Source: Luteibacter sp. Sphag1AF (GTDB taxonomy: Bacteria > Pseudomonadota > Gammaproteobacteria > Xanthomonadales > Rhodanobacteraceae). From it: a stretch of 64,000 nucleotides of DNA. Each line of letters begins with the position of its first letter. Within the stretch, counting starts at the first letter, position 1. Location: assembly GCF_014192715.1 (NCBI RefSeq), contig NZ_JACHYH010000002.1, forward strand, positions 310,001 through 374,000. Direction: 5' to 3'. The position numbers and the translations under genes are program-made. Positions 1 through 64,000 of the stretch are shown here, one piece after another. A model generated the notes under the pieces. It saw nothing but the letters and a program-made list of their open reading frames with translations, did not search any database and was not told the DNA's origin.

Positions 1-63
1 GCAGGACGCCAAATGATCAGCACAGGAACATGCGTCGTGACGACTAAGGCGGGCACTCGCTAA
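1..63 (+). CDS. virB7: 3' end of a gene upstream of virB8, probably virB7 (partial)
   Basis: A reading frame is open from the first base to a TAA at 61-63, and its last A is the first base of the virB8 ATG. In X-T4SS loci the gene directly before virB8 is virB7, a small outer-membrane lipoprotein that joins VirB9 and VirB10 in the core complex. Only about 20 codons are visible, with no diagnostic motif. The call rests on position and on the overlapping stop/start, as seen between the other virB genes here. Confidence 0.45.
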   Translation, partial: AGRQMISTGTCVVTTKAGTR

Positions 64-1073
64 TGCGCAACAAGAAATCCAGTCCGAATATCGACGCCGC
101 CATCTCGAAGTCTGTGAATTTCGAGCTGACCGTTGCCGATCTTGCCCGGCGCAGCGAGAAGCGCGCCTGGATGGTCGCCGGTGCGTCCGTCATCATGTCG
201 CTCATCCTCGTGGGCGGCTACTTCTACATGCTGCCCCTGAAGGAAAAGGTGCCGTACATCGTCATGGCTGATGCCTACACGGGCACCAGCTCGGTGTCGC
301 GGGTCACCGATGACGTGGTCAACCGCCGTATCAGCGCCAGCGAAGCCATCAACCGCAGCAACATCACCCATTTCGTGCTCGCCCGCGAGTCCTACGATGT
401 GGCCATGATCAACTTGCGCGACTGGGCCACGGTGCTCACGATGTCGTCGCCCAACGTCGCGGCCGCGTACACCAATCTGCACTCGTCGACCAACCCGAAC
501 AGCCCGTACAAGACCTACGGTCGTACGCAGGCCATCCGTGTTCGCATCCTGAGCATCGTGCTGATCGGCGGCGGTGACGGCACGGCGCCGAAGGGTGCCA
601 CGGTTCGCTTCCAGCGCAGCCTGTACAACAAGACCACCGGCATGACCACGCCGATGGATTCGAAGATCGCCACGATGGCGTTCTCCTACAAGCCGAACCT
701 CAAGATGGATGACCAGTACCGGGTTGAAAATCCGCTCGGCTTCCAGGTCAGCGACTACCGCGTCGACAACGATTACGGTACGGCCCCGCCGGAAGAAGTG
801 GCCCCCGCGCGCGATTCCAGCGCTGCCGCCGGGCTTGACCCGGATGCGATGGACGCCCCGGGCACCGGCGCGCCAGACGCTCAGGCACAGACGGGCGTAC
901 CGGCTTCGCCGATTCCCAATGACTCCGGCTACCCTGCCGCCGCGCAGGGTCAGGCACCAGCTGCGCCCACGTATCCGGCAGCAGCACCCGCACCGACCGC
1001 TGCACCGGGCGCCCAGGCTCCCACCGCACCTGCTACTGCGCCGCGTGGCGCCGCCAACGGAGGGCGTCGTTGA
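63..1073 (+). CDS. virB8: VirB8, inner-membrane scaffold of the type IV secretion system
   Basis: VirB8 is a bitopic inner-membrane protein that helps assemble the T4SS. The protein has 336 residues: a cytoplasmic N-terminus, one membrane segment at about residues 37-58 (starting WMVAGASVIMSL), then a periplasmic NTF2-like domain to about 235. The last 100 residues are an Ala/Pro/Gln-rich tail, longer than in classical VirB8 and probably disordered. The gene overlaps the upstream frame by one base and virB9 by one base, so the set looks translationally coupled. Identity follows from domain layout and from the virB8-9-10-11 order. Confidence 0.93.
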   Translation: MRNKKSSPNIDAAISKSVNFELTVADLARRSEKRAWMVAGASVIMSLILVGGYFYMLPLKEKVPYIVMADAYTGTSSVSRVTDDVVNRRISASEAINRSNITHFVLARESYDVAMINLRDWATVLTMSSPNVAAAYTNLHSSTNPNSPYKTYGRTQAIRVRILSIVLIGGGDGTAPKGATVRFQRSLYNKTTGMTTPMDSKIATMAFSYKPNLKMDDQYRVENPLGFQVSDYRVDNDYGTAPPEEVAPARDSSAAAGLDPDAMDAPGTGAPDAQAQTGVPASPIPNDSGYPAAAQGQAPAAPTYPAAAPAPTAAPGAQAPTAPATAPRGAANGGRR

Positions 1074-1831
1074 TGAATCGCTTGACTAAGGTTGGCCTCG
1101 CCTGCGTGCTTGGCCTCGCTGCCACCGGCGCGGCCACCGCGCAGGTGGTGCAGCCGTACGAGTATCAGCCCGATCACATCTATCAGGTGCGCGCCGGCCT
1201 GGGCATCACCACGCAGATCGAGCTCAGCCCGAACGAAAAGATCCTCGACTACAGCACTGGCTTCAGCAGTGGCTGGGATCTGACCCGTCGCGACAACGTC
1301 TTCTATGTGAAGCCGAAGAACGTGGACGTCGATACGAACATGATGATTCGTACCGCCACTCACTCCTACATCTTCGAGCTCAAAGTCGTCGCCACCGACT
1401 GGAAGACCCTGGATCAGGCGCGCCGCGCCGGCGTGCAGTACAAGATCCAGTTCACCTACCCATCTGACACCAGTTTTGTCAGCGAGCAGAAGAAGGTCGC
1501 CAAGACGGCAGAGCTCGACACGTCACTGGTGAAGGGCCGCGACTACAACTTCAATTACGACTTCGCCATGCGCCGCAAGACTGCGCCGTGGCTCGTACCG
1601 GTCAATGTTTACGACGACGGCCAGTTCACCTATATCAAAATGAGTGACCTGAAGCAGTTCCCGACCGGAAATTTCCCCACGGTGTACATGCGCGAGCGCG
1701 AGCACGGTGAAGACTCGGTAGTGAATACGACAGTCGAGGGCAACACCATTGTTGTCCATGGCACGTATCCATTCCTTGTCATCCGGCATGACAACAACGT
1801 TGTGGGTCTGCGAAGGAATACCAAAAAGTGA
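1073..1831 (+). CDS. virB9: VirB9, outer-membrane core complex subunit
   Basis: VirB9 forms the outer-membrane core with VirB7 and VirB10. The 252-residue protein starts with a signal peptide ending near residue 24 (TGAATAQVVQP). It then has the VirB9/CagX beta domains, including the conserved C-terminal stretch around NVYDDGQFTYIKM. A TTG lies one codon earlier, but the ATG at 1073 sits in a TGATG overlap with the virB8 stop and is the more natural start. The end overlaps the GTG start of virB10. Confidence 0.95.
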   Translation: MNRLTKVGLACVLGLAATGAATAQVVQPYEYQPDHIYQVRAGLGITTQIELSPNEKILDYSTGFSSGWDLTRRDNVFYVKPKNVDVDTNMMIRTATHSYIFELKVVATDWKTLDQARRAGVQYKIQFTYPSDTSFVSEQKKVAKTAELDTSLVKGRDYNFNYDFAMRRKTAPWLVPVNVYDDGQFTYIKMSDLKQFPTGNFPTVYMREREHGEDSVVNTTVEGNTIVVHGTYPFLVIRHDNNVVGLRRNTKK

Positions 1832-3129
1832 GCTCGAATACGCCCAATCACCCGGACGACGAAGCCGCAAACGGCCACACCTCGCCGTACGAAAACACGG
1901 CGCCGCAGCAGCCGCAGCAGCCTGATCCGCTGGCAAACAATCCGTACTCGGCGCAGCAGCGCCAGTCCGAGGCGCCCGATCTGGATGCCGGCGCGCCCCA
2001 GCTGGCTTCGTCGAACGACCTGCGCCGGATGAACCGTCGTGCGCTGGGCTTTCTCGCGGGCATCGTTGCGTTGCTTCTGTTCGCTGCTTTCTGGATGTTG
2101 AAAAGCGGCGAGTCGAAAACCGAAGCGCCGCAGAAGCCCCGCGAAGAAACGGTCAGTGTCCCCGAGGCACCGACGGCTCTTCCGCCTCCCCTGCCGCGCG
2201 TGTCGCAGCAGGCGCAGGCCATCCCGCTCGCTCCGCCTCCGCCGCTTCCCACCGATGCGCAGAAGCGTCCGCTCACCATGCCGCAGCAACCCCGCGGGCC
2301 GTCGCTCGTTGAGCGTCGCATCATGGAAGCGGAAGCCGGTGGTGGCGGTCAGCAGTACGCTGGCGGCGGCCAGGGTGCAGCGCCGGGCGGCATGCAGGCT
2401 CCGGGCGGCGCCTATGGCGGCATGATGGGCGGCCCCGGCGGCATGGGTCCGGGCGGCATGCTTCCCAACAACGGTGTGCCGGTCAATTCGGCCTACGGCC
2501 AGAAGCCCCTGCCGGAAGTGTCCAGCGCCGAACCGCTGACGCACCCGGACACCCTGATGCTGCGCGGCACATTTATCCGCTGCGTGCTTGAAACCCGCAT
2601 CATCACGGACATCCCGGGCTTCACGTCCTGCGTGGTGACCGAACCGGTGTATTCGTTTACCGGCAAGCGCCTGCTGTTGCCCAAGGGCTCCAAGGTGCTT
2701 GGCCGATACGAAAGCGAACCCAATGGCCCGCGCGTCGCGGTGATCTGGGACCGCATCGTGACGCCCACCGGCATCGACGTGAGCATGGCCAGCCCCGGCG
2801 TGGACACGCTGGGCGGTGCCGGCCATCCGGGCTACTACAACGCGCACTGGGGCAGCCGTATCGGCGCCGCCCTGCTCATCAGCATGCTCAGCGATGCATT
2901 CAAGTACGAGGCTGCCGAGCATGGTCCGAAGAACACCACCGTCAGCAATGGCGTGGTGACGCAGACTCCGTTTGAAAGCAACACCGCTTCCACCATGCAG
3001 ATGCTTGCGAACCAGGCCGTGCAGCGCGCAGCCAATCGACCGGCTACTGTCACGATCAACCAGGGCACCGTGCTTGCCATCTACGTCGCAAAAGACGTTG
3101 ATTTCAGCGGTGTCGTCGCACGTTACTGA
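1828..3129 (+). CDS. virB10: VirB10, energy-sensing trans-envelope core protein
   Basis: VirB10 spans from inner to outer membrane and links ATPase energy to the outer gate. The protein has 433 residues: a cytoplasmic Gln/Pro-rich N-terminus, one membrane helix at about 72-91 (LGFLAGIVALLLFAAFWML), a proline-rich periplasmic stretch, a Gly/Met-rich linker at about 165-220, and the TrbI/VirB10 beta-barrel domain to the end. The domain contains FTSCVVTEPVYS and LLPKGSKVLGRYES. It starts with GTG inside the virB9 stop (GTGA). Confidence 0.95.
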   Translation: MSSNTPNHPDDEAANGHTSPYENTAPQQPQQPDPLANNPYSAQQRQSEAPDLDAGAPQLASSNDLRRMNRRALGFLAGIVALLLFAAFWMLKSGESKTEAPQKPREETVSVPEAPTALPPPLPRVSQQAQAIPLAPPPPLPTDAQKRPLTMPQQPRGPSLVERRIMEAEAGGGGQQYAGGGQGAAPGGMQAPGGAYGGMMGGPGGMGPGGMLPNNGVPVNSAYGQKPLPEVSSAEPLTHPDTLMLRGTFIRCVLETRIITDIPGFTSCVVTEPVYSFTGKRLLLPKGSKVLGRYESEPNGPRVAVIWDRIVTPTGIDVSMASPGVDTLGGAGHPGYYNAHWGSRIGAALLISMLSDAFKYEAAEHGPKNTTVSNGVVTQTPFESNTASTMQMLANQAVQRAANRPATVTINQGTVLAIYVAKDVDFSGVVARY

Positions 3130-3141
3130 CAGGGAAATTTT

Positions 3142-4188
3142 TTGAGCATGTCCGACGCTACTGTTGCAGATGTTCCGAATGAATTTCTGGAATACCAGTA
3201 CGAAGTACTGGGAGTCCGGGATTTCATGGCGTCGCCCGACGTCACGGAAATCTGCATCAACAAGCCCGGCGAGCTGTATCTGGAAAGCCGCGGCGCCTGG
3301 CGCCGCGTGGAAGTGCCTTCGCTCACCTTCGAGCGCGCTCGCCAGTTCTGCACCGCCGTGGTGAACGAAAGCAATACCGGGCAGCGCATCACGGACGTGG
3401 ATCCGGTGGTGTCGCTAACCTTCCCGACCGGACAGCGTGCGCAGTTCGTGATCCCCCCGGCCTGCGAAGCGGGCCATGTGTCGATCACGATCCGCCTGCC
3501 GTCCAAACAGACCAAAACGTTGGCGCAATACCAGGAAGACGGCTTCTTCGACCAGATCGTCGAGGACGCCAATGTCATCAGCGAGCACGACCGCGAACTG
3601 CTGGATCTTCGTGGACAGCGCCGCTATGCCGACTTCTTCCGCAAGGCAGTGCTCAGCAAGAAAAACATCGTCGTTGCAGGAGCCACCGGCAGCGGTAAAA
3701 CCACTTTCATGAAGTCGCTGGTCCACCACATTCCGGACGACGAACGTCTGGTGACCATCGAAGACGCCAGGGAGCTTTTCATAGATCAACCCAACGTGGT
3801 GCACCTGCTCTACTCAAAAGGTGGACAGAGCGCCAGTAACGTCACCGCGAAAAGCTGCATGGAGGCCTGTCTGCGCATGAAGCCGGATCGGATCATCCTG
3901 GCCGAGCTTCGCGGTGACGAATCGTTCTATTTCATCCGTAACTGCGCATCCGGCCACCCGGGTTCGATCACAAGCTGTCACGCCGGCAGCATCGAGCAGA
4001 CCTGGGACCAGCTTGCGCTGATGGTGAAAGCTTCAACCGAGGGCTCAGGACTTGAGTTCGCGACGATCAAACGACTGTTGATGATGACCATCGACATCGT
4101 CGTCCATATCAAGGCGCATGCCGGGCGCCGCTACATCACCGGTATTGATTTCAACCCTGGCCGGGCTTTCGCTCCGACCGCAGGGTAA
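3142..4188 (+). CDS. virB11: VirB11, hexameric secretion ATPase
   Basis: VirB11 is the cytoplasmic AAA+-like ATPase that works with VirB4 and VirD4 in assembly and substrate transfer. The 348-residue protein has the Walker A motif GATGSGKTT at about residue 180, the Asp-box region (VTIEDARELF) and the His box (SCHAGS) near 275. Start is uncertain: TTG at 3142 is 6 bases after AGGGA, while an in-frame ATG at 3148 has longer spacing. The gene follows virB10 by 12 bases. Confidence 0.95.
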   Translation: MSMSDATVADVPNEFLEYQYEVLGVRDFMASPDVTEICINKPGELYLESRGAWRRVEVPSLTFERARQFCTAVVNESNTGQRITDVDPVVSLTFPTGQRAQFVIPPACEAGHVSITIRLPSKQTKTLAQYQEDGFFDQIVEDANVISEHDRELLDLRGQRRYADFFRKAVLSKKNIVVAGATGSGKTTFMKSLVHHIPDDERLVTIEDARELFIDQPNVVHLLYSKGGQSASNVTAKSCMEACLRMKPDRIILAELRGDESFYFIRNCASGHPGSITSCHAGSIEQTWDQLALMVKASTEGSGLEFATIKRLLMMTIDIVVHIKAHAGRRYITGIDFNPGRAFAPTAG

Positions 4189-4230
4189 CGACGACCGGCT
4201 ATGCCGGTCAGGAAGACAGGAGTTGTAAAG

Positions 4231-5256
4231 GTGCTACCAGGAATGGAAATGTTAGCGTGCCCCAACCTTGCCGTACCGGCCGAGGTGATGCAGCACGTCG
4301 TCGAAGTCGAGTCCAGCCGCAACCCGTTTGCGATTGGCGTCGTCGGCGCGCAGCTGGTCCGTCAGCCCAACAACCTCGACGAGGCTGTCGCCACCGTGCG
4401 CATGCTCGAAGAGAAGGGCTACAACTATTCCCTGGGTGTCGCGCAGGTCAATCGCGCCAACCTCAGCAAGTTCGGACTCGACTCGTACGAGAAGGCTTTC
4501 GACGTCTGCCCCAATCTTCAGGCGGGCTCGAAGATCCTTGCCCAGTGCTATGCAAGCGCTGGCGGCGACTGGGGCAAATCCTTCAGCTGTTACTACTCCG
4601 GCAACTTCACCACCGGCTATCAGGACGGTTACGTGAAGAAGGTGTTCGACTCGATGAGCCGTCAGGCTGCCATCGGCAACGCCTCGCCCATTCCTCTGCA
4701 ACTGGTCAGCGCAGCGCCCGGCGTGGGCTCACGCAATGCCAGACAGGTCACTACCCTCACCACCGACAACGCGGCCTACCGCGTGGCCATGCGCAGCGTC
4801 CTGGACGCCGCCGCATCCGCCACGATAGCCGTCGCCATGGCTCCTTCTGCCAGTAATGGCAGCACGACCGACGCAGGGCTGCCCACCGCGCAGATGCCTG
4901 TGGCGCCGTCCGCCATGGCAATGGCCCAGCCAGGCATGCCCCTCAGCATGCCCATGGGACAGATACAGAACACACCCATGAGTCCCGCCGCGGCAGCCGT
5001 TGCCGCGCAGACCATCGGGCCGATAGCGCAGGCAGCTTCCGCCCTCGCGAACCAGCCAACCATGGCTGGCACGCTGGGTTCGGAAGTATTCGTGCCGCAG
5101 GTTCGCGGCCCGAATGATCCTGTGGCTCCCGCCAACGCCCCCGTTGCAGCCATGCCCGTCAATACAGGCGTGGCCGCTCCGCAAATGGTGCAGGCACCGG
5201 CCGGCGATCAGGCCGACCTCCGCAGGGGAGCGCGCGATGACGCCTTTGTTTTCTGA
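4231..5256 (+). CDS. virB1: VirB1, lytic transglycosylase for T4SS assembly
   Basis: VirB1 locally opens the peptidoglycan for apparatus assembly. The first 150 residues form an SLT-type domain: a catalytic Glu in HVVEVESSRNPFAIGVVG, then YSLGVAQVNRANL, and Y-rich C-terminal SLT motifs (YYSGNF, GYVKKV). The second half is Ala/Met/Pro-rich and low in complexity. An in-frame ATG exists at 4201, but AGGAG at 4218-4222 points to the GTG at 4231. No clear signal peptide is visible. Confidence 0.9.
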   Translation: MLPGMEMLACPNLAVPAEVMQHVVEVESSRNPFAIGVVGAQLVRQPNNLDEAVATVRMLEEKGYNYSLGVAQVNRANLSKFGLDSYEKAFDVCPNLQAGSKILAQCYASAGGDWGKSFSCYYSGNFTTGYQDGYVKKVFDSMSRQAAIGNASPIPLQLVSAAPGVGSRNARQVTTLTTDNAAYRVAMRSVLDAAASATIAVAMAPSASNGSTTDAGLPTAQMPVAPSAMAMAQPGMPLSMPMGQIQNTPMSPAAAAVAAQTIGPIAQAASALANQPTMAGTLGSEVFVPQVRGPNDPVAPANAPVAAMPVNTGVAAPQMVQAPAGDQADLRRGARDDAFVF

Positions 5257-5470
5257 TCTTGCCGGCCATGTGTTTTCACGTGCCGGTCTTACCGTGTCTG
5301 CCAGTGCGCCCCGGCGCCTGTCGCGATGGCCTTCGGGCCGCAATATCGCTTCGGCATCATGCCGCAGCGAGTCGAAAGTGAACCAGGCTGCGTCACGCAC
5401 AGCCTTCCTCAGCGCGGCCGTCAGCCGACAGCCGCATCATGTTGAACCGTTAACTCAAGGAAATAACGAG

Positions 5471-5914
5471 ATGGCCCTGCCCTTCCTCAACGACTCCAAC
5501 GTTTCGTCCCAGACCTCGCTGTCGCGAAAGGTTGCCTTCTTCGCCATGATGGTAGCCATCATGCTTCCCGGCCTCGTGCTCGCCGATCCCGAAGTGGGCG
5601 TGGGCGAGACGTCCACGAAGGTCTGCGGCTTCTTCCAGAACATCAACTCGCTTCTGAACGCTGCCTCGATCGTCGTCGTGACCATCGCCGTGATCTTCTC
5701 CGGCTACCAGATCGCCTTCGCTCACAAGCGCATTGCTGACGTGGCTCCGGCTCTCATCGGCGGCGTGCTGATCGGTGCGGCAGCTCAGGTCGCCACCATG
5801 GTCGTCGGCGGTAGCGGTGGCGCTGCCAAGGCCTGCACGTCCACCAGCGGCGCGACCACGATGATCTTCGATCACCTGCACACGGCTGCTCAGTTCCTGC
5901 ACCTGTATGCATAA
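5471..5914 (+). CDS. virB2: VirB2, major pilin
   Basis: VirB2 is the pilus subunit. The 147-residue precursor has a long signal sequence (about residues 20-38, ending LPGLVLADP), then two hydrophobic helices (NAASIVVVTIAVIFSGYQIA and a second at about 95-120) separated by a short basic loop (AHKR), the usual pilin layout. A 214-base gap separates it from virB1; its frame stays open upstream, but AAGGA at 5458-5462 marks the ATG at 5471. The stop overlaps virB3. Confidence 0.92.
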   Translation: MALPFLNDSNVSSQTSLSRKVAFFAMMVAIMLPGLVLADPEVGVGETSTKVCGFFQNINSLLNAASIVVVTIAVIFSGYQIAFAHKRIADVAPALIGGVLIGAAAQVATMVVGGSGGAAKACTSTSGATTMIFDHLHTAAQFLHLYA

Positions 5915-6212
5915 GAACGCGCTGTTTCGCGGCTGCACCCGCCCGCCCATGTTCATGGGGGTGCCTTATGTGCCCTTCTTCGTGGGCGCGGGCAGCGGCT
6001 TGCTGATGGCGATGTACTTCAACATGTGGTTCCTGCTGCTCATTCCGATTTCGGTTTTCGTGATGCGTCAGATGGCGCGTTCCGACGAACTGATTTTCCG
6101 CCTGCTGGGCCTGCGCCTGCAGTTCCGCACGCGTGTTCGGAATATTCAGCAGCACGATGGGATGTGGGTGTTCACGCCAAACTCCTATCGTGAGCCACAG
6201 AAGAAAGCGTAA
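5907..6212 (+). CDS. virB3: VirB3, inner-membrane T4SS component
   Basis: VirB3 is a short inner-membrane protein that associates with VirB4. The 101-residue protein begins with the family pattern LFRGCTRPPMFMGVP and has two hydrophobic stretches (about 24-60: FFVGAGSGLLMAM, then FLLLIPISVFVM). It starts inside the end of virB2 (8-base overlap), so the two are probably co-translated. It is followed at once by a strong intrinsic-terminator hairpin. Confidence 0.93.
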   Translation: MHKNALFRGCTRPPMFMGVPYVPFFVGAGSGLLMAMYFNMWFLLLIPISVFVMRQMARSDELIFRLLGLRLQFRTRVRNIQQHDGMWVFTPNSYREPQKKA

Positions 6213-6225
6213 GAGACTGATAGAT

Positions 6226-6254
6226 GCCCTGGCATTCGTGCCAGGGCCTTTTTT
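6226..6254 (+). terminator. Intrinsic terminator between virB3 and virB4
   Basis: A perfect 9-bp stem (GCCCTGGCA/TGCCAGGGC) closed by a TTCG tetraloop is followed by CC and six T residues. This is a textbook Rho-independent terminator on the plus strand, 13 bases after the virB3 stop and 24 before the virB4 ATG. Being inside the virB operon, it would lower virB4-and-beyond expression relative to virB2/virB3 or act as an attenuator. Confidence 0.85.
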
Positions 6255-6278
6255 GCGATCCATACGGTATCGATAACC

Positions 6279-8747
6279 ATGTTTACTCCAGACGCACCCA
6301 TTGGCGAGTTTCTTTCACTCTCCACCCACGTATCGCCCACTGTTCTGAAAACGACCGGCGGCGACTTCGTGCTTGTATGGCGGCTGGGAGGCCTGCCCTT
6401 CGTGGGCCGTGAGGAATGGGATCTCGAACACCGCCACAACACGTTCAACCGCATGCTGCAGACGCTGCGTGCTCCCGATTTCGTGAACGTGGCCTTCTGG
6501 GTTCATGACGTGCGTCGTCGGCGCCAGATCAAGAACAAGAGCCACTTCAACCAGAAGTTCAACCAGACGATGTCCGACGCGTACTACGACGCGCTGTCGG
6601 CACAGAAGCTGATGCAGAACGAGCTGTACCTGACGATGATTTATCGCCCGGTGGTCGCCGGCAAGCGCTTCTCGGAGAAATCGGCCGACGTCAGCCAGCT
6701 CCAGGCCGAGCAGACCCAGGCGATTGCCACCATTCTCGAACTGGCCGGCAACGTCGAGGCCGTGCTCAAGGATTACGCGCCGTATCGTCTTGGCATGTAC
6801 GAGGCATCCAACGGCGTGGTGTTCTCAGAGACCCTGGAGTTCTACGGGTATCTGCTCAACCGCATTGACGAGCCCGTGCCGGTGCTGGATGCACCCGTGC
6901 ATAGCTACCTGCCGGTCAGCCGCCAGCGCTTCTCGTCCAAGACGGGCGACTTCGTGCTGACCACGCCCACCGGCGTGAACCACTTTGGCGCCATCCTCAA
7001 CATCAAGGAATACACCGAAGGCACCTACCCGGGCATCCTCAATGGCCTGAAGTATCTGGACTTCGAATACGTCATCACACACTCCTTCAGCCCGATGGGT
7101 CGCCAGGACGCACTCAAGGCGCTGGAACGCACCAAGGGCATGATGATTTCCTCGGGTGACAAGGCCGTCAGCCAGATCATCGAGCTGGACCAGGCAATGG
7201 ATCACCTGGCTTCGGGCAACTTCGTGCTCGGCTCGTACCACTTCTGCATCGCGATCTACGCCGCCAGCCAGGAACAGCTGTCGCAGCAGATCGCAGCAAC
7301 CCGCGCGGAGCTTTCCAACGCCGGCTTCGTGTCGACCAAGGAAGACCTCGCCGTCACCGCTGCGTTCTACTCGCAGTTCCCTGGAAACTGGAAGTACCGC
7401 ACGCGCATTGCCAACGTCAGTTCGCTGAATTTCCTTGGCCTGTCGCCGCTGCACAATTTCGCCACGGGCAAGAAGGAAAACAATCCCTGGGGCGATTGCG
7501 TCACCACGCTGCAGACCACCAACGGTCAGCCGTACTATTTCAATTTCCACGCCACCCACCCCGCCGAGAACTCGCTGGGTGAGAAGGCGATCGCCAACAC
7601 CATGGTCATCGGCAAATCCGGTACCGGTAAAACCGCGCTCATCAACTTCCTGCTGAGCCAGGTGCAGAAGCTGACGCCGTCCCCCACGATCTTCTTCTTC
7701 GACAAGGATCGCGGTGCGGAGATCTTCGTGCGCGCATGCGGCGGCAACTACCTGGCCCTGGAAAACGGACAGCCCACCGGCTTCAACCCGTTCCAGTGCG
7801 AGCGCAACGAAGCCAACGTGCAGTTCCTGGCAGATCTGGTGAAGGTGCTGGCAGGCAAGAGCGTCTACAGCTCGCGCGAAGAAGAAGACATCTTCCGTGC
7901 CGTGGAGAACATCCTCGACACCCCGATGCACCTGCGCAACATGACCAACTTCCAGAAGAGCCTGCCGAACCTGGGCGACGATGGCCTGTTCATCCGCATG
8001 CGCCGATGGACGGCTGGCAACTCGCTGGGCTGGGTGTTCGACAACCCGCGCGATACCGTCGACCTGAGCCGCGCGAACATCATCGGCTTCGACTACACCG
8101 ACATCATCGACAACCCCGAAGTACGCGCCCCGGTCATCAACTACCTGCTTCACCGCCTCGAAGCGCTGATCGACGGTCGCCCGCTCATCTACGTGATGGA
8201 TGAGTTCTGGAAAATCCTGGACGGCAAGGGCGGCCTCAAAGAGTTCGCCAAGAACAAGCAGAAAACCATCCGTAAGCAGAATGGTCTGGGCATCTTCGCC
8301 ACGCAGAGCCCGGAAGACGCGCTGGCCAGCGACATCGCAGCGGCACTGATCGAACAGACCGCCACGATGATCCTGCTGCCCAACCCGAACGCAAGCCGCG
8401 AAGACTACATCGAAGGCCTGAAGCTGACGGAAGCGGAGTATCAGGTGGTGGTCAGCCTCGACGAGCGCTCGCGCTGCTTCCTCGTAAAGCAGGGCCATGC
8501 GTCATCGGTGTGCCAGCTCAACCTGCGCGGCATGGACGACTCGCTGGCCGTGATCTCCGCGTCCACCGACAACATCGAAATCATGCACGACATTCTGCGC
8601 GAACGCGCAGCGGCCGAAGGCGTACCAGCCGACGATCTTCGCCCGGAACAGTGGCTGGAAGCGTTCTACGAGAATCGCAAGGGCAGCGGAAAGAAGCCCA
8701 CCAAGCCTACTCAATCTGCACAGCCGACCCGTTCGGCCGCGGTCTGA
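6279..8747 (+). CDS. virB4: VirB4, T4SS ATPase
   Basis: VirB4 is the large conserved ATPase that energises pilus biogenesis and secretion. The 822-residue protein has the CagE/TrbE/VirB N-terminal domain, a Walker A GKSGTGKTALIN near residue 446, a Walker B LIYVMDEFWKIL near 640, and the conserved FATQSPEDAL segment near 675. The length is normal for the family. The last 30 residues are Lys/Thr/Pro-rich. It sits downstream of the terminator hairpin at 6226-6254. Confidence 0.96.
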   Translation: MFTPDAPIGEFLSLSTHVSPTVLKTTGGDFVLVWRLGGLPFVGREEWDLEHRHNTFNRMLQTLRAPDFVNVAFWVHDVRRRRQIKNKSHFNQKFNQTMSDAYYDALSAQKLMQNELYLTMIYRPVVAGKRFSEKSADVSQLQAEQTQAIATILELAGNVEAVLKDYAPYRLGMYEASNGVVFSETLEFYGYLLNRIDEPVPVLDAPVHSYLPVSRQRFSSKTGDFVLTTPTGVNHFGAILNIKEYTEGTYPGILNGLKYLDFEYVITHSFSPMGRQDALKALERTKGMMISSGDKAVSQIIELDQAMDHLASGNFVLGSYHFCIAIYAASQEQLSQQIAATRAELSNAGFVSTKEDLAVTAAFYSQFPGNWKYRTRIANVSSLNFLGLSPLHNFATGKKENNPWGDCVTTLQTTNGQPYYFNFHATHPAENSLGEKAIANTMVIGKSGTGKTALINFLLSQVQKLTPSPTIFFFDKDRGAEIFVRACGGNYLALENGQPTGFNPFQCERNEANVQFLADLVKVLAGKSVYSSREEEDIFRAVENILDTPMHLRNMTNFQKSLPNLGDDGLFIRMRRWTAGNSLGWVFDNPRDTVDLSRANIIGFDYTDIIDNPEVRAPVINYLLHRLEALIDGRPLIYVMDEFWKILDGKGGLKEFAKNKQKTIRKQNGLGIFATQSPEDALASDIAAALIEQTATMILLPNPNASREDYIEGLKLTEAEYQVVVSLDERSRCFLVKQGHASSVCQLNLRGMDDSLAVISASTDNIEIMHDILRERAAAEGVPADDLRPEQWLEAFYENRKGSGKKPTKPTQSAQPTRSAAV

Positions 8748-8775
8748 CCCGTTCGCCATGAAGATGGAGAATCCC

Positions 8776-9666
8776 ATGAAGACAATGACACTCATCAACA
8801 TCTCGCCTGTCGCCCGCCGCTTCGTCGGCGCCGTCGCTTCCCTGCTGCTGTTCTGCGCCGTGGTGCCCAATGCCCACGCCCAGTGGGAGGTCACCGATTC
8901 TCAGGTGACCAGCAACACCAGCGCCATCAAGGACAACACGGGCGAGATCAAGACCAACACGGCCAACATGCGCGATGCCATCGGCAATCAGGGCAGTGGC
9001 GGCAACAACACGGTCAACGCCAACCTGTATCACATTGATCAGAAGCTGACCCTGGCCGATGACAACTATCTGAATACGCAGCCCGGTACCCGGATGGCCG
9101 ATCCGACGGTCAATCTGCCTACGGCTGCCAGCAGCGCCAAGCTCGACGATGGCTCGCGCTGCAAGAGCGTTGCCCAGCCGCAACAGGCTACCTGCCAGAA
9201 AATCGTGGATATCGAGAACTCGCAATACCAGTACATGCTGACGGTGTACGAAACCAGCAAGACGCGCGACACGATGCTGCGTGACCTCCTGAAGGAGCGC
9301 GAGAAGATCAACAGCAGCGGCCCGAATCAGTTCGCGATGCTGGAAAACAACACCAACAAGCTCACCGCGCTCTACAACCTCATCGCGCTGGATCATCAGC
9401 AGATGCTCGCAGTGAACTATGCCTATGAGGCCAACCTCCGCTACCTGCGCCAGACGCAGACGCTGGCAGCCAACGCGGCCGCCACCGGCAAGACAACCGA
9501 TAGCCTGGGCAGCATCAGCATTCCAGGCATTGGTTCCATCGACATCGGCCAGGCCATCAGCGGCCTGACGACGGGCATGGCCCTTGGTGCCGCGCTTGAT
9601 GGAGTGGCGACGTCGGCTCCGTCTGGCATGCAGCGCCTCTCCATCACCGACTCGAGCAGCTGGTGA
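8776..9666 (+). CDS. virB5: VirB5, minor pilus protein
   Basis: VirB5 is a periplasmic, pilus-tip-associated protein. The predicted product has a signal peptide ending AHAQWEV, a short repeat-like stretch with Asn/Thr heptads (SNTSAIKDNTGEIKTNTAN), and a mainly helical body containing RCKSVAQPQQATCQK. GGAGA at 8766-8770 favours the ATG at 8776; an in-frame ATG at 8758 would add six residues. Sequence identity of VirB5 is always low, so the call leans on its place between virB4 and virB6 and on signal peptide and length. Confidence 0.82.
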   Translation: MKTMTLINISPVARRFVGAVASLLLFCAVVPNAHAQWEVTDSQVTSNTSAIKDNTGEIKTNTANMRDAIGNQGSGGNNTVNANLYHIDQKLTLADDNYLNTQPGTRMADPTVNLPTAASSAKLDDGSRCKSVAQPQQATCQKIVDIENSQYQYMLTVYETSKTRDTMLRDLLKEREKINSSGPNQFAMLENNTNKLTALYNLIALDHQQMLAVNYAYEANLRYLRQTQTLAANAAATGKTTDSLGSISIPGIGSIDIGQAISGLTTGMALGAALDGVATSAPSGMQRLSITDSSSW

Positions 9667-9759
9667 CATGCGTTTCGTCGTCTCTCTTCCAGTGGGAATG
9701 CACCCCGCCTGCGCCGGGGCTGACGTCTCGCCGTTTCACGTAATGAGGAACACCGTGCC

Positions 9760-10950
9760 ATGCTGGACATGACCTCGGGCCATTTTGGCCACTCTGCTAT
9801 TGCCATGGCAGGCGATCCTCTGGATGCCGCCTCACAGTTCGTCTTCTTCTACTCCATCAACAAGTTCCTCCGGAACGAAATTGACATCATGCAGTGGAAG
9901 TTGCTGACCAACGCGGCGACGATCATCGGCTTCGTAGCCGTCTCCGTGCTTACCGTCTGGATCATGTTCCAGGGTTTTCGTATCGTCACCGGCCAGTCGC
10001 GCCAGCCCATGATGGTGTTGGTCGGCGACGCGCTCAAAGCAACCCTGATCATCTTCGTCGCCACGTCGGCAGCGTACTCGTCATCGTCCATCTACTGGAC
10101 GCTGACTGACGGCGTGTCCAGCACCATCTCAAGCTATATCACGGGTGATTCCAACCCATTCACGTCCATCGACAAGAATCTGGCCGGCATGGAAGCGGCC
10201 ATGGCAACCATCGACGCCATTGATACCGGCGGCAACGATGCCGCGCAGGCGTCCAAGGACCGCGATCGCTGGTTTACCGGCATCGGCATTGCCGGGCCCA
10301 GCGTGATCGCCGGCTCCATGCTGCTGCTCAACAAGATCGCCCTTGCCCTGTTTGTGGGCTTCGGCCCCATTTTCATCATGTGTCTGCTCTTTGAGCAGAC
10401 CAAGAGCCTGTTCAGCAAGTGGCTGCTCTACGGTATAGGAACCGTGTTTTCGCTCGCGGTACTCACAACCATGGTCAGCATCGCCATGAAGATGATGGCT
10501 GCCATCACCGCCGCCTTTGCCGTGAAATATCTGCTAACGCTGCCCAATGTAGGGGGTATCGGGTCCACCGATGGCATCAACAGCATGGCGATGCAGCAGG
10601 GTGGCCTCGGTCTTATCCTGTCAACCCTGATCGTCATGGCTCCCCCAATGGCAGCCGCCTTCTTCCAGGGCACCCTCGGCCAGTTCGCCTCGTACTCGTC
10701 GTTCGGCAACATTGGCGCCCATGGCGCCGGTGCACGCGACGCACAATCGCTTGCCCGAGGCATTCCTCCGTCGGGCGGTGGGGGTGTCGGTGGCGGCGGA
10801 GGTGGTGGCGGAAACAAGGAGGACGGTTCCAGAAGCACAACGACGCCCAACCACAACTTGTCCGGGCTCAACAACATGAACGCTTCGTCTCTGGCACTTA
10901 ATGACACGACGAAAACAAATGTATCGCGCCCCGGTGAATCCACGGCATGA
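9760..10950 (+). CDS. virB6: VirB6, polytopic inner-membrane channel protein
   Basis: VirB6 is a multi-pass protein of the inner-membrane complex. The 396-residue protein has several strong hydrophobic segments (for example FVAVSVLTVWIMFQGF, LALFVGFGPIFIMCLLFEQ and LILSTLIVMAPPMAAAF) and a TrbL/VirB6-like core. The C-terminus is a Gly-run linker (about residues 343-355) and a Ser/Asn/Thr-rich cytoplasmic or periplasmic tail. A TGAGGA element lies about 10 bases before the ATG. The stop overlaps the first DUF4189 gene (ATGA). A copy of the last 45 bases is found upstream of the second DUF4189 gene. Confidence 0.93.
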   Translation: MLDMTSGHFGHSAIAMAGDPLDAASQFVFFYSINKFLRNEIDIMQWKLLTNAATIIGFVAVSVLTVWIMFQGFRIVTGQSRQPMMVLVGDALKATLIIFVATSAAYSSSSIYWTLTDGVSSTISSYITGDSNPFTSIDKNLAGMEAAMATIDAIDTGGNDAAQASKDRDRWFTGIGIAGPSVIAGSMLLLNKIALALFVGFGPIFIMCLLFEQTKSLFSKWLLYGIGTVFSLAVLTTMVSIAMKMMAAITAAFAVKYLLTLPNVGGIGSTDGINSMAMQQGGLGLILSTLIVMAPPMAAAFFQGTLGQFASYSSFGNIGAHGAGARDAQSLARGIPPSGGGGVGGGGGGGGNKEDGSRSTTTPNHNLSGLNNMNASSLALNDTTKTNVSRPGESTA

Positions 10951-11429
10951 AGCCCGTCCATATCCTGATCGCATTGGCAGCAATGTACACACCGGTCGCG
11001 TGGTCTCAATGTGCTCCTGGCATTCCTTCCGCCGGAAATCCGGGCTGCATTCCGCCCGGCCAGAGCAACTCTCCTTACTCACAGGCGGCTCCAGCTCAAC
11101 CGGAGCCTGTGTGGGCGAGCCGTTGGGGCGCCATTGCCGTTGATCTGAACACAGCAAGAAGCGGCACGGCAGCTGATGAGGAAAGCCAATCGAACGCCGA
11201 AAATACCGCGCGGCGCGTTTGCGAGAGCAACGGCGGCAGCAATTGCGAAATCATTCTTTCTTACTTCAACCAATGCGCTGCCGTGGCACAGAATCCTGAG
11301 GGTGGGCCTTTTGGAAAGGCGCATGCAGTAACGCTTGAAAAGGCGGAGTCGATGGCGCTTGCGGCGTGTCCTGGCAGCGGCTGCAAAGTCATCTACAGCA
11401 AGTGCAGTCTTCCCGTAAAAGTGCGCTAG
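10947..11429 (+). CDS. DUF4189-type exported protein, copy 1
   Basis: The protein has 160 residues, a signal peptide (MKPVHILIALAAMYTPVAWSQ), a proline-rich linker, and a DUF4189-like domain from about residue 60 (WGAIAVDLNTARSG, then CESNGGSNCEIILSYFNQCAA and CKVIYSKC at the end). Paired cysteines suggest disulfides and a periplasmic or secreted location. It overlaps the virB6 stop, so it belongs to the virB transcript. The function of the family is not established. An immunity or accessory role for the T4SS is an inference from position. Copies 2 and 3 follow in tandem. Confidence 0.8.
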   Translation: MKPVHILIALAAMYTPVAWSQCAPGIPSAGNPGCIPPGQSNSPYSQAAPAQPEPVWASRWGAIAVDLNTARSGTAADEESQSNAENTARRVCESNGGSNCEIILSYFNQCAAVAQNPEGGPFGKAHAVTLEKAESMALAACPGSGCKVIYSKCSLPVKVR

Positions 11430-12120
11430 GCGCACCCTTGTACACGACGAAGACAAAATGTATCGCACCCCGGAGAATCCACTGCATGAAGCCCTTCCAT
11501 ATCCTGATCGCATTGGTAGCAATGTACGCACCGGTCGCATGGTCGCAATGCGCGCCGGGGATTCCTTCCGCAGGTAATCCTGGCTGCATCCCGCCCGATC
11601 AAAGTAATTCACCGTATTACCAGGGCACGGCTCCTTCGGCACCCCAGCCTGTCTGGGCAGATCGTTGGGGGGCGGTGGCGGTGGACCTGGGGACGGGGCA
11701 GAGCGGCGCAACATCCGACCAGGGCAGTGAATCGCAGGCGAGGAGCGAGGCGCTCAGCGCGTGTGAGCGCAACGGGGGCACGAAATGCGAAATCGTGCTC
11801 TGGTACTTCAACCAGTGCGCTGCCATTGCCGAAAAGCCTGAAGGAGGCAGTTTTGGCAAAGCTCATGCTGACACTGTGGAGCGAGCTGAACAGCTTGCCC
11901 TGCAGGCATGTGGTGGCGGCTCCTGCAAGGTCATCTACACCAAGTGCAGCTTGCCGGTAAGAGTCCAGTAGCTGACGAATGAACCGATGTGACGACGGCC
12001 GAAGGAATAACATCAGCAGTCGCCAAAAATGCCAGCGGTAGATTGGTAGAGAAGCAGCATTGGCTACTGTTGAGCGTGTATCAGAAGTGCAGGACTACTC
12101 CGGCCAGCAGGCACTGTTGA
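11419..12120 (+). repeat. Tandem duplication, unit A (about 700 bp)
   Basis: This unit and the next (12124-12822) align almost base for base with an offset of 705, then 702 after a one-codon loss late in the gene. Each unit contains a 45-base copy of the virB6 end, a complete DUF4189 gene, and a fragment of a further DUF4189-like gene. Boundaries are read by eye and may be off by several bases. Confidence 0.88.
11486..11971 (+). CDS. DUF4189-type exported protein, copy 2
   Basis: The 161-residue product is a diverged paralogue of copy 1 and nearly identical to copy 3. It has the signal peptide MKPFHILIALVAMYAPVAWSQ, the CAPGIPSAGNPGC motif, WGAVAVDLGTGQSG, CERNGGTKCEIVLWYFNQC and the C-terminal CKVIYTKC. 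GGAG at 11472-11475 precedes the ATG by about 10 bases. The segment just upstream is a copied piece of the virB6 3' end, so the present leader was made by the duplication. Confidence 0.8.
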   Translation: MKPFHILIALVAMYAPVAWSQCAPGIPSAGNPGCIPPDQSNSPYYQGTAPSAPQPVWADRWGAVAVDLGTGQSGATSDQGSESQARSEALSACERNGGTKCEIVLWYFNQCAAIAEKPEGGSFGKAHADTVERAEQLALQACGGGSCKVIYTKCSLPVRVQ

Positions 12121-12123
12121 TAA

Positions 12124-12822
12124 GAGTGCGCCAGGCGCACGCTTGTACACGACGAAGACAAAATGCATCGCACCCCGGAGAATCCACTGCGTGAAGCCCT
12201 TCCATATCCTGATCGCATTGGTAGCAATGTACGCACCGGTCGCATGGTCGCAATGCGCGCCGGGGATTCCTTCCGCAGGTAATCCTGGCTGCATCCCGCC
12301 CGATCAAGGTAATTCACCGTATTACCAGGATGCGGCACCTTCAGCGCCTCAGCCCGTCTGGGCAGATCGTTGGGGGGCGGTGGCGGTGGACCTGGGGACG
12401 GGGCAGAGCGGCGCAACATCCGACCAGGGCAGTGAATCGCAGGCGAAGAACGAGGCGCTCAGCACGTGTGAGCGCAACGGCGGCACGAAATGCGAAATCG
12501 TGCTCTGGTACTTCAACCAGTGCGCTGCCATTGCCGAAAAGCCTGAAGGAGGAGGCTTCAGCAACGCTCATGCTGATACTGTGGAGCGAGCTGAACAGCT
12601 TGCCCTGCAGGCATGTGGCGGCTCCTGCAAGGTCATCTACACCAAGTGCAGCTTGCCGGTAAGAGTCCGGTAGCCGACAAATGAACCGATGTCACGACGG
12701 CCGAAGGAATAACATCAGCAGTCGCCAAAAAGACCCGTGGTGGATGGGTGGAGAAGCAGCAGCGGCTACTGTTGAGCATGTATCAGAAGTGCAGGACTAC
12801 TCCGACCAGCAGGCACTGTTGA
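12124..12822 (+). repeat. Tandem duplication, unit B (about 700 bp)
   Basis: Second copy of the unit starting near 11419. It differs by scattered substitutions and by loss of one glycine codon near the end of the gene. It runs into the fourth DUF4189-like remnant, where the sequence stays open to a stop at 12885. Confidence 0.88.
12191..12673 (+). CDS. DUF4189-type exported protein, copy 3 (GTG start)
   Basis: This 160-residue protein is almost the same as copy 2 but starts with GTG where copy 2 has ATG, because of a single base change in an otherwise identical leader (CGGAGAATCCACTGC). It keeps the signal peptide, the paired cysteines and the C-terminal CKVIYTKC motif. Expression may be lower than copy 2 because of the start codon. 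Function unknown. Confidence 0.78.
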   Translation: MKPFHILIALVAMYAPVAWSQCAPGIPSAGNPGCIPPDQGNSPYYQDAAPSAPQPVWADRWGAVAVDLGTGQSGATSDQGSESQAKNEALSTCERNGGTKCEIVLWYFNQCAAIAEKPEGGGFSNAHADTVERAEQLALQACGGSCKVIYTKCSLPVRVR

Positions 12823-12887
12823 AATGTGGCGACAACTCGCAGTGCAAGACGATCTATCACGATTGCAGCTATGCCCGGCAGCCGTAG
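12681..12887 (+). pseudogene. Remnant of a fourth DUF4189-like gene
   Basis: The reading frame ends in CKTIYHDCSYARQP, matching the CKVIYTKCSLPVRV end of the intact copies, but has no signal peptide and lacks most of the domain. The same fragment, with stops, lies after copy 2 (about 11975-12120) as part of the repeated unit. It is most likely the decayed 3' end of an older paralogue that was caught in the duplication. Confidence 0.6.
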
Positions 12888-13005
12888 TAACCCGAACTGA
12901 ATCCTGTCAACGCGGCCTCATTCATCCGTGACGTCTTCTGCTAGAAAGGACGACTCAGTACGCACCCCAAACTGGCGTTTTGCTTGCCTCAGGAATTCCG
13001 TCCCC

Positions 13006-14007
13006 ATGAGCCGATCCCCCATCTTCAGTCTTCTGGCATTGTGCGCCGTCGCTTCGTCGCCTGCGTTCGCCGCGGCAGACTCCCCGAGCCTGAGGCCCGC
13101 CTACACGCAGTGCGTCGAGGCCGCGCACAGCGCCACTGATCGCCAGCTCTGCGTGGATGCCGAATATGCCTATCAGGACGGCCGGCTCAACGCGGTGTAT
13201 CGCAACCTGCAAACCGCGCTGGATACGGGTGAAAAAACGTCTCTGCGCGACCGTCAGCGTACCTGGCTGGCAGACAAGACGAAGTCCTGCACGAATACGG
13301 CCGCAACAGGCGGCACTTCGCAAAATGGCAACGCGAACGTGTGTACATTAAACAAGACTGCGGCCCGGGCTGACGAACTGGAAGCCATGCTGGCCAGCCA
13401 TGCCGCGTCGAATAATCCATACGCCCGCAAGGCATCAGATGCGGGGGCAACGGGCGCCGCCGCATCCTCCGTTGCCGCACAGGACAAAGGAAGCAAGATG
13501 GACGACCTGAAAGCGTTTGCGACGGGCGGTGCGAAGATCCTTGATTCCCAGACGGGCGACCTGAATGCCGACGGGCAGACAGACGCCCTGCTGGTGCTGG
13601 ACCCGCCGTCCACGGCCAATCACAAGCTGGGCGAAGGCCCCGCGCGTGACGTGGTTCTTCTCGTGCGCGACAGCTCTGGCCAGCTGAAGAAGTTCGCAAG
13701 CAACGACCGGATCGTTCCGTGCGCCACCTGTGGCGGCATTTCCGGCGATCCCTTTGGCTATACGCGCCTTGAACCGGGCCAGTTCACCATCGTCAATGGC
13801 GGCGGCGGCCGCGAACACTGGGCCGACGAATACACGTTCAAGTATTCGGCTGAGAAGAAAGACTGGCTGATCGCACGCGTCGTTCGTCGCGTGGAAGATC
13901 GCGATACCGGTAAGCAGCAACGCATCGAGCTGACGGCCAAAGAGCTGGGCGCCGTGACGTTCGGTCATTTCGATCCCTCCACCCTGCCCGAGGTCGAACT
14001 GCCCTGA
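13006..14007 (+). CDS. Candidate immunity protein (X-Tfi): LprI-like N-terminus plus Ca-binding propeller-like domain
   Basis: Predicted to protect the cell from the GH19 effector encoded next. The 333-residue protein has a signal peptide (MSRSPIFSLLALCAVASSPAFA), a DUF1311/LprI-like region at about residues 28-120 with conserved Cys (CVEAAHSATDRQLCVDAE) and RTWLADKTKSC, and a second domain with GDLNADGQTDALLVLD near 185, a calcium-loop pattern as in XAC2610, the known immunity protein of the X. citri X-T4SS effector XAC2609. The neighbour downstream is a GH19 effector like XAC2609. The longer frame upstream is open, but the signal peptide fixes the start at 13006. Confidence 0.82.
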   Translation: MSRSPIFSLLALCAVASSPAFAAADSPSLRPAYTQCVEAAHSATDRQLCVDAEYAYQDGRLNAVYRNLQTALDTGEKTSLRDRQRTWLADKTKSCTNTAATGGTSQNGNANVCTLNKTAARADELEAMLASHAASNNPYARKASDAGATGAAASSVAAQDKGSKMDDLKAFATGGAKILDSQTGDLNADGQTDALLVLDPPSTANHKLGEGPARDVVLLVRDSSGQLKKFASNDRIVPCATCGGISGDPFGYTRLEPGQFTIVNGGGGREHWADEYTFKYSAEKKDWLIARVVRRVEDRDTGKQQRIELTAKELGAVTFGHFDPSTLPEVELP

Positions 14008-14093
14008 GATGACATTGCCGGACAGGAAGGCCGGTGCAAGACAGGCGCAGCGAACGCGCCGACATGTTGTGGATGGTCAAACAGGAGTTACAC

Positions 14094-15383
14094 ATGGCGA
14101 TTGATCGAGAAACACAAGTGCTGACGGAAGCCACCGCAGCCGGGATCAGGTCACCGAAGGAACTAGCCAATTTCATGGCCCAGGTCACCCATGAGTCCAA
14201 TGGGTTGAACCGCCTTGAGGAAAGCTTTCGGTACACCAAAGGTATCTCGCAGATTCCCGTGGAATCTGCATGGCGCAAGGGCGAGGCTGCTCTTGAATCC
14301 GCACGCAAGGAAGCCATGCAAGGCAAGCCTGAGAAGCTGGCCGAACTGATGTACGGCGGTCGCAACGGCAACGATGAGCCGGGTGACGGCTACAAGTACC
14401 ACGGTCGCGGTTACATCCAGCTCACTGGCAAGGACAACTACCGCGCCGCCGGACAGGCCCTGGATCTGGATCTGGTCAACAAGCCGGAACTGGCCGCCAA
14501 GCCTGAAAACGCCTCGAAGATTGCCGTGTGGTACTGGGAAAACCGTGTTCCGGATGCCGCGCGTGAAGACGTCAAAGGCGCCACCAAAGCCATCAACGGC
14601 AAGTACAACGGCCTGGAAGATCGCCGTGAGCGCTTTGCCGATTGGGAAAAGCGGCTGACGCCGGAAGTGATGGAACGGCTCGCCCATGGCCAGGTCGGTC
14701 ATCCCGTCCGCGGTCACGTGCAGGAAGCACCCGCCCATGGCGTCCTCAAGGACCACTCCCATGGCACGCCCGTGTCGAAACTCCAGGCGGAACTCAATGG
14801 CCTGGGCTACACCGATGCACACCACAAGGCACTGAAAGTGGACGGCAGTTTCGGGCCGGCCACGAAATCTGCCGTGGAAGCATTCCAGCGTGACCATCAC
14901 CTGAAGGTGGATGGCATCGCTGGTGCAAAAACGCTGGAGGCGCTTGCCGCCGCCCAGCATCACCAGAAAACGGCCAGTCAGGCGCACCCGCGCCTGGATC
15001 AGCCAAACCATCCCGATCATGCGCTTTATGAGCAGGCCCGCAAGGCGGTGCATCAACTCGATGCACAGCACCACCGCACCCCGGATCAGCGAAGCGACAA
15101 CCTCGCCGCCGCGCTGACCGTGGCGGCCAAACGGGACGGCCTGAGCCGGATCGACCACGTGTCGTTGAGTAACGATGCCTCCCGCGCCTATGCGGTACAG
15201 GGCGACATGAACTCACCACTGAAACGCGTGGCCGACGTGCCCACCCAGCAGGCCGTGAATACGCCCGTTGAGAAAAGCACACAGCAACTGGCCCAGCACG
15301 CGCCCGCCCAGCAGCCCGCCCAGGAACTGGGGCAGCAACAGGCGCAGGCGCACCCGTCTGGTCCGACGCCGGGTCATCCATGA
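14094..15383 (+). CDS. X-T4SS effector (X-Tfe): GH19 lysozyme/chitinase-like, peptidoglycan-binding, XVIPCD
   Basis: Predicted to be injected into rival bacteria and to cut peptidoglycan glycan strands. The 429-residue protein has a GH19 domain at about 1-200 (candidate catalytic Glu in THESNG near residue 34 and in RLEESFRY; GRGYIQLTGKDNY), a peptidoglycan-binding domain at 225-285 (VDGSFGPATKSAVEAFQ), and an XVIPCD at about 299-400 (DQPNHPDH, GLSRIDHVSLS, AYAVQGDMNSPLKR) with a Gln/Ala-rich tail. There is no signal peptide. AGGAG at 14083-14087 sets the ATG. The XVIPCD is the part that binds VirD4 in Xanthomonas. Confidence 0.93.
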   Translation: MAIDRETQVLTEATAAGIRSPKELANFMAQVTHESNGLNRLEESFRYTKGISQIPVESAWRKGEAALESARKEAMQGKPEKLAELMYGGRNGNDEPGDGYKYHGRGYIQLTGKDNYRAAGQALDLDLVNKPELAAKPENASKIAVWYWENRVPDAAREDVKGATKAINGKYNGLEDRRERFADWEKRLTPEVMERLAHGQVGHPVRGHVQEAPAHGVLKDHSHGTPVSKLQAELNGLGYTDAHHKALKVDGSFGPATKSAVEAFQRDHHLKVDGIAGAKTLEALAAAQHHQKTASQAHPRLDQPNHPDHALYEQARKAVHQLDAQHHRTPDQRSDNLAAALTVAAKRDGLSRIDHVSLSNDASRAYAVQGDMNSPLKRVADVPTQQAVNTPVEKSTQQLAQHAPAQQPAQELGQQQAQAHPSGPTPGHP

Positions 15384-15430
15384 ATCGCATGAGTGCGGCA
15401 GCTACGCGTAGCGCCGCGAAGGGAGTTGTC

Positions 15431-16012
15431 ATGAAATCAGTTATGCAAACCGGCTTGCTCGCGTTGTGCCTTCTGGCCAGCGGCGCGCATGCCGCCGCTG
15501 CAAAGGAAACGGCCGAGTCAGCCCGCGCGCGTCTTGCGGGCATGGCGCCGTCCGCGAACATCCAGTGCACCACCGGCAGTCACGGATTCGTGGAATGCAC
15601 GGCCGATGGTTTCGACATCGCATTCTCCGACTGCAATGCCGATACCAGCTACGGCAGCATCATGGCCGACAAGAGCGTGACGCTCAGCGACGCCATTGAT
15701 GGCAAGGGCAAGAAAGCCATTGCCGCCCTGCCCCACGACCAGTTCGTCTGCATCGCGGCCACGGCCACGAAAAACGACATTCAACGCTACTACGTCAAGG
15801 CGCTTCCCACCGACATCGTCGACAGCTGCAAAGGCAGCGACCTGTGCAAGAGCTACAACGCACAGCCCGTGCAATGGCTTGGCCCCAGAACGGGCAAGGC
15901 ATGCCAGCACGACAGCCACGGCAATTACATCGGTGATTGCGCGTCGGGCTGGGTCGACAAGGACGACGTGGAGGCTTTCTCCATGGGTCTTAAAACCATT
16001 GGCGGGGAGTAA
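15431..16012 (+). CDS. Candidate immunity protein for the NlpC/P60-like effector
   Basis: The 193-residue protein has a signal peptide (MKSVMQTGLLALCLLASGAHA) and six or more cysteines (CTTGSHGFVEC, DSCKGSDLCKSY), so it is probably periplasmic and disulfide-bonded. The frame is open from 15380, overlapping the previous stop, but GGGAG at 15421-15425 and the signal peptide favour 15431. It ends three bases before the start of the peptidase effector, the usual spacing for X-Tfi/X-Tfe pairs. I do not recognise the family, so the role is inferred from position and export signal. Confidence 0.7.
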   Translation: MKSVMQTGLLALCLLASGAHAAAAKETAESARARLAGMAPSANIQCTTGSHGFVECTADGFDIAFSDCNADTSYGSIMADKSVTLSDAIDGKGKKAIAALPHDQFVCIAATATKNDIQRYYVKALPTDIVDSCKGSDLCKSYNAQPVQWLGPRTGKACQHDSHGNYIGDCASGWVDKDDVEAFSMGLKTIGGE

Positions 16013-16015
16013 GAC

Positions 16016-17353
16016 ATGAGCGGCGATATCTTCAACGAAGTCAACGAGCACTACTTCAAGTCGGGCAAGAAATTTGAATACGGTCGCCCGGACCACTCGT
16101 TCAACAACAACAGCCCCAACCACCGCAGCGACCGCAGCCGCACCGAGCAGGATCTGGACGGCGATGGCCGCCTCGGTGTCGATTGCTCGTCGTTCGTGTG
16201 GCGCGGCCTCAAGGACGCCGGCTACAACGTGGGCAACGAACCCTTCGCCACGTCGAAGCTGTTCAACGGTACGCATCCCACCGACTATTCGAAGAGCCAC
16301 TTCGACATCGTGTCCGCACAGGATGCCGCCAAGCCCAATGGCTCGTTGCAGCCTGGCGACATCCTGATGTTCAAGGACATCCACGGAAGCGGTCAGCACG
16401 TGGGCATCTTCAAGGGATACGACAAGGCAGGCCACGTGCAATTCGTCGGCTCGCAGGTCAGCACCGGCCCGGCGGAAGTCACTGTAGTCAACGACGGCTA
16501 CTGGAACCGCAAGCCCGGCAGCACCGCGCCGGGCGTGGAAATCGTGGGTGCGCTGCGTGCCAAGCCGGAATTCCGGGTGGCCGAACCGCTGCACGGCCGC
16601 ACGCATGGTGAGCCGGCAGTGCATCCGGTCGCACCGCCCAAGGCCGCGGCAGAACCCGTTGCCAAATCAGCTCCGGAAGCCCACCACACCACGCCCGCCC
16701 GGCATGACGTCAAGCATGATGCCGCACCGCATATGCTGCGCAAGGGCGAGCATGGCGAGAACGTGCGCGATCTGCAGCATTCGCTGGCGAAGCTCGGGTA
16801 TACCGACGCCAACGGCCACGCGATCAAGGCCGATGCGCAGTTCGGCGCCCACACCCAAGAGGCGCTGGAAAAATTCCAGAAGTCGCATGGCCTGGAAGTG
16901 GATGGTGTGGCCGGCCCCAAGACCATGGACGCCCTCCACAAACAGATGGCCACGCCACGCGTGGATCAGCCTGCGCATCCGGACCACAAGTTGTTCGAGC
17001 AGGCGCGCGACGCCGTGCATCGCCTGGATGCCGAACACAAGCGCTCGCCGGACCAGCACAGCGACAACCTGGCCGCCGCCCTCACGGTGGCAGCTCGCCG
17101 CGAAGGCATGCACCGGGTGGACCACGCCGTGCTGAACGACGATGCCACGCGTGCGTTCGCCGTGCAGGGCCATCTCGACTCGCCACTGAAGCGCATTGCC
17201 GAAGTGGAGACGCAGAAGGCCGTTGCCACGCCGATTGAAAAAAGTACCGAGGCCTTGCAACAGGTCGCGGCGCAGCCCACACAGGGCAAGGTTGCGCCGC
17301 ATGAACAGCCGATGCCCACCCCGCAGCAGACAGGCCACACACCGGGCCTGTAA
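16016..17353 (+). CDS. X-T4SS effector: NlpC/P60 or CHAP-like peptidase, peptidoglycan-binding, XVIPCD
   Basis: Predicted to cut peptidoglycan stem peptides in target cells. The 445-residue protein has a cysteine peptidase/amidase-like domain: Cys near residue 57 in LGVDCSSFVWRGL, LQPGDILMF, and His near 128 in GQHVGIFKGY. Residues about 240-310 form a peptidoglycan-binding domain (LAKLGYTDANG, QFGAHTQEALEKFQ). An XVIPCD runs from about 315 to 425 (DQPAHPDHKLFEQARDAVH, HRVDHAVLNDDATRAFAVQG). A Gln/Pro-rich tail ends the protein. No signal peptide, as expected for a T4SS substrate. Confidence 0.91.
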   Translation: MSGDIFNEVNEHYFKSGKKFEYGRPDHSFNNNSPNHRSDRSRTEQDLDGDGRLGVDCSSFVWRGLKDAGYNVGNEPFATSKLFNGTHPTDYSKSHFDIVSAQDAAKPNGSLQPGDILMFKDIHGSGQHVGIFKGYDKAGHVQFVGSQVSTGPAEVTVVNDGYWNRKPGSTAPGVEIVGALRAKPEFRVAEPLHGRTHGEPAVHPVAPPKAAAEPVAKSAPEAHHTTPARHDVKHDAAPHMLRKGEHGENVRDLQHSLAKLGYTDANGHAIKADAQFGAHTQEALEKFQKSHGLEVDGVAGPKTMDALHKQMATPRVDQPAHPDHKLFEQARDAVHRLDAEHKRSPDQHSDNLAAALTVAARREGMHRVDHAVLNDDATRAFAVQGHLDSPLKRIAEVETQKAVATPIEKSTEALQQVAAQPTQGKVAPHEQPMPTPQQTGHTPGL

Positions 17354-17360
17354 GCCGTGT

Positions 17361-17389
17361 GGCGGCCGGTGAGTTCGTCACCGGCCGCC
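17361..17389 (+). terminator. Perfect 12-bp hairpin after the peptidase effector
   Basis: GGCGGCCGGTGA pairs with TCACCGGCCGCC around a GTTCG loop, beginning eight bases after the effector stop. There is no T-run after it, so it may stabilise the 3' end of the message or be a poor terminator rather than an efficient intrinsic one. Confidence 0.5.
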
Positions 17390-17552
17390 ATGTGACGTGT
17401 CCATCGACCACGCCTCGAAGGCTGTTCATGACCAGCAAGGGACTGACAATGCCGTTCACCGCTTTCCGGGTGCCCTCCGGGGCAACCCCGGCGCTTTGCG
17501 GCGCGTCGAGCGACGCGCCTCATCTGCTCAATCCATTTCGAGGATGGCCAAC

Positions 17553-18137
17553 ATGACCCGCCGGATCACCTGTGCGCTGGCCCTGTTACTGGCCCTGACC
17601 ACCACCGCCTTTGGATCGACCATGAAAAAGCCCGACATCAAGAAGAACCCGCAGCCGCGCATGCGCTACGACATCACCGTGACGGTGGATGGCGCGCCGG
17701 CCACGTTTGATCGTGTGGAAGGCTCCGTCGACTACGTCGTCAAAAACGAAGAATGCGTGCCGCTCACGCCCATCGCAGGCGCCCGCGTGCGTCCCGAAGA
17801 ACGCGTGCCGCTGGAGCTGACCCACGCCGGCGGCAACGTTTACCGCGGCGTGATCTATGCCGATCAGTTTGTTGATGAAGATTACTTCGGCCGTGGCGTC
17901 TGCCATTGGGGCATAGTGGGCGCTGCCGCGCGCCTGAAAGCAAATCAGGTGACCATCAGTGCCGCCCTGTACGGCAACGACATACTCGCATCGGGCAGCA
18001 ACACCCGCTACTACGCCAACCGAACCTTCCAGGTCCCCATGGAGCTGCTGGATAACGGCGAGCCGGCACGCGCGAACTTCAAAGAACCTGGGCAGACGTT
18101 CTCGGTGACGCTCAAGGCTGAGGAGCGCACCCCATGA
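17553..18137 (+). CDS. Candidate immunity protein for the lipase effector
   Basis: The 194-residue protein has a signal peptide (MTRRITCALALLLALTTTAFGS) and a beta-rich body with MRYDITVTVDGAP, YRGVIYADQFVDEDYFGRGVCHWG and TRYYANRTFQVPMELL. GAGGA at 17540-17544 selects the ATG at 17553; the frame is open upstream without a good start. Its last bases overlap the ATG of the lipase effector (ATGA), so the pair is coupled. X. citri lipase effectors have immunity proteins encoded in the same place. Family not recognised. Confidence 0.7.
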   Translation: MTRRITCALALLLALTTTAFGSTMKKPDIKKNPQPRMRYDITVTVDGAPATFDRVEGSVDYVVKNEECVPLTPIAGARVRPEERVPLELTHAGGNVYRGVIYADQFVDEDYFGRGVCHWGIVGAAARLKANQVTISAALYGNDILASGSNTRYYANRTFQVPMELLDNGEPARANFKEPGQTFSVTLKAEERTP

Positions 18138-19579
18138 CCGTATCAACCACCGACTATGCGCTGCTGGCGCAGAACTCGTACCAGACACCGGTCGTCGACA
18201 AGCTCGTCAAGCTCAACGGCGTGGAATACACGACTCTCGCAGCGGCAGACAATCCGCACACCGGCTTTCAGGCAACAGCATATCGCCGGGAAGATACCGG
18301 TGAGGTCGTGATCGCGTACCGCGGCACCGAGTTTGACCGCGAACCCGTGCACGATGGTGGCGTGGATGCAGGCATGGTACTCACCGGCTTCAACGCGCAG
18401 GCACCGGACGCTATCGCCTTTACCGAAAAGGTCATGGAAAAGGCCAAGTTCCTCGCCGAAACGCGCGGCCAGCCGCTGGACGTCACGGTGACCGGCCACT
18501 CCCTGGGCGGCACACTGGCCGAGATCAACGCGTCGCGCTTTCACCTCAAGGGCGAAACGTTCAATGCGTATGGCGCGGCTGGCCTGCTGCACGGCGTGCC
18601 GGAGGGCGGCAATCAGGTCATCGACCATGTACGTGCGGGCGATCTGGTCAGCGCGGCGAGCCCGCATTTTGGCGAAGTGCGCGTCTACGCGGCCCAGCAG
18701 GACATCGACACGCTGAGCAAGGCAGGCTACCGCGACGACAGCGGCCCGCTGAGCCTGCGCAATCCGCTGAAAGCCACCGACTTCAGTGCGCACGCGATGG
18801 ACAACTTCGTGCCCAACAGTGAAACCCTGGGCAAGAGCATCATCAGCCCGGAAGGTCAGGCGCTGTACGAAGAACATAAAGGGATGGTCGATCGCTACCG
18901 CGACGACGTGCGCGACATCCGCACCACGATCTCGGCGCCATGGGAAATACCCAAAGCCATCGTCCATACCGTGCAGGAAGTTGGCCACAACGTGGCGGAG
19001 AAAGTGGAAGAAGGTTTCCACGCGGTAGAGAAAGCCGCCAGCCACGCCGTTCACGAAGTGGGTGAAACACTCAGCCACGTTGGCCACGAGATTTCCGAGA
19101 AGGCGTCCAGTGCGTGGAACACCATCACTCATCCGGGCTCCTGGTTTGACGACAAACCGAAAGTCGCGGAAGCCACGCGCCTGGATCAGCCCAACCATCC
19201 CGACCACGCCCTTTTTCAGCAAGCCCGTGGCGGCGTGCACGAGCTGGATGCAGCTCATCAACGCACACCCGACCAGCGTAGCGACAACCTGGCCGCTTCG
19301 CTGACGGTTGCGGCACGCCGTGATGGCCTGACCCGCATTGACCACGTAACCCTCAGCGACGACGCATCCCGGACGTACGCCGTCCAGGGCGACATGCAGT
19401 CGCCGCTGAAACGCGTGGCCGATGTGTCCACGCAGGAGGCGGTGGCCACGTCCGTCGACAAGAGCAGTGCGAACTGGAACCAGGTGGCTGAGCAGAACCA
19501 GCAGGCGCATGCGCAGCTTGCCAGGCAGAACGAACAACAGGCATCGGTACAGCGATCCAGCCCCATGCCGGGGCAGTAA
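18134..19579 (+). CDS. X-T4SS effector: class-3-like lipase/phospholipase with XVIPCD
   Basis: Predicted to attack membrane lipids of target cells. The 481-residue protein has an alpha/beta-hydrolase domain in the first 230 residues, with EVVIAYRGTEFD and the nucleophile elbow GHSLGG (Ser near residue 123). Residues about 265-345 form an amphipathic, Val/His/Glu-rich helical region with repeats of the type VGHNVAEKVEEGFHAVEK. An XVIPCD follows from about 349 (DQPNHPDHALFQQARGGVHE, GLTRIDHVTLS) and a Gln-rich tail. There is no peptidoglycan-binding domain, consistent with a membrane target. The start overlaps the candidate immunity gene. Confidence 0.92.
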   Translation: MTVSTTDYALLAQNSYQTPVVDKLVKLNGVEYTTLAAADNPHTGFQATAYRREDTGEVVIAYRGTEFDREPVHDGGVDAGMVLTGFNAQAPDAIAFTEKVMEKAKFLAETRGQPLDVTVTGHSLGGTLAEINASRFHLKGETFNAYGAAGLLHGVPEGGNQVIDHVRAGDLVSAASPHFGEVRVYAAQQDIDTLSKAGYRDDSGPLSLRNPLKATDFSAHAMDNFVPNSETLGKSIISPEGQALYEEHKGMVDRYRDDVRDIRTTISAPWEIPKAIVHTVQEVGHNVAEKVEEGFHAVEKAASHAVHEVGETLSHVGHEISEKASSAWNTITHPGSWFDDKPKVAEATRLDQPNHPDHALFQQARGGVHELDAAHQRTPDQRSDNLAASLTVAARRDGLTRIDHVTLSDDASRTYAVQGDMQSPLKRVADVSTQEAVATSVDKSSANWNQVAEQNQQAHAQLARQNEQQASVQRSSPMPGQ

Positions 19580-19592
19580 CCGTTCCATCGCG

Positions 19593-19617
19593 CGTGCCGG
19601 GCTCAGGGCCCGGCACG
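19593..19617 (+). terminator. Perfect 10-bp hairpin after the lipase effector
   Basis: CGTGCCGGGC pairs with GCCCGGCACG around a five-base loop, 14 bases after the stop. What follows (TATTGTCC) is only weakly T-rich. It resembles the hairpin after the previous effector in position and form. Confidence 0.45.
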
Positions 19618-19660
19618 TATTGTCCAATTCATCATTTCGGAAACACCGCAGGGGGATTCT

Positions 19661-19981
19661 ATGAAGCGCTGGATGTTTGCTTTGTGTTTTGTTCTGTTTT
19701 TCATTGCTGACGCCCATGCGCAGCTGACGTATCGCAACAATGATCCGTTCGTTTTCTGCCGTTATGGCCAGAAAAACCCTGATAAGTGCTGGCAGCCTCT
19801 GCCGCCTTACACAGGACCCTACATGATTAGCGCCTGGTGCGAACCCAACCCCTACGGCAAGGAATGGACCGCCGATGATTACGCATCCCTTGAGGAGTAC
19901 AAGTTTTATTGCCCGAAGGCTAAAAAAAGCGGATCGTGGACCGGCCCCGGCACAGGCGAACAGTCCCGCGGCATGCATTAA
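19661..19981 (+). CDS. Small exported Cys-containing protein, function unknown
   Basis: The 106-residue protein has a signal peptide (MKRWMFALCFVLFFIADAHAQ) and a short polar body with four cysteines (FCRYGQKNPDKCWQPL, SAWCEPNP, KFYCPK). A GGGGG element lies about 8 bases before the ATG. It lies between the lipase effector and virD4 and has no effector directly after it. It may be an orphan immunity protein or an accessory factor. I do not recognise the family. Confidence 0.6.
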   Translation: MKRWMFALCFVLFFIADAHAQLTYRNNDPFVFCRYGQKNPDKCWQPLPPYTGPYMISAWCEPNPYGKEWTADDYASLEEYKFYCPKAKKSGSWTGPGTGEQSRGMH

Positions 19982-20062
19982 TCTGCAACGTCACACGCGA
20001 TAACCGTCGCGTCATTACCGGAGCACATGCTCCGTGCACCACACGCACCAGGATAGATCGGC

Positions 20063-21748
20063 ATGAGTAAAAACAGGGGATATTGGGCAGCCGCCTTGCT
20101 GGCGGTTGCCCTGGTCGCGGGCAACTACCTTTCGGGCATTCTGATACTTACTTTCCTGAAGCGAACTGACGTTCCGCTTCAGTGGAATACGTATTGGCAG
20201 TACATCCGCGCCCTTGGTCGAGCCGATGTGCAGCACTACACGAAGCACATCCAGATGGCAGGCGCCATCGGCTTCCTGTTGCCGATCATCCTGTGGCTGG
20301 TGGTGCTGTATTTCATGACGCGCGAGAAAAAGCAGTCCATGCACGGCGATGCCCGCTTTGCGCGGGCCAGCGACCTGCGCGAAAAGGGCATGCTGAAAAC
20401 CTCGAAGAACGGCATCCTGGTCGGCAAGTTCAAGGGTGACCTGGTGCGCCTGAGCGGCCAGCAGTTCGTGATCCTCGCGGCCCCCACCCGCTCGGGAAAG
20501 GGCGTGGGCGTCGTGATCCCGAACCTGCTGGACTACCAGGAGTCCATCGTGGTCCTGGACATCAAGCAGGAAAACTTCGACCTCACCAGCGGTTGGCGCA
20601 AGAGCCAGGGGCAGGAAATTTTCCTGTTCAACCCGTTTGCGGAAGATCGCCGGACGCATCGCTGGAACCCACTGAGCTACGTGTCCAGCGACCCGGCGTT
20701 CCGCGTATCCGACCTGATGAGCATCGCCTCGATGCTGTACCCGGACGGCTCGGACGACCAGAAGTTCTGGGTCAGCCAGGCACGCAATGCGTTCATGGCC
20801 TTCTCGCTGTATCTGTTTGAAAAATGGGATGCCGATCAGAAGAACGATCTGCCCATGATCCTGCGCACGAAACCCACGCTGGGTGCGCTGTATCGACTGT
20901 CGTCCGGTGATGGCACCGATCTGCGCCAGCTCTACACCTGGCTGTCGCAACAGACCTTCCTCACCAGCAACGCACAGGCGGCCTTCGCGAACCTGCTGTC
21001 ACAGGCGAACGAAACCTTCTCTTCGATCCTTGGCACGTTCAAGGAACCGCTGAACGCCTGGATCAATCCGGTGCTTGAAGCGGCCACCAGCGCCGACGAT
21101 TTCCTGCTGACCGACGTGCGCCGCAAGCGCATGACGATCTACATCGGCATCCAGCCCAACAAGCTGGCCGAAAGTCGCCTCATCGTGAACCTGTTCTTCA
21201 GCCAGCTGATCAACCTCAACACCAAAGAGCTGCCGCAGAACAACCCGGAACTGAAGCATCAGTGCCTGCTGCTGATGGACGAATTTACCTCCATCGGCAA
21301 GGTCGAGATCATTGCCTCGGCCGTGTCATACATGGCCGGCTACAACATCCGCCTGCTGCCCATCATCCAGAGCATGGCCCAGTTGGATGCGACCTACGGC
21401 AAGGACGTGTCGCGCACCGTCATCACCAACCACGCCCTGCAGATTGTTTACGCACCGCGCGAACAGCAGGACGCCAACGATTATTCGGACATGCTCGGTT
21501 ACACGACTGTCCGCAAGCAAAACGTCACCCGCGGCAAGGGCCGCGGCGATGTTTCGCGCAGCGAGTCGGAAGAACGCCGCGCACTGATGCTCCCCCAGGA
21601 GCTGAAGGCCATGGGAACAGACACGGAAGTGTTCCTCTACGAAGGCATTCCACACCCGGTGAAATGCGACAAGATTCGCTACTACCAGGACAGCTATTTC
21701 ACATCCCGCCTGCTACCCAAGGTGGATGTACCCAAGCTGTCGGTCTGA
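20063..21748 (+). CDS. virD4: VirD4 coupling ATPase
   Basis: VirD4 is the membrane-bound receptor that recognises XVIPCD-bearing effectors and feeds them to the channel. The 561-residue protein has two N-terminal membrane segments (about 9-32 and 70-92), Walker A APTRSGKGVGVV near residue 142, Walker B LLLMDEFTSIGK near 405, and the TraG/VirD4 body. It is shorter than many conjugative VirD4 proteins and lacks a long C-terminal tail. It lies about 9 kb after virB6, inside the effector array, rather than next to the virB genes. Confidence 0.95.
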   Translation: MSKNRGYWAAALLAVALVAGNYLSGILILTFLKRTDVPLQWNTYWQYIRALGRADVQHYTKHIQMAGAIGFLLPIILWLVVLYFMTREKKQSMHGDARFARASDLREKGMLKTSKNGILVGKFKGDLVRLSGQQFVILAAPTRSGKGVGVVIPNLLDYQESIVVLDIKQENFDLTSGWRKSQGQEIFLFNPFAEDRRTHRWNPLSYVSSDPAFRVSDLMSIASMLYPDGSDDQKFWVSQARNAFMAFSLYLFEKWDADQKNDLPMILRTKPTLGALYRLSSGDGTDLRQLYTWLSQQTFLTSNAQAAFANLLSQANETFSSILGTFKEPLNAWINPVLEAATSADDFLLTDVRRKRMTIYIGIQPNKLAESRLIVNLFFSQLINLNTKELPQNNPELKHQCLLLMDEFTSIGKVEIIASAVSYMAGYNIRLLPIIQSMAQLDATYGKDVSRTVITNHALQIVYAPREQQDANDYSDMLGYTTVRKQNVTRGKGRGDVSRSESEERRALMLPQELKAMGTDTEVFLYEGIPHPVKCDKIRYYQDSYFTSRLLPKVDVPKLSV

Positions 21749-21792
21749 CCTTCCATACCAACCGTACCAAATGCACGATCAGGAGTTACATC

Positions 21793-22236
21793 ATGAAAAC
21801 GGTCAACAAACTCGCCATCGCGGTCGCTCTCGTCGTTTACGGCAGCGCCTCGTTTGCCGACGCGAGCCGCAGTCAGGAAATCAAGCAGGAAGCGCCCAAG
21901 GGCATCACGGCCGCGTTCTACGCGTGCATCACCAAAGCCAACGACCCGACGTCCAGTGGCGCCTGCCTTTCGGCAGAGAAAACCAGACAGGACGCACGAC
22001 TCAACACCACGTACAAGGCCCTGATGGCCAAGCTCACCGGCAAAGCCAAGGATGACCTGGTCAACGCCGAGCGCGCATGGGTGGATCTTGAGGACAAGAC
22101 CGGAAGGTTCGAGACCTCGCTATACGGCGACGAAACCGTCGCCGATCTGCAAGTGACCCAGAACGAAATCTTCCGCATCTGCGAACGCGCCAACGCCCTG
22201 GACAAGTACCTGTCCGTGGCGAACACGTTGCTCTGA
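21793..22236 (+). CDS. LprI/DUF1311-family exported protein, candidate immunity protein
   Basis: The 147-residue protein has a signal peptide (MKTVNKLAIAVALVVYGSASFA) and a DUF1311/LprI-like domain: CITKANDPTSSGACLSAEK, LNTTYKALMAKL, ERAWVDLEDKTGRF, and a C-terminal Cys (FRICERANALDKYL). Members of this family inhibit lysozymes. AGGAGT at 21781-21786 precedes the ATG. It ends 23 bases before the fourth effector gene, so it is the likely protector against that enzyme, which in turn suggests a muramidase activity. Confidence 0.82.
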   Translation: MKTVNKLAIAVALVVYGSASFADASRSQEIKQEAPKGITAAFYACITKANDPTSSGACLSAEKTRQDARLNTTYKALMAKLTGKAKDDLVNAERAWVDLEDKTGRFETSLYGDETVADLQVTQNEIFRICERANALDKYLSVANTLL

Positions 22237-22259
22237 TCCGAACTCAAAGGAATAACACC

Positions 22260-23831
22260 ATGCCAGGTCTTGATACCCATAACGCCGAGTCACTCACGGG
22301 CGCCACATACTTCGTCGTCGGTCGGGGCACCGAAGGCGGCGCCTCGTCCTACCATCTGTCCATCGCAGGCGTGACTGCCGGCACCAGCGATCCGAACTGG
22401 GGCAACACCAACAAGATCGTCGCCAACAGCGGCTATTCGCTCGGCACGATCCAGGTGGACCTCGGTCAGCGCGGCACCTGGGCGCTCGGCTCTGCCGATG
22501 GCGCCAAGCCCAAGCCCGGTGAAACCACTTACGTGGACGGCATCATCGAACAGTCCGGCAAGTACGCGAAGGACCATAACCTGCCCTTCCCGCAGGACAC
22601 CAAAGAACTCCGCCAGGATCTGCTGAGCCACGGCAACGGCCTGAAGGGCCGCACCACTCTGGACTTCATCGACACCGGCACGCGCGACAGCATCAACGCG
22701 TGGGCCTCGTCGCAGGACGGTCAGAAGTGGATTCACAAGAACATGGACTATCCGCAGGTCAAGGAAGCCACCCAGACCGCCATGGACATGCTGGACAAGT
22801 ACGGCAAGAACATCCCGGAAGACCGTCGCCTGGAAACCGTGGCCATCCTGGCCAAGACGGCCAACCAGATGCCGAACCAGCTGAAGTCCTTCCAGGACGT
22901 GATGGAAAAAGGCGGCGACTACGATGCTGTGCTGAAGCGCGCCAACGACCTGCACAAGGCCACCGGCTACTACGACGGCCCCAAGGCTGCCGCCATCGCC
23001 GAGGAATACAAGAACGCCTATAAAGACCCGGAAAAGGCTGCCGCGATGGATCGCGCGCATACCAAGGTCGGCGACCCGAACTTCGACCCGTCCAAAGCCG
23101 GCAACGATGCCGACATCAAGACGGCGCTCAAGGCCGTGGGCCAGGGCGGCCGCACGCACGCTCCGGCAGGCAATACGCTGCGCGAAGGTGCGCACGGTGA
23201 AAAGGTCACTGCCCTGCAGAACGACCTGGTCAAGCTCGGCTTCACCGATGCCAAGGGCCGCGATCTGCATCCGGACGGCGACTTCGGTCCCGGCACGAAG
23301 GCTGCCGTCGAGAAGTTCCAGCGCGCGCACGACATGAAGGTCGACGGTATCGTGGGCCCCAAAACCCTCGAAGCCGTGCAGAAGGCAGCCCATCCGCCGC
23401 AGCCGAGCCTCGCTGACCCGAAGAACCCGGGCAACGCGATGTACAACCAGGCACTGCAGAACGTGCAGGCCATCGACGCCGAGCGCGGCCGCAAGTCGGA
23501 CCAGATGTCCAACAACCTCGCCGGCTCGCTGGCCACCGCCGCCCGTGCACAAGGCTTGAGCAGCGTCGACCACGTGGTGATGAGCGACGACGGCAAGCGT
23601 GCCTTCGCGGTACAGGGCGACATGAACTCACCGCTCAAGCGCATCGCCGAAGTCAACGTCGCACAGTCCGTCGCCAAGCCGCTGGAACAGAGCAGCTCGG
23701 AGTTCCAGCAGGTCTCGCAGCAGCAGAGCCAGCAGCAGGCCAATACCCAGCAGCAACAGCAGGCCCCGCAGCAGCAACAGCAGCAGGCTCCGCAGCAACA
23801 GCAACAGCCTGCTCAGCCGGGCATGCACTAA
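22260..23831 (+). CDS. X-T4SS effector: lysozyme-like N-terminus, peptidoglycan-binding, XVIPCD
   Basis: The 523-residue protein has no signal peptide. Residues 1-290 form a helical domain that I cannot place in a named family; SGYSLGTIQVDLGQRG near residue 57 resembles the Ser-x-Gly-x-x-Gln signature of lysozyme-like folds, and the LprI-like neighbour supports a glycan-cutting role. A peptidoglycan-binding domain covers about 302-375 (GDFGPGTKAAVEKFQRAHDMK). The XVIPCD runs about 380-480 (GLSSVDHVVMSDDGKRAFAV), and the last 40 residues are almost all Gln with Ala and Pro. AAGGAAT at 22247-22253 is the ribosome site. Confidence 0.9.
   Translation: MPGLDTHNAESLTGATYFVVGRGTEGGASSYHLSIAGVTAGTSDPNWGNTNKIVANSGYSLGTIQVDLGQRGTWALGSADGAKPKPGETTYVDGIIEQSGKYAKDHNLPFPQDTKELRQDLLSHGNGLKGRTTLDFIDTGTRDSINAWASSQDGQKWIHKNMDYPQVKEATQTAMDMLDKYGKNIPEDRRLETVAILAKTANQMPNQLKSFQDVMEKGGDYDAVLKRANDLHKATGYYDGPKAAAIAEEYKNAYKDPEKAAAMDRAHTKVGDPNFDPSKAGNDADIKTALKAVGQGGRTHAPAGNTLREGAHGEKVTALQNDLVKLGFTDAKGRDLHPDGDFGPGTKAAVEKFQRAHDMKVDGIVGPKTLEAVQKAAHPPQPSLADPKNPGNAMYNQALQNVQAIDAERGRKSDQMSNNLAGSLATAARAQGLSSVDHVVMSDDGKRAFAVQGDMNSPLKRIAEVNVAQSVAKPLEQSSSEFQQVSQQQSQQQANTQQQQQAPQQQQQQAPQQQQQPAQPGMH
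23706..23816 (+). repeat. CAG/CAA repeat coding for the poly-Gln effector tail
   Basis: Runs of CAG and CAA with interspersed GCx and CCx codons encode the Gln-rich end of the fourth effector. The other effectors here have shorter Gln/Ala-rich ends. The tract is prone to length change by slippage. Confidence 0.85.
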
Positions 23832-23877
23832 AGCGAATCGTTCGGATGACCTCCTTGCAGGCATTCCGGACAAACAG

Positions 23878-23909
23878 GGCGACGGTCTCACGACCGTCGC
23901 CTTTTCTTT
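23878..23909 (+). terminator. Intrinsic terminator after the virD4-effector segment
   Basis: GGCGACGGTC pairs with GACCGTCGCC (10 bp, TCAC loop), followed by TTTTCTTT. It lies 46 bases after the fourth effector and is a strong plus-strand Rho-independent terminator. Confidence 0.88.
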
Positions 23910-23971
23910 GGTCGCCACACACACGCAAACGTCGACCTGCACGCAACGCCGACAGAGGTCCAGAGATAAAC

Positions 23972-24271
23972 ATGAAATTGATCGCCTTTCTGCTTCTGGC
24001 CCTCTGGGCCACCAACAGCCGCGCACAGACCCAGGTTTGCGAACCGATGACCAAAGCGCAGGCGGACGCGGTACTACCACGCCTGAAAGAAGCCTTCACC
24101 CGCGCTCACCGACTTTCGATGGACACGATCGCCATTTCCCCGGGGACCGATTGTGGCGACGAGATATCGTTTGTGTTCAAGGCCAAACCGGAGGCGGCGA
24201 ATTTTGGATCACGCTGGATCATTAAAATGAAGAAAGGCAATCACAAAATTGATATTCAGGAAGGCGTCTAG
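23972..24271 (+). CDS. Small exported protein, function unknown
   Basis: The 99-residue protein has a signal peptide (MKLIAFLLLALWATNSRAQ) followed by a mixed alpha/beta body with two cysteines (VCEPM, GTDCGDE) and a basic C-terminus. It lies after the terminator of the effector segment, so it has its own transcript or depends on read-through. Size and export signal are like those of the immunity proteins nearby, but no effector follows it. Family not recognised. Confidence 0.55.
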   Translation: MKLIAFLLLALWATNSRAQTQVCEPMTKAQADAVLPRLKEAFTRAHRLSMDTIAISPGTDCGDEISFVFKAKPEAANFGSRWIIKMKKGNHKIDIQEGV

Positions 24272-24494
24272 ACTTCCCGCTGTGCTTGCTGATCATCAAG
24301 GCCGCAGCTCGTAATGCCCATCCTCTGCGCGACGTCGGCCACCGGCCTTCCGTGCCCGGTCAGCTGCCGCCCGCTCTTGCCTGACGTATCCGACCCAAGA
24401 CCCACAAAACATCTGCTAAAGATCTGACCCTCCCTGCCGATACCTGCCCACTGGCGAGCGCGTTCGCCGAATGATTCGGAACAGGGAGATACAA

Positions 24495-24788
24495 ATGGCT
24501 TTGGTGTACTGCAGGGAATGTGGCAAGCAGGTGTCGGACTCCGCGTCCTCCTGCCCGGGTTGCGGTGCGGCGGTTGCCGTGACCGGAACGAAGAGCCACA
24601 TCGCCGCGGGCGTACTGGCGTTGGTGGTTGGCGGGCTTGGCGTGCACAAGTTTTATCTGGGGCGTACGGGTCAGGGCATCCTTTACCTGATTTTCTGCTG
24701 GACCTTCATTCCCTCGCTCATTTCGTTCATTGAGGGAATCATCTACCTGTGCACGAACGAGCGGGATTTCCAGGCCAAGTACGGCTGA
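24495..24788 (+). CDS. TM2-domain protein with N-terminal zinc ribbon
   Basis: The 97-residue protein has a zinc-ribbon CRECGKQVSDSASSCPGCGA (four Cys, residues 6-25) and a TM2 domain from about 38 (LALVVGGLGVHKFYLGRTGQGILYL) with two membrane helices. The molecular function of such proteins is poorly known. GGGAG at 24484-24488 sets the ATG. A 223-base gap separates it from the previous gene. Confidence 0.85.
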   Translation: MALVYCRECGKQVSDSASSCPGCGAAVAVTGTKSHIAAGVLALVVGGLGVHKFYLGRTGQGILYLIFCWTFIPSLISFIEGIIYLCTNERDFQAKYG

Positions 24789-24873
24789 AGAACCCATCCA
24801 TCTTTTTTTCCTGCCAACCGACATTGCCCCGCCTTCCGGGGCGATGCCTTCGGCGTGGTACCAAGGAGCACCC

Positions 24874-25707
24874 ATGAAACTGAAGTACGCAACGCTCGCA
24901 GTCGCCGCCCTCGCCCTCGCCGGTTGCGGCAAGCACGACGCCCCGGCTGGCGATCAGGCTACGCCCGCAACGCAGGCGGCTGGCACGGAAAAGACGGGCG
25001 ACAACGCCGCCGCTGCTCAGGCATTTGCTGATGCGCAGAAGGCCAAGGAGGATGCACGCCCGAAGGCCGACATGAACGTGCCGCTGGCCAACTACACGCA
25101 GCTGGATCAGGCTGACGGTGGCACCTGGCTGACCTACGTCGCCGTGTCGCGCGCCACGCCGCAGCCGGCTGACGAAGAGAAGCTGGGCATGTTCTCGCCG
25201 AAGTATTACAACGAGCCGGACGCGTTCAAGAAGCACGATCTGGCCATCTCCGAACTGCCGGGGATTCAGGACAACCTGAAGCGTTTCGCTGACCAGAGCT
25301 ACTACGCCATCCAGTTCGGCGACGTGGGCAACACCCGCGGCGCCATCAGCCCGCAGATCTCGTTTATTTCCGGCTATGACTTCACGACGCAGAGCTTCGC
25401 CTTCAATGGCACGAAGCAGTGCTGGACGATGGGCTACGGCAACAGCCAGAACGTGATGCTCGACCTCAACAACGCCGACTCCAACAACGTGTGCGCCATC
25501 AAGGTCGCCGATCAGGATCTGGCCAAGAAGATCGAGCAACTGCGCGCCGCCGGCAAGCTGAGTGCCAAAGGCACGCTGTTCTTCCACGTGGATGAAGTGA
25601 AAAACGGCAACCGCGTGGCAGCCACGGTCACCCACATGCATGTCGACCTTTACGACGCGCCAGTGTGGGACAAGCACGCCCAGGTGTTCACCTCGTTCGA
25701 CATCTGA
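24874..25707 (+). CDS. Putative lipoprotein, function unknown
   Basis: The 277-residue protein has a lipoprotein signal with a clear lipobox (ALAGC, Cys near residue 18), an Ala/Thr/Asp-rich linker to about 70, and a globular domain with TWLTYVAVSRATP, YAIQFGDVGNTRGA and TLFFHVDEVKNGNRVAATVTH. AAGGAG at 24863-24868 precedes the ATG. It lies at the edge of the T4SS region and could be an immunity-like or envelope protein; nothing in the sequence decides this. Confidence 0.7.
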   Translation: MKLKYATLAVAALALAGCGKHDAPAGDQATPATQAAGTEKTGDNAAAAQAFADAQKAKEDARPKADMNVPLANYTQLDQADGGTWLTYVAVSRATPQPADEEKLGMFSPKYYNEPDAFKKHDLAISELPGIQDNLKRFADQSYYAIQFGDVGNTRGAISPQISFISGYDFTTQSFAFNGTKQCWTMGYGNSQNVMLDLNNADSNNVCAIKVADQDLAKKIEQLRAAGKLSAKGTLFFHVDEVKNGNRVAATVTHMHVDLYDAPVWDKHAQVFTSFDI

Positions 25708-25734
25708 TGTCCCCAGCGGCATGCCGATAACGAA

Positions 25735-25760
25735 GGCCGGGCATTGCCCGGCCCTCTTTT
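25735..25760 (+). terminator. Intrinsic terminator after the lipoprotein gene
   Basis: GGCCGGGC pairs with GCCCGGCC over a three-base loop and is followed by CTCTTTT. It lies 27 bases after the stop. Confidence 0.82.
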
Positions 25761-26154
25761 CATGGGCTCGCCCGCCAGGCAACGCCATGTAGCCATCAGC
25801 CCGTACCACTGGATCAGTTCGCCGACGCTCGCATCCATACCGGGCGATACACACGCCGAATCGCGCTGAACGGGACGCGGCCGGGTCGGTGAGCGAATCG
25901 TGCGGGAGGCCGTCCGTGACTCCGACGACATCTGTTCACGGGATGCTCCATCGCACTCGTCCGATTGCGACGCGGTATGTGTGCTGCGACTCCTCAGCCG
26001 ATAGACGACCGGTTTGACGACGGAACACCGAAGCGTCGCTCTTGTGAGCTTGCTCGCTCAAATGCAGGCCATCCGCAAGGATGTCCAGACGCCTGGCGAA
26101 ACCGGATAGTGGAACGGTTGGCGTTTGCCAGCGCGGCTCAGGAAGTCGTAGAGA
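25761..26154. other. 394-base stretch without a supported gene
   Basis: Only short frames without ribosome sites or recognisable motifs are present. It separates the T4SS region (plus strand) from hsp20 (minus strand), whose terminator borders it on the right. Confidence 0.5.
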
Positions 26155-26180
26155 AGAGCCCCGCATCCTTGCGAGGCTCT
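26155..26180 (-). terminator. Terminator hairpin of hsp20
   Basis: On the minus strand an 11-bp stem with one T-G wobble (AGAGCCTCGCA/TGCGGGGCTCT, AGGA loop) is followed by TCTCT. It starts nine bases after the hsp20 stop. Confidence 0.65.
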
Positions 26181-26188
26181 TGCCTGGT

Positions 26189-26668
26189 TCAGGCTGCGGC
26201 CTGATCGAGCAATTGGCGGACGCTCTCTTTGGCGTTCGATCCGGCCCCCGACTCGATGTCGATGCGGCGAGGCTTCATCGCCTCGGGAATCTCGCGCTTG
26301 AGGTCGATGGACAAAAGGCCGTCTGCGAGCTTTGCCCCGACGACGTGGACATGCTCGGCGAGCTCGAAGCGGCGCTCGAACGGGCGGTTCGCGATACCCC
26401 GATGCAGGTACTCGCCCTCCGGTTCAACCGAGCGCTCGCCGCGGACGGTCAGCCAGTTTGCCTGCGTGGAAATCTCCAGATCCGCTTCCCGGAAGCCGGC
26501 CACCGCCATGCTGATGCGGTACTGGTCGTCCGCAAGCCTGACCGAATCAAAGGGGGGATAGTTGTCAGCGGCCTGGCCGCGGGACGCGGCAGCTTCCAGC
26601 AAATCGAACATGCGGTCGAAGCCGACGCTGGAACGGTGAAGGGGTGCAACATTCAGAAGAGTTCGCAT
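26189..26668 (-). CDS. Small heat-shock protein of the Hsp20/IbpA family
   Basis: A cytoplasmic holdase that binds unfolding proteins under heat stress. The 159-residue protein starts with the IbpA-like pattern MRTLLNVAPLHRSSVGFDRMFDLLE-type N-terminus and has an alpha-crystallin domain at about 36-125 (YRISMAVAGFREADLEI, the strand WLTVRGER, and the late motif LADGLLSIDL). Upstream in-frame ATGs exist at 26689 and 26674, but GAGGA at the right distance and family alignment favour 26668. It has a sigma-32-like promoter and a structured leader. Confidence 0.92.
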   Translation of the reverse strand: MRTLLNVAPLHRSSVGFDRMFDLLEAAASRGQAADNYPPFDSVRLADDQYRISMAVAGFREADLEISTQANWLTVRGERSVEPEGEYLHRGIANRPFERRFELAEHVHVVGAKLADGLLSIDLKREIPEAMKPRRIDIESGAGSNAKESVRQLLDQAAA

Positions 26669-26756
26669 AGCCATATCCTCAAGCAACATGGTTAGGAGTT
26701 CTCTGCGCCGCCCCCGAAGCGGGCGACGAGGCTGGTCCCGAAGCGACCAGCGGGAA
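26669..26756 (-). promoter_or_regulatory. Structured leader of hsp20, possible RNA thermometer
   Basis: On the minus strand the leader holds a 7-bp hairpin (26731-26751, GCTGGTC/GACCAGC), a second GC-rich hairpin (26708-26726, CGCCC/GGGCG), both with a GCTTCGG-type loop, and then TCCT and TTGCT shortly before the GAGGA ribosome site, either of which could pair with AGGA. ROSE-type thermometers of alpha- and gammaproteobacterial hsp20 genes use TTGCT-like anti-ribosome-site elements. The spacing to AGGA is very short for the TTGCT pairing, so the type is uncertain. Confidence 0.4.
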
Positions 26757-26788
26757 ATAATTTATGCAGTTGAAGCGAAATTTCAAGA
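26757..26788 (-). promoter_or_regulatory. Sigma-32-like promoter for hsp20
   Basis: The minus strand reads CTTGAAA, a 14-base spacer and CATAAAT. This matches the sigma-32 -35 consensus (CTTGAAA) exactly and the -10 consensus (CCCCATnT) in part. It lies just upstream of the two leader hairpins. Confidence 0.55.
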
Positions 26789-26930
26789 GGCGGGATTCAG
26801 GCTTCGTTTAGCCGTCCATATTGCACGATAAAAGGGCCCTCAACGACGCAAGGCTCACGATGCGCGGTATTGCGCTGAGCGCGGCGCTGGCTGGGTGGCA
26901 ACCTGACCGACGTGCTGTTTCGCCACCGGC

Positions 26931-27095
26931 TTATTGCCAGAAGAAGCGGCGCGGCCTTGTGTAATCAAGTTGCTTGGCGACTGCGACAAGCATGCCGTGC
27001 GAGGCAATCTCATAGTGCTCGACTCTGTTGCCGCCAACGAGGGCGACGTTGCGTAGCGGCCCCTTTTCGATGTCTTCAATGACTCGTTGTCTAGC
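26931..27095 (-). pseudogene. Fragment of a DUF892 (YciE-like, ferritin-like) gene
   Basis: On the minus strand the frame ending at TAA 26933-26931 encodes RVIEDIEKGPLRNVALVGG followed by NRVEHYEIASHGMLVAVAKQL, the characteristic segment of DUF892 ferritin-like proteins. There is no start and the N-terminal half is missing; the end (TRPRRFFWQ) leaves the family pattern, which suggests a frameshift. It is a decayed gene. Between it and the IS remnant (27100-27330) I see no supported gene. Confidence 0.7.
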
Positions 27096-27329
27096 CTGCG
27101 CGTCGGCACGGCGCTTCGCCAGCGCTTACCTGCGCTGAACCTTCGCCGGACGGGTGGCAATGATGGCTTCCCCGGTCGCCTTCGGATTGCGCGCAGGGAA
27201 AACCCGGCGCTGCATCTGCTCCAAACGCCACCCTGCGCGATCAACCACGGCTTGGGCTCTGGCCCGTTCCACAATATCCCGAGTACGCGCGTGGCGGCGC
27301 GGCGTCCTGCCTCGACCGCCCGAACAAGG

Positions 27330-27707
27330 GCTCGCTCACTCTGCTTTCGCGCATCCCCTCAATCGCAGTATGCGCTCGGCAAAATTCGCCCCAGTGCTTC
27401 GCCACGAAGCCAAACTTCACGTCGATCCCTGGCGAAACAGACCGCGACTTTTTTCAGAATGTCGCGCTTGATCTTGAGCTTGGCGTCTTCCTTCTTCAGC
27501 CGCTCGATTTCCGCTTGCTCCGGCTTCATCTGTCCTTGCCCGGAGCGCCTGCTGTGGATCGGCTACCAACTCTCGTACCCATTTGCGCAGCACATTCTCA
27601 TGCAGCCCCAGATCACGAGCCGCCTGCGCCCCCGCTACACCACGCCCGTTGATCAGTCGCACTGCTTCAAGCTTGAACTCGCGACGGAAGGTCGTTCGTA
27701 TGCCCAT
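27330..27707 (-). mobile_element. IS3-family insertion sequence remnant
   Basis: The minus strand from 27707 encodes an OrfA transposase start (MGIRTTFRREFKLEAVRLIN, a helix-turn-helix with AAQAARDLGLHENVLRKWV-type pattern). Around 27580 the frame shifts; the correct continuation in another frame gives MKPEQAEIERLKKEDAKLK and then the OrfB start KFGFVAKHWGEF. The rest of OrfB, with its DDE residues, is absent. It cannot move by itself. Confidence 0.8.
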
Positions 27708-27787
27708 AGACCACTTCCGACTTCATCACCCCATCTAAACTGGGTGCCTGTGAAACCGGGCGAATTCCACTTCTGCCCAGAGCTTGC

Positions 27788-28210
27788 TTATTTCCCCAAA
27801 ACAATTTCGGGCGGCGGCTGATCCGCCAGATTGATAGCCGTGAGATTACATCCAGCCAATTGCAGATAAGGTTCTTTGCGAATATCTTTTGTAAAAACCC
27901 CGGTTAGAATAAGCATTTTATGGTTATATTTTTTCATGTTAGACAGAATTCTACCCGCATTAACTATGGTAACGCAGGTTTTGAAAGAATCTTCTGTCAG
28001 AGATGAAGCCCGACTGTCGTAGAGTTCACGCTGCTCAAAACCGACGTTTACAAAACCTCTGACATGAACCAGCTTTCCGTGATAAAACGCACGATTTGCA
28101 TTGAGCTGACTCGGAGTGACGGTGACGATTTTTGATGGAGAAGCAGCCTCGGCAGCGAGCACGGAAGTTGAAATCGTAAATAGCGTAAGAAAAATAGTAA
28201 AGTTTTTCAT
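27788..28210 (-). CDS. Candidate immunity protein of the Rhs toxin (AT-rich)
   Basis: The 140-residue protein has a signal peptide (MKNFTIFLTLFTISTSVLA) and a small body with LVHVRGFVNVGFEQRELYDS and a late Cys (QLAGCNLTAINL), reminiscent of small OB-like exported proteins. Its ATG overlaps the Rhs stop (ATGA), so the two are coupled. Base composition is clearly more AT-rich than the surroundings, as is typical for imported Rhs toxin tips and their immunity genes. The role is inferred from this arrangement. Confidence 0.65.
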   Translation of the reverse strand: MKNFTIFLTLFTISTSVLAAEAASPSKIVTVTPSQLNANRAFYHGKLVHVRGFVNVGFEQRELYDSRASSLTEDSFKTCVTIVNAGRILSNMKKYNHKMLILTGVFTKDIRKEPYLQLAGCNLTAINLADQPPPEIVLGK

Positions 28211-29202
28211 TGCCCGCTCCCACCCGCAGTATTTTCAAAATCTTTGAGTACGCGATTTAGATTTGCTTGTGAAGCTTGGATTTCATGAGGCGACATTGTT
28301 CCCTGCAACATGCGAAGTTGTGGAACTCCATTCACTAGCTCGTTCACACCTACACGTCCATTGCTGACCACAGCATTTGGTAATCCTTTTGACACGGCCG
28401 AAAAGTCACCTAACGTTTTGGTGTCACTTACAACACCGTCCGATTTTCCATCGATATGGCCATGAATAATAGCTTGAGCACCTGCAGGAGCATTTGCAGT
28501 TGCCGTATCACGGCCTGCTTCACTAGTCGTCGAAACGTTAGTAGCGCGAACCACTTCACTGCTCCCGTCGCTCTTAGGTAAGACAAAGCCGACTTTTTCT
28601 TCTCGCAGGTCAGTTTTGCGTACCGCAATCAAGGCTTTGCCTGCCACCATTGCACTTGCGACCGCTTCCGTTGCAACAACATTTCTCCCCGACAATCGCG
28701 ATGGATCTGTTACATCAGCCTGTATACACACAGATGCTTTTTCCCCAGGACATGCCGCCTTCCCTGTGGGATCGATGTTGACGATCGGATTGTTGGATGC
28801 GTAATCATACCGATTGAAGTTGAACGGATTGCCCGATGCCGGTCCCACTGGATCCGTGCTGATAAACCGCGCTACCGCCGGATCGTAATAGCGCGCCTGC
28901 ATATAGACATACCCGGAGTCAACATCGTTCACATGCCCCGTATACCCCGGCCCCTGCTCAGGCGTACCCAACGCCTGACTGCCATAAGGCCGATAGTCGG
29001 AACTACCAAGCACATTCCCTGCACCATCCGCCGTAGCCAACACGGTGCCCAGTGGGCTCGTGTAGTAATACGTAACCGTCTCGGCAGCCTGCGCCGTCAC
29101 CAGCAACGAAAGCAGCATAAACGCCGTAACGACAGCTCGGTAAAAGCCCGAGGCCCGTCGCGCTCCAGTACGCACCCGATCCCAACGACCATCAACGCTC
29201 AT
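28207..29202 (-). CDS. Short Rhs-repeat protein with C-terminal toxin-like domain
   Basis: The 331-residue protein has a hydrophobic export-like segment at about 24-40 (AVVTAFMLLSLLVTAQAAE), an Rhs core at about 42-145 (YYYTSPLGTVLATADGAGNV, YMQARYYDPAVARFISTDP, NRYDYASNNPIVNIDPTG), and a variable C-terminal domain of about 185 residues. The last contains IIHGHIDGKSD, which recalls the His-x-His site of JAB/DUF4329-like metallopeptidase domains, but the match is weak. It lacks the thousands of residues of full Rhs proteins, so it is an orphan tip or a compact variant. Confidence 0.72.
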   Translation of the reverse strand: MSVDGRWDRVRTGARRASGFYRAVVTAFMLLSLLVTAQAAETVTYYYTSPLGTVLATADGAGNVLGSSDYRPYGSQALGTPEQGPGYTGHVNDVDSGYVYMQARYYDPAVARFISTDPVGPASGNPFNFNRYDYASNNPIVNIDPTGKAACPGEKASVCIQADVTDPSRLSGRNVVATEAVASAMVAGKALIAVRKTDLREEKVGFVLPKSDGSSEVVRATNVSTTSEAGRDTATANAPAGAQAIIHGHIDGKSDGVVSDTKTLGDFSAVSKGLPNAVVSNGRVGVNELVNGVPQLRMLQGTMSPHEIQASQANLNRVLKDFENTAGGSGQ

Positions 29203-29296
29203 ACCAACACTCCCCTACTGCTCCAGGCGACCATCTCCCGCGATACCAAGGCCGACATACCCTTCGTCTGGTTGCCCATAACATTACTCCCCCATA

Positions 29297-30390
29297 TCAA
29301 GTCAATGTCAGCCGCCGGGCAATACGCCGAGTACTGACTGCATTGCACGCGCGTGCAGTGTATTCGAGGATATCCTGTGTCATGCACTCGGGCGCGACAA
29401 CACGCACCGCAGCATCCATCGACGACTCATCAAACGCCGGAAATAGTTTGTCGTGATGTGATCGCCCGCAGTCGTCCACACCCGCGCGTCGGTTACCGAC
29501 CGCGCACCACCTGCCGGGTAAACCAAGATGGTCGTCAGATCGCCTTGTTCCGACCGAACGGTGGTAGACACCGGCCGCTCGAGCACATCATAAATCGTCG
29601 TGGTCTCCAAGGTGATCGCCGAGCGATCCGGCGCAGCATTCACGGCAACGACTCGAAGGTCGTGCGGCCGGCCCGGTCGTACTCGGTTCGCGCCGATACG
29701 GACAAGGCACTCGTGTCCGCTTCCGACTTACCGGCCATGACCGGCGTCAGCAAGGCGTCGAAGTCCGTCTGCTGGGTCAGGGCGCCCTGCTTCGTATTGC
29801 GCACCCAATGCGCAGTACGAAGCCCACGCCCGTCAACCACGTAGCTGTAGCTATAGGTCTTGGGCGCCCACGCCACGGAATCGCCCGACGGATAGTCGAT
29901 GCGCACAGTGCGGCCAATGGCGTCGTAGCCATAGCTCGTCGTCACCCCGGCTTGGTCGGTGAGAGATGCAATCTGCCCGAAACCATCGACCGCCACCGTC
30001 TGCGACGTGGCATCCGTATACGCGACGGAATCGGGGATGCCGAACGCAAACCCGCCCAGCGTCGTGGTCTTCCCGTTGTCGTCCGTGAAGCTCGCCAGCT
30101 GCCCCTGCGCGCTGAAGGTGCAATCCATCACCCTAGTACCGAATCAATAGCGCTCGGTCGGAGTCAACGTGATCGCGTCGCCAGAAGCCACGTAGCGCGC
30201 CCTGCGCCCCATCCGGGAACCGATAAGCCTTTCGGCCAGCGTTCGGCTCAAGGAAGGTCTTATCCTGGGCATCCACGGCGGGACGCTGATCGGCCGTCAA
30301 CGCGCGCAACATCGACTGTGACAGGCGATACTTCACGTCTTTCGATTTAGGCACGGTGAGTCCCTGTGTCCATGACAAGGCCCGTTTCAC
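29297..30390 (-). pseudogene. Degraded Rhs/YD-repeat gene
   Basis: Consecutive pieces in different minus-strand frames form one Rhs gene: a piece at 30390-30133, a piece at 30131-29640 with YD repeats (TSYGYDAIGRTVRIDYPSG), a piece from 29643 (IYDVLERPVSTTVRSEQG), and a last piece to 29297. The joins need frameshifts near 30180, 29640 and 29480. An in-frame TGA sits where the pattern RYWFGTRV would need TGG near 30141. The gene cannot make a full product. Confidence 0.75.
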
Positions 30391-30524
30391 ACGGCGGCAC
30401 CCTCATGGACATACGCAAGCTTCGCCATCCTGTCTTGTGAACGCAATGTGGGCACAACGACGTGCCCATTTCGAGAGATAAGGGCAATGATCGAGTCGAT
30501 CGCACAATCAAGGTTAAATTCTAA

Positions 30525-33119
30525 GTGACTGATTTAGATAGCACTAAATTCAAATCCGCTGTGGACGGGCATACCCCTTTCATGCGCCAGTATCTGGGCG
30601 CAAAAGCGGAGTATCCGGACATCCTCCTGTTTTTCCGGATGGGCGACTTCTACGAGCTGTTTTACGACGACGCCCGCAAGGCGGCGCGACTGCTCGATAT
30701 CACCCTGACTCAGCGCGGCCAGTCGGCAGGCGCCCCCATTCCCATGGCGGGCGTGCCCTATCACGCCGTTGAGAATTATCTGGCCCGGCTGGTCAAGCTG
30801 GGCGAATCGGTCGCTCTGTGCGAACAGATTGGCGATCCGGCCACCTCCAAGGGACCGGTCAAGCGCGAGGTCGTGCGCATTGTGACGCCGGGCACCGTGA
30901 CCGACGCGGCCCTGATGGAAGAACGCCGGGACAACCTGTTGTTGTCCATTGCAGCAGGTCAGACGGGCTATGGCCTGGCGTGGGTGGATCTGTCTACCGG
31001 CCGCTTCCTCGTCAACGAAGTGCCGAATGCCGAAGGCCTTGCCGCCGAACTCGCACGCCTTCAGCCGGCGGAGACGCTGGTCAGCGACGATGTGACGTGG
31101 CCGAAGCTTGTGTCCTCCCTGCCTGGCGTGCGCAAGCGCCAGCCCTGGCATTTCGAAGTGGACAGCGCGCGTCGCGAACTGTGCCGGTTCTTCCGCACCC
31201 GCGATCTGCTGGGCTTCGGTGTGGATGGCATGCCGCTGGGCATCGCCGCTGCCGGTTGCCTTCTGGGTTACGTGGAAGAAACCCAGAAGAGCGCCCTGCC
31301 CCATCTCACCGGGATGGCCGTGGAAAGCGCGCGCGAGACGATTGCGATGGATGCGGCCACGCGCCGCAACCTGGAAATCGACACGCATCCCACGGGCAAC
31401 GTCGAGAACACCCTTCTTGGCGTGCTGGACGAAACGGTCACCCCCATGGGCGCACGCCTGCTGCGCCGCTGGCTCAACCGGCCGCTACGCAGCCGCGATG
31501 TGCTGCGTCAGCGCCATCAGGCCATCGGCAGCCTGATTGACGCGCGCCGTCACGGCACGCTGCGCGAGCGCCTGCGCGGCATCGGCGACCTGGAACGCAT
31601 CCTCGCCCGCGTGGCGTTGCGCTCTGCCCGTCCCCGCGACCTCTCCACCCTGCGCGACGGCCTTGCTGCGGCTCCTGCGCTGCGCGAGGACATCGCTGGC
31701 ATAGACAGCCCGCTGCTGCACAGTCTGGTGGAACGCATCGGCGATCATCGCGAAACCGCCCAGCTTCTGGCGCGCGCGATCATCGAGCAACCAGCCGTAC
31801 TGCTGCGCGATGGAGGTGTGCTGGCAGAGGGTTACGATGACGAACTGGACGAACTGCGCCGACTCTCCACCAACGCTGACCAGTTTCTGGTCGACATGGA
31901 AGAGCGCGAAAAAGCGTCCAGCGGCATCAGCACGCTGAAGGTCGGCTACAACCGCGTCCACGGTTACTACATCGAAATCAGCAAAGCACAATCCGACAAG
32001 GCGCCCACGCACTACACGCGCCGGCAGACCACCAAGAACGCCGAGCGCTACATCACCGAAGAGCTGAAGCTGTTCGAAGACAAGGTGCTTTCGGCCAAAG
32101 AGCGCTCGCTGATGCGCGAGCGCGCCCTGTACGAATTGCTGCTCGACAAGCTGATCGAGCGTCTGGCGGAACTGAAAATCGCTGCTGCCGCCATGGCCGA
32201 ACTGGACGTTCTGGGCAACCTCGCGGAACGTGCCGAAACGCTGGATTGGGCAGCGCCCACGCTCACCGAAGAGCCGGGCATCCATATCTCGCGCGGGCGC
32301 CACCCGGTGGTGGAGAAAGTACGCGATGAACCGTTCGAGCCCAATGACCTGGCGCTCGGGGATGCGCGCCGCATGCTGGTCATCACGGGTCCAAACATGG
32401 GTGGTAAGTCCACCTACATGCGTCAGAACGCGCTGATCGTGCTGCTTGCCCACGTGGGCAGTTACGTACCGGCCAGCTCGGCCACCATCGGTCCCATCGA
32501 TCGCATTTTCACCCGCATTGGCGCGGGCGATGATCTCTCCCGCGGCCAGTCCACCTTCATGGTGGAAATGAGCGAGACGGCGAACATCCTGCATAACGCC
32601 ACCGAGTGCAGCCTGGTACTGATGGACGAGGTCGGTCGCGGCACCAGCACGTACGACGGGCTGTCCCTGGCGCGCGCCGCAGCCGTTCACCTGGCGGCCA
32701 CCAGCCGGGCGTTCACCCTGTTCGCGACACACTACTTCGAGCTGACGGAGTTGGCAGCCGATTTCCCGGCCATCGCCAACGTCCACCTGGACGCCGTGGA
32801 GTACGGCGAGCAGCTGGTCTTCATGCATACCGTCAAGGAAGGCCCTGCCAACCGCAGCTTTGGCTTGCAGGTCGCCGCACTGGCCGGCCTGCCCAAAGCC
32901 GTGATCGCCGACGCCCGCCGCTATCTGGCCGCACTGGAGCAAGGGCATGACGTCACGGCGGCGGTAGCGGCACCTGCCGCGCCCGCGACGCCGCAGATGG
33001 GTCTCTTTGCGCCATCCCTGCCCTCTCCCGTGGAAGAAGCCGTCCGTGCGATTGATCCGGACAACCTGACCCCGCGTGAGGCGCTGGACGCCCTTTACCG
33101 CTTGCGCCGCATGATCTGA
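30525..33119 (+). CDS. mutS: DNA mismatch repair protein MutS
   Basis: MutS recognises mismatches and starts repair with MutL. The 864-residue protein has the mismatch-binding domain with the Phe-x-Glu loop region near the start ([15 protein letters not shown]), the connector, lever and clamp domains, Walker [14 protein letters not shown] near residue 623, Walker [14 protein letters not shown] near 700, and a short C-terminal helix region. Start is GTG at 30525 after AAGG. Length is normal. Confidence 0.97.
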
Positions 33120-33244
33120 GCCGATTGATGGGACCTATCGGACACATGCGAATTATCTAATTCAGCTAATGGCAATTTCTGCCTATAGTCGGACGACCAG
33201 CCCGGGGATACTCGGGCCTCGACGCCCGACCCGGAGAAACTGCC

Positions 33245-34729
33245 ATGACGACCGACCGCGATACGCTCACAACTGCCGGTGGCTCGCCCGTAGCCGATAA
33301 CCAGAACAGTCTGACGGCGGGCCCGCGCGGCCCGCTTCTCATCCAGGACCGCGAACTTTTTGAAAAGCATGCCCACTTCAACCGGGAGCGCATTCCTGAG
33401 CGTGTGGTGCATGCAAAGGGCTCGGCAGCGTTCGGCACGCTGACCATCACCCACGACATCTCCCGATTCAGCAAGGCAAGCGTGTTCGCATCCGTCGGCA
33501 AGAAGACCGACATGCTGCTGCGTTTCTCCACAGTTGCTGGCGAACGCGGCGCCGCCGATGCGGAACGTGACGTGCGCGGCTTTGCGCTGAAGTTCTATAC
33601 CGACGAAGGCAACTGGGATCTGGTAGGTAACAACACGCCGGTGTTTTTCGTCCGCGACCCGTTCAAGTTCCCGGACTTCATCCACACGCAGAAGCGCGAT
33701 CCGCGTACCAACATGCGCAGCAACACGGCCGCGTGGGATTTCTGGTCGCTGTCACCTGAGTCACTGCATCAGGTCACCATTCTCATGAGTGATCGTGGAC
33801 TACCCAAGTCCTACCGTCACGTGGACGGGTTTGGTAGTCATACCTACAGCTTCATCAATGCGGCTAACGAGCGTTTCTGGGTCAAGTTCCACTTCAAAAC
33901 CCAGCAGGGCATCGTCAACATCACCAACGATGAAGCCGCAGCACTCGTAGGCACCGACCGCGAATCGCATCAGCGTGACCTGTTTGAAGCCATCGAGCGC
34001 AAGGATTTTCCGCGCTGGAAGATGTTCATCCAGGTGATGCCCGAGGCGGACGCGGAGAAGACCTCATACAACCCGTTTGATCTCACCAAAGTCTGGCCTC
34101 ACGCGGAGTATCCGTTGATCGAAGTGGGCGAGTTCGAACTGAACCGCAACCCGGATAACTACCACGCGCAGGTGGAGCAATCGAGCTTCTCGCCGGCCAA
34201 TGTGGTGCCGGGCATCGGTTACAGCCCGGACAAAATGCTTCAGTTCCGCCTGTTCTCTTATGCGGATGCTGCCCGTTATCGCCTGGGCGTGAACCACGAA
34301 GCGCTGCCGGTGAATGCGCCGAAGTGCCCCGTGCACAACTACTATCGCGACGGGCAGATGCGCTTCGATGAGAATGGTGGCGGCAGCGTCAATTACGAAC
34401 CGAACTCGTTCGGTGGACCGGTGCAGAAGCCGTCGGTGAAAGAGCCGCCGCTGAAGATTTCCGGCGATGCGGATCGTTACGACCATCGCGAGGGCAATGA
34501 CGACTACACGCAGCCTGGCAATCTGTTCCGCCTGATGAACCCGTCACAGAAGCAGGCGCTGTTCCATAACATCGCGGCTGCCATGCAAGGTGTTCCAAAG
34601 GAAATCATTGAGCGCCAGCTGGTTCATTTCGCGAAAGCCGATCCGGCATATGCCGAAGGCGTGCGTAAAGCGCTGGCAGCGACATCGCCCTCCGCACCGG
34701 AAGGTCGTACGGTGGAAGAAGCCGTCTGA
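33245..34729 (+). CDS. Monofunctional heme catalase (small subunit type)
   Basis: Converts hydrogen peroxide to water and oxygen. The 494-residue protein has the catalytic His in [13 protein letters not shown] near residue 56, the Asn region [14 protein letters not shown] near 135, and the proximal Tyr heme ligand in [14 protein letters not shown] near 338. The length is typical of small-subunit catalases such as KatA. A weak promoter (TTCAGC, 17 bases, TATAGT at 33161-33189) lies upstream; CGGAGAA precedes the ATG. Confidence 0.95.
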
Positions 34730-34739
34730 TGTGATGAAA

Positions 34740-34780
34740 GCGCTGAAGCGATCAGGGAGGTTTTCTGGTCGCTTCAGCGC
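34740..34780. terminator. Long hairpin between the convergent catalase and hslR genes
   Basis: A 16-bp stem with one G-T wobble (GCGCTGAAGCGATCAG with CTGGTCGCTTCAGCGC) and a nine-base loop begins 10 bases after the catalase stop. T-runs at both sides are weak. It could serve both strands. Confidence 0.6.
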
Positions 34781-34843
34781 CGCGCTTCTCAGGCATCGGG
34801 CAAGCAAGCTCACTCCTGCCCGACCTGCCCGACCGCCTGCGGG

Positions 34844-35242
34844 CTACAGCGAATCTTTCATCGCCTGGATCAACCTGCGAGCCTTCTTGTCAGGACGCGA
34901 AGCCGGACGCAGGAGGGCGCCGCCGGTCATACGGCGGTCTTCACGCTGACGTTCGCGACTGGCCACGCTTTCTTCCGTTTCGCGATAGAGCTTCTGCGCT
35001 TCCACGGCCGGGCCGCGCTTTTCGGAAAGCGCCGCGACCTCGCATTCAAGCTTTTCTTCTCCGCGAGACACCCGCACACGATCGCCCACATGCACGCCCC
35101 GTGCGGGCTTGCAGCTCAAACCATTGAGTTCGACCTTGCCCCCATCAATGGCCTGCTTGGCAAGACTGCGCGTCTTGAAGAAGCGTGCAGCCCACAGCCA
35201 CACGTCGATACGCACTTCACGCTGGGATAGTTCGCTCATCAT
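34844..35242 (-). CDS. hslR: Heat shock protein 15 (HslR), S4-domain RNA-binding protein
   Basis: HslR binds stalled 50S subunits carrying a nascent chain. The 132-residue protein has an S4 domain at about 9-70 (VRIDVWLWAARFFKTRSLAKQ, GKVELNG, GDRVRVSRG) and a basic C-terminal tail (RPDKKARRLIQAMK). Its start overlaps the stop of the AEC transporter gene. Confidence 0.9.
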   Translation of the reverse strand: MMSELSQREVRIDVWLWAARFFKTRSLAKQAIDGGKVELNGLSCKPARGVHVGDRVRVSRGEEKLECEVAALSEKRGPAVEAQKLYRETEESVASRERQREDRRMTGGALLRPASRPDKKARRLIQAMKDSL

Positions 35243-36150
35243 CCAAAACTGTAGGTTAGCCAGAGATTCCCAAGGGGGATGGTTATCAGCGACAGCGCGA
35301 TGCCCGCGCCCAGTACCGTATTGGCCAGGCGGGGCTCAAGCTCGTACTGATCGGCCAGAATCGCCGCCGAAATCATGGGAGCCATCGCCGCCTGGAGCAC
35401 ACCCACAATCAGCGTCACGCCAGTGACGCCCGCCGCCACCCCCAGGCCGAGCCCCATCAGAGGCGCAAGCAGCAGCTTCCAGCCGAGGCCGGTGGCGAGC
35501 GCACCCAGTTGCTCGCGCTGCAAATGGAGTTTGAACTGGAGGCCGACGGAGAACAGCGCCAGCGGTGTAAGCGTGCTGCCCAGTTGCATCAGCACACGGT
35601 CGACGGCGTCGGGCCAGCCCCCGAACACTCCGACAAGCACGCCCGCGATCAACGCCAGGAATGCCGGAAAAGTAAGTAGTCGTCGCGCCACAAGGCCCAC
35701 GCTGGCAGAACGGCCCGAGTAGAGCGAGGCCACGATCACACCCGCGGCGGCCAGAAGCGGAAAGCACGCCAGCTGATCAGAGATGACCGCGATGGCCAAA
35801 CCCTCCTTCCCGTGCAGGGCTTCCATCATCGGGTAGCCCATGAAGGAGGTATTGCCCAGCCCGCAAACCAGTGTCAGGCATCCAATGCGCGCACGTGACC
35901 AGCCAAGCATTCGCCCCAGCACGGCAAAGAGCAGCCAGGCACCGAAGAAGCCAATGAAAATGGCCGCGACGGGAAACCACAGATGCGCATCAACGTGCAC
36001 GCGCGGCACCAGCGCCAGCACCAGCGAAGGCAAGGCGATGTTGAGCACGAACCAATTGATGCCCGGAACGATCCCCTCAGGCAGGGACACGAAACGCCGG
36101 CAGAGGATGCCAAGGGCGAGGCAGACGAAAAGAATGAGAAGTGCGGACAT
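35239..36150 (-). CDS. AEC-family (auxin efflux carrier-like) membrane transporter
   Basis: The 303-residue protein is hydrophobic along its whole length, with about ten membrane helices in two halves. Typical family stretches are GLGNTSFMGYPMMEALHG and LQAAMAPMISAAILADQY. Substrates of such proteins are often small organic acids, but nothing here identifies it. The frame is open to 36246, but the first membrane helix starts at MSALLILFV, so 36150 is chosen. Confidence 0.88.
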   Translation of the reverse strand: MSALLILFVCLALGILCRRFVSLPEGIVPGINWFVLNIALPSLVLALVPRVHVDAHLWFPVAAIFIGFFGAWLLFAVLGRMLGWSRARIGCLTLVCGLGNTSFMGYPMMEALHGKEGLAIAVISDQLACFPLLAAAGVIVASLYSGRSASVGLVARRLLTFPAFLALIAGVLVGVFGGWPDAVDRVLMQLGSTLTPLALFSVGLQFKLHLQREQLGALATGLGWKLLLAPLMGLGLGVAAGVTGVTLIVGVLQAAMAPMISAAILADQYELEPRLANTVLGAGIALSLITIPLGNLWLTYSFG

Positions 36151-36325
36151 CGCGAAACGATAGCAGCGTCGGCCTTGGGCCGGGGTGGCACATCTGGCAT
36201 CGGCCGCGCGCAGATCGTTGCACGGTATCCGAACAACGCATGGCAAGGGGAGCGCAACAGCCCGATGGCGGCACAGCGGCTACGGCAGATCGGCCTAAGC
36301 CGTGCCACGCCCCCGGGAAGGACTG

Positions 36326-36358
36326 AAGGGACGCGCGGGCCATGCCTGCGCGCCCCTT
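36326..36358 (-). terminator. Hairpin after htpG
   Basis: On the minus strand AAGGGGCGCG pairs with CGCGTCCCTT with one G-T wobble, nine bases after the htpG stop. The T-run is poor. Confidence 0.45.
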
Positions 36359-36366
36359 CCTGACGA

Positions 36367-38232
36367 TCAGCCCAGCAGCACGCGATTCATGCGCTGCACG
36401 AAGGCCGCAGGATCATTGAGCTGTGCGCCAGCCGTGATTTCAGCCTGTTCCAGCAGGAGACCCGCCAGATCGGCGGCCTTCGCATCGTCGGTCTCGGCGC
36501 CGAGGCGCTTCACCAGAGCATGCTCAGGATTGATCTCCAGTGTGGGACGGGCTTCGGGCACGTCCTGACCTGCCTCGCGGAGCATGCGGGCGAGATGCGG
36601 AGCCATCTCGTAATCCGCCAGCGCCAGACACGAGGGGGAATCGGTCAGGCGCGCAGATACCAGGACGTCGCCCACGCGGCCATCCAGCAGGGTCTTGATG
36701 CGACCCAGCAACGGCTCCGCCGCTTCGGTCGCTGCGCTCTGCTTCGCCTTGTCGGCTTCGTCCAGCGGGAACTCGCCCTTGGACACGTTTTGCAGGCGCT
36801 TGCCCGCGTATTCGTTGAGGTAGCCGAGCATCCACTCGTCAACGCGGTCAAACATCAGCAGGACTTCGACGCCCTTGGCCTTCAGTGCTTCAAGCTGCGG
36901 GCTGCCAGCGGCCGCTGCGTAGCTGTCGGCGGTGACGTACCAGATGACGTCCTGGCCCACGTGCATGCGGCCGATGTAATCGTCAAACGATACGGTCTTG
37001 CCGGCGCCCTCGCCCTTCGTGGACGCAAAGCGCAGCAGCTTTGCGATGCGCTCGCGATTGGCCGTGTCTTCGACGATGCCTTCCTTGAGCGTGTTGCCAA
37101 AGGCGTTGAGGAAGGTGGTGAACTTCTCTGCATCGTCGCGGGAAAGCTTTTCCAGCAGATCGAGTACGCGCTTCACGCACGCGCCACGAATGCGCTCAAG
37201 CTGACGCTTCTGCTGCAATATTTCGCGGCTGACGTTCAACGGCAGGTCGTCGGCATCCACCACGCCACGCACGAAGCGCAGGTAGTTCGGCAGCAGCTCT
37301 TCGGCCGCATCCATGATGAAAACGCGCTTGATGTAGAGCTTCAGGCCCTTGCGCTCATCACGGCCGCCCATCATCAGGTCAAACGGCGGCTGGGCCGGGA
37401 CGTAGAGCAGCGTGGTGAAGCTCTGGCTTCCTTCCACACGATTGTGCGTCCATGCCAGCGCGTCATTGAAGTCGTGGCCCAGGGCCTTGTAGAAGCTCTG
37501 GTACTCTTCGTCGGAAATCTCCGACTTCGGGCGCGCCCACAGGGCCGATGCCGAGTTGATCGTTTCCCACTCGGACGGATCGGGCTTGCCGTCCACGTCC
37601 TTGGGGAAACGGATCGGAAACGCCACGTGGTCCGAGTAACGGGTGATGGTGGAACGCAGCGTCCACGGCTGGAGGAATTCGTCCTCGTCGGCCTTCAGAT
37701 GCAGAATGACGGTGGTGCCGCGGGTGGGCACGTCCGCCTGGTCAAGGGTGTACTCGCCCTTGCCGTCGCTTTCCCAACGCACGCCTTCGTTCTCAGCGCT
37801 GCCTGCGCGGCGGGTCAGCACAGTCACGCGGTCGGCGACCACGAAAGCGGAGTAGAAGCCGACGCCGAACTGACCGATAAGGCGGGCATCCGCTTTCTTC
37901 TCGCCCGACATGGCTTCGAGATACCGACGGGTTCCCGAGCTGGCAATGGTGCCGATGTTGGCCACGACTTCCTCGCGGCTCATGCCCACGCCGTTGTCGC
38001 GCACACTGACGGTGCGCGCTTCAGGGTCCCAACTCACCTGGATGCGCAGGTCCGGATCGTCGACCAGCAGCTCAGGCTGCTCCAGGCCTTCGAAGCGAAG
38101 CTTGTCGCAGGCATCGGAAGCGTTGGAAATCAGCTCGCGCAGGAAGATCTCCTTGTGCGAGTAAAGCGAATGAGTCACCAGATGCAGAACCTGGGCGACT
38201 TCAGCTTCGAATTTGCGGGTTTCCTGGGTCAT
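36367..38232 (-). CDS. htpG: Chaperone HtpG (Hsp90)
   Basis: Bacterial Hsp90. The 621-residue protein has the N-terminal GHKL ATPase with HSLYSHKEIFLRELISNASD, VRDNGVGMSREEV and GQFGVGFYSAF, the middle domain with LPLNVSREILQQ, and the C-terminal dimer domain. The frame begins earlier at 38256, but MTQETRKFEAEV is the family start and AAGGAC precedes it. Confidence 0.97.
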   Translation of the reverse strand: MTQETRKFEAEVAQVLHLVTHSLYSHKEIFLRELISNASDACDKLRFEGLEQPELLVDDPDLRIQVSWDPEARTVSVRDNGVGMSREEVVANIGTIASSGTRRYLEAMSGEKKADARLIGQFGVGFYSAFVVADRVTVLTRRAGSAENEGVRWESDGKGEYTLDQADVPTRGTTVILHLKADEDEFLQPWTLRSTITRYSDHVAFPIRFPKDVDGKPDPSEWETINSASALWARPKSEISDEEYQSFYKALGHDFNDALAWTHNRVEGSQSFTTLLYVPAQPPFDLMMGGRDERKGLKLYIKRVFIMDAAEELLPNYLRFVRGVVDADDLPLNVSREILQQKRQLERIRGACVKRVLDLLEKLSRDDAEKFTTFLNAFGNTLKEGIVEDTANRERIAKLLRFASTKGEGAGKTVSFDDYIGRMHVGQDVIWYVTADSYAAAAGSPQLEALKAKGVEVLLMFDRVDEWMLGYLNEYAGKRLQNVSKGEFPLDEADKAKQSAATEAAEPLLGRIKTLLDGRVGDVLVSARLTDSPSCLALADYEMAPHLARMLREAGQDVPEARPTLEINPEHALVKRLGAETDDAKAADLAGLLLEQAEITAGAQLNDPAAFVQRMNRVLLG

Positions 38233-38375
38233 GTTTGATTCGTCCTTAGCTGACACATGAGGGCAATTATGTGATGGACGCCGCCTGCCTGCGCAATAGC
38301 GGGTTGCCCCGCCACGGCAGACAGAAAAACGGCCGACACCGCGAGGCGTCGACCGCGGGTGGTCCGGTCAAGCTC

Positions 38376-39269
38376 TTAACGCTGCTGCGAGGCCTGCAGC
38401 GCGGCAATACGCTCTTCAAGCGGCGGGTGGCTCATGAAGAGGCGCTTGAACCCGTGAGCCAGATGGCCGGAGATGCCAAAGGCCTGGATGGTCTGCGGCA
38501 GCGTGGACTCACCGTGGTTCACCGACAGCCGCTGCAAGGCCGAGATCATGGCGCCGCGTCCGGCCAGATTGGCGCCCGCGGCGTCGGCGCGGAATTCGCG
38601 CCAGCGCGAGAAGGCCATGACGATCATCGAGGCGAACAGACCAAAGACCAGTTGCAGCACCATCACCACGGCGAAGTAGCCAAGGCCGCCACCGCCCTCG
38701 CGATCACGACCGCCGCTGAGCCAGCTGTCTACCAGACGGCCGACCACGCGCGCCAGGACGATCACCAGCGTATTAAGTACACCCTGGATCAGCGTCAGCG
38801 TGACCATGTCGCCATTCGCCACATGGCCGATTTCGTGGCCGAGCACGGCCGAGACCTGCTCGCGGTCCATCTGCTGGAGCAGGCCGGAGCTGACCGCGAC
38901 CAGCGCGTTGTTCTTACTCATGCCGGTGGCGAAGGCGTTCATCTCCGGGCCGTCATAAATGGCGACTTCCGGCATGCCGATGCCAGCCTTGTCCGCGTGG
39001 CGGCGTACGGTGTCCAGCAGCCAGCGCTCGGTTTCCGTCGACGGCTGGGTAATGACCTTCGCACCGGTGGTCATCTTGGCCATCCACTTGGAGATGGCCA
39101 GCGAGATGAAGGCACCGCCCATGCCGAACACGGCAGCCATGACCAGCAGGCCAGACAAACCGATGCCGCGCTGAGCGGCCCACGCATCAATGCCGAACAG
39201 CCGGCAGACAATGCTGAGCAAAATGAGTACCGCGATATTGGTACCGAGGAAAAGGGCAATTCTAAGCAT
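38376..39269 (-). CDS. htpX: Membrane zinc metalloprotease HtpX
   Basis: HtpX degrades misfolded membrane proteins. The 297-residue protein has two N-terminal membrane helices, the zinc motif HEIGH (in VLGHEIGHVAN) near residue 140, two further hydrophobic segments, and the late FREFRADAAGANL-type ligand region (WREFRADAAGA) near 215. The C-terminus SHPPLEERIAAL is typical. Confidence 0.96.
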   Translation of the reverse strand: MLRIALFLGTNIAVLILLSIVCRLFGIDAWAAQRGIGLSGLLVMAAVFGMGGAFISLAISKWMAKMTTGAKVITQPSTETERWLLDTVRRHADKAGIGMPEVAIYDGPEMNAFATGMSKNNALVAVSSGLLQQMDREQVSAVLGHEIGHVANGDMVTLTLIQGVLNTLVIVLARVVGRLVDSWLSGGRDREGGGGLGYFAVVMVLQLVFGLFASMIVMAFSRWREFRADAAGANLAGRGAMISALQRLSVNHGESTLPQTIQAFGISGHLAHGFKRLFMSHPPLEERIAALQASQQR

Positions 39270-39458
39270 GGCTATCTCTCAAGGGGGCATTGCTATGCCC
39301 TCTAGTTTTCGGGGTGATGCCTGAACGATTCAAGGGGTGAAGCCCGCATGGCGCGCGCACTCAGGGCCGCCGCAAGGCATGATCGCCTACACTTTCCGGC
39401 TCACGCCACTTTGGCATGAGATTTTTCTCAATCCACGCCAGTCATCCCTCGCTGCGCC

Positions 39459-40322
39459 ATGACATACCGCGGTCGATTTGCCCCCTCCCCTACCGGCGCG
39501 CTACATCCCGGCTCACTGGTTGCCGCTGTCGGCAGCTGGCTTTGTGCGCGCCACGCCAAGGGCCAATGGCTGGTACGGGTGGAGGACATCGACCCGCCCC
39601 GCGAAGTGGCGGGCGCCGCCACCCGCATTCTGGCAACGCTGGATGCCTTTGGACTGGTACCGGATGAGCCGCCGGTCTATCAGTCGCGTAGGGGACACCT
39701 TTACGAGGCGGCGTTCGAACGGCTCCGTGCCGCCGGACAGGTTTTCCCCTGCTGGTGCAGCCGGGCCGAGCTGGCACCCTTCGGTGGCCTGCACCGCGAT
39801 GGCCAGTGCATTGCTCCGCCCGATCCGTCCAGACCGCCCGCGTGGCGCGTGAGGGTTCCGGACACGGTGGCAAGTTTTGTCGACGGACTTAAGGGCCCGC
39901 AGCGCCAGGCGCTACGTGACGAAGCGGGCGATTTCGTCCTGCGACGGGTTGAAGGCCTGTGGTCTTACCAGTTGGCCTGTGTCGTCGACGATGCCGACCA
40001 GGGCATCACCCACGTGGTACGCGGCGCCGACCTGCTGGATTCCACGCCACGACAGCTATTCCTGCAAACGCTACTGGGGCTCCCTCACCCGCAGTATCTG
40101 CATCTGCCGCTGGTCACCGATGCGTCGGGCCGCAAGCTGTCCAAGTCGGCGGCCGACTTCCCCGTGGACGGGGCCGATCCACTGCCTGCGCTTCGGCGCG
40201 CCATCATCCAGTTGGGACTGGACGACCCCGGCGACGCGGCCAGTCCTGAGCAGATGCTGCATCACGCGCTGAACGGCTTCCATCCTGCGACCTTGAGCCA
40301 CAGTAGCCATCCATACGGCTGA
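39459..40322 (+). CDS. gluQ: Glutamyl-Q tRNA(Asp) synthetase
   Basis: Adds glutamate to the queuosine of tRNA-Asp. The 287-residue protein is a truncated GluRS without the anticodon-binding domain. It has the HIGH-like motif FAPSPTGALHPGSL, the Cys zinc ligands in CWCSRAEL and DGQCI, and the KMSKS-like RKLSKSAAD near residue 227. Length is normal. Confidence 0.95.
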   Translation: MTYRGRFAPSPTGALHPGSLVAAVGSWLCARHAKGQWLVRVEDIDPPREVAGAATRILATLDAFGLVPDEPPVYQSRRGHLYEAAFERLRAAGQVFPCWCSRAELAPFGGLHRDGQCIAPPDPSRPPAWRVRVPDTVASFVDGLKGPQRQALRDEAGDFVLRRVEGLWSYQLACVVDDADQGITHVVRGADLLDSTPRQLFLQTLLGLPHPQYLHLPLVTDASGRKLSKSAADFPVDGADPLPALRRAIIQLGLDDPGDAASPEQMLHHALNGFHPATLSHSSHPYG

Positions 40323-40391
40323 GAGGCTATAAGATTCGCTTGCCCGCGGCATGTCCTGCCGCCTGGGCGTTCACTTCCATAAGAGGCAGGC

Positions 40392-41132
40392 ATGACGCAG
40401 CGCACCGCATTGGTCACGGGTGGCACCGGAGGTATCGGCACCGCGATCGTGCGTTATCTCGCCCGGCAGGGACACCGGGTGGCAACGAATTATCGGGATG
40501 AAGCCCGCGCCGCCGCATGGCGGGAAGACATGATCCGCGACGGCATCGAAGTGGTGATGGTGCCGGGCGACGTCTCCGATCCGGTATCGGCCGAGGCCAT
40601 GGTTCGAGGGGTCGAAGACCTTGCCGGCCCCATCGACGTCCTGATCAACAATGCAGGCATCACCCGCGACACCACCTTCCACAAAATGGACTACCAGCAG
40701 TGGACCGAGGTCGTGAACACGAACCTCAACGCCTGCTTCAATGTGACCCGTCCGGTCATCGAAGGCATGCGCGCACGCCGTTGGGGTCGCATCGTGCAGA
40801 TCAGCTCGATCAACGGACAGAAGGGCCAGTACGGCCAGGCCAATTACGCAGCCGCCAAGGCCGGCGTGCATGGCTTCACGATTTCGCTGGCCCAGGAAAA
40901 TGCCCGTTTCGGCATCACGGTGAATACCGTATCGCCGGGCTATGTGGGCACGGATCTGGTGATGGCTGTCCCTGAGGATGTGCGCGACAAGATCATCGCG
41001 CAGATTCCCATCGGCCGACTGGGTCGCCCCGAGGAAATCGCCCACGCCGTGGCTTTCCTGACGGCCGAGGAGTCGAGCTGGATCACCGGCTCCAATCTGG
41101 CCATCAACGGCGGTCACTACATGGGCTGGTGA
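40392..41132 (+). CDS. phbB: Acetoacetyl-CoA reductase (PhaB/PhbB-type SDR)
   Basis: NADPH-dependent reduction of acetoacetyl-CoA to (R)-3-hydroxybutyryl-CoA, the second step of polyhydroxybutyrate synthesis. The 246-residue protein has the nucleotide motif VTGGTGGIG, NNAGITRD, active-site Ser in ISSINGQKGQYGQ and YAAAK. The pattern FHKMDYQQWTEVVNTNLN is typical of PhaB and separates it from FabG. No other phb gene is visible here. Confidence 0.9.
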   Translation: MTQRTALVTGGTGGIGTAIVRYLARQGHRVATNYRDEARAAAWREDMIRDGIEVVMVPGDVSDPVSAEAMVRGVEDLAGPIDVLINNAGITRDTTFHKMDYQQWTEVVNTNLNACFNVTRPVIEGMRARRWGRIVQISSINGQKGQYGQANYAAAKAGVHGFTISLAQENARFGITVNTVSPGYVGTDLVMAVPEDVRDKIIAQIPIGRLGRPEEIAHAVAFLTAEESSWITGSNLAINGGHYMGW

Positions 41133-41148
41133 GCCTGCGGGCGGCGGC

Positions 41149-41928
41149 TCAGGCCTTCGTCAGCAGACTCATGACCTTGCCGACCGCAGCAAAGGCAAAG
41201 GCGCCAGTCACGTGAGTGGCGGCGCCCAGGCCACCACCGCAGTCAAGCTTCAGCGCGTCACCGCCTGGAGGGCGCACGCCGCAGACCGTACCGTCGGGCT
41301 GGGGGTAACGCACGTTCTCCAGCGAGTACACCGCCGACACGCCAAAGAACCGATCCGGATTGCGCGGGAAGCCGTGCTCCTGGCGCAGTCTTTTACGGAT
41401 CATGCTGAGCATGGCGTCGTGTTCGGTGCGCGAAAGGTCACGCACCCGGACCAGCGTAGGGTCGGTTCGCCCGCCCGCCGCACCCACGGTGACCAGCGGC
41501 AGCTTCCGGCGACGGCACCAGACAATGGTGTCCAGCTTCACTTTCAGGGCGTCGCAGGCATCCAGGACCACGTCGTATTTGCGATCCAGCAGCTCATCCA
41601 GGGTGGATGACGTCAGGAAACGCTCCATCGCCTCCAGCCGGATGGCCGGATTGATGGCATGCGCACGTTCGGCAATGACACCCACTTTTGGCTTGCCATA
41701 CTGACCTTCCAGCGCGTGCAGCTGCCGGTTGGTATTGGAAAGACAGACGTCGTCGCCGTCGATCAGGGTCAGCTGCCCCACCCCGCTGCGTGCCAGGGCT
41801 TCGGCGGCCCAGGAGCCCACCCCGCCTACACCGATAACGCAAACGTGCGCCTGGGACAGACGGTCGAGGCTGCCGGTGCCGTACAGCCGTTCGATGCCGG
41901 CAAAGCGCTCGGCCTGAAGGGGATTCAT
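41149..41928 (-). CDS. tcdA: tRNA threonylcarbamoyladenosine dehydratase TcdA
   Basis: Cyclises t6A37 of tRNA to ct6A. The 259-residue E1-like protein has GVGGVGSWAAEALARSG near residue 30, LIDGDDVCLSNTNRQ, DACDALKVK and the late VCGVRPPGGDALKLDCGGGL region. The frame is open far upstream, but family start and length support the ATG at 41928. Its stop is next to the phbB stop, with an imperfect shared hairpin at 41130-41151. Confidence 0.93.
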   Translation of the reverse strand: MNPLQAERFAGIERLYGTGSLDRLSQAHVCVIGVGGVGSWAAEALARSGVGQLTLIDGDDVCLSNTNRQLHALEGQYGKPKVGVIAERAHAINPAIRLEAMERFLTSSTLDELLDRKYDVVLDACDALKVKLDTIVWCRRRKLPLVTVGAAGGRTDPTLVRVRDLSRTEHDAMLSMIRKRLRQEHGFPRNPDRFFGVSAVYSLENVRYPQPDGTVCGVRPPGGDALKLDCGGGLGAATHVTGAFAFAAVGKVMSLLTKA

Positions 41929-42040
41929 GTGAGGGGGAACTCCAGCGTTCAACAATTCGGCCACAAGGCACTGCCAATTGTCCCATATTGAAAGAATCGA
42001 CCCTTTCGCTATGCTGACCACCCGCTCCATTGGATTGACC

Positions 42041-42430
42041 ATGCGTGCCCTGCTTCTGATCCTCCTGGGCCTCGCCATCGGCGCCATGGGTGCAACCGCG
42101 GCCATCAGCGCACTGCGTCAGGGAACGCCGTACCACCGTGGGGTCATGGCGGTGATGCAACATCATATGGGCGTGTTGCGGGATCACGTCCGCCAGGGCC
42201 AGTGCGAGGCCACCAGCATTCAGAAGCACCTGTCGCATCTGTCGGACGGCGCCCGGGATATCGACGAGGCGTTCCCCTCGATGGATGACGGGTTCTACAC
42301 GGCCGCCCGCCGCCTGGATTCGGCGCTGGACGCCGCCCAGAAGGCGGGTCCGGCCACCTGCGAGGCGCTGGCTGCTGCGCTCAAGCCGGTGGGCGATGCT
42401 TGCCAGTCCTGCCACCAGAATTTCCGTTGA
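42041..42430 (+). CDS. Cytochrome c'-like exported protein
   Basis: The 129-residue protein has an N-terminal membrane or signal segment (MRALLLILLGLAIGAMGATAA), a helical body, and a single C-terminal heme motif CQSCHQNF, the layout of class II c-type cytochromes such as cytochrome c'. In-frame starts at 41978 and 42011 are possible. It ends two bases before the sensor kinase, so it is likely in the same transcript. Its role there is unknown. Confidence 0.75.
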   Translation: MRALLLILLGLAIGAMGATAAISALRQGTPYHRGVMAVMQHHMGVLRDHVRQGQCEATSIQKHLSHLSDGARDIDEAFPSMDDGFYTAARRLDSALDAAQKAGPATCEALAAALKPVGDACQSCHQNFR

Positions 42431-42432
42431 AC

Positions 42433-43815
42433 ATGCACGGCCCCCACCCCTCCGGACAAGGCTCGGGAAAGGTCTCTGGCTTCCTGAAAATGCAGTTGTG
42501 GCTGTTTCTGCGTGCCCTGTCGCGCTTTGAAACGACCATGTTTGCCCGCACCCGGTATTCGCAACCGAAAATGGTCGCCATCGGGGTGGTCGGGTGCCTG
42601 TCGCTCGCCGTCTATTACCCGGTCTGGGCCTATCTGTTTCCCCAGCCCTACGAAAACCTTCCGCTGCGCCTGCTGTGCAGCGCCACGTTCCTGCCACTGG
42701 CGCTGTTGCAGTGGTGGCCCAGGCGCCTGAAGTCCTGGCTGCCCACGTACTGGTATCTGGCCATGACCATCGCCATGCCTTTCTTCGTGGGCTACATGAC
42801 GTTACGCAATGCCACGCCGTCCTGGCTCATGACCCATATGGCGTGCGTCATGCTGCTCATGATGCTGTTCGACGTCGTCAGTTTCCTGCTGGTTTTCACG
42901 GCAGGCAGCCTGGTGGCAACGCTGGTCTTCATTCTGTCGCCCACCGCGGTGCTGCATCCGCAGCCATTGCTGGAATATATCCCCTTGTTGCTGTTCGCAA
43001 TGGTCGGCGGCGCCGTGTGCAGCGTGTCCTCGTCCATGGCCGAGCAGTCCCGGCTGGATGCGCTGACTGCCTCGTCGAACAACATTGCGCACGAGCTGCG
43101 TACCCCACTTGGCTCCCTGCGTATCGCAGCGAAGGCCGTGGGCCGCTTCATGCCCGACCTGATCCGCAGCCATCGCCTGGCCGAAGCCGAAGGGCTGCGC
43201 GTGCCGGAATTGCGTGAGCAGAATCTGCATGCACTGGAGCGCAGCCTGGGCGTGATGGAGCGTGAGGTCACTTACGCCAACACCATCATCGACATGCTGT
43301 TGCTGGCCGCCCGCCCGATCGGCGAGGTACCCCTTCAGCGACTGTCGGCCCGGGAGTGCGTGGAACAGGCATTACGCCGGTTTCCTTATGGCTCACGCGC
43401 GGAACGGGACAGAATCACTCTCTCGCCGGTAGGTGATTTCGCGCTGGAAGGTGCGGAAAGCCTGTTTGTTCATATCCTTTTCAACCTGCTTCGCAATGCA
43501 CTTTTTCATACAGGACGTGCGGGCAAGGGCGAAATCGTGATTTATATCGAACCGGGCGATGACTCCAACCACATCAGGGTCTACGATTCCGGGCCGGGTA
43601 TCCCGCCTGACGTGGTGCCCCGGGTGTTCCACCGTTTCTATTCGTATTCCAGCGACAACCATGAAGCGGGGGTTACCGGTTTGGGAATAGGGCTCGCTTT
43701 TTCTCGCGCGGCGATGGAGCATATGGGCGGAGGCATTGTCTGCCGTTCCCAGTGGGGTGAATTTACCGAGTTCACCCTGGACTTTCCGCATCCGGATGCC
43801 GGCGACACGCAGTGA
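42433..43815 (+). CDS. lqsS: Sensor histidine kinase of the CqsS/LqsS type
   Basis: Predicted receptor for an alpha-hydroxyketone signal. The 460-residue protein has a six-helix membrane domain at about 45-190, as in CqsS and LqsS, with no periplasmic sensor domain. It is followed by a kinase core: H-box NNIAHELRTPLGSLR (His near residue 220), N-box NLLRNALFHTG, G1 VYDSGPGIP and G2 GVTGLGIGLAFSRAAM. Unlike CqsS it has no fused receiver; the receiver is the next gene, which overlaps its stop (TGATG). Confidence 0.85.
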   Translation: MHGPHPSGQGSGKVSGFLKMQLWLFLRALSRFETTMFARTRYSQPKMVAIGVVGCLSLAVYYPVWAYLFPQPYENLPLRLLCSATFLPLALLQWWPRRLKSWLPTYWYLAMTIAMPFFVGYMTLRNATPSWLMTHMACVMLLMMLFDVVSFLLVFTAGSLVATLVFILSPTAVLHPQPLLEYIPLLLFAMVGGAVCSVSSSMAEQSRLDALTASSNNIAHELRTPLGSLRIAAKAVGRFMPDLIRSHRLAEAEGLRVPELREQNLHALERSLGVMEREVTYANTIIDMLLLAARPIGEVPLQRLSARECVEQALRRFPYGSRAERDRITLSPVGDFALEGAESLFVHILFNLLRNALFHTGRAGKGEIVIYIEPGDDSNHIRVYDSGPGIPPDVVPRVFHRFYSYSSDNHEAGVTGLGIGLAFSRAAMEHMGGGIVCRSQWGEFTEFTLDFPHPDAGDTQ

Positions 43816-44873
43816 TGACGTTGAACGCGCAGGGCGATATCCAGCCCTTCCATTTCCCCACCACGACCGTGCTGGTGGACGACCACGAGGAATACCTCGA
43901 CGTCGTCCCGTTGCTGCTCGATCCGATGATGCGCGTGCGCACCTTCAGTTCGCCGCGCTCGGCCCTTTCAACGCTGGGCAATACGGGCAGCCGTCCGGTT
44001 CCCGGTGGCGGCTGGCTTTACCGCTGGAAAGACCGCCCCTCCGAAACCCAGGAGCTGGTGGCGCTGGACATTGATTCGATCCATCGGGTGGTCTATGACC
44101 CGGAGCGCTTCGCCGAAATCTCTGTCGTCGTGGTCGACCAGGCCATGCCGGACATGGATGGCATCACGTTCTGCAAGCGTCTGCCCAACCCGCATATCGG
44201 CAAGATTCTGCTGACGGGCCGGGCGGATGACGCCACCGCCATTGACGCTTTCAACTCCGGCGTCATCGACCGCTTCATCCGCAAGAACGACCCGCTGGCC
44301 ATCGAAAAGCTGCAGACCGCCATCGTGGAATTGCAGCGTCGCTACTTCGACCGGGCCAGCGCGTTTGTGGCAGAAACGCTGGCGCTCGGCAATTTCCGCT
44401 TCCTCAGGGATCCTGCCTTCCGCGAAGTTCTGCAAAGTGTCACTGCCACCTTCCAGCCGGTGGAGTGCTACGTGCACTGCAATCCCACCGGTCTTCTGCT
44501 TCTGGACGCCTGGGGCATCGGCAGGTTTTTGCTGGTGCAGACGGACGAAGACCTGCGCACGCATTTCGAGATCGCTTCGGATCTGGGTGCGCCCGATGAA
44601 GTGCTGACGGCGCTGCGCAGTGGCGAATCCCTGCCCTGGTTTGCGTCGCGGGACGGCTTCTACAACAAGGGCATCTCGCATCCGGAAGCGCACATGTACC
44701 CCGCCACTGCCGTGTCGGGCGAACAGTGGTACTACTATGCGTTGATCGATGACGTCGACCGCTTCCGCTTGCAGCACGTGAAGTCGTACCGCAGCTGGTT
44801 GCGGGAACAGGATCTGAGCCTGGCCGCCGACAGCCGCGACCGATTTCCCGATAGTCGCGGCCCGTTCATCTAA
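43815..44873 (+). CDS. lqsR: LqsR-like response regulator
   Basis: The 352-residue protein begins with a receiver domain: TVLVDDHEEY acidic pocket, phospho-acceptor Asp near residue 108 in VVVVDQAMPDMDG, Thr in LLTGRADD and Lys in RFIRKND. A roughly 40-residue insertion (GGGWLYRWKDRPSETQ) sits in the early part of the receiver. The rest (about 175-352) has no helix-turn-helix that I can see. The genetic setting between a CqsS-like kinase and an autoinducer synthase supports the LqsR call. Confidence 0.8.
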   Translation: MTLNAQGDIQPFHFPTTTVLVDDHEEYLDVVPLLLDPMMRVRTFSSPRSALSTLGNTGSRPVPGGGWLYRWKDRPSETQELVALDIDSIHRVVYDPERFAEISVVVVDQAMPDMDGITFCKRLPNPHIGKILLTGRADDATAIDAFNSGVIDRFIRKNDPLAIEKLQTAIVELQRRYFDRASAFVAETLALGNFRFLRDPAFREVLQSVTATFQPVECYVHCNPTGLLLLDAWGIGRFLLVQTDEDLRTHFEIASDLGAPDEVLTALRSGESLPWFASRDGFYNKGISHPEAHMYPATAVSGEQWYYYALIDDVDRFRLQHVKSYRSWLREQDLSLAADSRDRFPDSRGPFI

Positions 44874-45122
44874 GCAACCTTTCTCCGGGTAAGGTATTGC
44901 CGCACAGTCCCGCAAGCGGGGACCGACAGCGGTGTGCGTTCGCGCCTGAATCTTTGCGCCCACCCGCCTACCCAGATGACACATGGGGGACGCTCCAAAG
45001 GGCGCCTCTCAGTCTCCCTCTTTGAGCGTCGACACGGGCGAGGTCGGCGCTTGCACGTCGTGGGCATTGTGGCCCGCTGCGTGTGTCATGTCGTCCTGAC
45101 ATCAGCGAAGAGAGGAACATCC

Positions 45123-46382
45123 ATGGAGAACGTTTCCGTCCTGCAACGTGTCGTCAAAGCCCCTGCACTGCCCGACTTTGTTACGAGCCGCGTGGACAAA
45201 TTTCACAACAAACGCGTGGCCATCGACTGGGGTGGGCGTCACATTCTCAGAGGACGCACCCCAACGTCACGTGATCTGGTTTTGCAAAGCAACGATTATC
45301 TGGCCATCGCCGGCCACCCCGCGATTGTGGAAGCACAGCGTGATGCGCTCGCAAGCGGTGGCCTGGGCATGATGATGTCAGCGTTGTTCATGCAGGATGC
45401 GCAGGCACCCTTGCACCGCGTGGAAGCCGAACTGGCCCGGGCTGTGGGCACCGAGACCGGCATCCTCGCGCAGTCAGGCTACGCAGCCAACGTGGGCCTG
45501 ATTCAATCCATCGCAGGCGAGCGGGTGCCTGTATATATCGACATGCTGGCGCATGCCTCGCTGTGGGAGGGCATCCGCAGCTCCGGCGCCACGGCGGTCC
45601 CCGTGATGCACAACGACCTTGCACACCTGGAACGCCAGGTACTTCGACACGGGCCTGGCGTGATCGTGGTCGATTCGGTGTACAGCACGAACGGAAGTCT
45701 GGCGCCGTTGCAGGGCATCGCCGACATAGCGGCCATACATGGATGCGTGCTGGTGGTGGATGAATCACACTCCCTCGGCACCCATGGCGTGCGCGGCGAA
45801 GGGCTGGTGGCAAGTCTTGGCTTGCAGGACCGCGTGCACTTCATCACCGCAAGTCTCGCCAAGGCCTACTGCTCGCGCGCCGGATTCATCGCCTGCACCA
45901 CGCGCTTCAAGGACTACTTTGGCTGCGAGGCACTACCGGCCATCTTCAGCTCGTCGCTGCTTGACTACGAACTGGCGGGAATGTCGGCCTCGCACCGCGT
46001 GATTCAAACCGAAGGCTGGCGACGAACCCGCCTTCGCCAGGTCACCCGGCACGTGCGTGGCGAACTTACCCGGCTGGGCTTTCCGATCGGCGACGGCACG
46101 GAGCAGATCATCGCCTTTGAGGCCGGCGTCGAAATCCTCACGGGCAAGGTGCGCGACATTCTGGAAGGCTACGGCGTGTTCGGCTCAGTATTCAGTGCGC
46201 CAGCCACCACCGCGAGTCGTTCGCTGCTGCGCCTGACCCTCAACGCAGGAATGAGCGACAGCGACGTCACGCGCCTGGTGGATGCATGCTCCCGGGCGCG
46301 GGATGAGCTCAACCTGCCTGCCTGGAGTGCCAGCCGACGCGCTGCCCGGCGCAGTGAACCGGAACTGGAATCGGTTGCCTGA
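45123..46382 (+). CDS. lqsA: Alpha-hydroxyketone autoinducer synthase of the CqsA/LqsA family
   Basis: A PLP-dependent alpha-oxoamine synthase-like enzyme that should condense an acyl-CoA with an amino acid to give a CAI-1/LAI-1-type signal precursor. The 419-residue protein has LVLQSNDYLAIAGHP, the VVDESHSLGTHG cofactor Asp/His region, and the Schiff-base Lys near residue 247 in TASLAKAYCSRAGF. CqsA-like features are FHNKRVAIDWGG at the start and ALFMQDAQAPLHR. GAGAGGAAC precedes the ATG. A 249-base gap separates it from lqsR. Confidence 0.87.
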   Translation: MENVSVLQRVVKAPALPDFVTSRVDKFHNKRVAIDWGGRHILRGRTPTSRDLVLQSNDYLAIAGHPAIVEAQRDALASGGLGMMMSALFMQDAQAPLHRVEAELARAVGTETGILAQSGYAANVGLIQSIAGERVPVYIDMLAHASLWEGIRSSGATAVPVMHNDLAHLERQVLRHGPGVIVVDSVYSTNGSLAPLQGIADIAAIHGCVLVVDESHSLGTHGVRGEGLVASLGLQDRVHFITASLAKAYCSRAGFIACTTRFKDYFGCEALPAIFSSSLLDYELAGMSASHRVIQTEGWRRTRLRQVTRHVRGELTRLGFPIGDGTEQIIAFEAGVEILTGKVRDILEGYGVFGSVFSAPATTASRSLLRLTLNAGMSDSDVTRLVDACSRARDELNLPAWSASRRAARRSEPELESVA

Positions 46383-46406
46383 CAGGCAAGGCGAGTGTGG
46401 CGCTCA

Positions 46407-46709
46407 TCAGAGCGTCACACGTCCCTTCAGAATCTGCCAGAACATCACCCAGTCACCCATCAGGCTCCAGACCGGATGGCGGAACGTGGCAGGCCGGTTC
46501 TTCTCAAAGACGAAATGACCCACCCACGCAAATCCATAGCCGCCGACCAGCGCCAGCCAGAGCCAGCTCAGGTGCCCAGTTGCCACCGTGGCCACCAGCG
46601 CGGCAATGACGACCCAACTGCCTGCAAAATGAAGACGCCGGCAGCGCACGTCGCTGTGTTCACCGAGGTAATAGGGGTAGAAATCGCGAAAACTGGCAAA
46701 TTGCGCCAT
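46407..46709 (-). CDS. DUF962/Mpo1-family small membrane protein
   Basis: The 100-residue protein has the family start FRDFYPYYLGEHSDVRCRRL, a His-rich pattern and two hydrophobic segments (VVIAALVATVATG, WLWLALVGGYGFAWVGH), then FEKNRPATFRHPVWSL. Yeast Mpo1 is an iron-dependent dioxygenase of 2-hydroxy fatty acids; activity of the bacterial form is inferred only from family. The stop lies in a hairpin (GTGTGGCGCTC/GAGCGTCACAC) at 46395-46420, shared with the end of lqsA. Confidence 0.85.
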   Translation of the reverse strand: MAQFASFRDFYPYYLGEHSDVRCRRLHFAGSWVVIAALVATVATGHLSWLWLALVGGYGFAWVGHFVFEKNRPATFRHPVWSLMGDWVMFWQILKGRVTL

Positions 46710-46729
46710 GTCAGCTGACCTCCGGAGTA

Positions 46730-47611
46730 TCAGTATTCAGGCAGCGGAATGTACTCACTATCGTCGCCGGGCACCGTGCCCATGCGTTGGGCCGACCAAT
46801 CGGCTTTCGCCTGTTCGATGCGGTCTTTGGAGCTGGATACGAAGTTCCACCACAGATGACGTTCGCCATCCAGGGGAGCACCGCCAAACAACATGACCAG
46901 CGAGCGTTCGCGTGCCGTAAGTACCGGCGCCGTCCCACCGAACTGCACGCCCATCCCAAGCGCAGGAATATCCAGATCACCCAGCGTGGCGTGCCCTTCC
47001 ACCACGTAGGCGCCCCACTCAGCATGCTGCTCCGGCAACGTGATCGACGCGCCCGCGTCGAGCCGTGCCTCGACAAAAAACATCGGCGCGAAGACTTTGA
47101 CCGGCGAGGTTTGCCCGAAAGCATCGCCCGCGATCACCGTCAGGCGCGCCCCCGCACTTTCCACGCACGGCAAGTCGGCGGCACCGTGATGATGAAACTC
47201 CGGCTCCACTTCCTCGAACGCCTTGGGCAGCGCCACCCACACCTGGATACCGTGCAGATCCTGTCCATGGTGGCGCTCATCCGGCGGCGTGCGTTCGGAA
47301 TGCACGATGCCGCGACCGGCAGTCATCCAGTTCACATCGCCGGGGTGGATATCCACGTTGCTGCCCAGACTGTCGCGATGGCGAATGGCGCCGCGGAATA
47401 GCCAGGTCACCGTGGCCAGACCGATATGCGGGTGAGGCCGCACATCCATGCCGGTGTCTTCGCCAAACGAAGCAGGCCCCATCTGGTCGAAGAACACGAA
47501 AGGCCCCACGTGCCGGGCTTGCAGGTGAGGAAGCAGGCGGCGAACGACGAAGCCGTCGCCCAGATCTCGCCGGCGGCCTTCAATGGAAATCGGCGTGTGG
47601 GACATGGTCAT
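46730..47611 (-). CDS. Pirin family protein
   Basis: The 293-residue bicupin protein has the Pirin metal site pattern DVRPHPHIGLATVTWLFRG and HSERTPPDE, followed by a C-terminal cupin (LPEQHAEWGAYVVEG, FGGAPLDGERHLWWNFVSSS). Some Pirins have quercetinase activity. It lies 15 bases after the next flavin-enzyme gene on the same strand, so they may be co-transcribed. Confidence 0.92.
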   Translation of the reverse strand: MTMSHTPISIEGRRRDLGDGFVVRRLLPHLQARHVGPFVFFDQMGPASFGEDTGMDVRPHPHIGLATVTWLFRGAIRHRDSLGSNVDIHPGDVNWMTAGRGIVHSERTPPDERHHGQDLHGIQVWVALPKAFEEVEPEFHHHGAADLPCVESAGARLTVIAGDAFGQTSPVKVFAPMFFVEARLDAGASITLPEQHAEWGAYVVEGHATLGDLDIPALGMGVQFGGTAPVLTARERSLVMLFGGAPLDGERHLWWNFVSSSKDRIEQAKADWSAQRMGTVPGDDSEYIPLPEY

Positions 47612-47626
47612 AACCGTAGGATTGCG

Positions 47627-48685
47627 TTACCAGGCACGAGCGTACTGCTTCGGCGCCTCAATCGTCACACCCAGAGCCTTGGCGGCCGTCCGCGGGAAAT
47701 ACGGATCACGGAGATTCTCCCGCGCCAGAAGAATGACGTCGGCCTGCCCCTTCTGGAGGATCTCGTTAGCCTGGATGGCCTCGGTGATCAGGCCCACAGC
47801 ACCGGTGGGAATATCTGCTTCGGCGCGAATGCGCGCTGCGAACGGCACCTGATAGCCGGGGGCGACAGGGATGCGAACGCGCGGCACGAGGCCGCCTGTG
47901 GAGGTGTCGATCAGATCCACGCCCAACGGCTTGAGCAGGCGCGCCAACGCCACGGTGTCATCCGGAGCCCAGCCGTCCTCCGTCCAGTCGGTGGCCGACA
48001 CGCGTACCCACAAAGGAAGATGCGCGGGCCACACCTCACGCACGCTGGCCACCACCTCACGCAGGAGACGGCTTCGACCTTCAAGGTCCCCGCCATAACG
48101 GTCGTCGCGTTGATTGCTCAGCGGTGACAGGAATTGATGCAGGAGGTAACCATGCGCAGCATGGATTTCCACCAGATCAAACCCCGCTGCCAGCGCGCGA
48201 ACCGCACCAGCCCGGAAGTCGGCGACGATTTTTGCGATGCCCGCGTCATCCAGCGCCGTGGGTACATGCCAGGTGTCGTCGAACGCGATGGCTGACGGCG
48301 CAACGGTTTCCCATGCGCCGTCCTCCGCGCTCAGCGGGCCGCCACCCAGCCACGGTGCGTGCACGCTGGCCTTGCGGCCGGCATGTGCCAACTGCACGCC
48401 GGGCACCGCGCCATGAGCCCGGACAAAATCGGTGATGCGTTTCCACGCCGCCACCTGGGTGTCATTCCAGATGCCCACATCGCCCGGAGAAATGCGGCCC
48501 TCGGCCGACACGGCTGTCGCTTCAGTAATGACAGCGCCCGCGCCGCCTACCGCACGCGACCCCAGATGCACCAGATGCCAGTCATCGGGCACGCCATCGG
48601 TGGCGCAGTACTGGCACATGGGGGCGACCATGATTCGGTTGCGAAATGTTACGTCCCGCTGCTTGAAGGTTTCAAAAAGAGACAT
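47627..48685 (-). CDS. Old yellow enzyme family NADH:flavin oxidoreductase (YqjM-like)
   Basis: FMN-dependent ene-reductase. The 352-residue TIM-barrel protein has NRIMVAPMCQYCATDG (with the YqjM-type Cys), GVQLAHAGRKAS, EIHAAHGYLLHQFLSP, and the late VGLITEAIQA region. The frame starts earlier at 48736, but MSLFETFKQRDVTFRNRI is the family start. It is followed by the pirin gene. Confidence 0.92.
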   Translation of the reverse strand: MSLFETFKQRDVTFRNRIMVAPMCQYCATDGVPDDWHLVHLGSRAVGGAGAVITEATAVSAEGRISPGDVGIWNDTQVAAWKRITDFVRAHGAVPGVQLAHAGRKASVHAPWLGGGPLSAEDGAWETVAPSAIAFDDTWHVPTALDDAGIAKIVADFRAGAVRALAAGFDLVEIHAAHGYLLHQFLSPLSNQRDDRYGGDLEGRSRLLREVVASVREVWPAHLPLWVRVSATDWTEDGWAPDDTVALARLLKPLGVDLIDTSTGGLVPRVRIPVAPGYQVPFAARIRAEADIPTGAVGLITEAIQANEILQKGQADVILLARENLRDPYFPRTAAKALGVTIEAPKQYARAW

Positions 48686-48927
48686 GCGCCATCGCCTTGA
48701 AGTGAACCCCAAACGTGCTGTCATGCCCCGCCCCATTCAAGTGCGCACTTCCATTCAGGCACTTCCAGAGAAGACCGGCCCTCCTATCCCTGCCACCGGT
48801 TCGCACGACATAGTTTGCCGACAGGCGGATTTTCGTCTTGTAACAAACGCCACGATGTGAATAAGCATGGACACGCAAGGGCACAACGATCAGGTACGCT
48901 GGCCCGACCCGTCGCAGGAGTTACCTC

Positions 48928-49797
48928 ATGCCCACCACGCTTCGCTCCGACACCTTCGTACTGGGAGATCGCCCGGTGAGGCGACTGGGATATGGCGCCA
49001 TGCAGTTGGCGGGCCCCGGCGTCTTCGGACCACCGCGCGATCATGCCGGCGCACTGGCGGTGCTGCGTGCTGCCATCGAGGCAGGCATCAATCACATTGA
49101 CACCAGCGACTTCTACGGCCCGCACGTCACCAATCAGCTGATTCGCGAAGCGCTGTCGCCCTACCCGGACGACCTTGTGATCGTCACGAAGGTGGGCGCG
49201 CGCCGCGGCCAGGACAAATCCTGGCATCCGGCATTTTCACGCGACGAACTGATCCAGGCGGTGCATGACAATTTGCGCAATCTGGGGCGCGACGTCATGG
49301 AAGTGGTCAACCTGCGCGTGATGTTCAACACGCACGGCGTGGCCGAAGGTTCCATCGAAGAGCCGCTGACGGTACTGGCCGAGCTTCAACAGCGCGGGCT
49401 GATACGGCATATCGGCCTGAGTAACGTGACGCGCACGCAGGTTGCTGAAGGACGTTCGATCTGTTCCATCGCCTGCGTACAAAACCTCTACAACCTGGCG
49501 AACCGTCATGACGACGCGCTGATTGACGAACTGGCGCGCGAGGATATCGCTTACGTGCCTTACTTCCCGCTGGGTGGCTTCACGCCCCTGCAATCCACGA
49601 CGCTGTCGGAGGTGGCAGCACAACTGGATGCCAGCCCCATGCAGGTGGCCATTGCGTGGCTGCTCCAACGCTCGCCCAATCTGCTGCTTATTCCCGGCAC
49701 GTCATCGGTGGCCCATCTGAAAGAAAATCTGGCCGCCGCATCACTGAGCATTCCAGCGGACGCGATGACCGCGCTGAACGGCATCGCTTCGCGGTAA
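48928..49797 (+). CDS. Aldo/keto reductase
   Basis: NADPH-dependent reductase of carbonyl compounds. The 289-residue protein has GYGAMQLAGPGVFG, the catalytic Asp/Tyr in HIDTSDFYGPH, the Lys in VIVTKVGARRG, and the His region VMFNTHGVAEG, then GLSNVTRTQV and LIPGTSSVAHLKENL for cofactor binding. AGGAG at 48916-48920 precedes the ATG. Confidence 0.93.
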   Translation: MPTTLRSDTFVLGDRPVRRLGYGAMQLAGPGVFGPPRDHAGALAVLRAAIEAGINHIDTSDFYGPHVTNQLIREALSPYPDDLVIVTKVGARRGQDKSWHPAFSRDELIQAVHDNLRNLGRDVMEVVNLRVMFNTHGVAEGSIEEPLTVLAELQQRGLIRHIGLSNVTRTQVAEGRSICSIACVQNLYNLANRHDDALIDELAREDIAYVPYFPLGGFTPLQSTTLSEVAAQLDASPMQVAIAWLLQRSPNLLLIPGTSSVAHLKENLAAASLSIPADAMTALNGIASR

Positions 49798-49815
49798 CGA
49801 CGGGAGCACGCTCCG

Positions 49816-50667
49816 TCAGGGAATCCAGCGGGCGATACGTGCGGCGATCGCTTCCGGTGCCTTCATCCATGCGAAGTGGTCGGCTTTCTGCCCACCGAGG
49901 TCGTCGGCATCCAGCACTGCGGTGTCGCGGGCGGCCAAAGGCATCTTGTCGAGCAGATAATCCAGCGACGACGCGGGCGCCAGCCAGTCATCAGCCAGGC
50001 GAATGCCCAGAATCGGGGACGTCTGGCGGCGCAAGGCAGCCTCCATGTCCACCGCCACTCCGCGCGCCGCATACCGCCCTGTCCGCCCGGTGCGCGCCCA
50101 GTCGCTGATCACGCCCCGGGCTTCACGTCCGCCGAACCCGATCCGGCGCCCGGGCAAATACCCACAGATGGCGGCCAGCATCGGCGCGGCGACGTAGGCC
50201 AACCCGACGTTTGTACTGAAGTTGCGCCAGTACGGTGCTCCGCTCGCTACCAGAGCAATGCCAGCCACCGGCTCGCCAAGGCTTGCCATCAGACAAGCCA
50301 GCTGGCCACCCAGACTATGACCGCCAACGTAGAGCGGCAAATGGGCCGTACCCTGCGTGAGGGCACGTCGGCTGGCTGGCAGATCGACGGCCAGAAGCTC
50401 CCGATAGCCCCAGTTGTCCCATCGACTGGCTCGATGGTCGCTGGAACCGATGCCGCGCCATTCATGCAAGCCCACCGTCACGCCGCGCGAGGCCAGCGCA
50501 CGCGCAAGGGGCTCATAGTGCCGGGCCGCAATGCCCATGGCCGCCACCCATAGCAGATGCGCCCGCGGCGCGGCGGCGTGGAAAAGCTGAAGCTGGGCGG
50601 TAGCGCCATCCGGGCTTTCCACCGTCGGATTGTCACGGACTGGTTCCAACGGATTGTGATCTGTCAT
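49816..50667 (-). CDS. Alpha/beta hydrolase
   Basis: The 283-residue protein has the nucleophile elbow GGHSLGGQ (Ser near residue 118), an N-terminal LLWVAAMGIAARHYEPLARAL strand-loop typical of COG4757-like hydrolases, and a late Asp/His pair (LADDW, ADHFAW). Substrate unknown. It converges with the aldo/keto reductase. Confidence 0.88.
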   Translation of the reverse strand: MTDHNPLEPVRDNPTVESPDGATAQLQLFHAAAPRAHLLWVAAMGIAARHYEPLARALASRGVTVGLHEWRGIGSSDHRASRWDNWGYRELLAVDLPASRRALTQGTAHLPLYVGGHSLGGQLACLMASLGEPVAGIALVASGAPYWRNFSTNVGLAYVAAPMLAAICGYLPGRRIGFGGREARGVISDWARTGRTGRYAARGVAVDMEAALRRQTSPILGIRLADDWLAPASSLDYLLDKMPLAARDTAVLDADDLGGQKADHFAWMKAPEAIAARIARWIP

Positions 50668-50690
50668 CCGATACGTCTCTTTCGCCCATC

Positions 50691-50720
50691 AAAAAAAGAG
50701 CCGGACGTCGCCGCCCGGCC
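50691..50720 (-). terminator. Intrinsic terminator of the first cold-shock gene
   Basis: On the minus strand GCCGGGC pairs with GTCCGGC (one G-T wobble) and is followed by TC and seven T residues. Confidence 0.85.
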
Positions 50721-50743
50721 CCTTCAGCCAATCCGTTATCCCG

Positions 50744-50956
50744 TTAAACGGTCTTAACATTATCGGCTTGCGCGCCTTTTTGACCCTGTGTCACCTCAAA
50801 AGTGACCTTCTGGCCTTCCTGCAGCGACTTAAAGCCGTTGCCCACAATGGAACGGAAGTGAACGAATACGTCGGCCCCACCATCATCCCGGGAGATGAAA
50901 CCAAAGCCCTTCGCATCGTTAAACCACTTTACCGTGCCATGAATCATGTCGCCCAT
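50744..50956 (-). CDS. Cold-shock protein (CspA family), first of three
   Basis: The 70-residue single-stranded nucleic acid-binding protein has RNP1 KGFGFIS and RNP2 [15 protein letters not shown] six bases upstream marks the ATG at 50956. A 106-base distance to a leader hairpin is the same in the second gene, which supports this start. It is transcribed on its own, as terminators lie on both sides. Confidence 0.95.
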
Positions 50957-51061
50957 AACACCCACCTCAATCCAGACTCTTGAAATACCGGCCAGACGGC
51001 CGATGACGTGCTGAGCAAGGAGGACGGGTGATGCGATGGAGCGGATATCTCGCTTTCATCG

Positions 51062-51140
51062 GGTCACTCGCGTGACCACACAAACGCAGCGACTTAGATA
51101 TTACTCACATCTGGCGAGAGTTCTGTAGGAAAAAACCTAC
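51062..51140 (-). ncRNA. Structured 5' leader of the first cold-shock gene
   Basis: On the minus strand a GTAGG/CCTAC hairpin (51125-51140) is followed 47 bases later by GGTCAC-GCGA-GTGACC (51062-51077), a 6-bp stem with a GNRA tetraloop. The same two hairpins, same order and spacing, precede the second cold-shock gene. They are probably part of a long cold-regulated untranslated leader. Confidence 0.6.
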
Positions 51141-51210
51141 AACTGTCGGAATATTGACGCACAGGTCTCAATTCTGAAAAGAAGTGGCCAGGGTCAATAA
51201 ATTGCGCCCA

Positions 51211-51246
51211 TAAAAAAAACCGGGCGTTGCCGCCCGGCTTTTTTGG
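51211..51246 (-). terminator. Terminator of the second cold-shock gene
   Basis: CCGGGCG pairs with CGCCCGG around a four-base loop, with eight A on the left and six T on the right. On the minus strand it ends the second cold-shock gene; by symmetry it could also work on the plus strand. Confidence 0.9.
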
Positions 51247-51265
51247 TACAGCAGGTCGAAAGGCC

Positions 51266-51478
51266 TTAGACGGCCTTCACTTCCTCAGCCTGAAGGCCCT
51301 TCTGGCCGTTCACGACGTTGAAAGAAACCTTCTGACCTTCGGCAAGGCTCTTGAAGCCATTGCCCTGAATGGCACGGAAGTGCACAAACACGTCGGCGGT
51401 ACCGTCATCCGGCGAAATAAAGCCGAAGCCCTTCGCGTCGTTGAACCACTTAACCGTACCAGTCTTGTTATCAGCCAT
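51266..51478 (-). CDS. Cold-shock protein (CspA family), second of three
   Basis: The 70-residue protein [17 protein letters not shown]-type has RNP1 KGFGFIS and RNP2 [15 protein letters not shown] lies six bases before the ATG, as in the first gene. The upstream leader carries the conserved hairpin pair. Confidence 0.95.
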
Positions 51479-51583
51479 CACACACACCTCGATCCACACA
51501 TAAAAAAATCGGCTTGCCAGCCGACGACTTACTGAGCATGCAGGAACGGGTGAGGCGATGTAGCGAAAGGTATCGCAGCATCG

Positions 51584-51661
51584 GGCCACTCGCGTGACCG
51601 CGCAAACACAGCATGTCGATCATAACGAGTTTCGGGCGAAGTTATGTAGGGGATTGCCTAC
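51584..51661 (-). ncRNA. Structured 5' leader of the second cold-shock gene
   Basis: On the minus strand GTAGG/CCTAC (51646-51661) and then GGTCAC-GCGA-GTGGCC (51584-51599). The one change from the first leader turns a U-A pair into a U-G pair in this transcript, so pairing is kept; on the other strand it would be a mismatch. Distance from hairpin to ATG is 106 bases in both genes. Confidence 0.6.
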
Positions 51662-51731
51662 AAAGATGCCTTTTCTCGCGTTTTGTTGTGAATTCTGAGT
51701 GAATTCAGGCAAGCCAGAATGATAAAACTAC

Positions 51732-51761
51732 AAAAGAACCGAACATCAGTGCCCGGCTCTT
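51732..51761 (-). terminator. Terminator of the third cold-shock gene
   Basis: On the minus strand GAGCCG pairs with CGGTTC (one G-T) over a loop of 12 bases and is followed by TTTTG. Weaker than the other two. Confidence 0.6.
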
Positions 51762-51783
51762 TCGTTGCCAGATGTCGAAACCG

Positions 51784-51993
51784 TTAAACGGCCTGGACTT
51801 CCTCAGCCTGAAGACCCTTCTGGCCATTCACGACCTTGAAGCTGACGCTCTGGCCTTCGACAAGCGACTTGAAGCCATTGCCCTGGATGGCGCGGAAGTG
51901 AACGAACACGTCCGGACCACTTTCACGCTGGATGAAGCCGAAGCCCTTAGCGTCGTTGAACCACTTAACGGTGCCGATCTCACGATCTGACAT
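51784..51993 (-). CDS. Cold-shock protein (CspA family), third of three
   Basis: The 69-residue protein has RNP1 KGFGFIQ and RNP2 [13 protein letters not shown] lies seven bases before the ATG. Its upstream sequence does not show the two hairpins shared by the other two leaders, so it may be regulated differently. Confidence 0.95.
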
Positions 51994-52399
51994 AGAAACA
52001 CTCCACTTTACATTGCTTTAGTTGGCGCTGACCTGCAAAAGCCAGCCTGTGAAACAGATAAAAGTCGCCCTCCGAAATGCCGGAAGCCAACTTACTGGAT
52101 TGCAAGGAACGCGAGGAGCGGAACGATGTGGCAGACACAAAATCAGCGGCATCGGGTCAACAAAACTCTTTGACCCCGGCAAACACAGTGGAAGGATCAT
52201 ACCCCCACCCCGGCCAAATAGCGATGTGCCGACCCATCCCTTGCCTGAACAGCCAGCGCCGGTGGCGCGGATGGCCCGCAATCTCGCCCCGCCCTGACAT
52301 TACATTCACTCCCCGCCATCGCATGCTTGGCGCTACCGCGATGCCCTCAGGCCTTGAGCCCGTGGGCCTGTCCAACACCCATCCCAAGGGGGAATCCGC
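51994..52399. other. 406-base divergent intergenic region
   Basis: It must hold the leader of the third cold-shock gene (minus) and the promoter of the lipoprotein gene (plus). I see no gene, and no clear promoter boxes. Confidence 0.5.
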
Positions 52400-52870
52400 A
52401 TGAATACCCGTCCGCTCACCCGCCTGGTTCCACTCGCATTCTGCGCTCTCGCGCTGGCCGCCTGCGCAGATCACAAGGCCAAGCCGACCACCACGACGAC
52501 GCGCACCAGTACCGAAACCGTGACGGCACGGCCCGCATCCGGCACGACGACCACCACCAAGACCGGCACAACGACGCGCACGCCCCGCACCTCGACAGCT
52601 GCCCTGCCGGACAACACCGGCATCGCGTCGTGTGATGAGTATCTGGCCAGTTACAAGAGCTGCCACCTGGCCGCCGGCATCTATAAGACCTCGGACATCG
52701 AGAACCGCTACGAAGACATGCGCACCAGCCTGCTGCGCCAGTCGCAGGACCCGGACATGCGCGACCAGCTGAGCGCCCGCTGCACGTCGCTGGCTTCCCA
52801 GTTGAAGGAAGCCCTGCACGGCAAGTCGTGCGCCGATGTGCCGGTACCTGCCCCGGCCTCGACCCGTTAA
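52400..52870 (+). CDS. Putative lipoprotein with Thr-rich linker
   Basis: The 156-residue protein has a lipoprotein signal (ALALAAC, Cys near residue 22), a Thr/Lys-rich linker to about 70, and a small helical domain with CDEYLASYKSCHLAAGIY and a late Cys pair. The role is unknown. Its last bases overlap the stop of the convergent YcaQ-like gene. Confidence 0.75.
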   Translation: MNTRPLTRLVPLAFCALALAACADHKAKPTTTTTRTSTETVTARPASGTTTTTKTGTTTRTPRTSTAALPDNTGIASCDEYLASYKSCHLAAGIYKTSDIENRYEDMRTSLLRQSQDPDMRDQLSARCTSLASQLKEALHGKSCADVPVPAPASTR

Positions 52871-54117
52871 GCCTTCTTGCTCAACATGCGGTTGAGCCCC
52901 GCCGCCAGTGCGCGGGGCTCGCTGCGACGAACAGTTACAGCCGGCGTGCCGTGCCATTGCGCGCACTGCTGAAGCATCAGTACGAGAGCACGCATCAGCG
53001 CGTCGTCGGCCCGAACCCCGTCTTCCAGCCAGAGCCCCTTCACCTCGAAGAGGCCGTCCTTCCGGTACGCCTTCGCATCAAGGCGCCCGACGAGATGGCC
53101 GCGGCAAAGGATCGGCAGCGTGAAGTAGCCGTACTGGCGCTTCGCCTCCGGTGTGTAGCACTCCAGCACATATTCAAAGCCGAACATGGCCAGTACCCGC
53201 GCCCGATCCCACACCACGGGATCAAAAGGCGACAGTAAGGTTGAGCGCGTCGCTCGCAAGCCCGAGCGTGCTGCGACCTGCAACGCATCGCTGTGCGTCC
53301 GGTGCACATAGCCAGGATCGTCCCAGCCGTCCACGCTTACTTCGATCAACTCACCGGAGCGAACCAACGGCGCAAGCTCTTCGTCCGCTATGCGTTTGGG
53401 CAAACGGTAATAGTCCGCTATCCAGCGGGCCTGCGTGACGCCCAGGGCACGAACGCTGTCGCCCATCAGGTGCGCGCGCAACGCGGTGTCGTCCAGCACT
53501 TCGGAGGTAAGTGGCTGCGCCCAGGCACTGTGCACGCGTTCGGCCAGATCGTAGATGCGCTGAAACCGGTCGCGCCGCGCCACCATCAGATCGCCCCTGG
53601 CGAACCACGCCTCCAGCCAGCGCTTCTCTGGCTTCCACCCCCACCATCCCGTGCCACCTGGCGTTTCGCGCTCGAAATCGCTTGCGCGCACCGGGCCTTC
53701 GGCACGGATGCGCGCAAGCAACGCATCCATATCGGCGCGCGCTCCCTCGTACACCTCCGACGCACGACGGTGCGCCCAGTGACCCGCGCGACTCAGACGG
53801 AAATCCCGGTGATACCGATAGTCTTCTGCCGCAACAAAGCAGGCTTCGTGCGCCCAGCATTCGGCGAGCCGGCCTTCGGCCAGCGCGTCTTCCAGCCACT
53901 CCATCGGGTACGTGCCCAGTCGCGAAAAAAGCACCAGATATGGACTGCGTGCCACGACGTGGATCGTGTCGATCTGCAACATGGCCATGCGGCGGATGGC
54001 AGCCACCACGTCATCACGACGCGCGCGCCGCGTGGGCGCGGTGAGCAGTCCTTGGGCATGGAGATGAAGCAGTTGAGCCGAACGCGGAGAAAGCCGGATC
54101 ACGGTCAATGTGCACAA
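52867..54117 (-). CDS. YcaQ/AlkX-family DNA glycosylase-like protein
   Basis: The 416-residue winged-helix protein has the QID motif in MLQIDTIHVVARS near residue 46, which matches the Gln-x-Asp catalytic motif of AlkX/YcaQ interstrand-crosslink glycosylases, and the conserved YPMEWLEDALAEGRLAE and HEACFV stretches. Several start sites are possible in the first 30 residues. It may repair alkylation or crosslinks in DNA. Confidence 0.85.
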   Translation of the reverse strand: MCTLTVIRLSPRSAQLLHLHAQGLLTAPTRRARRDDVVAAIRRMAMLQIDTIHVVARSPYLVLFSRLGTYPMEWLEDALAEGRLAECWAHEACFVAAEDYRYHRDFRLSRAGHWAHRRASEVYEGARADMDALLARIRAEGPVRASDFERETPGGTGWWGWKPEKRWLEAWFARGDLMVARRDRFQRIYDLAERVHSAWAQPLTSEVLDDTALRAHLMGDSVRALGVTQARWIADYYRLPKRIADEELAPLVRSGELIEVSVDGWDDPGYVHRTHSDALQVAARSGLRATRSTLLSPFDPVVWDRARVLAMFGFEYVLECYTPEAKRQYGYFTLPILCRGHLVGRLDAKAYRKDGLFEVKGLWLEDGVRADDALMRALVLMLQQCAQWHGTPAVTVRRSEPRALAAGLNRMLSKKA

Positions 54118-54263
54118 CCTGTCTGAACCCCGTGACGTCCCGGTGCAGGCGTCTTTCGGGTTGGGTTGCCATTAAATCGTTACTTGCTAGCGTGGGCAAT
54201 GAAACCCATCGCGGCAGGTAAGCGATGGCGGCTCACCAGGCTCTCTCTGAAGGAAGCTAAGCC

Positions 54264-54683
54264 ATGAACAAATACGTTCGCACCATGCTTGCTGGTACCT
54301 CACTGCTGTTTGCCGGCGTCCTGTTTGCGCAGGATGTTCCGCCCCCGTCGCAGCCGCTTCCGCCCCCGCCACCGGCGGAAGCCCCGCCGCCGCCCCCGCC
54401 GGGTGACATGCCGCCGCCTCCCCCGCCGCCTGGCGACATGGGGGCGGGTAGCACCACCATGTCGACGCCGCAGGGACAGGTCACGGTGAATCAGGCACCC
54501 AATCCGATGCCGCAGGCGGGTCCGGCGCCGGACTTCGCCACGCTGGCTGGCGGAAAGCAGTACATCACCGAGTCCCAGGCGTCGGCCTATCCGCTGCTGG
54601 CCAACGACTTCCAGTTCGCGGACAAGAACCGCGACGGACACATTTCCAGAAGCGAATACCAGGCGTGGCTGAAGCATAAGTAA
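54264..54683 (+). CDS. Exported proline-rich protein with one EF-hand
   Basis: The 139-residue protein has a signal peptide (LAGTSLLFAGVLFAQ), a Pro-rich stretch at about 25-60 with repeats of PPPPPPGDM, and a C-terminal calcium loop DKNRDGHISRSEY near residue 122. GAAGGAAG precedes the ATG. The role is unknown. Confidence 0.82.
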   Translation: MNKYVRTMLAGTSLLFAGVLFAQDVPPPSQPLPPPPPAEAPPPPPPGDMPPPPPPPGDMGAGSTTMSTPQGQVTVNQAPNPMPQAGPAPDFATLAGGKQYITESQASAYPLLANDFQFADKNRDGHISRSEYQAWLKHK

Positions 54684-54694
54684 GAGCCCCACTG

Positions 54695-54720
54695 GCGGGA
54701 GAGGCGTCCCTCTCCCGCCA
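54695..54720 (+). terminator. 11-bp hairpin after the EF-hand protein gene
   Basis: GGCGGGAGAGG pairs with CCTCTCCCGCC around CGTC, 12 bases after the stop. No T-run follows, so termination strength is uncertain. Confidence 0.5.
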
Positions 54721-54804
54721 CGGCGCGGTCCATTGCACAAAATTCACACATCCGTGCCGGATACACTCCCTTCAGCCTGCGGGCATTAAAGGGAGCTTTT
54801 GCGA

Positions 54805-55875
54805 ATGAAACGACTGACGACGGCCACCGCCGTGGGTGCGCTTGCGTGCCTGAACATGGGAACGGCCCTGGCGCAGAATCCCGACCCGATGGACATCCGG
54901 GCCTGCTCGGCCATCGAGACCGACGCGCAACGCCTGGCCTGCTATGACAAGGCCACCGGTCGCACACAGATGGAAACGGCCAATCGCCGGCAGGATCGTG
55001 CCGCGGCCGGTTCCGAAGTGGTGACCCGCGCCGCGCCCGCCAGCCACGACGTGGATCGCGCGCAGTCGCTGCTGGACAGCCGCTGGGAGCTTTCGCCCGA
55101 ATCGAAGCTGGGTACGATGAATCTGCGCGGCTATCGCCCGACGTACGTGCTGCCGTACTTCGTGACCAGCAACCAGAACCAGACACCCCACAGCCCTGCC
55201 CCGGACCACACCGTCGAAACGCCCGCCGGGTTGCAGAACGCGGAAATGAAGTTCCAGCTCAGCCTGAAAACCAAGGTGTGGCAGGGCGTGTTCGGCGACC
55301 AGGGCGACCTGTGGGTCGGCTACACCCAGTCCTCGCGCTGGCAGGTCTACAACAAGGAACTCTCGCGCCCGTTCCGTGAAACCAACTACGAGCCCGAAGC
55401 GATGCTGGTGTTCAACACCAACTATCAGATCTTCGGATGGACCGGACGCATGGCAGGCATCAGCCTTACCCATCAGTCCAACGGCCGCAGTGATCCACTG
55501 TCACGCAGTTGGAACCGCGTCATTGCCGACGTGGGCTTCGAGCGCGAAGGCTGGACCGTGATGCTGCGTCCGTGGTGGCGCATCCCGGAAGACCGCAAGA
55601 CCGACGACAACCCCGACATTTCCAATTACATGGGCCGCGGCGAAGTGCAGATCGTGCGCGAATGGGGTGCCAACGAATTCGCACTGGCGGCGCGCCATTC
55701 GTTCCGCAGCGGCGCCGACTCCCACGGATCGCTGCGCTTCACCTGGAGCTTCCCGCTGGTCAACAACCTGCGCGGCTTCATGGAAGTGTTCAACGGTTAC
55801 GGCGAAAGCATGATCGACTACAACCATCACGCGACCTACCTGGGTCTGGGCGTGTCGCTGCTCGACTGGTACTGA
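54805..55875 (+). CDS. pldA: Outer-membrane phospholipase A
   Basis: Hydrolyses phospholipids in the outer membrane. The 356-residue protein has a signal peptide (ending MGTALAQ), an N-terminal extension with a Cys pair, and an OMPLA beta-barrel. The catalytic region reads LTHQSNGRSDPLSRSWNR, with His near 223, Ser near 225 and Asn near 237. GGGAG at 54791-54795 favours the ATG at 54805. The aromatic C-terminus LDWY is typical of barrel proteins. Confidence 0.93.
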   Translation: MKRLTTATAVGALACLNMGTALAQNPDPMDIRACSAIETDAQRLACYDKATGRTQMETANRRQDRAAAGSEVVTRAAPASHDVDRAQSLLDSRWELSPESKLGTMNLRGYRPTYVLPYFVTSNQNQTPHSPAPDHTVETPAGLQNAEMKFQLSLKTKVWQGVFGDQGDLWVGYTQSSRWQVYNKELSRPFRETNYEPEAMLVFNTNYQIFGWTGRMAGISLTHQSNGRSDPLSRSWNRVIADVGFEREGWTVMLRPWWRIPEDRKTDDNPDISNYMGRGEVQIVREWGANEFALAARHSFRSGADSHGSLRFTWSFPLVNNLRGFMEVFNGYGESMIDYNHHATYLGLGVSLLDWY

Positions 55876-55880
55876 ACAAA

Positions 55881-55908
55881 GAAAGGGCCGGAATGACCCG
55901 GCCCTTTC
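55881..55908 (+). terminator. Intrinsic terminator after pldA
   Basis: GAAAGGGCCGG pairs with CCGGCCCTTTC over a six-base loop, six bases after the stop. The T-run is short (TTTC). Confidence 0.7.
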
Positions 55909-55948
55909 TCAAACGCAGGCCCGAAGGCCCTCACAGGTTGCCCTGCGA

Positions 55949-56431
55949 TCAGTGGTGATGACCACCTTCGCCGTGCACGTGACCGTGCTGGAGTTCTTCT
56001 TCGGTGGCTTCGCGCACGCCCGTGATCTTCACGTCGAAGTGCAGCGTCTGGCCGGCCAGCGGATGGTTCGCGTCGATGGTCACTTCGTTGCCGACCACGG
56101 AGGTCACGGTGACGTTGATGCTGCCCTGGTCGTTACGGCCCTGGAACTGCATGCCCGGCTGCAGGTCTTCCACGCCCGGGAATGCTTCGCGCGGCACGAC
56201 CTGGACCATTTCGTCGTGACGGATGCCATAACCTTCTTCCGGCTTCACGTCCACCTTGAACGCGTCACCCACCGAATGGCCTTCCAGCGCCTTTTCCAGG
56301 CCCACCACAATGTGGCCTTCGCCATGGATGTAAGCCAGCGGTTCGCGACCTTCCGAGCTGTCGATCACAGTGCCCTGGTCGTCGGTCAGCGTGTAATGGA
56401 AGGAAACGGCGTGGCGATTGGCAATCTGCAT
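55949..56431 (-). CDS. slyD: FKBP-type peptidyl-prolyl isomerase SlyD
   Basis: A cytoplasmic folding helper and metal-binding protein. The 160-residue protein has an FKBP core split by an insert-in-flap domain (VVPREAFPGVEDLQPGMQFQ), AYIHGEGHIVVGLEKALEG, and a His-rich tail (HGHVHGEGGHHH). The tail is shorter than in E. coli SlyD. The frame is open to 56533; the family start is MQIANRHAVSF. Confidence 0.92.
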   Translation of the reverse strand: MQIANRHAVSFHYTLTDDQGTVIDSSEGREPLAYIHGEGHIVVGLEKALEGHSVGDAFKVDVKPEEGYGIRHDEMVQVVPREAFPGVEDLQPGMQFQGRNDQGSINVTVTSVVGNEVTIDANHPLAGQTLHFDVKITGVREATEEELQHGHVHGEGGHHH

Positions 56432-56593
56432 GAAAAACTCGCTGATAGGGGAATTGAGGGGCATAAGGCTAGGGGAGCCGCGCTTTGACTGCAAATCCCG
56501 AGGTCTTTCCGGGGCATTCTTGCTGCGCCGCAACCCGCGAAAATGCCCGGATCTGCTAGCGTTCGCGGTTTGTCATTGCTGGAATGGCCCCGC

Positions 56594-58588
56594 ATGTTCG
56601 ACTGCATCCTGATAGCCAACCGTGGCGAAATTGCCTGCCGCGTGATCCGGACCTGCCGCCGCCTCGGCATCCGGACAGTGGCGGTCTATTCAACCGCTGA
56701 CGCGGACGCCCAGCACGTGCGCCTGGCCGACGAGGCCTACCCCATCGGCGGCCCGCGGCCGGCTGAGTCGTACCTGCGCGGCGACGCCATCATCGAGGTA
56801 GCCCGGAAGGCCGGTGCCCAGGCCATCCATCCCGGTTACGGCTTCCTGTCTGAAAACACCGATTTTGCCCGCGCATGTGCCGATGCAGGCATCGTTTTCA
56901 TCGGCCCGCGCCCGGAAAGCATTGATGCGATGGGCTCCAAGGCGGCCGCCAAGGCGCTGATGGAAACCCATGCCGTGCCGCTGGTGCCCGGTTACCACGG
57001 TGCAGATCAGGACCCGGCACGGCTTGCACTCGAAGCTGAGCGTACGGGCTTCCCGTTGATGATCAAGGCGGCCTCGGGCGGCGGTGGCAAGGGTATGCGC
57101 ATCGTGCGCGACGCAGCCTCGTTCGCCGAAGCACTGGCCTCCGCCCAGCGCGAAGCGGCCAACGCGTTCGGCAACACGCGCGTGATTCTTGAGCGTTACG
57201 TCGAGCATCCGCGCCACATCGAGTTTCAGGTGTTCGGCGACACCCAGGGCAACGTCATCCACCTCAACGAGCGCGAATGCTCCGCCCAGCGCCGTTACCA
57301 GAAAGTGCTGGAAGAAACGCCCTCCCCGTTCCTCGACGCGCAACGGCGTGCCCGCATGGGCGCTGCGGCCGTGGCCGCCGCGCAGGCAGTGAACTACGTG
57401 GGCGCAGGCACGGTGGAATTCATCGTGGCGCAAAACGGCGAGTTCTTCTTCATGGAAATGAATACGCGTTTGCAGGTGGAACATCCGGTCACCGAAGAAA
57501 CCCTCGGTCTGGACCTGGTGGAATGGCAGTTGCGCATCGCCTCGGGTGAACCGCTGCCGCTGGCACAGGAAGACATCCGGGCGCACGGCCATGCCATTGA
57601 GGTTCGCCTGTATGCCGAAGATCCCGAGCAGAACTTCCTGCCCGGCTCCGGCACCCTGCGCCGGCTGGTGCTGCCGCGCGCAAACGCGCACGTCCGCCTG
57701 GACGGTGGCGTGGTGGAAGGCGATACGGTCACCATTTTCTACGACCCGATGATCGCCAAGCTCATCGTCCATGACGTTGACCGCCCGTCCGCCCTGCGCC
57801 GCCTGCGCGAAGCGCTTGCTGCCAGCAGCATCGTGGGGCCGAAATCCAACATTGCCTTCCTTGAGCGGCTGGTCCGCCATCCGGCTGTCGTGGAAGGTCG
57901 CATCGACACCGGCTACCTCGACCGTCATCTCGAAGAATTCCTGGCCGGCGACACGCAGACCGATCCGGAAACGCTGTTTGCGGCCGCCACGGCAGCCTTG
58001 CTGACCGAGGAAGCTACCGTGCAGGCGAACGACCGTTATCCGGGCTCGCCGTGGGCCACCATGGATGCCTGGCGCATCGGCCATCAGGGCAAGCGCATCG
58101 TTGCGCTGATGGAAGGTCATGTGCGGCACGAAGTGGAAGTGCACGGTTACGCGGGACACTACACGCTGGTGCACGCCGGACAGCGCTGCGTCATCTCCGG
58201 AGCACGCCTCAGCGACACGGCACTGAGCGCCCGCTTCGACGACGAGGCCCGCCGCGTACCGCTGCTGGTCAGTCATGGCCGCATCGGCGTGCACGATGAG
58301 GCCGGACAGCGCTGGACGTTCGAGCAGGCGCCTGCGTTCGCCTATGTCAGCAGCGAGGCCGCGAGCGCGCGGCACGTCACCGCACCGATGCCCGGTCGCG
58401 TGGTGCTGCTTAAGACCAACGTCGGTGACACGGTGGAAGAAGGCCAGGAACTCATGGTCATGGAAGCGATGAAAATGGAACTGGCCTTGAAGGCCCCACG
58501 CGCCGGCACCATCGAATCCATTCATGCCGCTCAGGGCGATTTCGTGGATGCGGACAGCATCCTGATCCGCTTGCGCGACGCCGACTGA
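56594..58588 (+). CDS. Biotin-dependent carboxylase alpha subunit, probably methylcrotonyl-CoA carboxylase
   Basis: Carries biotin and carboxylates it with ATP. The 664-residue protein has the biotin carboxylase domain (ILIANRGEIACRVIRT, the ATP loop ASGGGGKGM, ERDCSxQR-type NERECSAQRRYQK, EMNTRLQVEHPVTE), and a C-terminal biotinyl domain with EAMKMEL (Lys near 626). The HMG-CoA lyase gene next door supports leucine degradation and so the methylcrotonyl type. The beta subunit gene is not in the window. Confidence 0.88.
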   Translation: MFDCILIANRGEIACRVIRTCRRLGIRTVAVYSTADADAQHVRLADEAYPIGGPRPAESYLRGDAIIEVARKAGAQAIHPGYGFLSENTDFARACADAGIVFIGPRPESIDAMGSKAAAKALMETHAVPLVPGYHGADQDPARLALEAERTGFPLMIKAASGGGGKGMRIVRDAASFAEALASAQREAANAFGNTRVILERYVEHPRHIEFQVFGDTQGNVIHLNERECSAQRRYQKVLEETPSPFLDAQRRARMGAAAVAAAQAVNYVGAGTVEFIVAQNGEFFFMEMNTRLQVEHPVTEETLGLDLVEWQLRIASGEPLPLAQEDIRAHGHAIEVRLYAEDPEQNFLPGSGTLRRLVLPRANAHVRLDGGVVEGDTVTIFYDPMIAKLIVHDVDRPSALRRLREALAASSIVGPKSNIAFLERLVRHPAVVEGRIDTGYLDRHLEEFLAGDTQTDPETLFAAATAALLTEEATVQANDRYPGSPWATMDAWRIGHQGKRIVALMEGHVRHEVEVHGYAGHYTLVHAGQRCVISGARLSDTALSARFDDEARRVPLLVSHGRIGVHDEAGQRWTFEQAPAFAYVSSEAASARHVTAPMPGRVVLLKTNVGDTVEEGQELMVMEAMKMELALKAPRAGTIESIHAAQGDFVDADSILIRLRDAD

Positions 58589-58603
58589 CCCGGGAAACGC
58601 GCC

Positions 58604-59503
58604 ATGCATGATTCCAGCTACGTACGCATCGTCGAAGTGGGCGCGCGCGACGGCCTGCAAAACGAAAAGACCCTGCTGCCCACAGCGATGAAGATCGAAC
58701 TGATCGACCGCCTTTCCGCCACGGGTCTGCCCACCGTAGAGGCCACCAGTTTCGTCAGCCCGAAATGGGTGCCGCAGCTTGCCGACGCCGCCGACGTGTT
58801 CCGGGGCATCCGTAAGGCATCCGGCGTGGCCTACCCCGTGCTGGTGCCCAATCTTCAGGGTTACGAGCGCGCGCGCGACGTGGGCGCCACCGAGGTGGCT
58901 GTATTCACTGCCGCCTCCGAGGCGTTCAATCGCGCGAACATCAATGCGTCCATCGACGAATCCATCGAGCGATTCATCCCGGTGATGGAACGCGCAAAGG
59001 CCGACGGTGTGCGCGTGCGCGGTTACGTGTCCACCGTGCTGGGCTGCCCCTATCAGGGCAAGGTTCCCGTGACCGACGTGGTGCGGGTGGCGCGCCGCCT
59101 GCACGACCTTGGCTGCTACGAGATTTCCCTGGGCGACACCATCGGCGTTGGCACGCCTGCTGCCGCACGCGCCATGCTGCACGCGGTGGCGGCAGAAGTG
59201 TCCATGGATGCCCTGGCCGTCCACTTCCACGACACCTATGGGCAGGCGCTGGCCAACATCCTGTCCTGCCTGGAAGAAGGCGTGCGCGTGGTGGACAGCG
59301 CCGTATCGGGAACGGGCGGTTGCCCGTACGCCAAGGGCGCCACGGGCAATGTGGCCAGCGAGGACGTCGTCTACATGCTCCAGGGCATGGGCATGCGCAC
59401 GGATGTCGATCTGGATGCGCTCGTCGCTACCGGCGCGTGGCTCGCCACGCAATTGGGCAAAACCACCGAAAGCCGGGTCACCCGGGCCCGTACCACGCAC
59501 TGA
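58604..59503 (+). CDS. mvaB: Hydroxymethylglutaryl-CoA lyase
   Basis: Cleaves HMG-CoA to acetoacetate and acetyl-CoA at the end of leucine breakdown. The 299-residue TIM-barrel protein has VEVGARDGLQNE, EATSFVSPKWVPQ, HFHDTYGQALAN metal ligands and the catalytic Cys in SGTGGCPYAKGATGN. It follows the carboxylase gene by 15 bases. Confidence 0.95.
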   Translation: MHDSSYVRIVEVGARDGLQNEKTLLPTAMKIELIDRLSATGLPTVEATSFVSPKWVPQLADAADVFRGIRKASGVAYPVLVPNLQGYERARDVGATEVAVFTAASEAFNRANINASIDESIERFIPVMERAKADGVRVRGYVSTVLGCPYQGKVPVTDVVRVARRLHDLGCYEISLGDTIGVGTPAAARAMLHAVAAEVSMDALAVHFHDTYGQALANILSCLEEGVRVVDSAVSGTGGCPYAKGATGNVASEDVVYMLQGMGMRTDVDLDALVATGAWLATQLGKTTESRVTRARTTH

Positions 59504-59520
59504 TCGAACGGGTTTCCCCC

Positions 59521-60009
59521 ATGACCATTTCGTTCCGCCTTCGCCCTGTGCACGTCGAAGACGACGCCAGTGTCGCCAGCATCATTCGGCAGGTCATGCC
59601 CGAATTCGGCGCTGACGGCCCCGGATTCGCCATCCACGACGCCGAAGTCGACAGCATGACCGCCGCTTATGGCGTCCCTGGCCGCGCGTATTTTGTGTTG
59701 ATCGTGAACGATAAGGTGGTGGGCGGTGCCGGCATCGCCCCGCTGGATGGCGGCGAGGCGGATGTGTGCGAACTGCGCAAGATGTATTTCCTGCCCGAAG
59801 CACGCGGCATCGGAGCAGGCGGCGCCATGATCGGGCGCTGCCTGGATGCCGCCCGGGCCATGGGTTACCAGCGCTGCTATCTGGAAACGCTCAGCGGCAT
59901 GGATGCGGCCCAGGCGCTGTACCGGCGCCATGGCTTTCGTGAAATCAGTGGTCCCATGGGCGGCACGGGACACTTCAGTTGCGATAAGTTCTTCCTTCGC
60001 GACCTTTGA
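59521..60009 (+). CDS. GNAT family N-acetyltransferase
   Basis: The 162-residue protein has a GNAT fold with the acetyl-CoA loop EARGIGAGGAMIGRCL and LYRRHGFREI. The substrate is unknown. It is the first of three overlapping acetyltransferase genes after mvaB. Confidence 0.88.
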   Translation: MTISFRLRPVHVEDDASVASIIRQVMPEFGADGPGFAIHDAEVDSMTAAYGVPGRAYFVLIVNDKVVGGAGIAPLDGGEADVCELRKMYFLPEARGIGAGGAMIGRCLDAARAMGYQRCYLETLSGMDAAQALYRRHGFREISGPMGGTGHFSCDKFFLRDL

Positions 60010-60488
60010 CGGAAGAACCCGCCTTGTCCCAGCCGCCGCAACTCCTTTTTGCCATCGACGACCCGGGTCGCACGGACGTGCAGCCGCTCATCGCGCAGCT
60101 TGATGGCTACCTGTCGGGCCTCTACTCGTCCGACAGCCACGAAACCATCGGCGTGGAAGCCCTGCGACGCCCCAACGTCACCTTCATGACGGCGCGCGTG
60201 GATGGCACCCCGCTGGCCTGTGGCGCGTGCGTCGATCATGGCGGCTATGTCGAGCTGAAACACATGTACGTGCTCCCGGCCACGCGCGGCATGGGCCTGG
60301 GCAAACAGATGCTGGAAGCGCTGGAAACCCAGGTGCGTGCCGCAGGTGGCCGCATCGTGCGCCTGGAAACGGGTACGGCGCAGACCGAATCCATCGAACT
60401 TTATGAGCGCGCAGGCTATCGTCGCTGCTCCCCCTTCGGCGATCACTTTGCCAACCCGTCGAGCATTTTCATGGAAAAGCACCTGTGA
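60006..60488 (+). CDS. GNAT family N-acetyltransferase
   Basis: The 160-residue protein has the acetyl-CoA loop ATRGMGLGKQMLEALE and LYERAGYRRC. The start is TTG overlapping the previous stop (TTGA); a second TTG lies at 60024. The sequence ESIELYERAGYRRCSPFG recalls putative PhnO/YkkB-like acetyltransferases, but the substrate is unknown. Confidence 0.88.
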   Translation: MTEEPALSQPPQLLFAIDDPGRTDVQPLIAQLDGYLSGLYSSDSHETIGVEALRRPNVTFMTARVDGTPLACGACVDHGGYVELKHMYVLPATRGMGLGKQMLEALETQVRAAGGRIVRLETGTAQTESIELYERAGYRRCSPFGDHFANPSSIFMEKHL

Positions 60489-61060
60489 TCCGCGTTGCCA
60501 CCGGGCACGACGCCGCGGCATGCCATGCCATTTACGCCCCCGTGGTCGAAACCAGCGCCATCACGTTCGAAACCGGACTGCCCGGAGACGAGGCCATGCG
60601 CGAGCGCATCCTCACCCGCATGCAGACCTACCCGTGGCTGATCTGGGAAGAAGACGGGCAAGTGCTGGCATACGCGTATTGCGGCCGTTTCCGCGAGCGC
60701 GCGGCATACGACTGGATTGCGGAAACCTCCATCTACGTGCACGAAAACGCCCGTCGCCGCGGCATTGCGCGGCGTCTTTACGGCACCCTGCTTGAGGTGA
60801 TGAATCTCCAGCACATCAATCAGGCGGTGGGCGTCATCACCCTGCCTGGTGATACCAGCGTCGCACTGCATGAATCCATGGGATTCGAGCCGGCCGGTGT
60901 CTGGCGCGACGCGGGCTACAAACTCGGCCGCTGGTGGGATGTGGGCGTGTGGCAGAAAACGTTGCACACCCCGCCTGCCGATCCCCAGCCCATGCGCGCC
61001 TTTCCCACACTGATCGGCACGCCCGAACTCCACGCCGTGCTTGAGGCTGGCGCGGCATAA
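60485..61060 (+). CDS. GNAT acetyltransferase of the phosphinothricin acetyltransferase type
   Basis: The 191-residue protein has AIYAPVVETSAITFE, WLIWEEDGQVLAYAYCG, SIYVHENARRRGIARRLY and LHESMGFEPAGVWRDAGYKLGRWWDV, all patterns of the Pat/Bar-like family. The family includes methionine sulfoximine/sulfone acetyltransferases, so natural substrate is open. GTG start overlaps the previous stop. Confidence 0.88.
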   Translation: MIRVATGHDAAACHAIYAPVVETSAITFETGLPGDEAMRERILTRMQTYPWLIWEEDGQVLAYAYCGRFRERAAYDWIAETSIYVHENARRRGIARRLYGTLLEVMNLQHINQAVGVITLPGDTSVALHESMGFEPAGVWRDAGYKLGRWWDVGVWQKTLHTPPADPQPMRAFPTLIGTPELHAVLEAGAA

Positions 61061-61122
61061 CGCTGCTGCCGCGCCTCTTTCGTTACCATGGCGCCCCTTC
61101 TCTTTCCCCGCGAGCCATTCCC

Positions 61123-61890
61123 ATGCATCTCGAACAGGTCAAAGCGATCATTACCGGCGGCGCCTCCGGCCTCGGCCACGCGGTAGCCCAGAAACTGGTG
61201 GCTGCGGGCGGGCAGGTCGCGCTGTTCGACGTCAACGAAGAAAAGGGTCACGCCGCGGTCGCCGCCCTGGGTCCGCACGCCAGCTTCCAGCGCACCGACG
61301 TCACCTCCGAAGATGGTGTGGCCGCCAACGTGGCCAGGGCCCGTGACGCGATGGGTGGCCTGAACGTGGTTATCAATTGCGCCGGCATTCTTGGCGCAGG
61401 TCGCGTGCTGGGCAAGGAAGGCCCGATGCCGCTGTCGACGTTCGCCACTACCGTGATGGTCAACCTCGTGGGCAGCTTCAACGTGGCCAAGGCGGCCGCA
61501 TCGCTGATCCAGAGCAATACCGCAGGCGAAGACGGCGAACGCGGCGTCATCATCAACACCGCATCGGTGGCCGCGTATGAAGGCCAGATCGGTCAGGCCG
61601 CTTATGCCGCCTCCAAGGGTGGCGTGGTGGGCATGACGCTGCCGATGGCGCGCGAACTGTCGCGCTTCGGCATCCGCGTGGCCACCATTGCGCCGGGTAT
61701 TTTCTGGACGCCGATGGTCGACTCCATGCCTGCGCAGGTGCAGGAATCGCTCAGCGCGTCCATTCCGTTCCCGTCGCGCCTGGGCAAGCCGGAAGAATTT
61801 GCGGACACCGTCGCCTTCATTCTCACCAGCCGCTACATCAACGGCGAGACCATCCGTCTGGATGGCGCCGTGCGTCTGGCTGCCAAATAA
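61123..61890 (+). CDS. SDR family dehydrogenase, type-2 3-hydroxyacyl-CoA dehydrogenase-like
   Basis: The 255-residue protein has ITGGASGLGHA, CAGILGAGRVLGKEG, INTASVAAYEGQIGQAAYAASK and APGIFWTPMVDSMP. The pattern is that of human HSD17B10-like enzymes, which oxidise 3-hydroxyacyl-CoA including branched substrates. The place near leucine-degradation genes fits. Confidence 0.88.
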   Translation: MHLEQVKAIITGGASGLGHAVAQKLVAAGGQVALFDVNEEKGHAAVAALGPHASFQRTDVTSEDGVAANVARARDAMGGLNVVINCAGILGAGRVLGKEGPMPLSTFATTVMVNLVGSFNVAKAAASLIQSNTAGEDGERGVIINTASVAAYEGQIGQAAYAASKGGVVGMTLPMARELSRFGIRVATIAPGIFWTPMVDSMPAQVQESLSASIPFPSRLGKPEEFADTVAFILTSRYINGETIRLDGAVRLAAK

Positions 61891-61932
61891 TCATTCATCG
61901 TCACATCCACGCACTCACCACCGGCTCATCCC

Positions 61933-62496
61933 ATGAAAGCATCCGAAGTCAAAAAAGGTAACGTCGTCGAACACGAAGGCACCGTGTATCAGGTGCGCGA
62001 CATCGAACGCAGCTCTCCCAGCGCGCGCGGCGGCAACATCACCTATCGCTTCACGCTGTACACGATTCCGGCCGGCCGCAAGTTCGACCTCAGCCTTCGC
62101 TCGGAAGACGAACTGAAGGAAGTCGATCTGGTTCGTCGCGAAGCCAACTTCTCCTACATGGACGGCGAAGCATTCGTCTTCATGGACAAGGAAGACTTCA
62201 CCCAGTACATCCTCGACGCCGCCGTGGTGGGCGAGAACGCCGGCTACGTGGTCGAGGACATGGACGGTTACTACATACAGGTGATCGACGATGCACCGGT
62301 TGGCCTGCAGATTCCCACCAGCGTCGTGCTGACCGTGACCGAAACGGCTCCGGAAATGAAGGGCGCCAGCGCCACCAAACGCACGAAGCCCGCCACATTG
62401 CAGACCGGCGTGGAAATCCAGGTCCCCGAGTACATCACCACGGGCGAGAAGGTCACGGTCAACACGCTGACCGGCGAGTTCGCGGGTCGGGCGTAA
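61933..62496 (+). CDS. yeiP: Elongation factor P-like protein (YeiP/EfpL)
   Basis: A paralogue of EF-P that helps ribosomes at difficult sequences. The 187-residue protein has three beta domains; the tip loop reads RSSPSARGG, with Arg where EF-P has a modified Lys or Arg, and the [11 protein letters not shown] and [16 protein letters not shown] patterns are typical of YeiP. Confidence 0.92.
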
Positions 62497-62572
62497 ACGC
62501 CCTCCCGCTCCTGTCCCAGTCAGCCAGCATGGGGCAGAATCACAGACTCATCGGACGAGTCAACGAGAAGCC

Positions 62573-64000
62573 ATGACCACGGGCGGCTATTCGCTCCGCG
62601 CCAGCGTGCTGGACAGCCTCATCAAGACCAAGCGGCCCGACGTGCCCATGCGCGTCGCGCTGCGCAACACGGCGGCCGTGGTGCTGCCGCTGGTGCTCGG
62701 CGTGTACCTGGGCTACCCCCAGGTCGGCATCGGCATCGCGGCCGGCGCGCTGGACACCATGTTCTCGGACCAGCCCGGTCCCTATCAGCAACGTCTCAGT
62801 CGCCTGTTCCTTGCCGCGCTTGCGGCAGGACTGGCTTCGCTCGTCGGCTTCCTGATGGGCTCATGGGTGTTGCCCATGGCCATCGCTACCGCGCTGTGCG
62901 GCTTCTTCGGCGGCATGCTCGTGGTCTTCGGCCCGGACATCGCACGCGTAGGCATGACCAGCATGCTGCTGCTCGTGATCACCGCCGCCACGCCCAAGGG
63001 CATCGACGATGCACTGATCGGTGGGGGACTGATTTTTTCCGGCGGCATGCTGCTCGCCCTGTTCTCCGTTGCCGCGTGGCCACTGCAACGCTATCGACCC
63101 GAGCGTCAGGCGCTGGCGAATGTATATCGCGGGCTCGCGGAGCTCGCACGACAACGCGAGAACGACAGCGACGCGCCCGGCCTCACCGACTCCATGACCG
63201 TGCTGCAAACCACGCTGCTCGGCCGCCATCGTGCGCGTGGCCGCGCGATGGAAGCCTTCCGCGTGCTGCTTGAACTGGCCGAACGCATCCGTCTTGAACT
63301 GGTGGCCATGGGTGAACTGGATCGGCGCCGCGACGGCATGCAGGACATGTTCCGCGCCGACGCCGCGCGCGTGCTTGCCGCCACTGCCGACGCACTGGAC
63401 GACGCCGAACCGCCCGAGCGTGCCGAACGTGCACTCAACACCCTTCAGGCCAGCGAGCGCGCCCTGCTTGGCGGCAGCGCGGGCGAAGGCATGACCGCCC
63501 ATATCCGCGCACTGTCCGGCCAGCTGGCAGCGGCGGTGCGAAACACCAACTGGGCAGGCAGCCGCGGCGAGCTACGCGCACAGGCGGCAGAAACCGCGTT
63601 GCCGGAAGCGCTACGCAGCGCCTCCACGCTGGCAACCCTGCGCGCCAACCTCACGCCCAACTCGGTGGCCTTCCGCCACGCGGTGCGCTGCGCGGTGGTG
63701 CTGACGCTGGCGTTTGTGGTCTCGCGCTACGCCGAGCTGCCACACGGCTACTGGCTGCCGATGACCGCGGCCATCGTGCTGCGCCCGGACTTCGCCGCCA
63801 CGCTCAATTTCGGACTGCTGCGCGTGGTCGGCACCATCCTGGGCCTGGTGCTGACCTCCTTCCTGCTCAGCATCACGCCCAATGTCATCTGGGCACATAT
63901 CGCGCTGATGGGTGTGCTTTGCGTCGCCTTCCGCTATCTGGCCACGGCGCACTACGGCATTGCCGTGGCCGCGCTCACGGGCACCGTCGTGGTGCTGTTG
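62573..64000 (+). CDS. FUSC-family (YccS/fusaric acid resistance-like) membrane protein, 3' truncated by the window
   Basis: The frame runs from ATG 62573 to the last base, 476 codons without a stop. It has an N-terminal membrane block (about residues 26-165, several helices: AVVLPLVLGVYLGYPQVGIG), a central helical cytoplasmic region at about 170-365, and a second membrane block from about 370 (CAVVLTLAFVVSRYAELPHGYWLPMTAAIVL), the FUSC repeat layout. Possibly an efflux component. The end lies outside the window. Confidence 0.9.
   Translation, partial: MTTGGYSLRASVLDSLIKTKRPDVPMRVALRNTAAVVLPLVLGVYLGYPQVGIGIAAGALDTMFSDQPGPYQQRLSRLFLAALAAGLASLVGFLMGSWVLPMAIATALCGFFGGMLVVFGPDIARVGMTSMLLLVITAATPKGIDDALIGGGLIFSGGMLLALFSVAAWPLQRYRPERQALANVYRGLAELARQRENDSDAPGLTDSMTVLQTTLLGRHRARGRAMEAFRVLLELAERIRLELVAMGELDRRRDGMQDMFRADAARVLAATADALDDAEPPERAERALNTLQASERALLGGSAGEGMTAHIRALSGQLAAAVRNTNWAGSRGELRAQAAETALPEALRSASTLATLRANLTPNSVAFRHAVRCAVVLTLAFVVSRYAELPHGYWLPMTAAIVLRPDFAATLNFGLLRVVGTILGLVLTSFLLSITPNVIWAHIALMGVLCVAFRYLATAHYGIAVAALTGTVVVLL

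Follow-up and report, generated by a model that had tools for sequence, protein, structure and literature searches.

The window analysed here, a 64,000-nucleotide stretch of the Luteibacter sp. Sphag1AF genome (contig NZ_JACHYH010000002.1, positions 310,001 to 374,000), opens with the genes of a class A VirB/VirD4 secretion system of the X-T4SS type. These are accompanied by genes for four proteins ending in the XVIPCD signal domain, their candidate immunity genes, three tandem genes of the DUF4189 family and two small ORFs. The features are as follows.

1 to 16, + strand: virB7, 3' end (remaining part 5' of the window, G000:C2:309477-310016)
63 to 1073, +: virB8 (PF04335, 2.1e-41)
1070 to 1831, +: virB9 (PF03524, VirB9/CagX, 1.2e-49)
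1828 to 3129, +: virB10 (PF03743, VirB10/TrbI, 1.7e-49; PDB 6gyb VirB10, E 1.1e-118)
3142 to 4188, +: virB11 ATPase (PF00437, VirB11/T2SSE, 2.6e-25)
4201 to 5256, +: virB1 lytic transglycosylase (PF01464, SLT, 2.8e-9)
5471 (likely start) to 5914, +: virB2 pilin (PF04956, TrbC, 1.3e-12 on ORF 5114-5914)
5907 to 6212, +: virB3 (PF05101, 5.5e-24)
6279 to 8747, +: virB4 ATPase (PF03135, 8.4e-53)
8758 to 9666, +: virB5, minor pilin by position (slot and relatives)
9760 to 10950, +: virB6 (PF04610, TrbL, 1.2e-27)
10947 to 11429, +: DUF4189 copy a, signal-peptide-like start (PF13827, 1.4e-20)
11443 to 11485, +: virB6 3'-end remnant before copy b (limits approximate, one 1-base shift)
11486 to 11971, +: DUF4189 copy b (PF13827, 1.5e-21 on ORF 11366-11971)
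about 12148 to 12190, +: second virB6 3'-end remnant, before copy c
12191 to 12673, +: DUF4189 copy c, GTG start (PF13827, 1.5e-21 on ORF 12143-12673)
12928 (likely start 13006) to 14007, +: candidate immunity 1, LprI module (PF07007, 8.5e-14) and second module with acidic DxNxDGxxD loop (alignment)
14034 (likely start 14094) to 15383, +: effector 1, GH19, PG_binding_1 and XVIPCD (Pfam)
15380 (likely start 15431) to 16012, +: candidate immunity 2 (position; relatives adjoin NlpC-type effectors)
16016 to 17353, +: effector 2, NlpC/P60, PG_binding_1 and XVIPCD (Pfam)
17397 (likely start 17553) to 18137, +: candidate immunity 3 (relatives directly 5' of lipase effectors)
18134 to 19579, +: effector 3, Lipase_3 (PF01764, 1.8e-5) and XVIPCD (PF20410, 2.1e-35)
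19661 to 19981, +: small secreted-looking protein, recurrent in X-T4SS loci
20063 to 21748, +: virD4 coupling protein (PF02534, T4SS-DNA_transf, 1.8e-111)
21793 to 22236, +: candidate immunity 4, LprI family (PF07007, 4.2e-11)
22260 to 23831, +: effector 4, predicted chitosanase/lysozyme-like N-domain, PG_binding_1 and XVIPCD
23972 to 24271, +: small secreted-looking protein 3' of effector 4 (ORF)

All twelve class A subunits are present: ten have Pfam matches above the gathering cut-offs, virB7 has a PDB match, and virB5 is assigned by its position and relatives. A first-pass annotation had described virB8-9-10-11-1-2-3-4-5-6 and virD4 as one locus complete within positions 1 to 23909. The gene set and order agree with our searches, but nearly all of virB7 lies 5' of the window and the locus ends near 24271. 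Three DUF4189 genes and two small ORFs also belong to the locus.

The virB7 product is, by translation, a 179-aa lipoprotein with an LTGC lipobox, an N0-type C-terminal domain, and the sequence AEIPL in place of the published VirB7 motif [T/S]EIPL, a point against the X-T4SS reading. Residues 12-132 match VirB7 of PDB entry 6gyb (E 1.2e-38), the Xanthomonas citri core complex, and residues 54-131 match 3ov5 (E 3.4e-23), the N0 domain. The best PDB matches of both VirB7 and VirB10 are chains of 6gyb; a VirB7 match to Pfam TcpQ scores 21.4 bits, under the cut-off of 27. From residue 237, where its Pfam match ends, VirB8 carries a C-terminal extension of ~100 residues consisting of 66% Ala, Gln, Gly and Pro, and the five longest entries in a published X-T4SS table have 65-73% of these residues. 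The product of virB5 (8758-9666) matches no Pfam family and has a Cys pair in its central part. Relatives were found by tblastn in the same slot in four of five same-genus loci compared (49-66% identity; none in G179), and another, in G002, is 51% identical. The window virB4 is 72-93% identical to virB4 at 34 other places in 200 genomes of the order.

XVIPCD (PF20410) is found above cut-off in four proteins of the window (E 2.8e-31 to 5.7e-37) and in ten proteins of the whole genome. The four effectors that the first-pass annotation had assigned to this class, three between virB6 and virD4 and one 3' of virD4, are thereby recovered by the profile search it had proposed. Effector 1 matches PDB 7r6s (E 6.7e-105), the structure of TfcB, in two stretches and best over GH19; PMC11253643 describes TfcB as one of the effectors delivered by the bacteria-killing T4SS of S. 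maltophilia. The N-terminus of effector 4 matches no Pfam family, and a sequence search of this domain against the PDB returned two rows, both at chance level. Its predicted structure shows a moderate match to a chitosanase/lysozyme-like (GH46-like) fold, and effector 4 may be a lysozyme/chitosanase-like enzyme. Residues E25 and D67 of this domain are invariant.

Directly 5' of each effector is a candidate immunity gene whose product has a signal-peptide-like start, as judged by eye from translations. This pairing was anticipated in the earlier annotation, although the gene preceding effector 4 is 21793-22236 and not the out-of-frame ORF 21726-22055. Candidate immunity 4 belongs to the lysozyme-inhibitor family LprI, and an LprI-like gene lies directly 5' of effector 4 in 40/40 close relatives, compared with 5/38 for its remote relatives. 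The effector 4/LprI pair points to a probable enzyme type for an effector domain that no Pfam family covers.

The acidic DxNxDG loop of candidate immunity 1 is of the same general type as the Ca-binding loop published for the XAC2610 family. We considered a relationship to XAC2610, but PDB searches gave no such row: neither the single sequence (E<=0.1) matched the solved structure (4qtq), nor did a profile of the C-terminal part (E<=10) match XAC2610. Candidate immunity 2 has no Pfam family and no PDB match, and candidate immunity 3 has no Pfam family and one chance-level PDB row, so the proposed roles of both derive from position. Of the small secreted-looking proteins, 19661-19981 has relatives before virD4 or after DUF4189 in other loci, and 23972-24271 has no Pfam match.

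The locus closely resembles known X-T4SSs. Passages of PMC6536674 and PMC7286519 describe a chromosomal system in X. citri with the same order, virB7-11 followed by virB1-6. There virD4 lies 5' of virB7 and the locus holds one effector, whereas in the window virD4 is downstream and three effectors precede it. After virB6, X. citri has XAC2611, then an immunity gene and then an effector, which are co-transcribed. XAC2611 occupies the same slot as DUF4189, a likeness judged by position; the passages report expression and operon data for XAC2611 and state no function.

In Luteibacter rhizovicinus L157 (probably strain LP_13_YM), whose virB4 is 93% identical, virB6, DUF4189 genes, immunity genes 1-3, effectors 1-3, the small gene orf106 and virD4 follow in the same order as in the window. 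L157 differs in having two stand-alone DUF4189 genes instead of three, an extra composite immunity gene and NNNPGNL-type effector after DUF4189, and a remote relative of effector 4 located 3' of virD4 on the opposite strand. The built-in effector/immunity array highlighted by the first-pass annotation is real but ordinary: the virB6-virD4 interval holds 3-5 effectors in nine relatives and 0-2 in others. Since the published X-T4SS table already includes Luteibacter, this is one more well-formed X-T4SS in a listed genus. The system is of a known kind, and its new points are the effector 4/LprI pairing and the recurrent DUF4189 slot.

We interpret the locus, with a probability of about 0.93, as a chromosomal bacteria-killing X-T4SS of a Luteibacter species, with XVIPCD effectors and matching immunity proteins. 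The four X-T4SS criteria printed in PMC6536674 all describe it, including chromosomal location (the contig is 520 kb). A class A VirB/VirD4 machine might instead move DNA by conjugation, with the XVIPCD proteins as passengers, and the genome does encode one relaxase of the MobA/MobL family (PF03389). However, this relaxase is on another contig (C4), away from the locus, and the draft genome has no match to PF03432 or PF08751. Among these three families, searched genome-wide, no relaxase adjoins the locus, the arrangement that the first-pass annotation had named as a sign of conjugation. Moreover, the ten ORFs sampled downstream at 30.5-58.6 kb, nine of which have a Pfam family, are typical of a chromosome (mutS and catalase, for example), and four effector genes reside inside the locus. 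A conjugation system is thus highly improbable. The locus could also be genuine yet silent or superseded, for example by a second X-T4SS-like locus on contig C6 that has a VirB4 79% identical to that of the window, its own virD4 and a lipase effector. We consider this unlikely: all genes of the window locus are open and syntenic with loci in relatives, and the C6 locus is less complete, because tblastn detects neither virB11 nor virB1 in it. With two such loci in one genome, effectors could be shared between machines.

If the killing X-T4SS operates like those studied in Xanthomonas citri and Stenotrophomonas maltophilia, on which our view of secretion, substrate recognition, killing and immunity is modelled, the VirB machine would contact a neighbouring Gram-negative cell. 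VirD4 would recognise each effector by its C-terminal XVIPCD and hand it over to the channel. The effectors are most likely four wall- or membrane-cutting toxins injected into rival bacteria. In the target periplasm, the GH19 lysozyme-like, NlpC/P60 peptidase-like and lysozyme/chitosanase-like enzymes would attack the cell wall, and the lipase effector would attack membrane lipid. The secreted immunity proteins encoded directly 5' of each effector would spare the producer from lysis by its own enzymes.

The three DUF4189 genes (10947-12673) score 74-77 bits against a Pfam gathering cut-off of 25, and the first overlaps the virB6 stop by 4 bases. Copies b and c reside on a recent 705-bp head-to-tail duplication that is 94% identical by self-BLAST. 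Ahead of each of these copies lies a leftover piece of the virB6 3' end, detected by DNA comparison and by tblastn with VirB6 residues 385-396 (E 0.03 and 0.08). Whole units comprising a virB6 C-terminal piece and DUF4189 are also repeated in three genomes from another family of the order, so VirB6 tails, each with its partner, might also be exchanged by recombination. Among the 200 genomes of the order, DUF4189 lies 2104-2384 bp 3' of virB4 for 30 of 35 X-T4SS-type virB4 genes. It is absent from the C6 locus, G166 and G019, and in G212 and G112 it is found beside a virB6 elsewhere. Copy number after virB6 ranges from 1 to 11; identity between copies is 31-70% in G033, the single array measured.

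DUF4189 is not confined to X-T4SSs, as 50 of 398 genomes of the phylum carry it, counted whatever their T4SS content, and we therefore claim the association within the order alone. DUF4189 is named in passages on Rv1813c, on mycobacterial plasmids and in a Burkholderia expression table, none of which connects it to T4SSs. The plasmid paper also mentions an integrative conjugative element, in another place and unlinked to the DUF4189 passage. Rv1813c (PDB 7nhz) is a mycobacterial secreted protein that, unlike the window proteins, is not associated with a T4SS in the passages naming it, and a literature search for it together with type IV secretion found nothing. The slot holds a gene that accompanies most X-T4SS virB6 genes examined and to which the literature passages assign no function.

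The DUF4189 domain also ends composite proteins of ~300 residues, which hint at a role in immunity. In five of six loci (L141, L142, L156, L157 and L165; candidates L158 and L163 were left out), these are encoded directly 5' of XVIPCD effectors that share one toxin domain. Together with arrays that grow and diverge, this suggests that the stand-alone genes form an array of immunity genes that can expand and that protects against effectors cutting the cell wall, which we rate at somewhat below even odds. However, neither of two composites in the sixth locus, L151, is directly 5' of an effector, and the effector there is of another kind. The composites also score only 33-51 bits (cut-off 25) versus 75-79 for the window copies, no particular effector is consistently paired with the stand-alone copies, and the window lacks the toxin domain linked to composites. 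The narrower idea of immunity to one lost effector is weakened, since, of the 12 loci compared, the NNNPGNL effector occurs in two (G161 and G010) and is absent from the window and nine others, some of them partial, a distribution that fits gain as well as loss.

DUF4189 proteins might instead belong to the machine, for example as a periplasmic protein whose target is VirB6 or the wall-cutting enzyme VirB1. The constant slot and the 4-base overlap with virB6 fit such an operon member, as does the presence of DUF4189 in L146 and L147, two loci whose virB6-virD4 interval yielded no XVIPCD gene. Copy numbers of up to 11 and the divergence within the G033 array are unlike a structural subunit, some loci lack DUF4189, and we regard a machine-linked role as a real but not favoured possibility.

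Our own tentative proposal, which we would give roughly one chance in three, is that stand-alone DUF4189 is a previously undescribed, near-constant X-T4SS companion 3' of virB6. It would be amplified by duplications starting inside the virB6 3' end, and would form a diversifying array of periplasmic inhibitors of wall-cutting enzymes, whether the cell's own, leaking ones or those of rivals. Such an array would resemble the orphan immunity arrays beside contact-dependent inhibition systems.

The window locus begins in the virB7 gene, of which only the final 16 bases fall inside the window. Residues 12-132 of the VirB7 protein, including its C-terminal domain, match a solved VirB7 chain (6gyb_a). 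Genes virB8, 9, 10, 11, 1, 2, 3, 4, 5 and 6 then run co-directionally up to position 10950, and all of them except virB5 were recognized by Pfam. After these come three DUF4189 genes (a, b and c) and three immunity/effector pairs, then a small ORF whose product looks secreted, and then virD4. A fourth pair, composed of an LprI-like gene and effector 4, is found 3' of virD4 and precedes a final small ORF, and the locus reaches position 24271. Four-base overlaps, which are usual within operons, join virB6 to DUF4189 a, effector 1 to the ORF of immunity 2, and immunity 3 to effector 3. The first-pass annotation had described a complete bacteria-killing X-T4SS locus with a built-in effector/immunity array. 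Both the gene set and the array, with three pairs between the DUF4189 genes and virD4 and one beyond virD4, are borne out, and the interpretation of the locus as a bacteria-killing X-T4SS is supported. The system belongs to an already known kind, and the points of interest in this locus are the slot occupied by DUF4189 genes and the pairing of effector 4 with LprI.

DUF4189 genes and XVIPCD, the C-terminal signal domain of the effectors, tend to occur in the same genomes. Among 200 genomes of the order, DUF4189 is present in 34, XVIPCD in 36 (a count that takes in G060, whose match falls under the cut-off) and the two together in 32, which gives a Fisher p of 2.7e-30 before any correction for kinship. 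DUF4189 occurs without XVIPCD in G188 and G233, and XVIPCD without DUF4189 in G019, G038, G060 and G203. Within the family, the corresponding counts are 20, 22 and 19 of 59 genomes. The position is also conserved: a same-strand DUF4189 gene lies 2104-2384 bases downstream of virB4 at 30 of 35 virB4 places, defined by an identity of 72% or more, with two other matches at 38% left out. The five places with no such gene downstream are in a second locus of the source genome and in G212, G112, G166 and G019; in G212 and G112, DUF4189 arrays adjoin a virB6 elsewhere in the genome. No paper tying DUF4189 to a T4SS was found in the accessible part of the open-access literature.

The number of DUF4189 copies following virB6 ranges from one to eleven among the loci compared. 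In the window, b and c represent a 705-bp duplication with 94% identity, and each is preceded by a remnant, ~45 bases long, of the end of virB6. The protein matches of these remnants are weak (E 0.03 and 0.08), and visual comparison of the DNA shows a plain match with a shift of one base. In three other loci, DUF4189 genes and longer pieces of the virB6 C-terminal part alternate. The arrays are as follows.

Arrays of DUF4189 genes in compared loci
L112:14146-19998, a tandem array of eleven DUF4189 genes behind virB6, in a genome of the same genus; mutual identity 31-70%
L160:2199-8067, a repeat whose units each join a virB6 C-terminal piece to a DUF4189 gene, in a genome of another family of the order
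L161:2407-6404, the same kind of repeat, in a second genome of that description
L173:6573-11127, the same kind of repeat, in a third

Tandem duplication that carries the end of virB6 as a passenger explains these repeats and calls for no further function. Exchange of cassettes is an alternative account of the same alternation of virB6 pieces and DUF4189 genes, and is the bolder reading.

DUF4189 domains are also found in composite proteins. Five loci (L141, L142, L156, L157 and L165) encode members of a family of XVIPCD effectors that share an NNNPGNL motif, and each member has an upstream composite, immunity-like protein with a DUF4189 domain at its end. Similar composites reside near an effector of a different kind in L151.

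Multi-effector clusters are common in the family genomes that carry XVIPCD. We compared nine loci up to virD4, beginning at virB8 (G033, G010, G047, G040, G002, G020 and G053) or at virB4 (G161 and G179, two genomes of the same genus as the source), and all nine repeat one order: virB6, DUF4189, three to five effectors, and virD4. Because this order recurs among relatives, the effector array is a trait common to the family. Fewer effectors lie between virB6 and virD4 elsewhere, with two in G028 and G021, one in G022, and none in G031 and G005. Another recurrent component is the small ORF preceding virD4.

Small protein of the window locus
Window 19661-19981, a 106-residue secreted-looking protein that recurs across X-T4SS loci, either ahead of virD4 or behind DUF4189

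A Pfam search of this protein gave no match.

Among the relatives of effector 4, all 40 close ones (L032-L071) and 5 of 38 remote ones (L072-L109) are immediately preceded, on the same strand, by an LprI-like gene, as judged by a profile seeded with the window LprI immunity protein and built from matches in those same loci. A six-sequence XVIPCD profile detected the domain in the same frame in 35 of the 40 close relatives, and gave no in-frame signal in L061, L065, L067, L068 and L069. A lysozyme-inhibitor family adjoining a putative lysozyme-like enzyme makes a coherent candidate toxin/immunity pair.

The source genome contains further T4SS-related features outside the window.

Other T4SS-related features of the source genome
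Contig C6, 84.1-99.0 kb (L154/L155), a second X-T4SS-like locus
L168:4020-8915, a protein that combines XVIPCD with a Tle1-like phospholipase domain
Contig C4, 87526-88197, a MobA/MobL relaxase, on a different contig from the window locus

The C6 locus includes virB7, 8, 9, 10, 2, 3, 4 and 6 and virD4 (59%), has a protein occupying the virB5 slot, and also carries two immunity-3-like genes and a lipase XVIPCD effector; tblastn detected no virB11 or virB1 there, and no DUF4189 was found. In another genome, G021 (L149 and L124), two tandem vir clusters span the start of the record, and virB5 and virB6 of the second cluster were not found by tblastn. The source genome has a third virD4-like gene (57% identity), ~1.4 kb away from the Tle1-like protein. 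Two additional XVIPCD proteins (L170:4499-5296 and L171:4205-5002), equal in length and score, lie where contigs C2 and C5 end, and probably represent a repeated sequence that interrupts the assembly.
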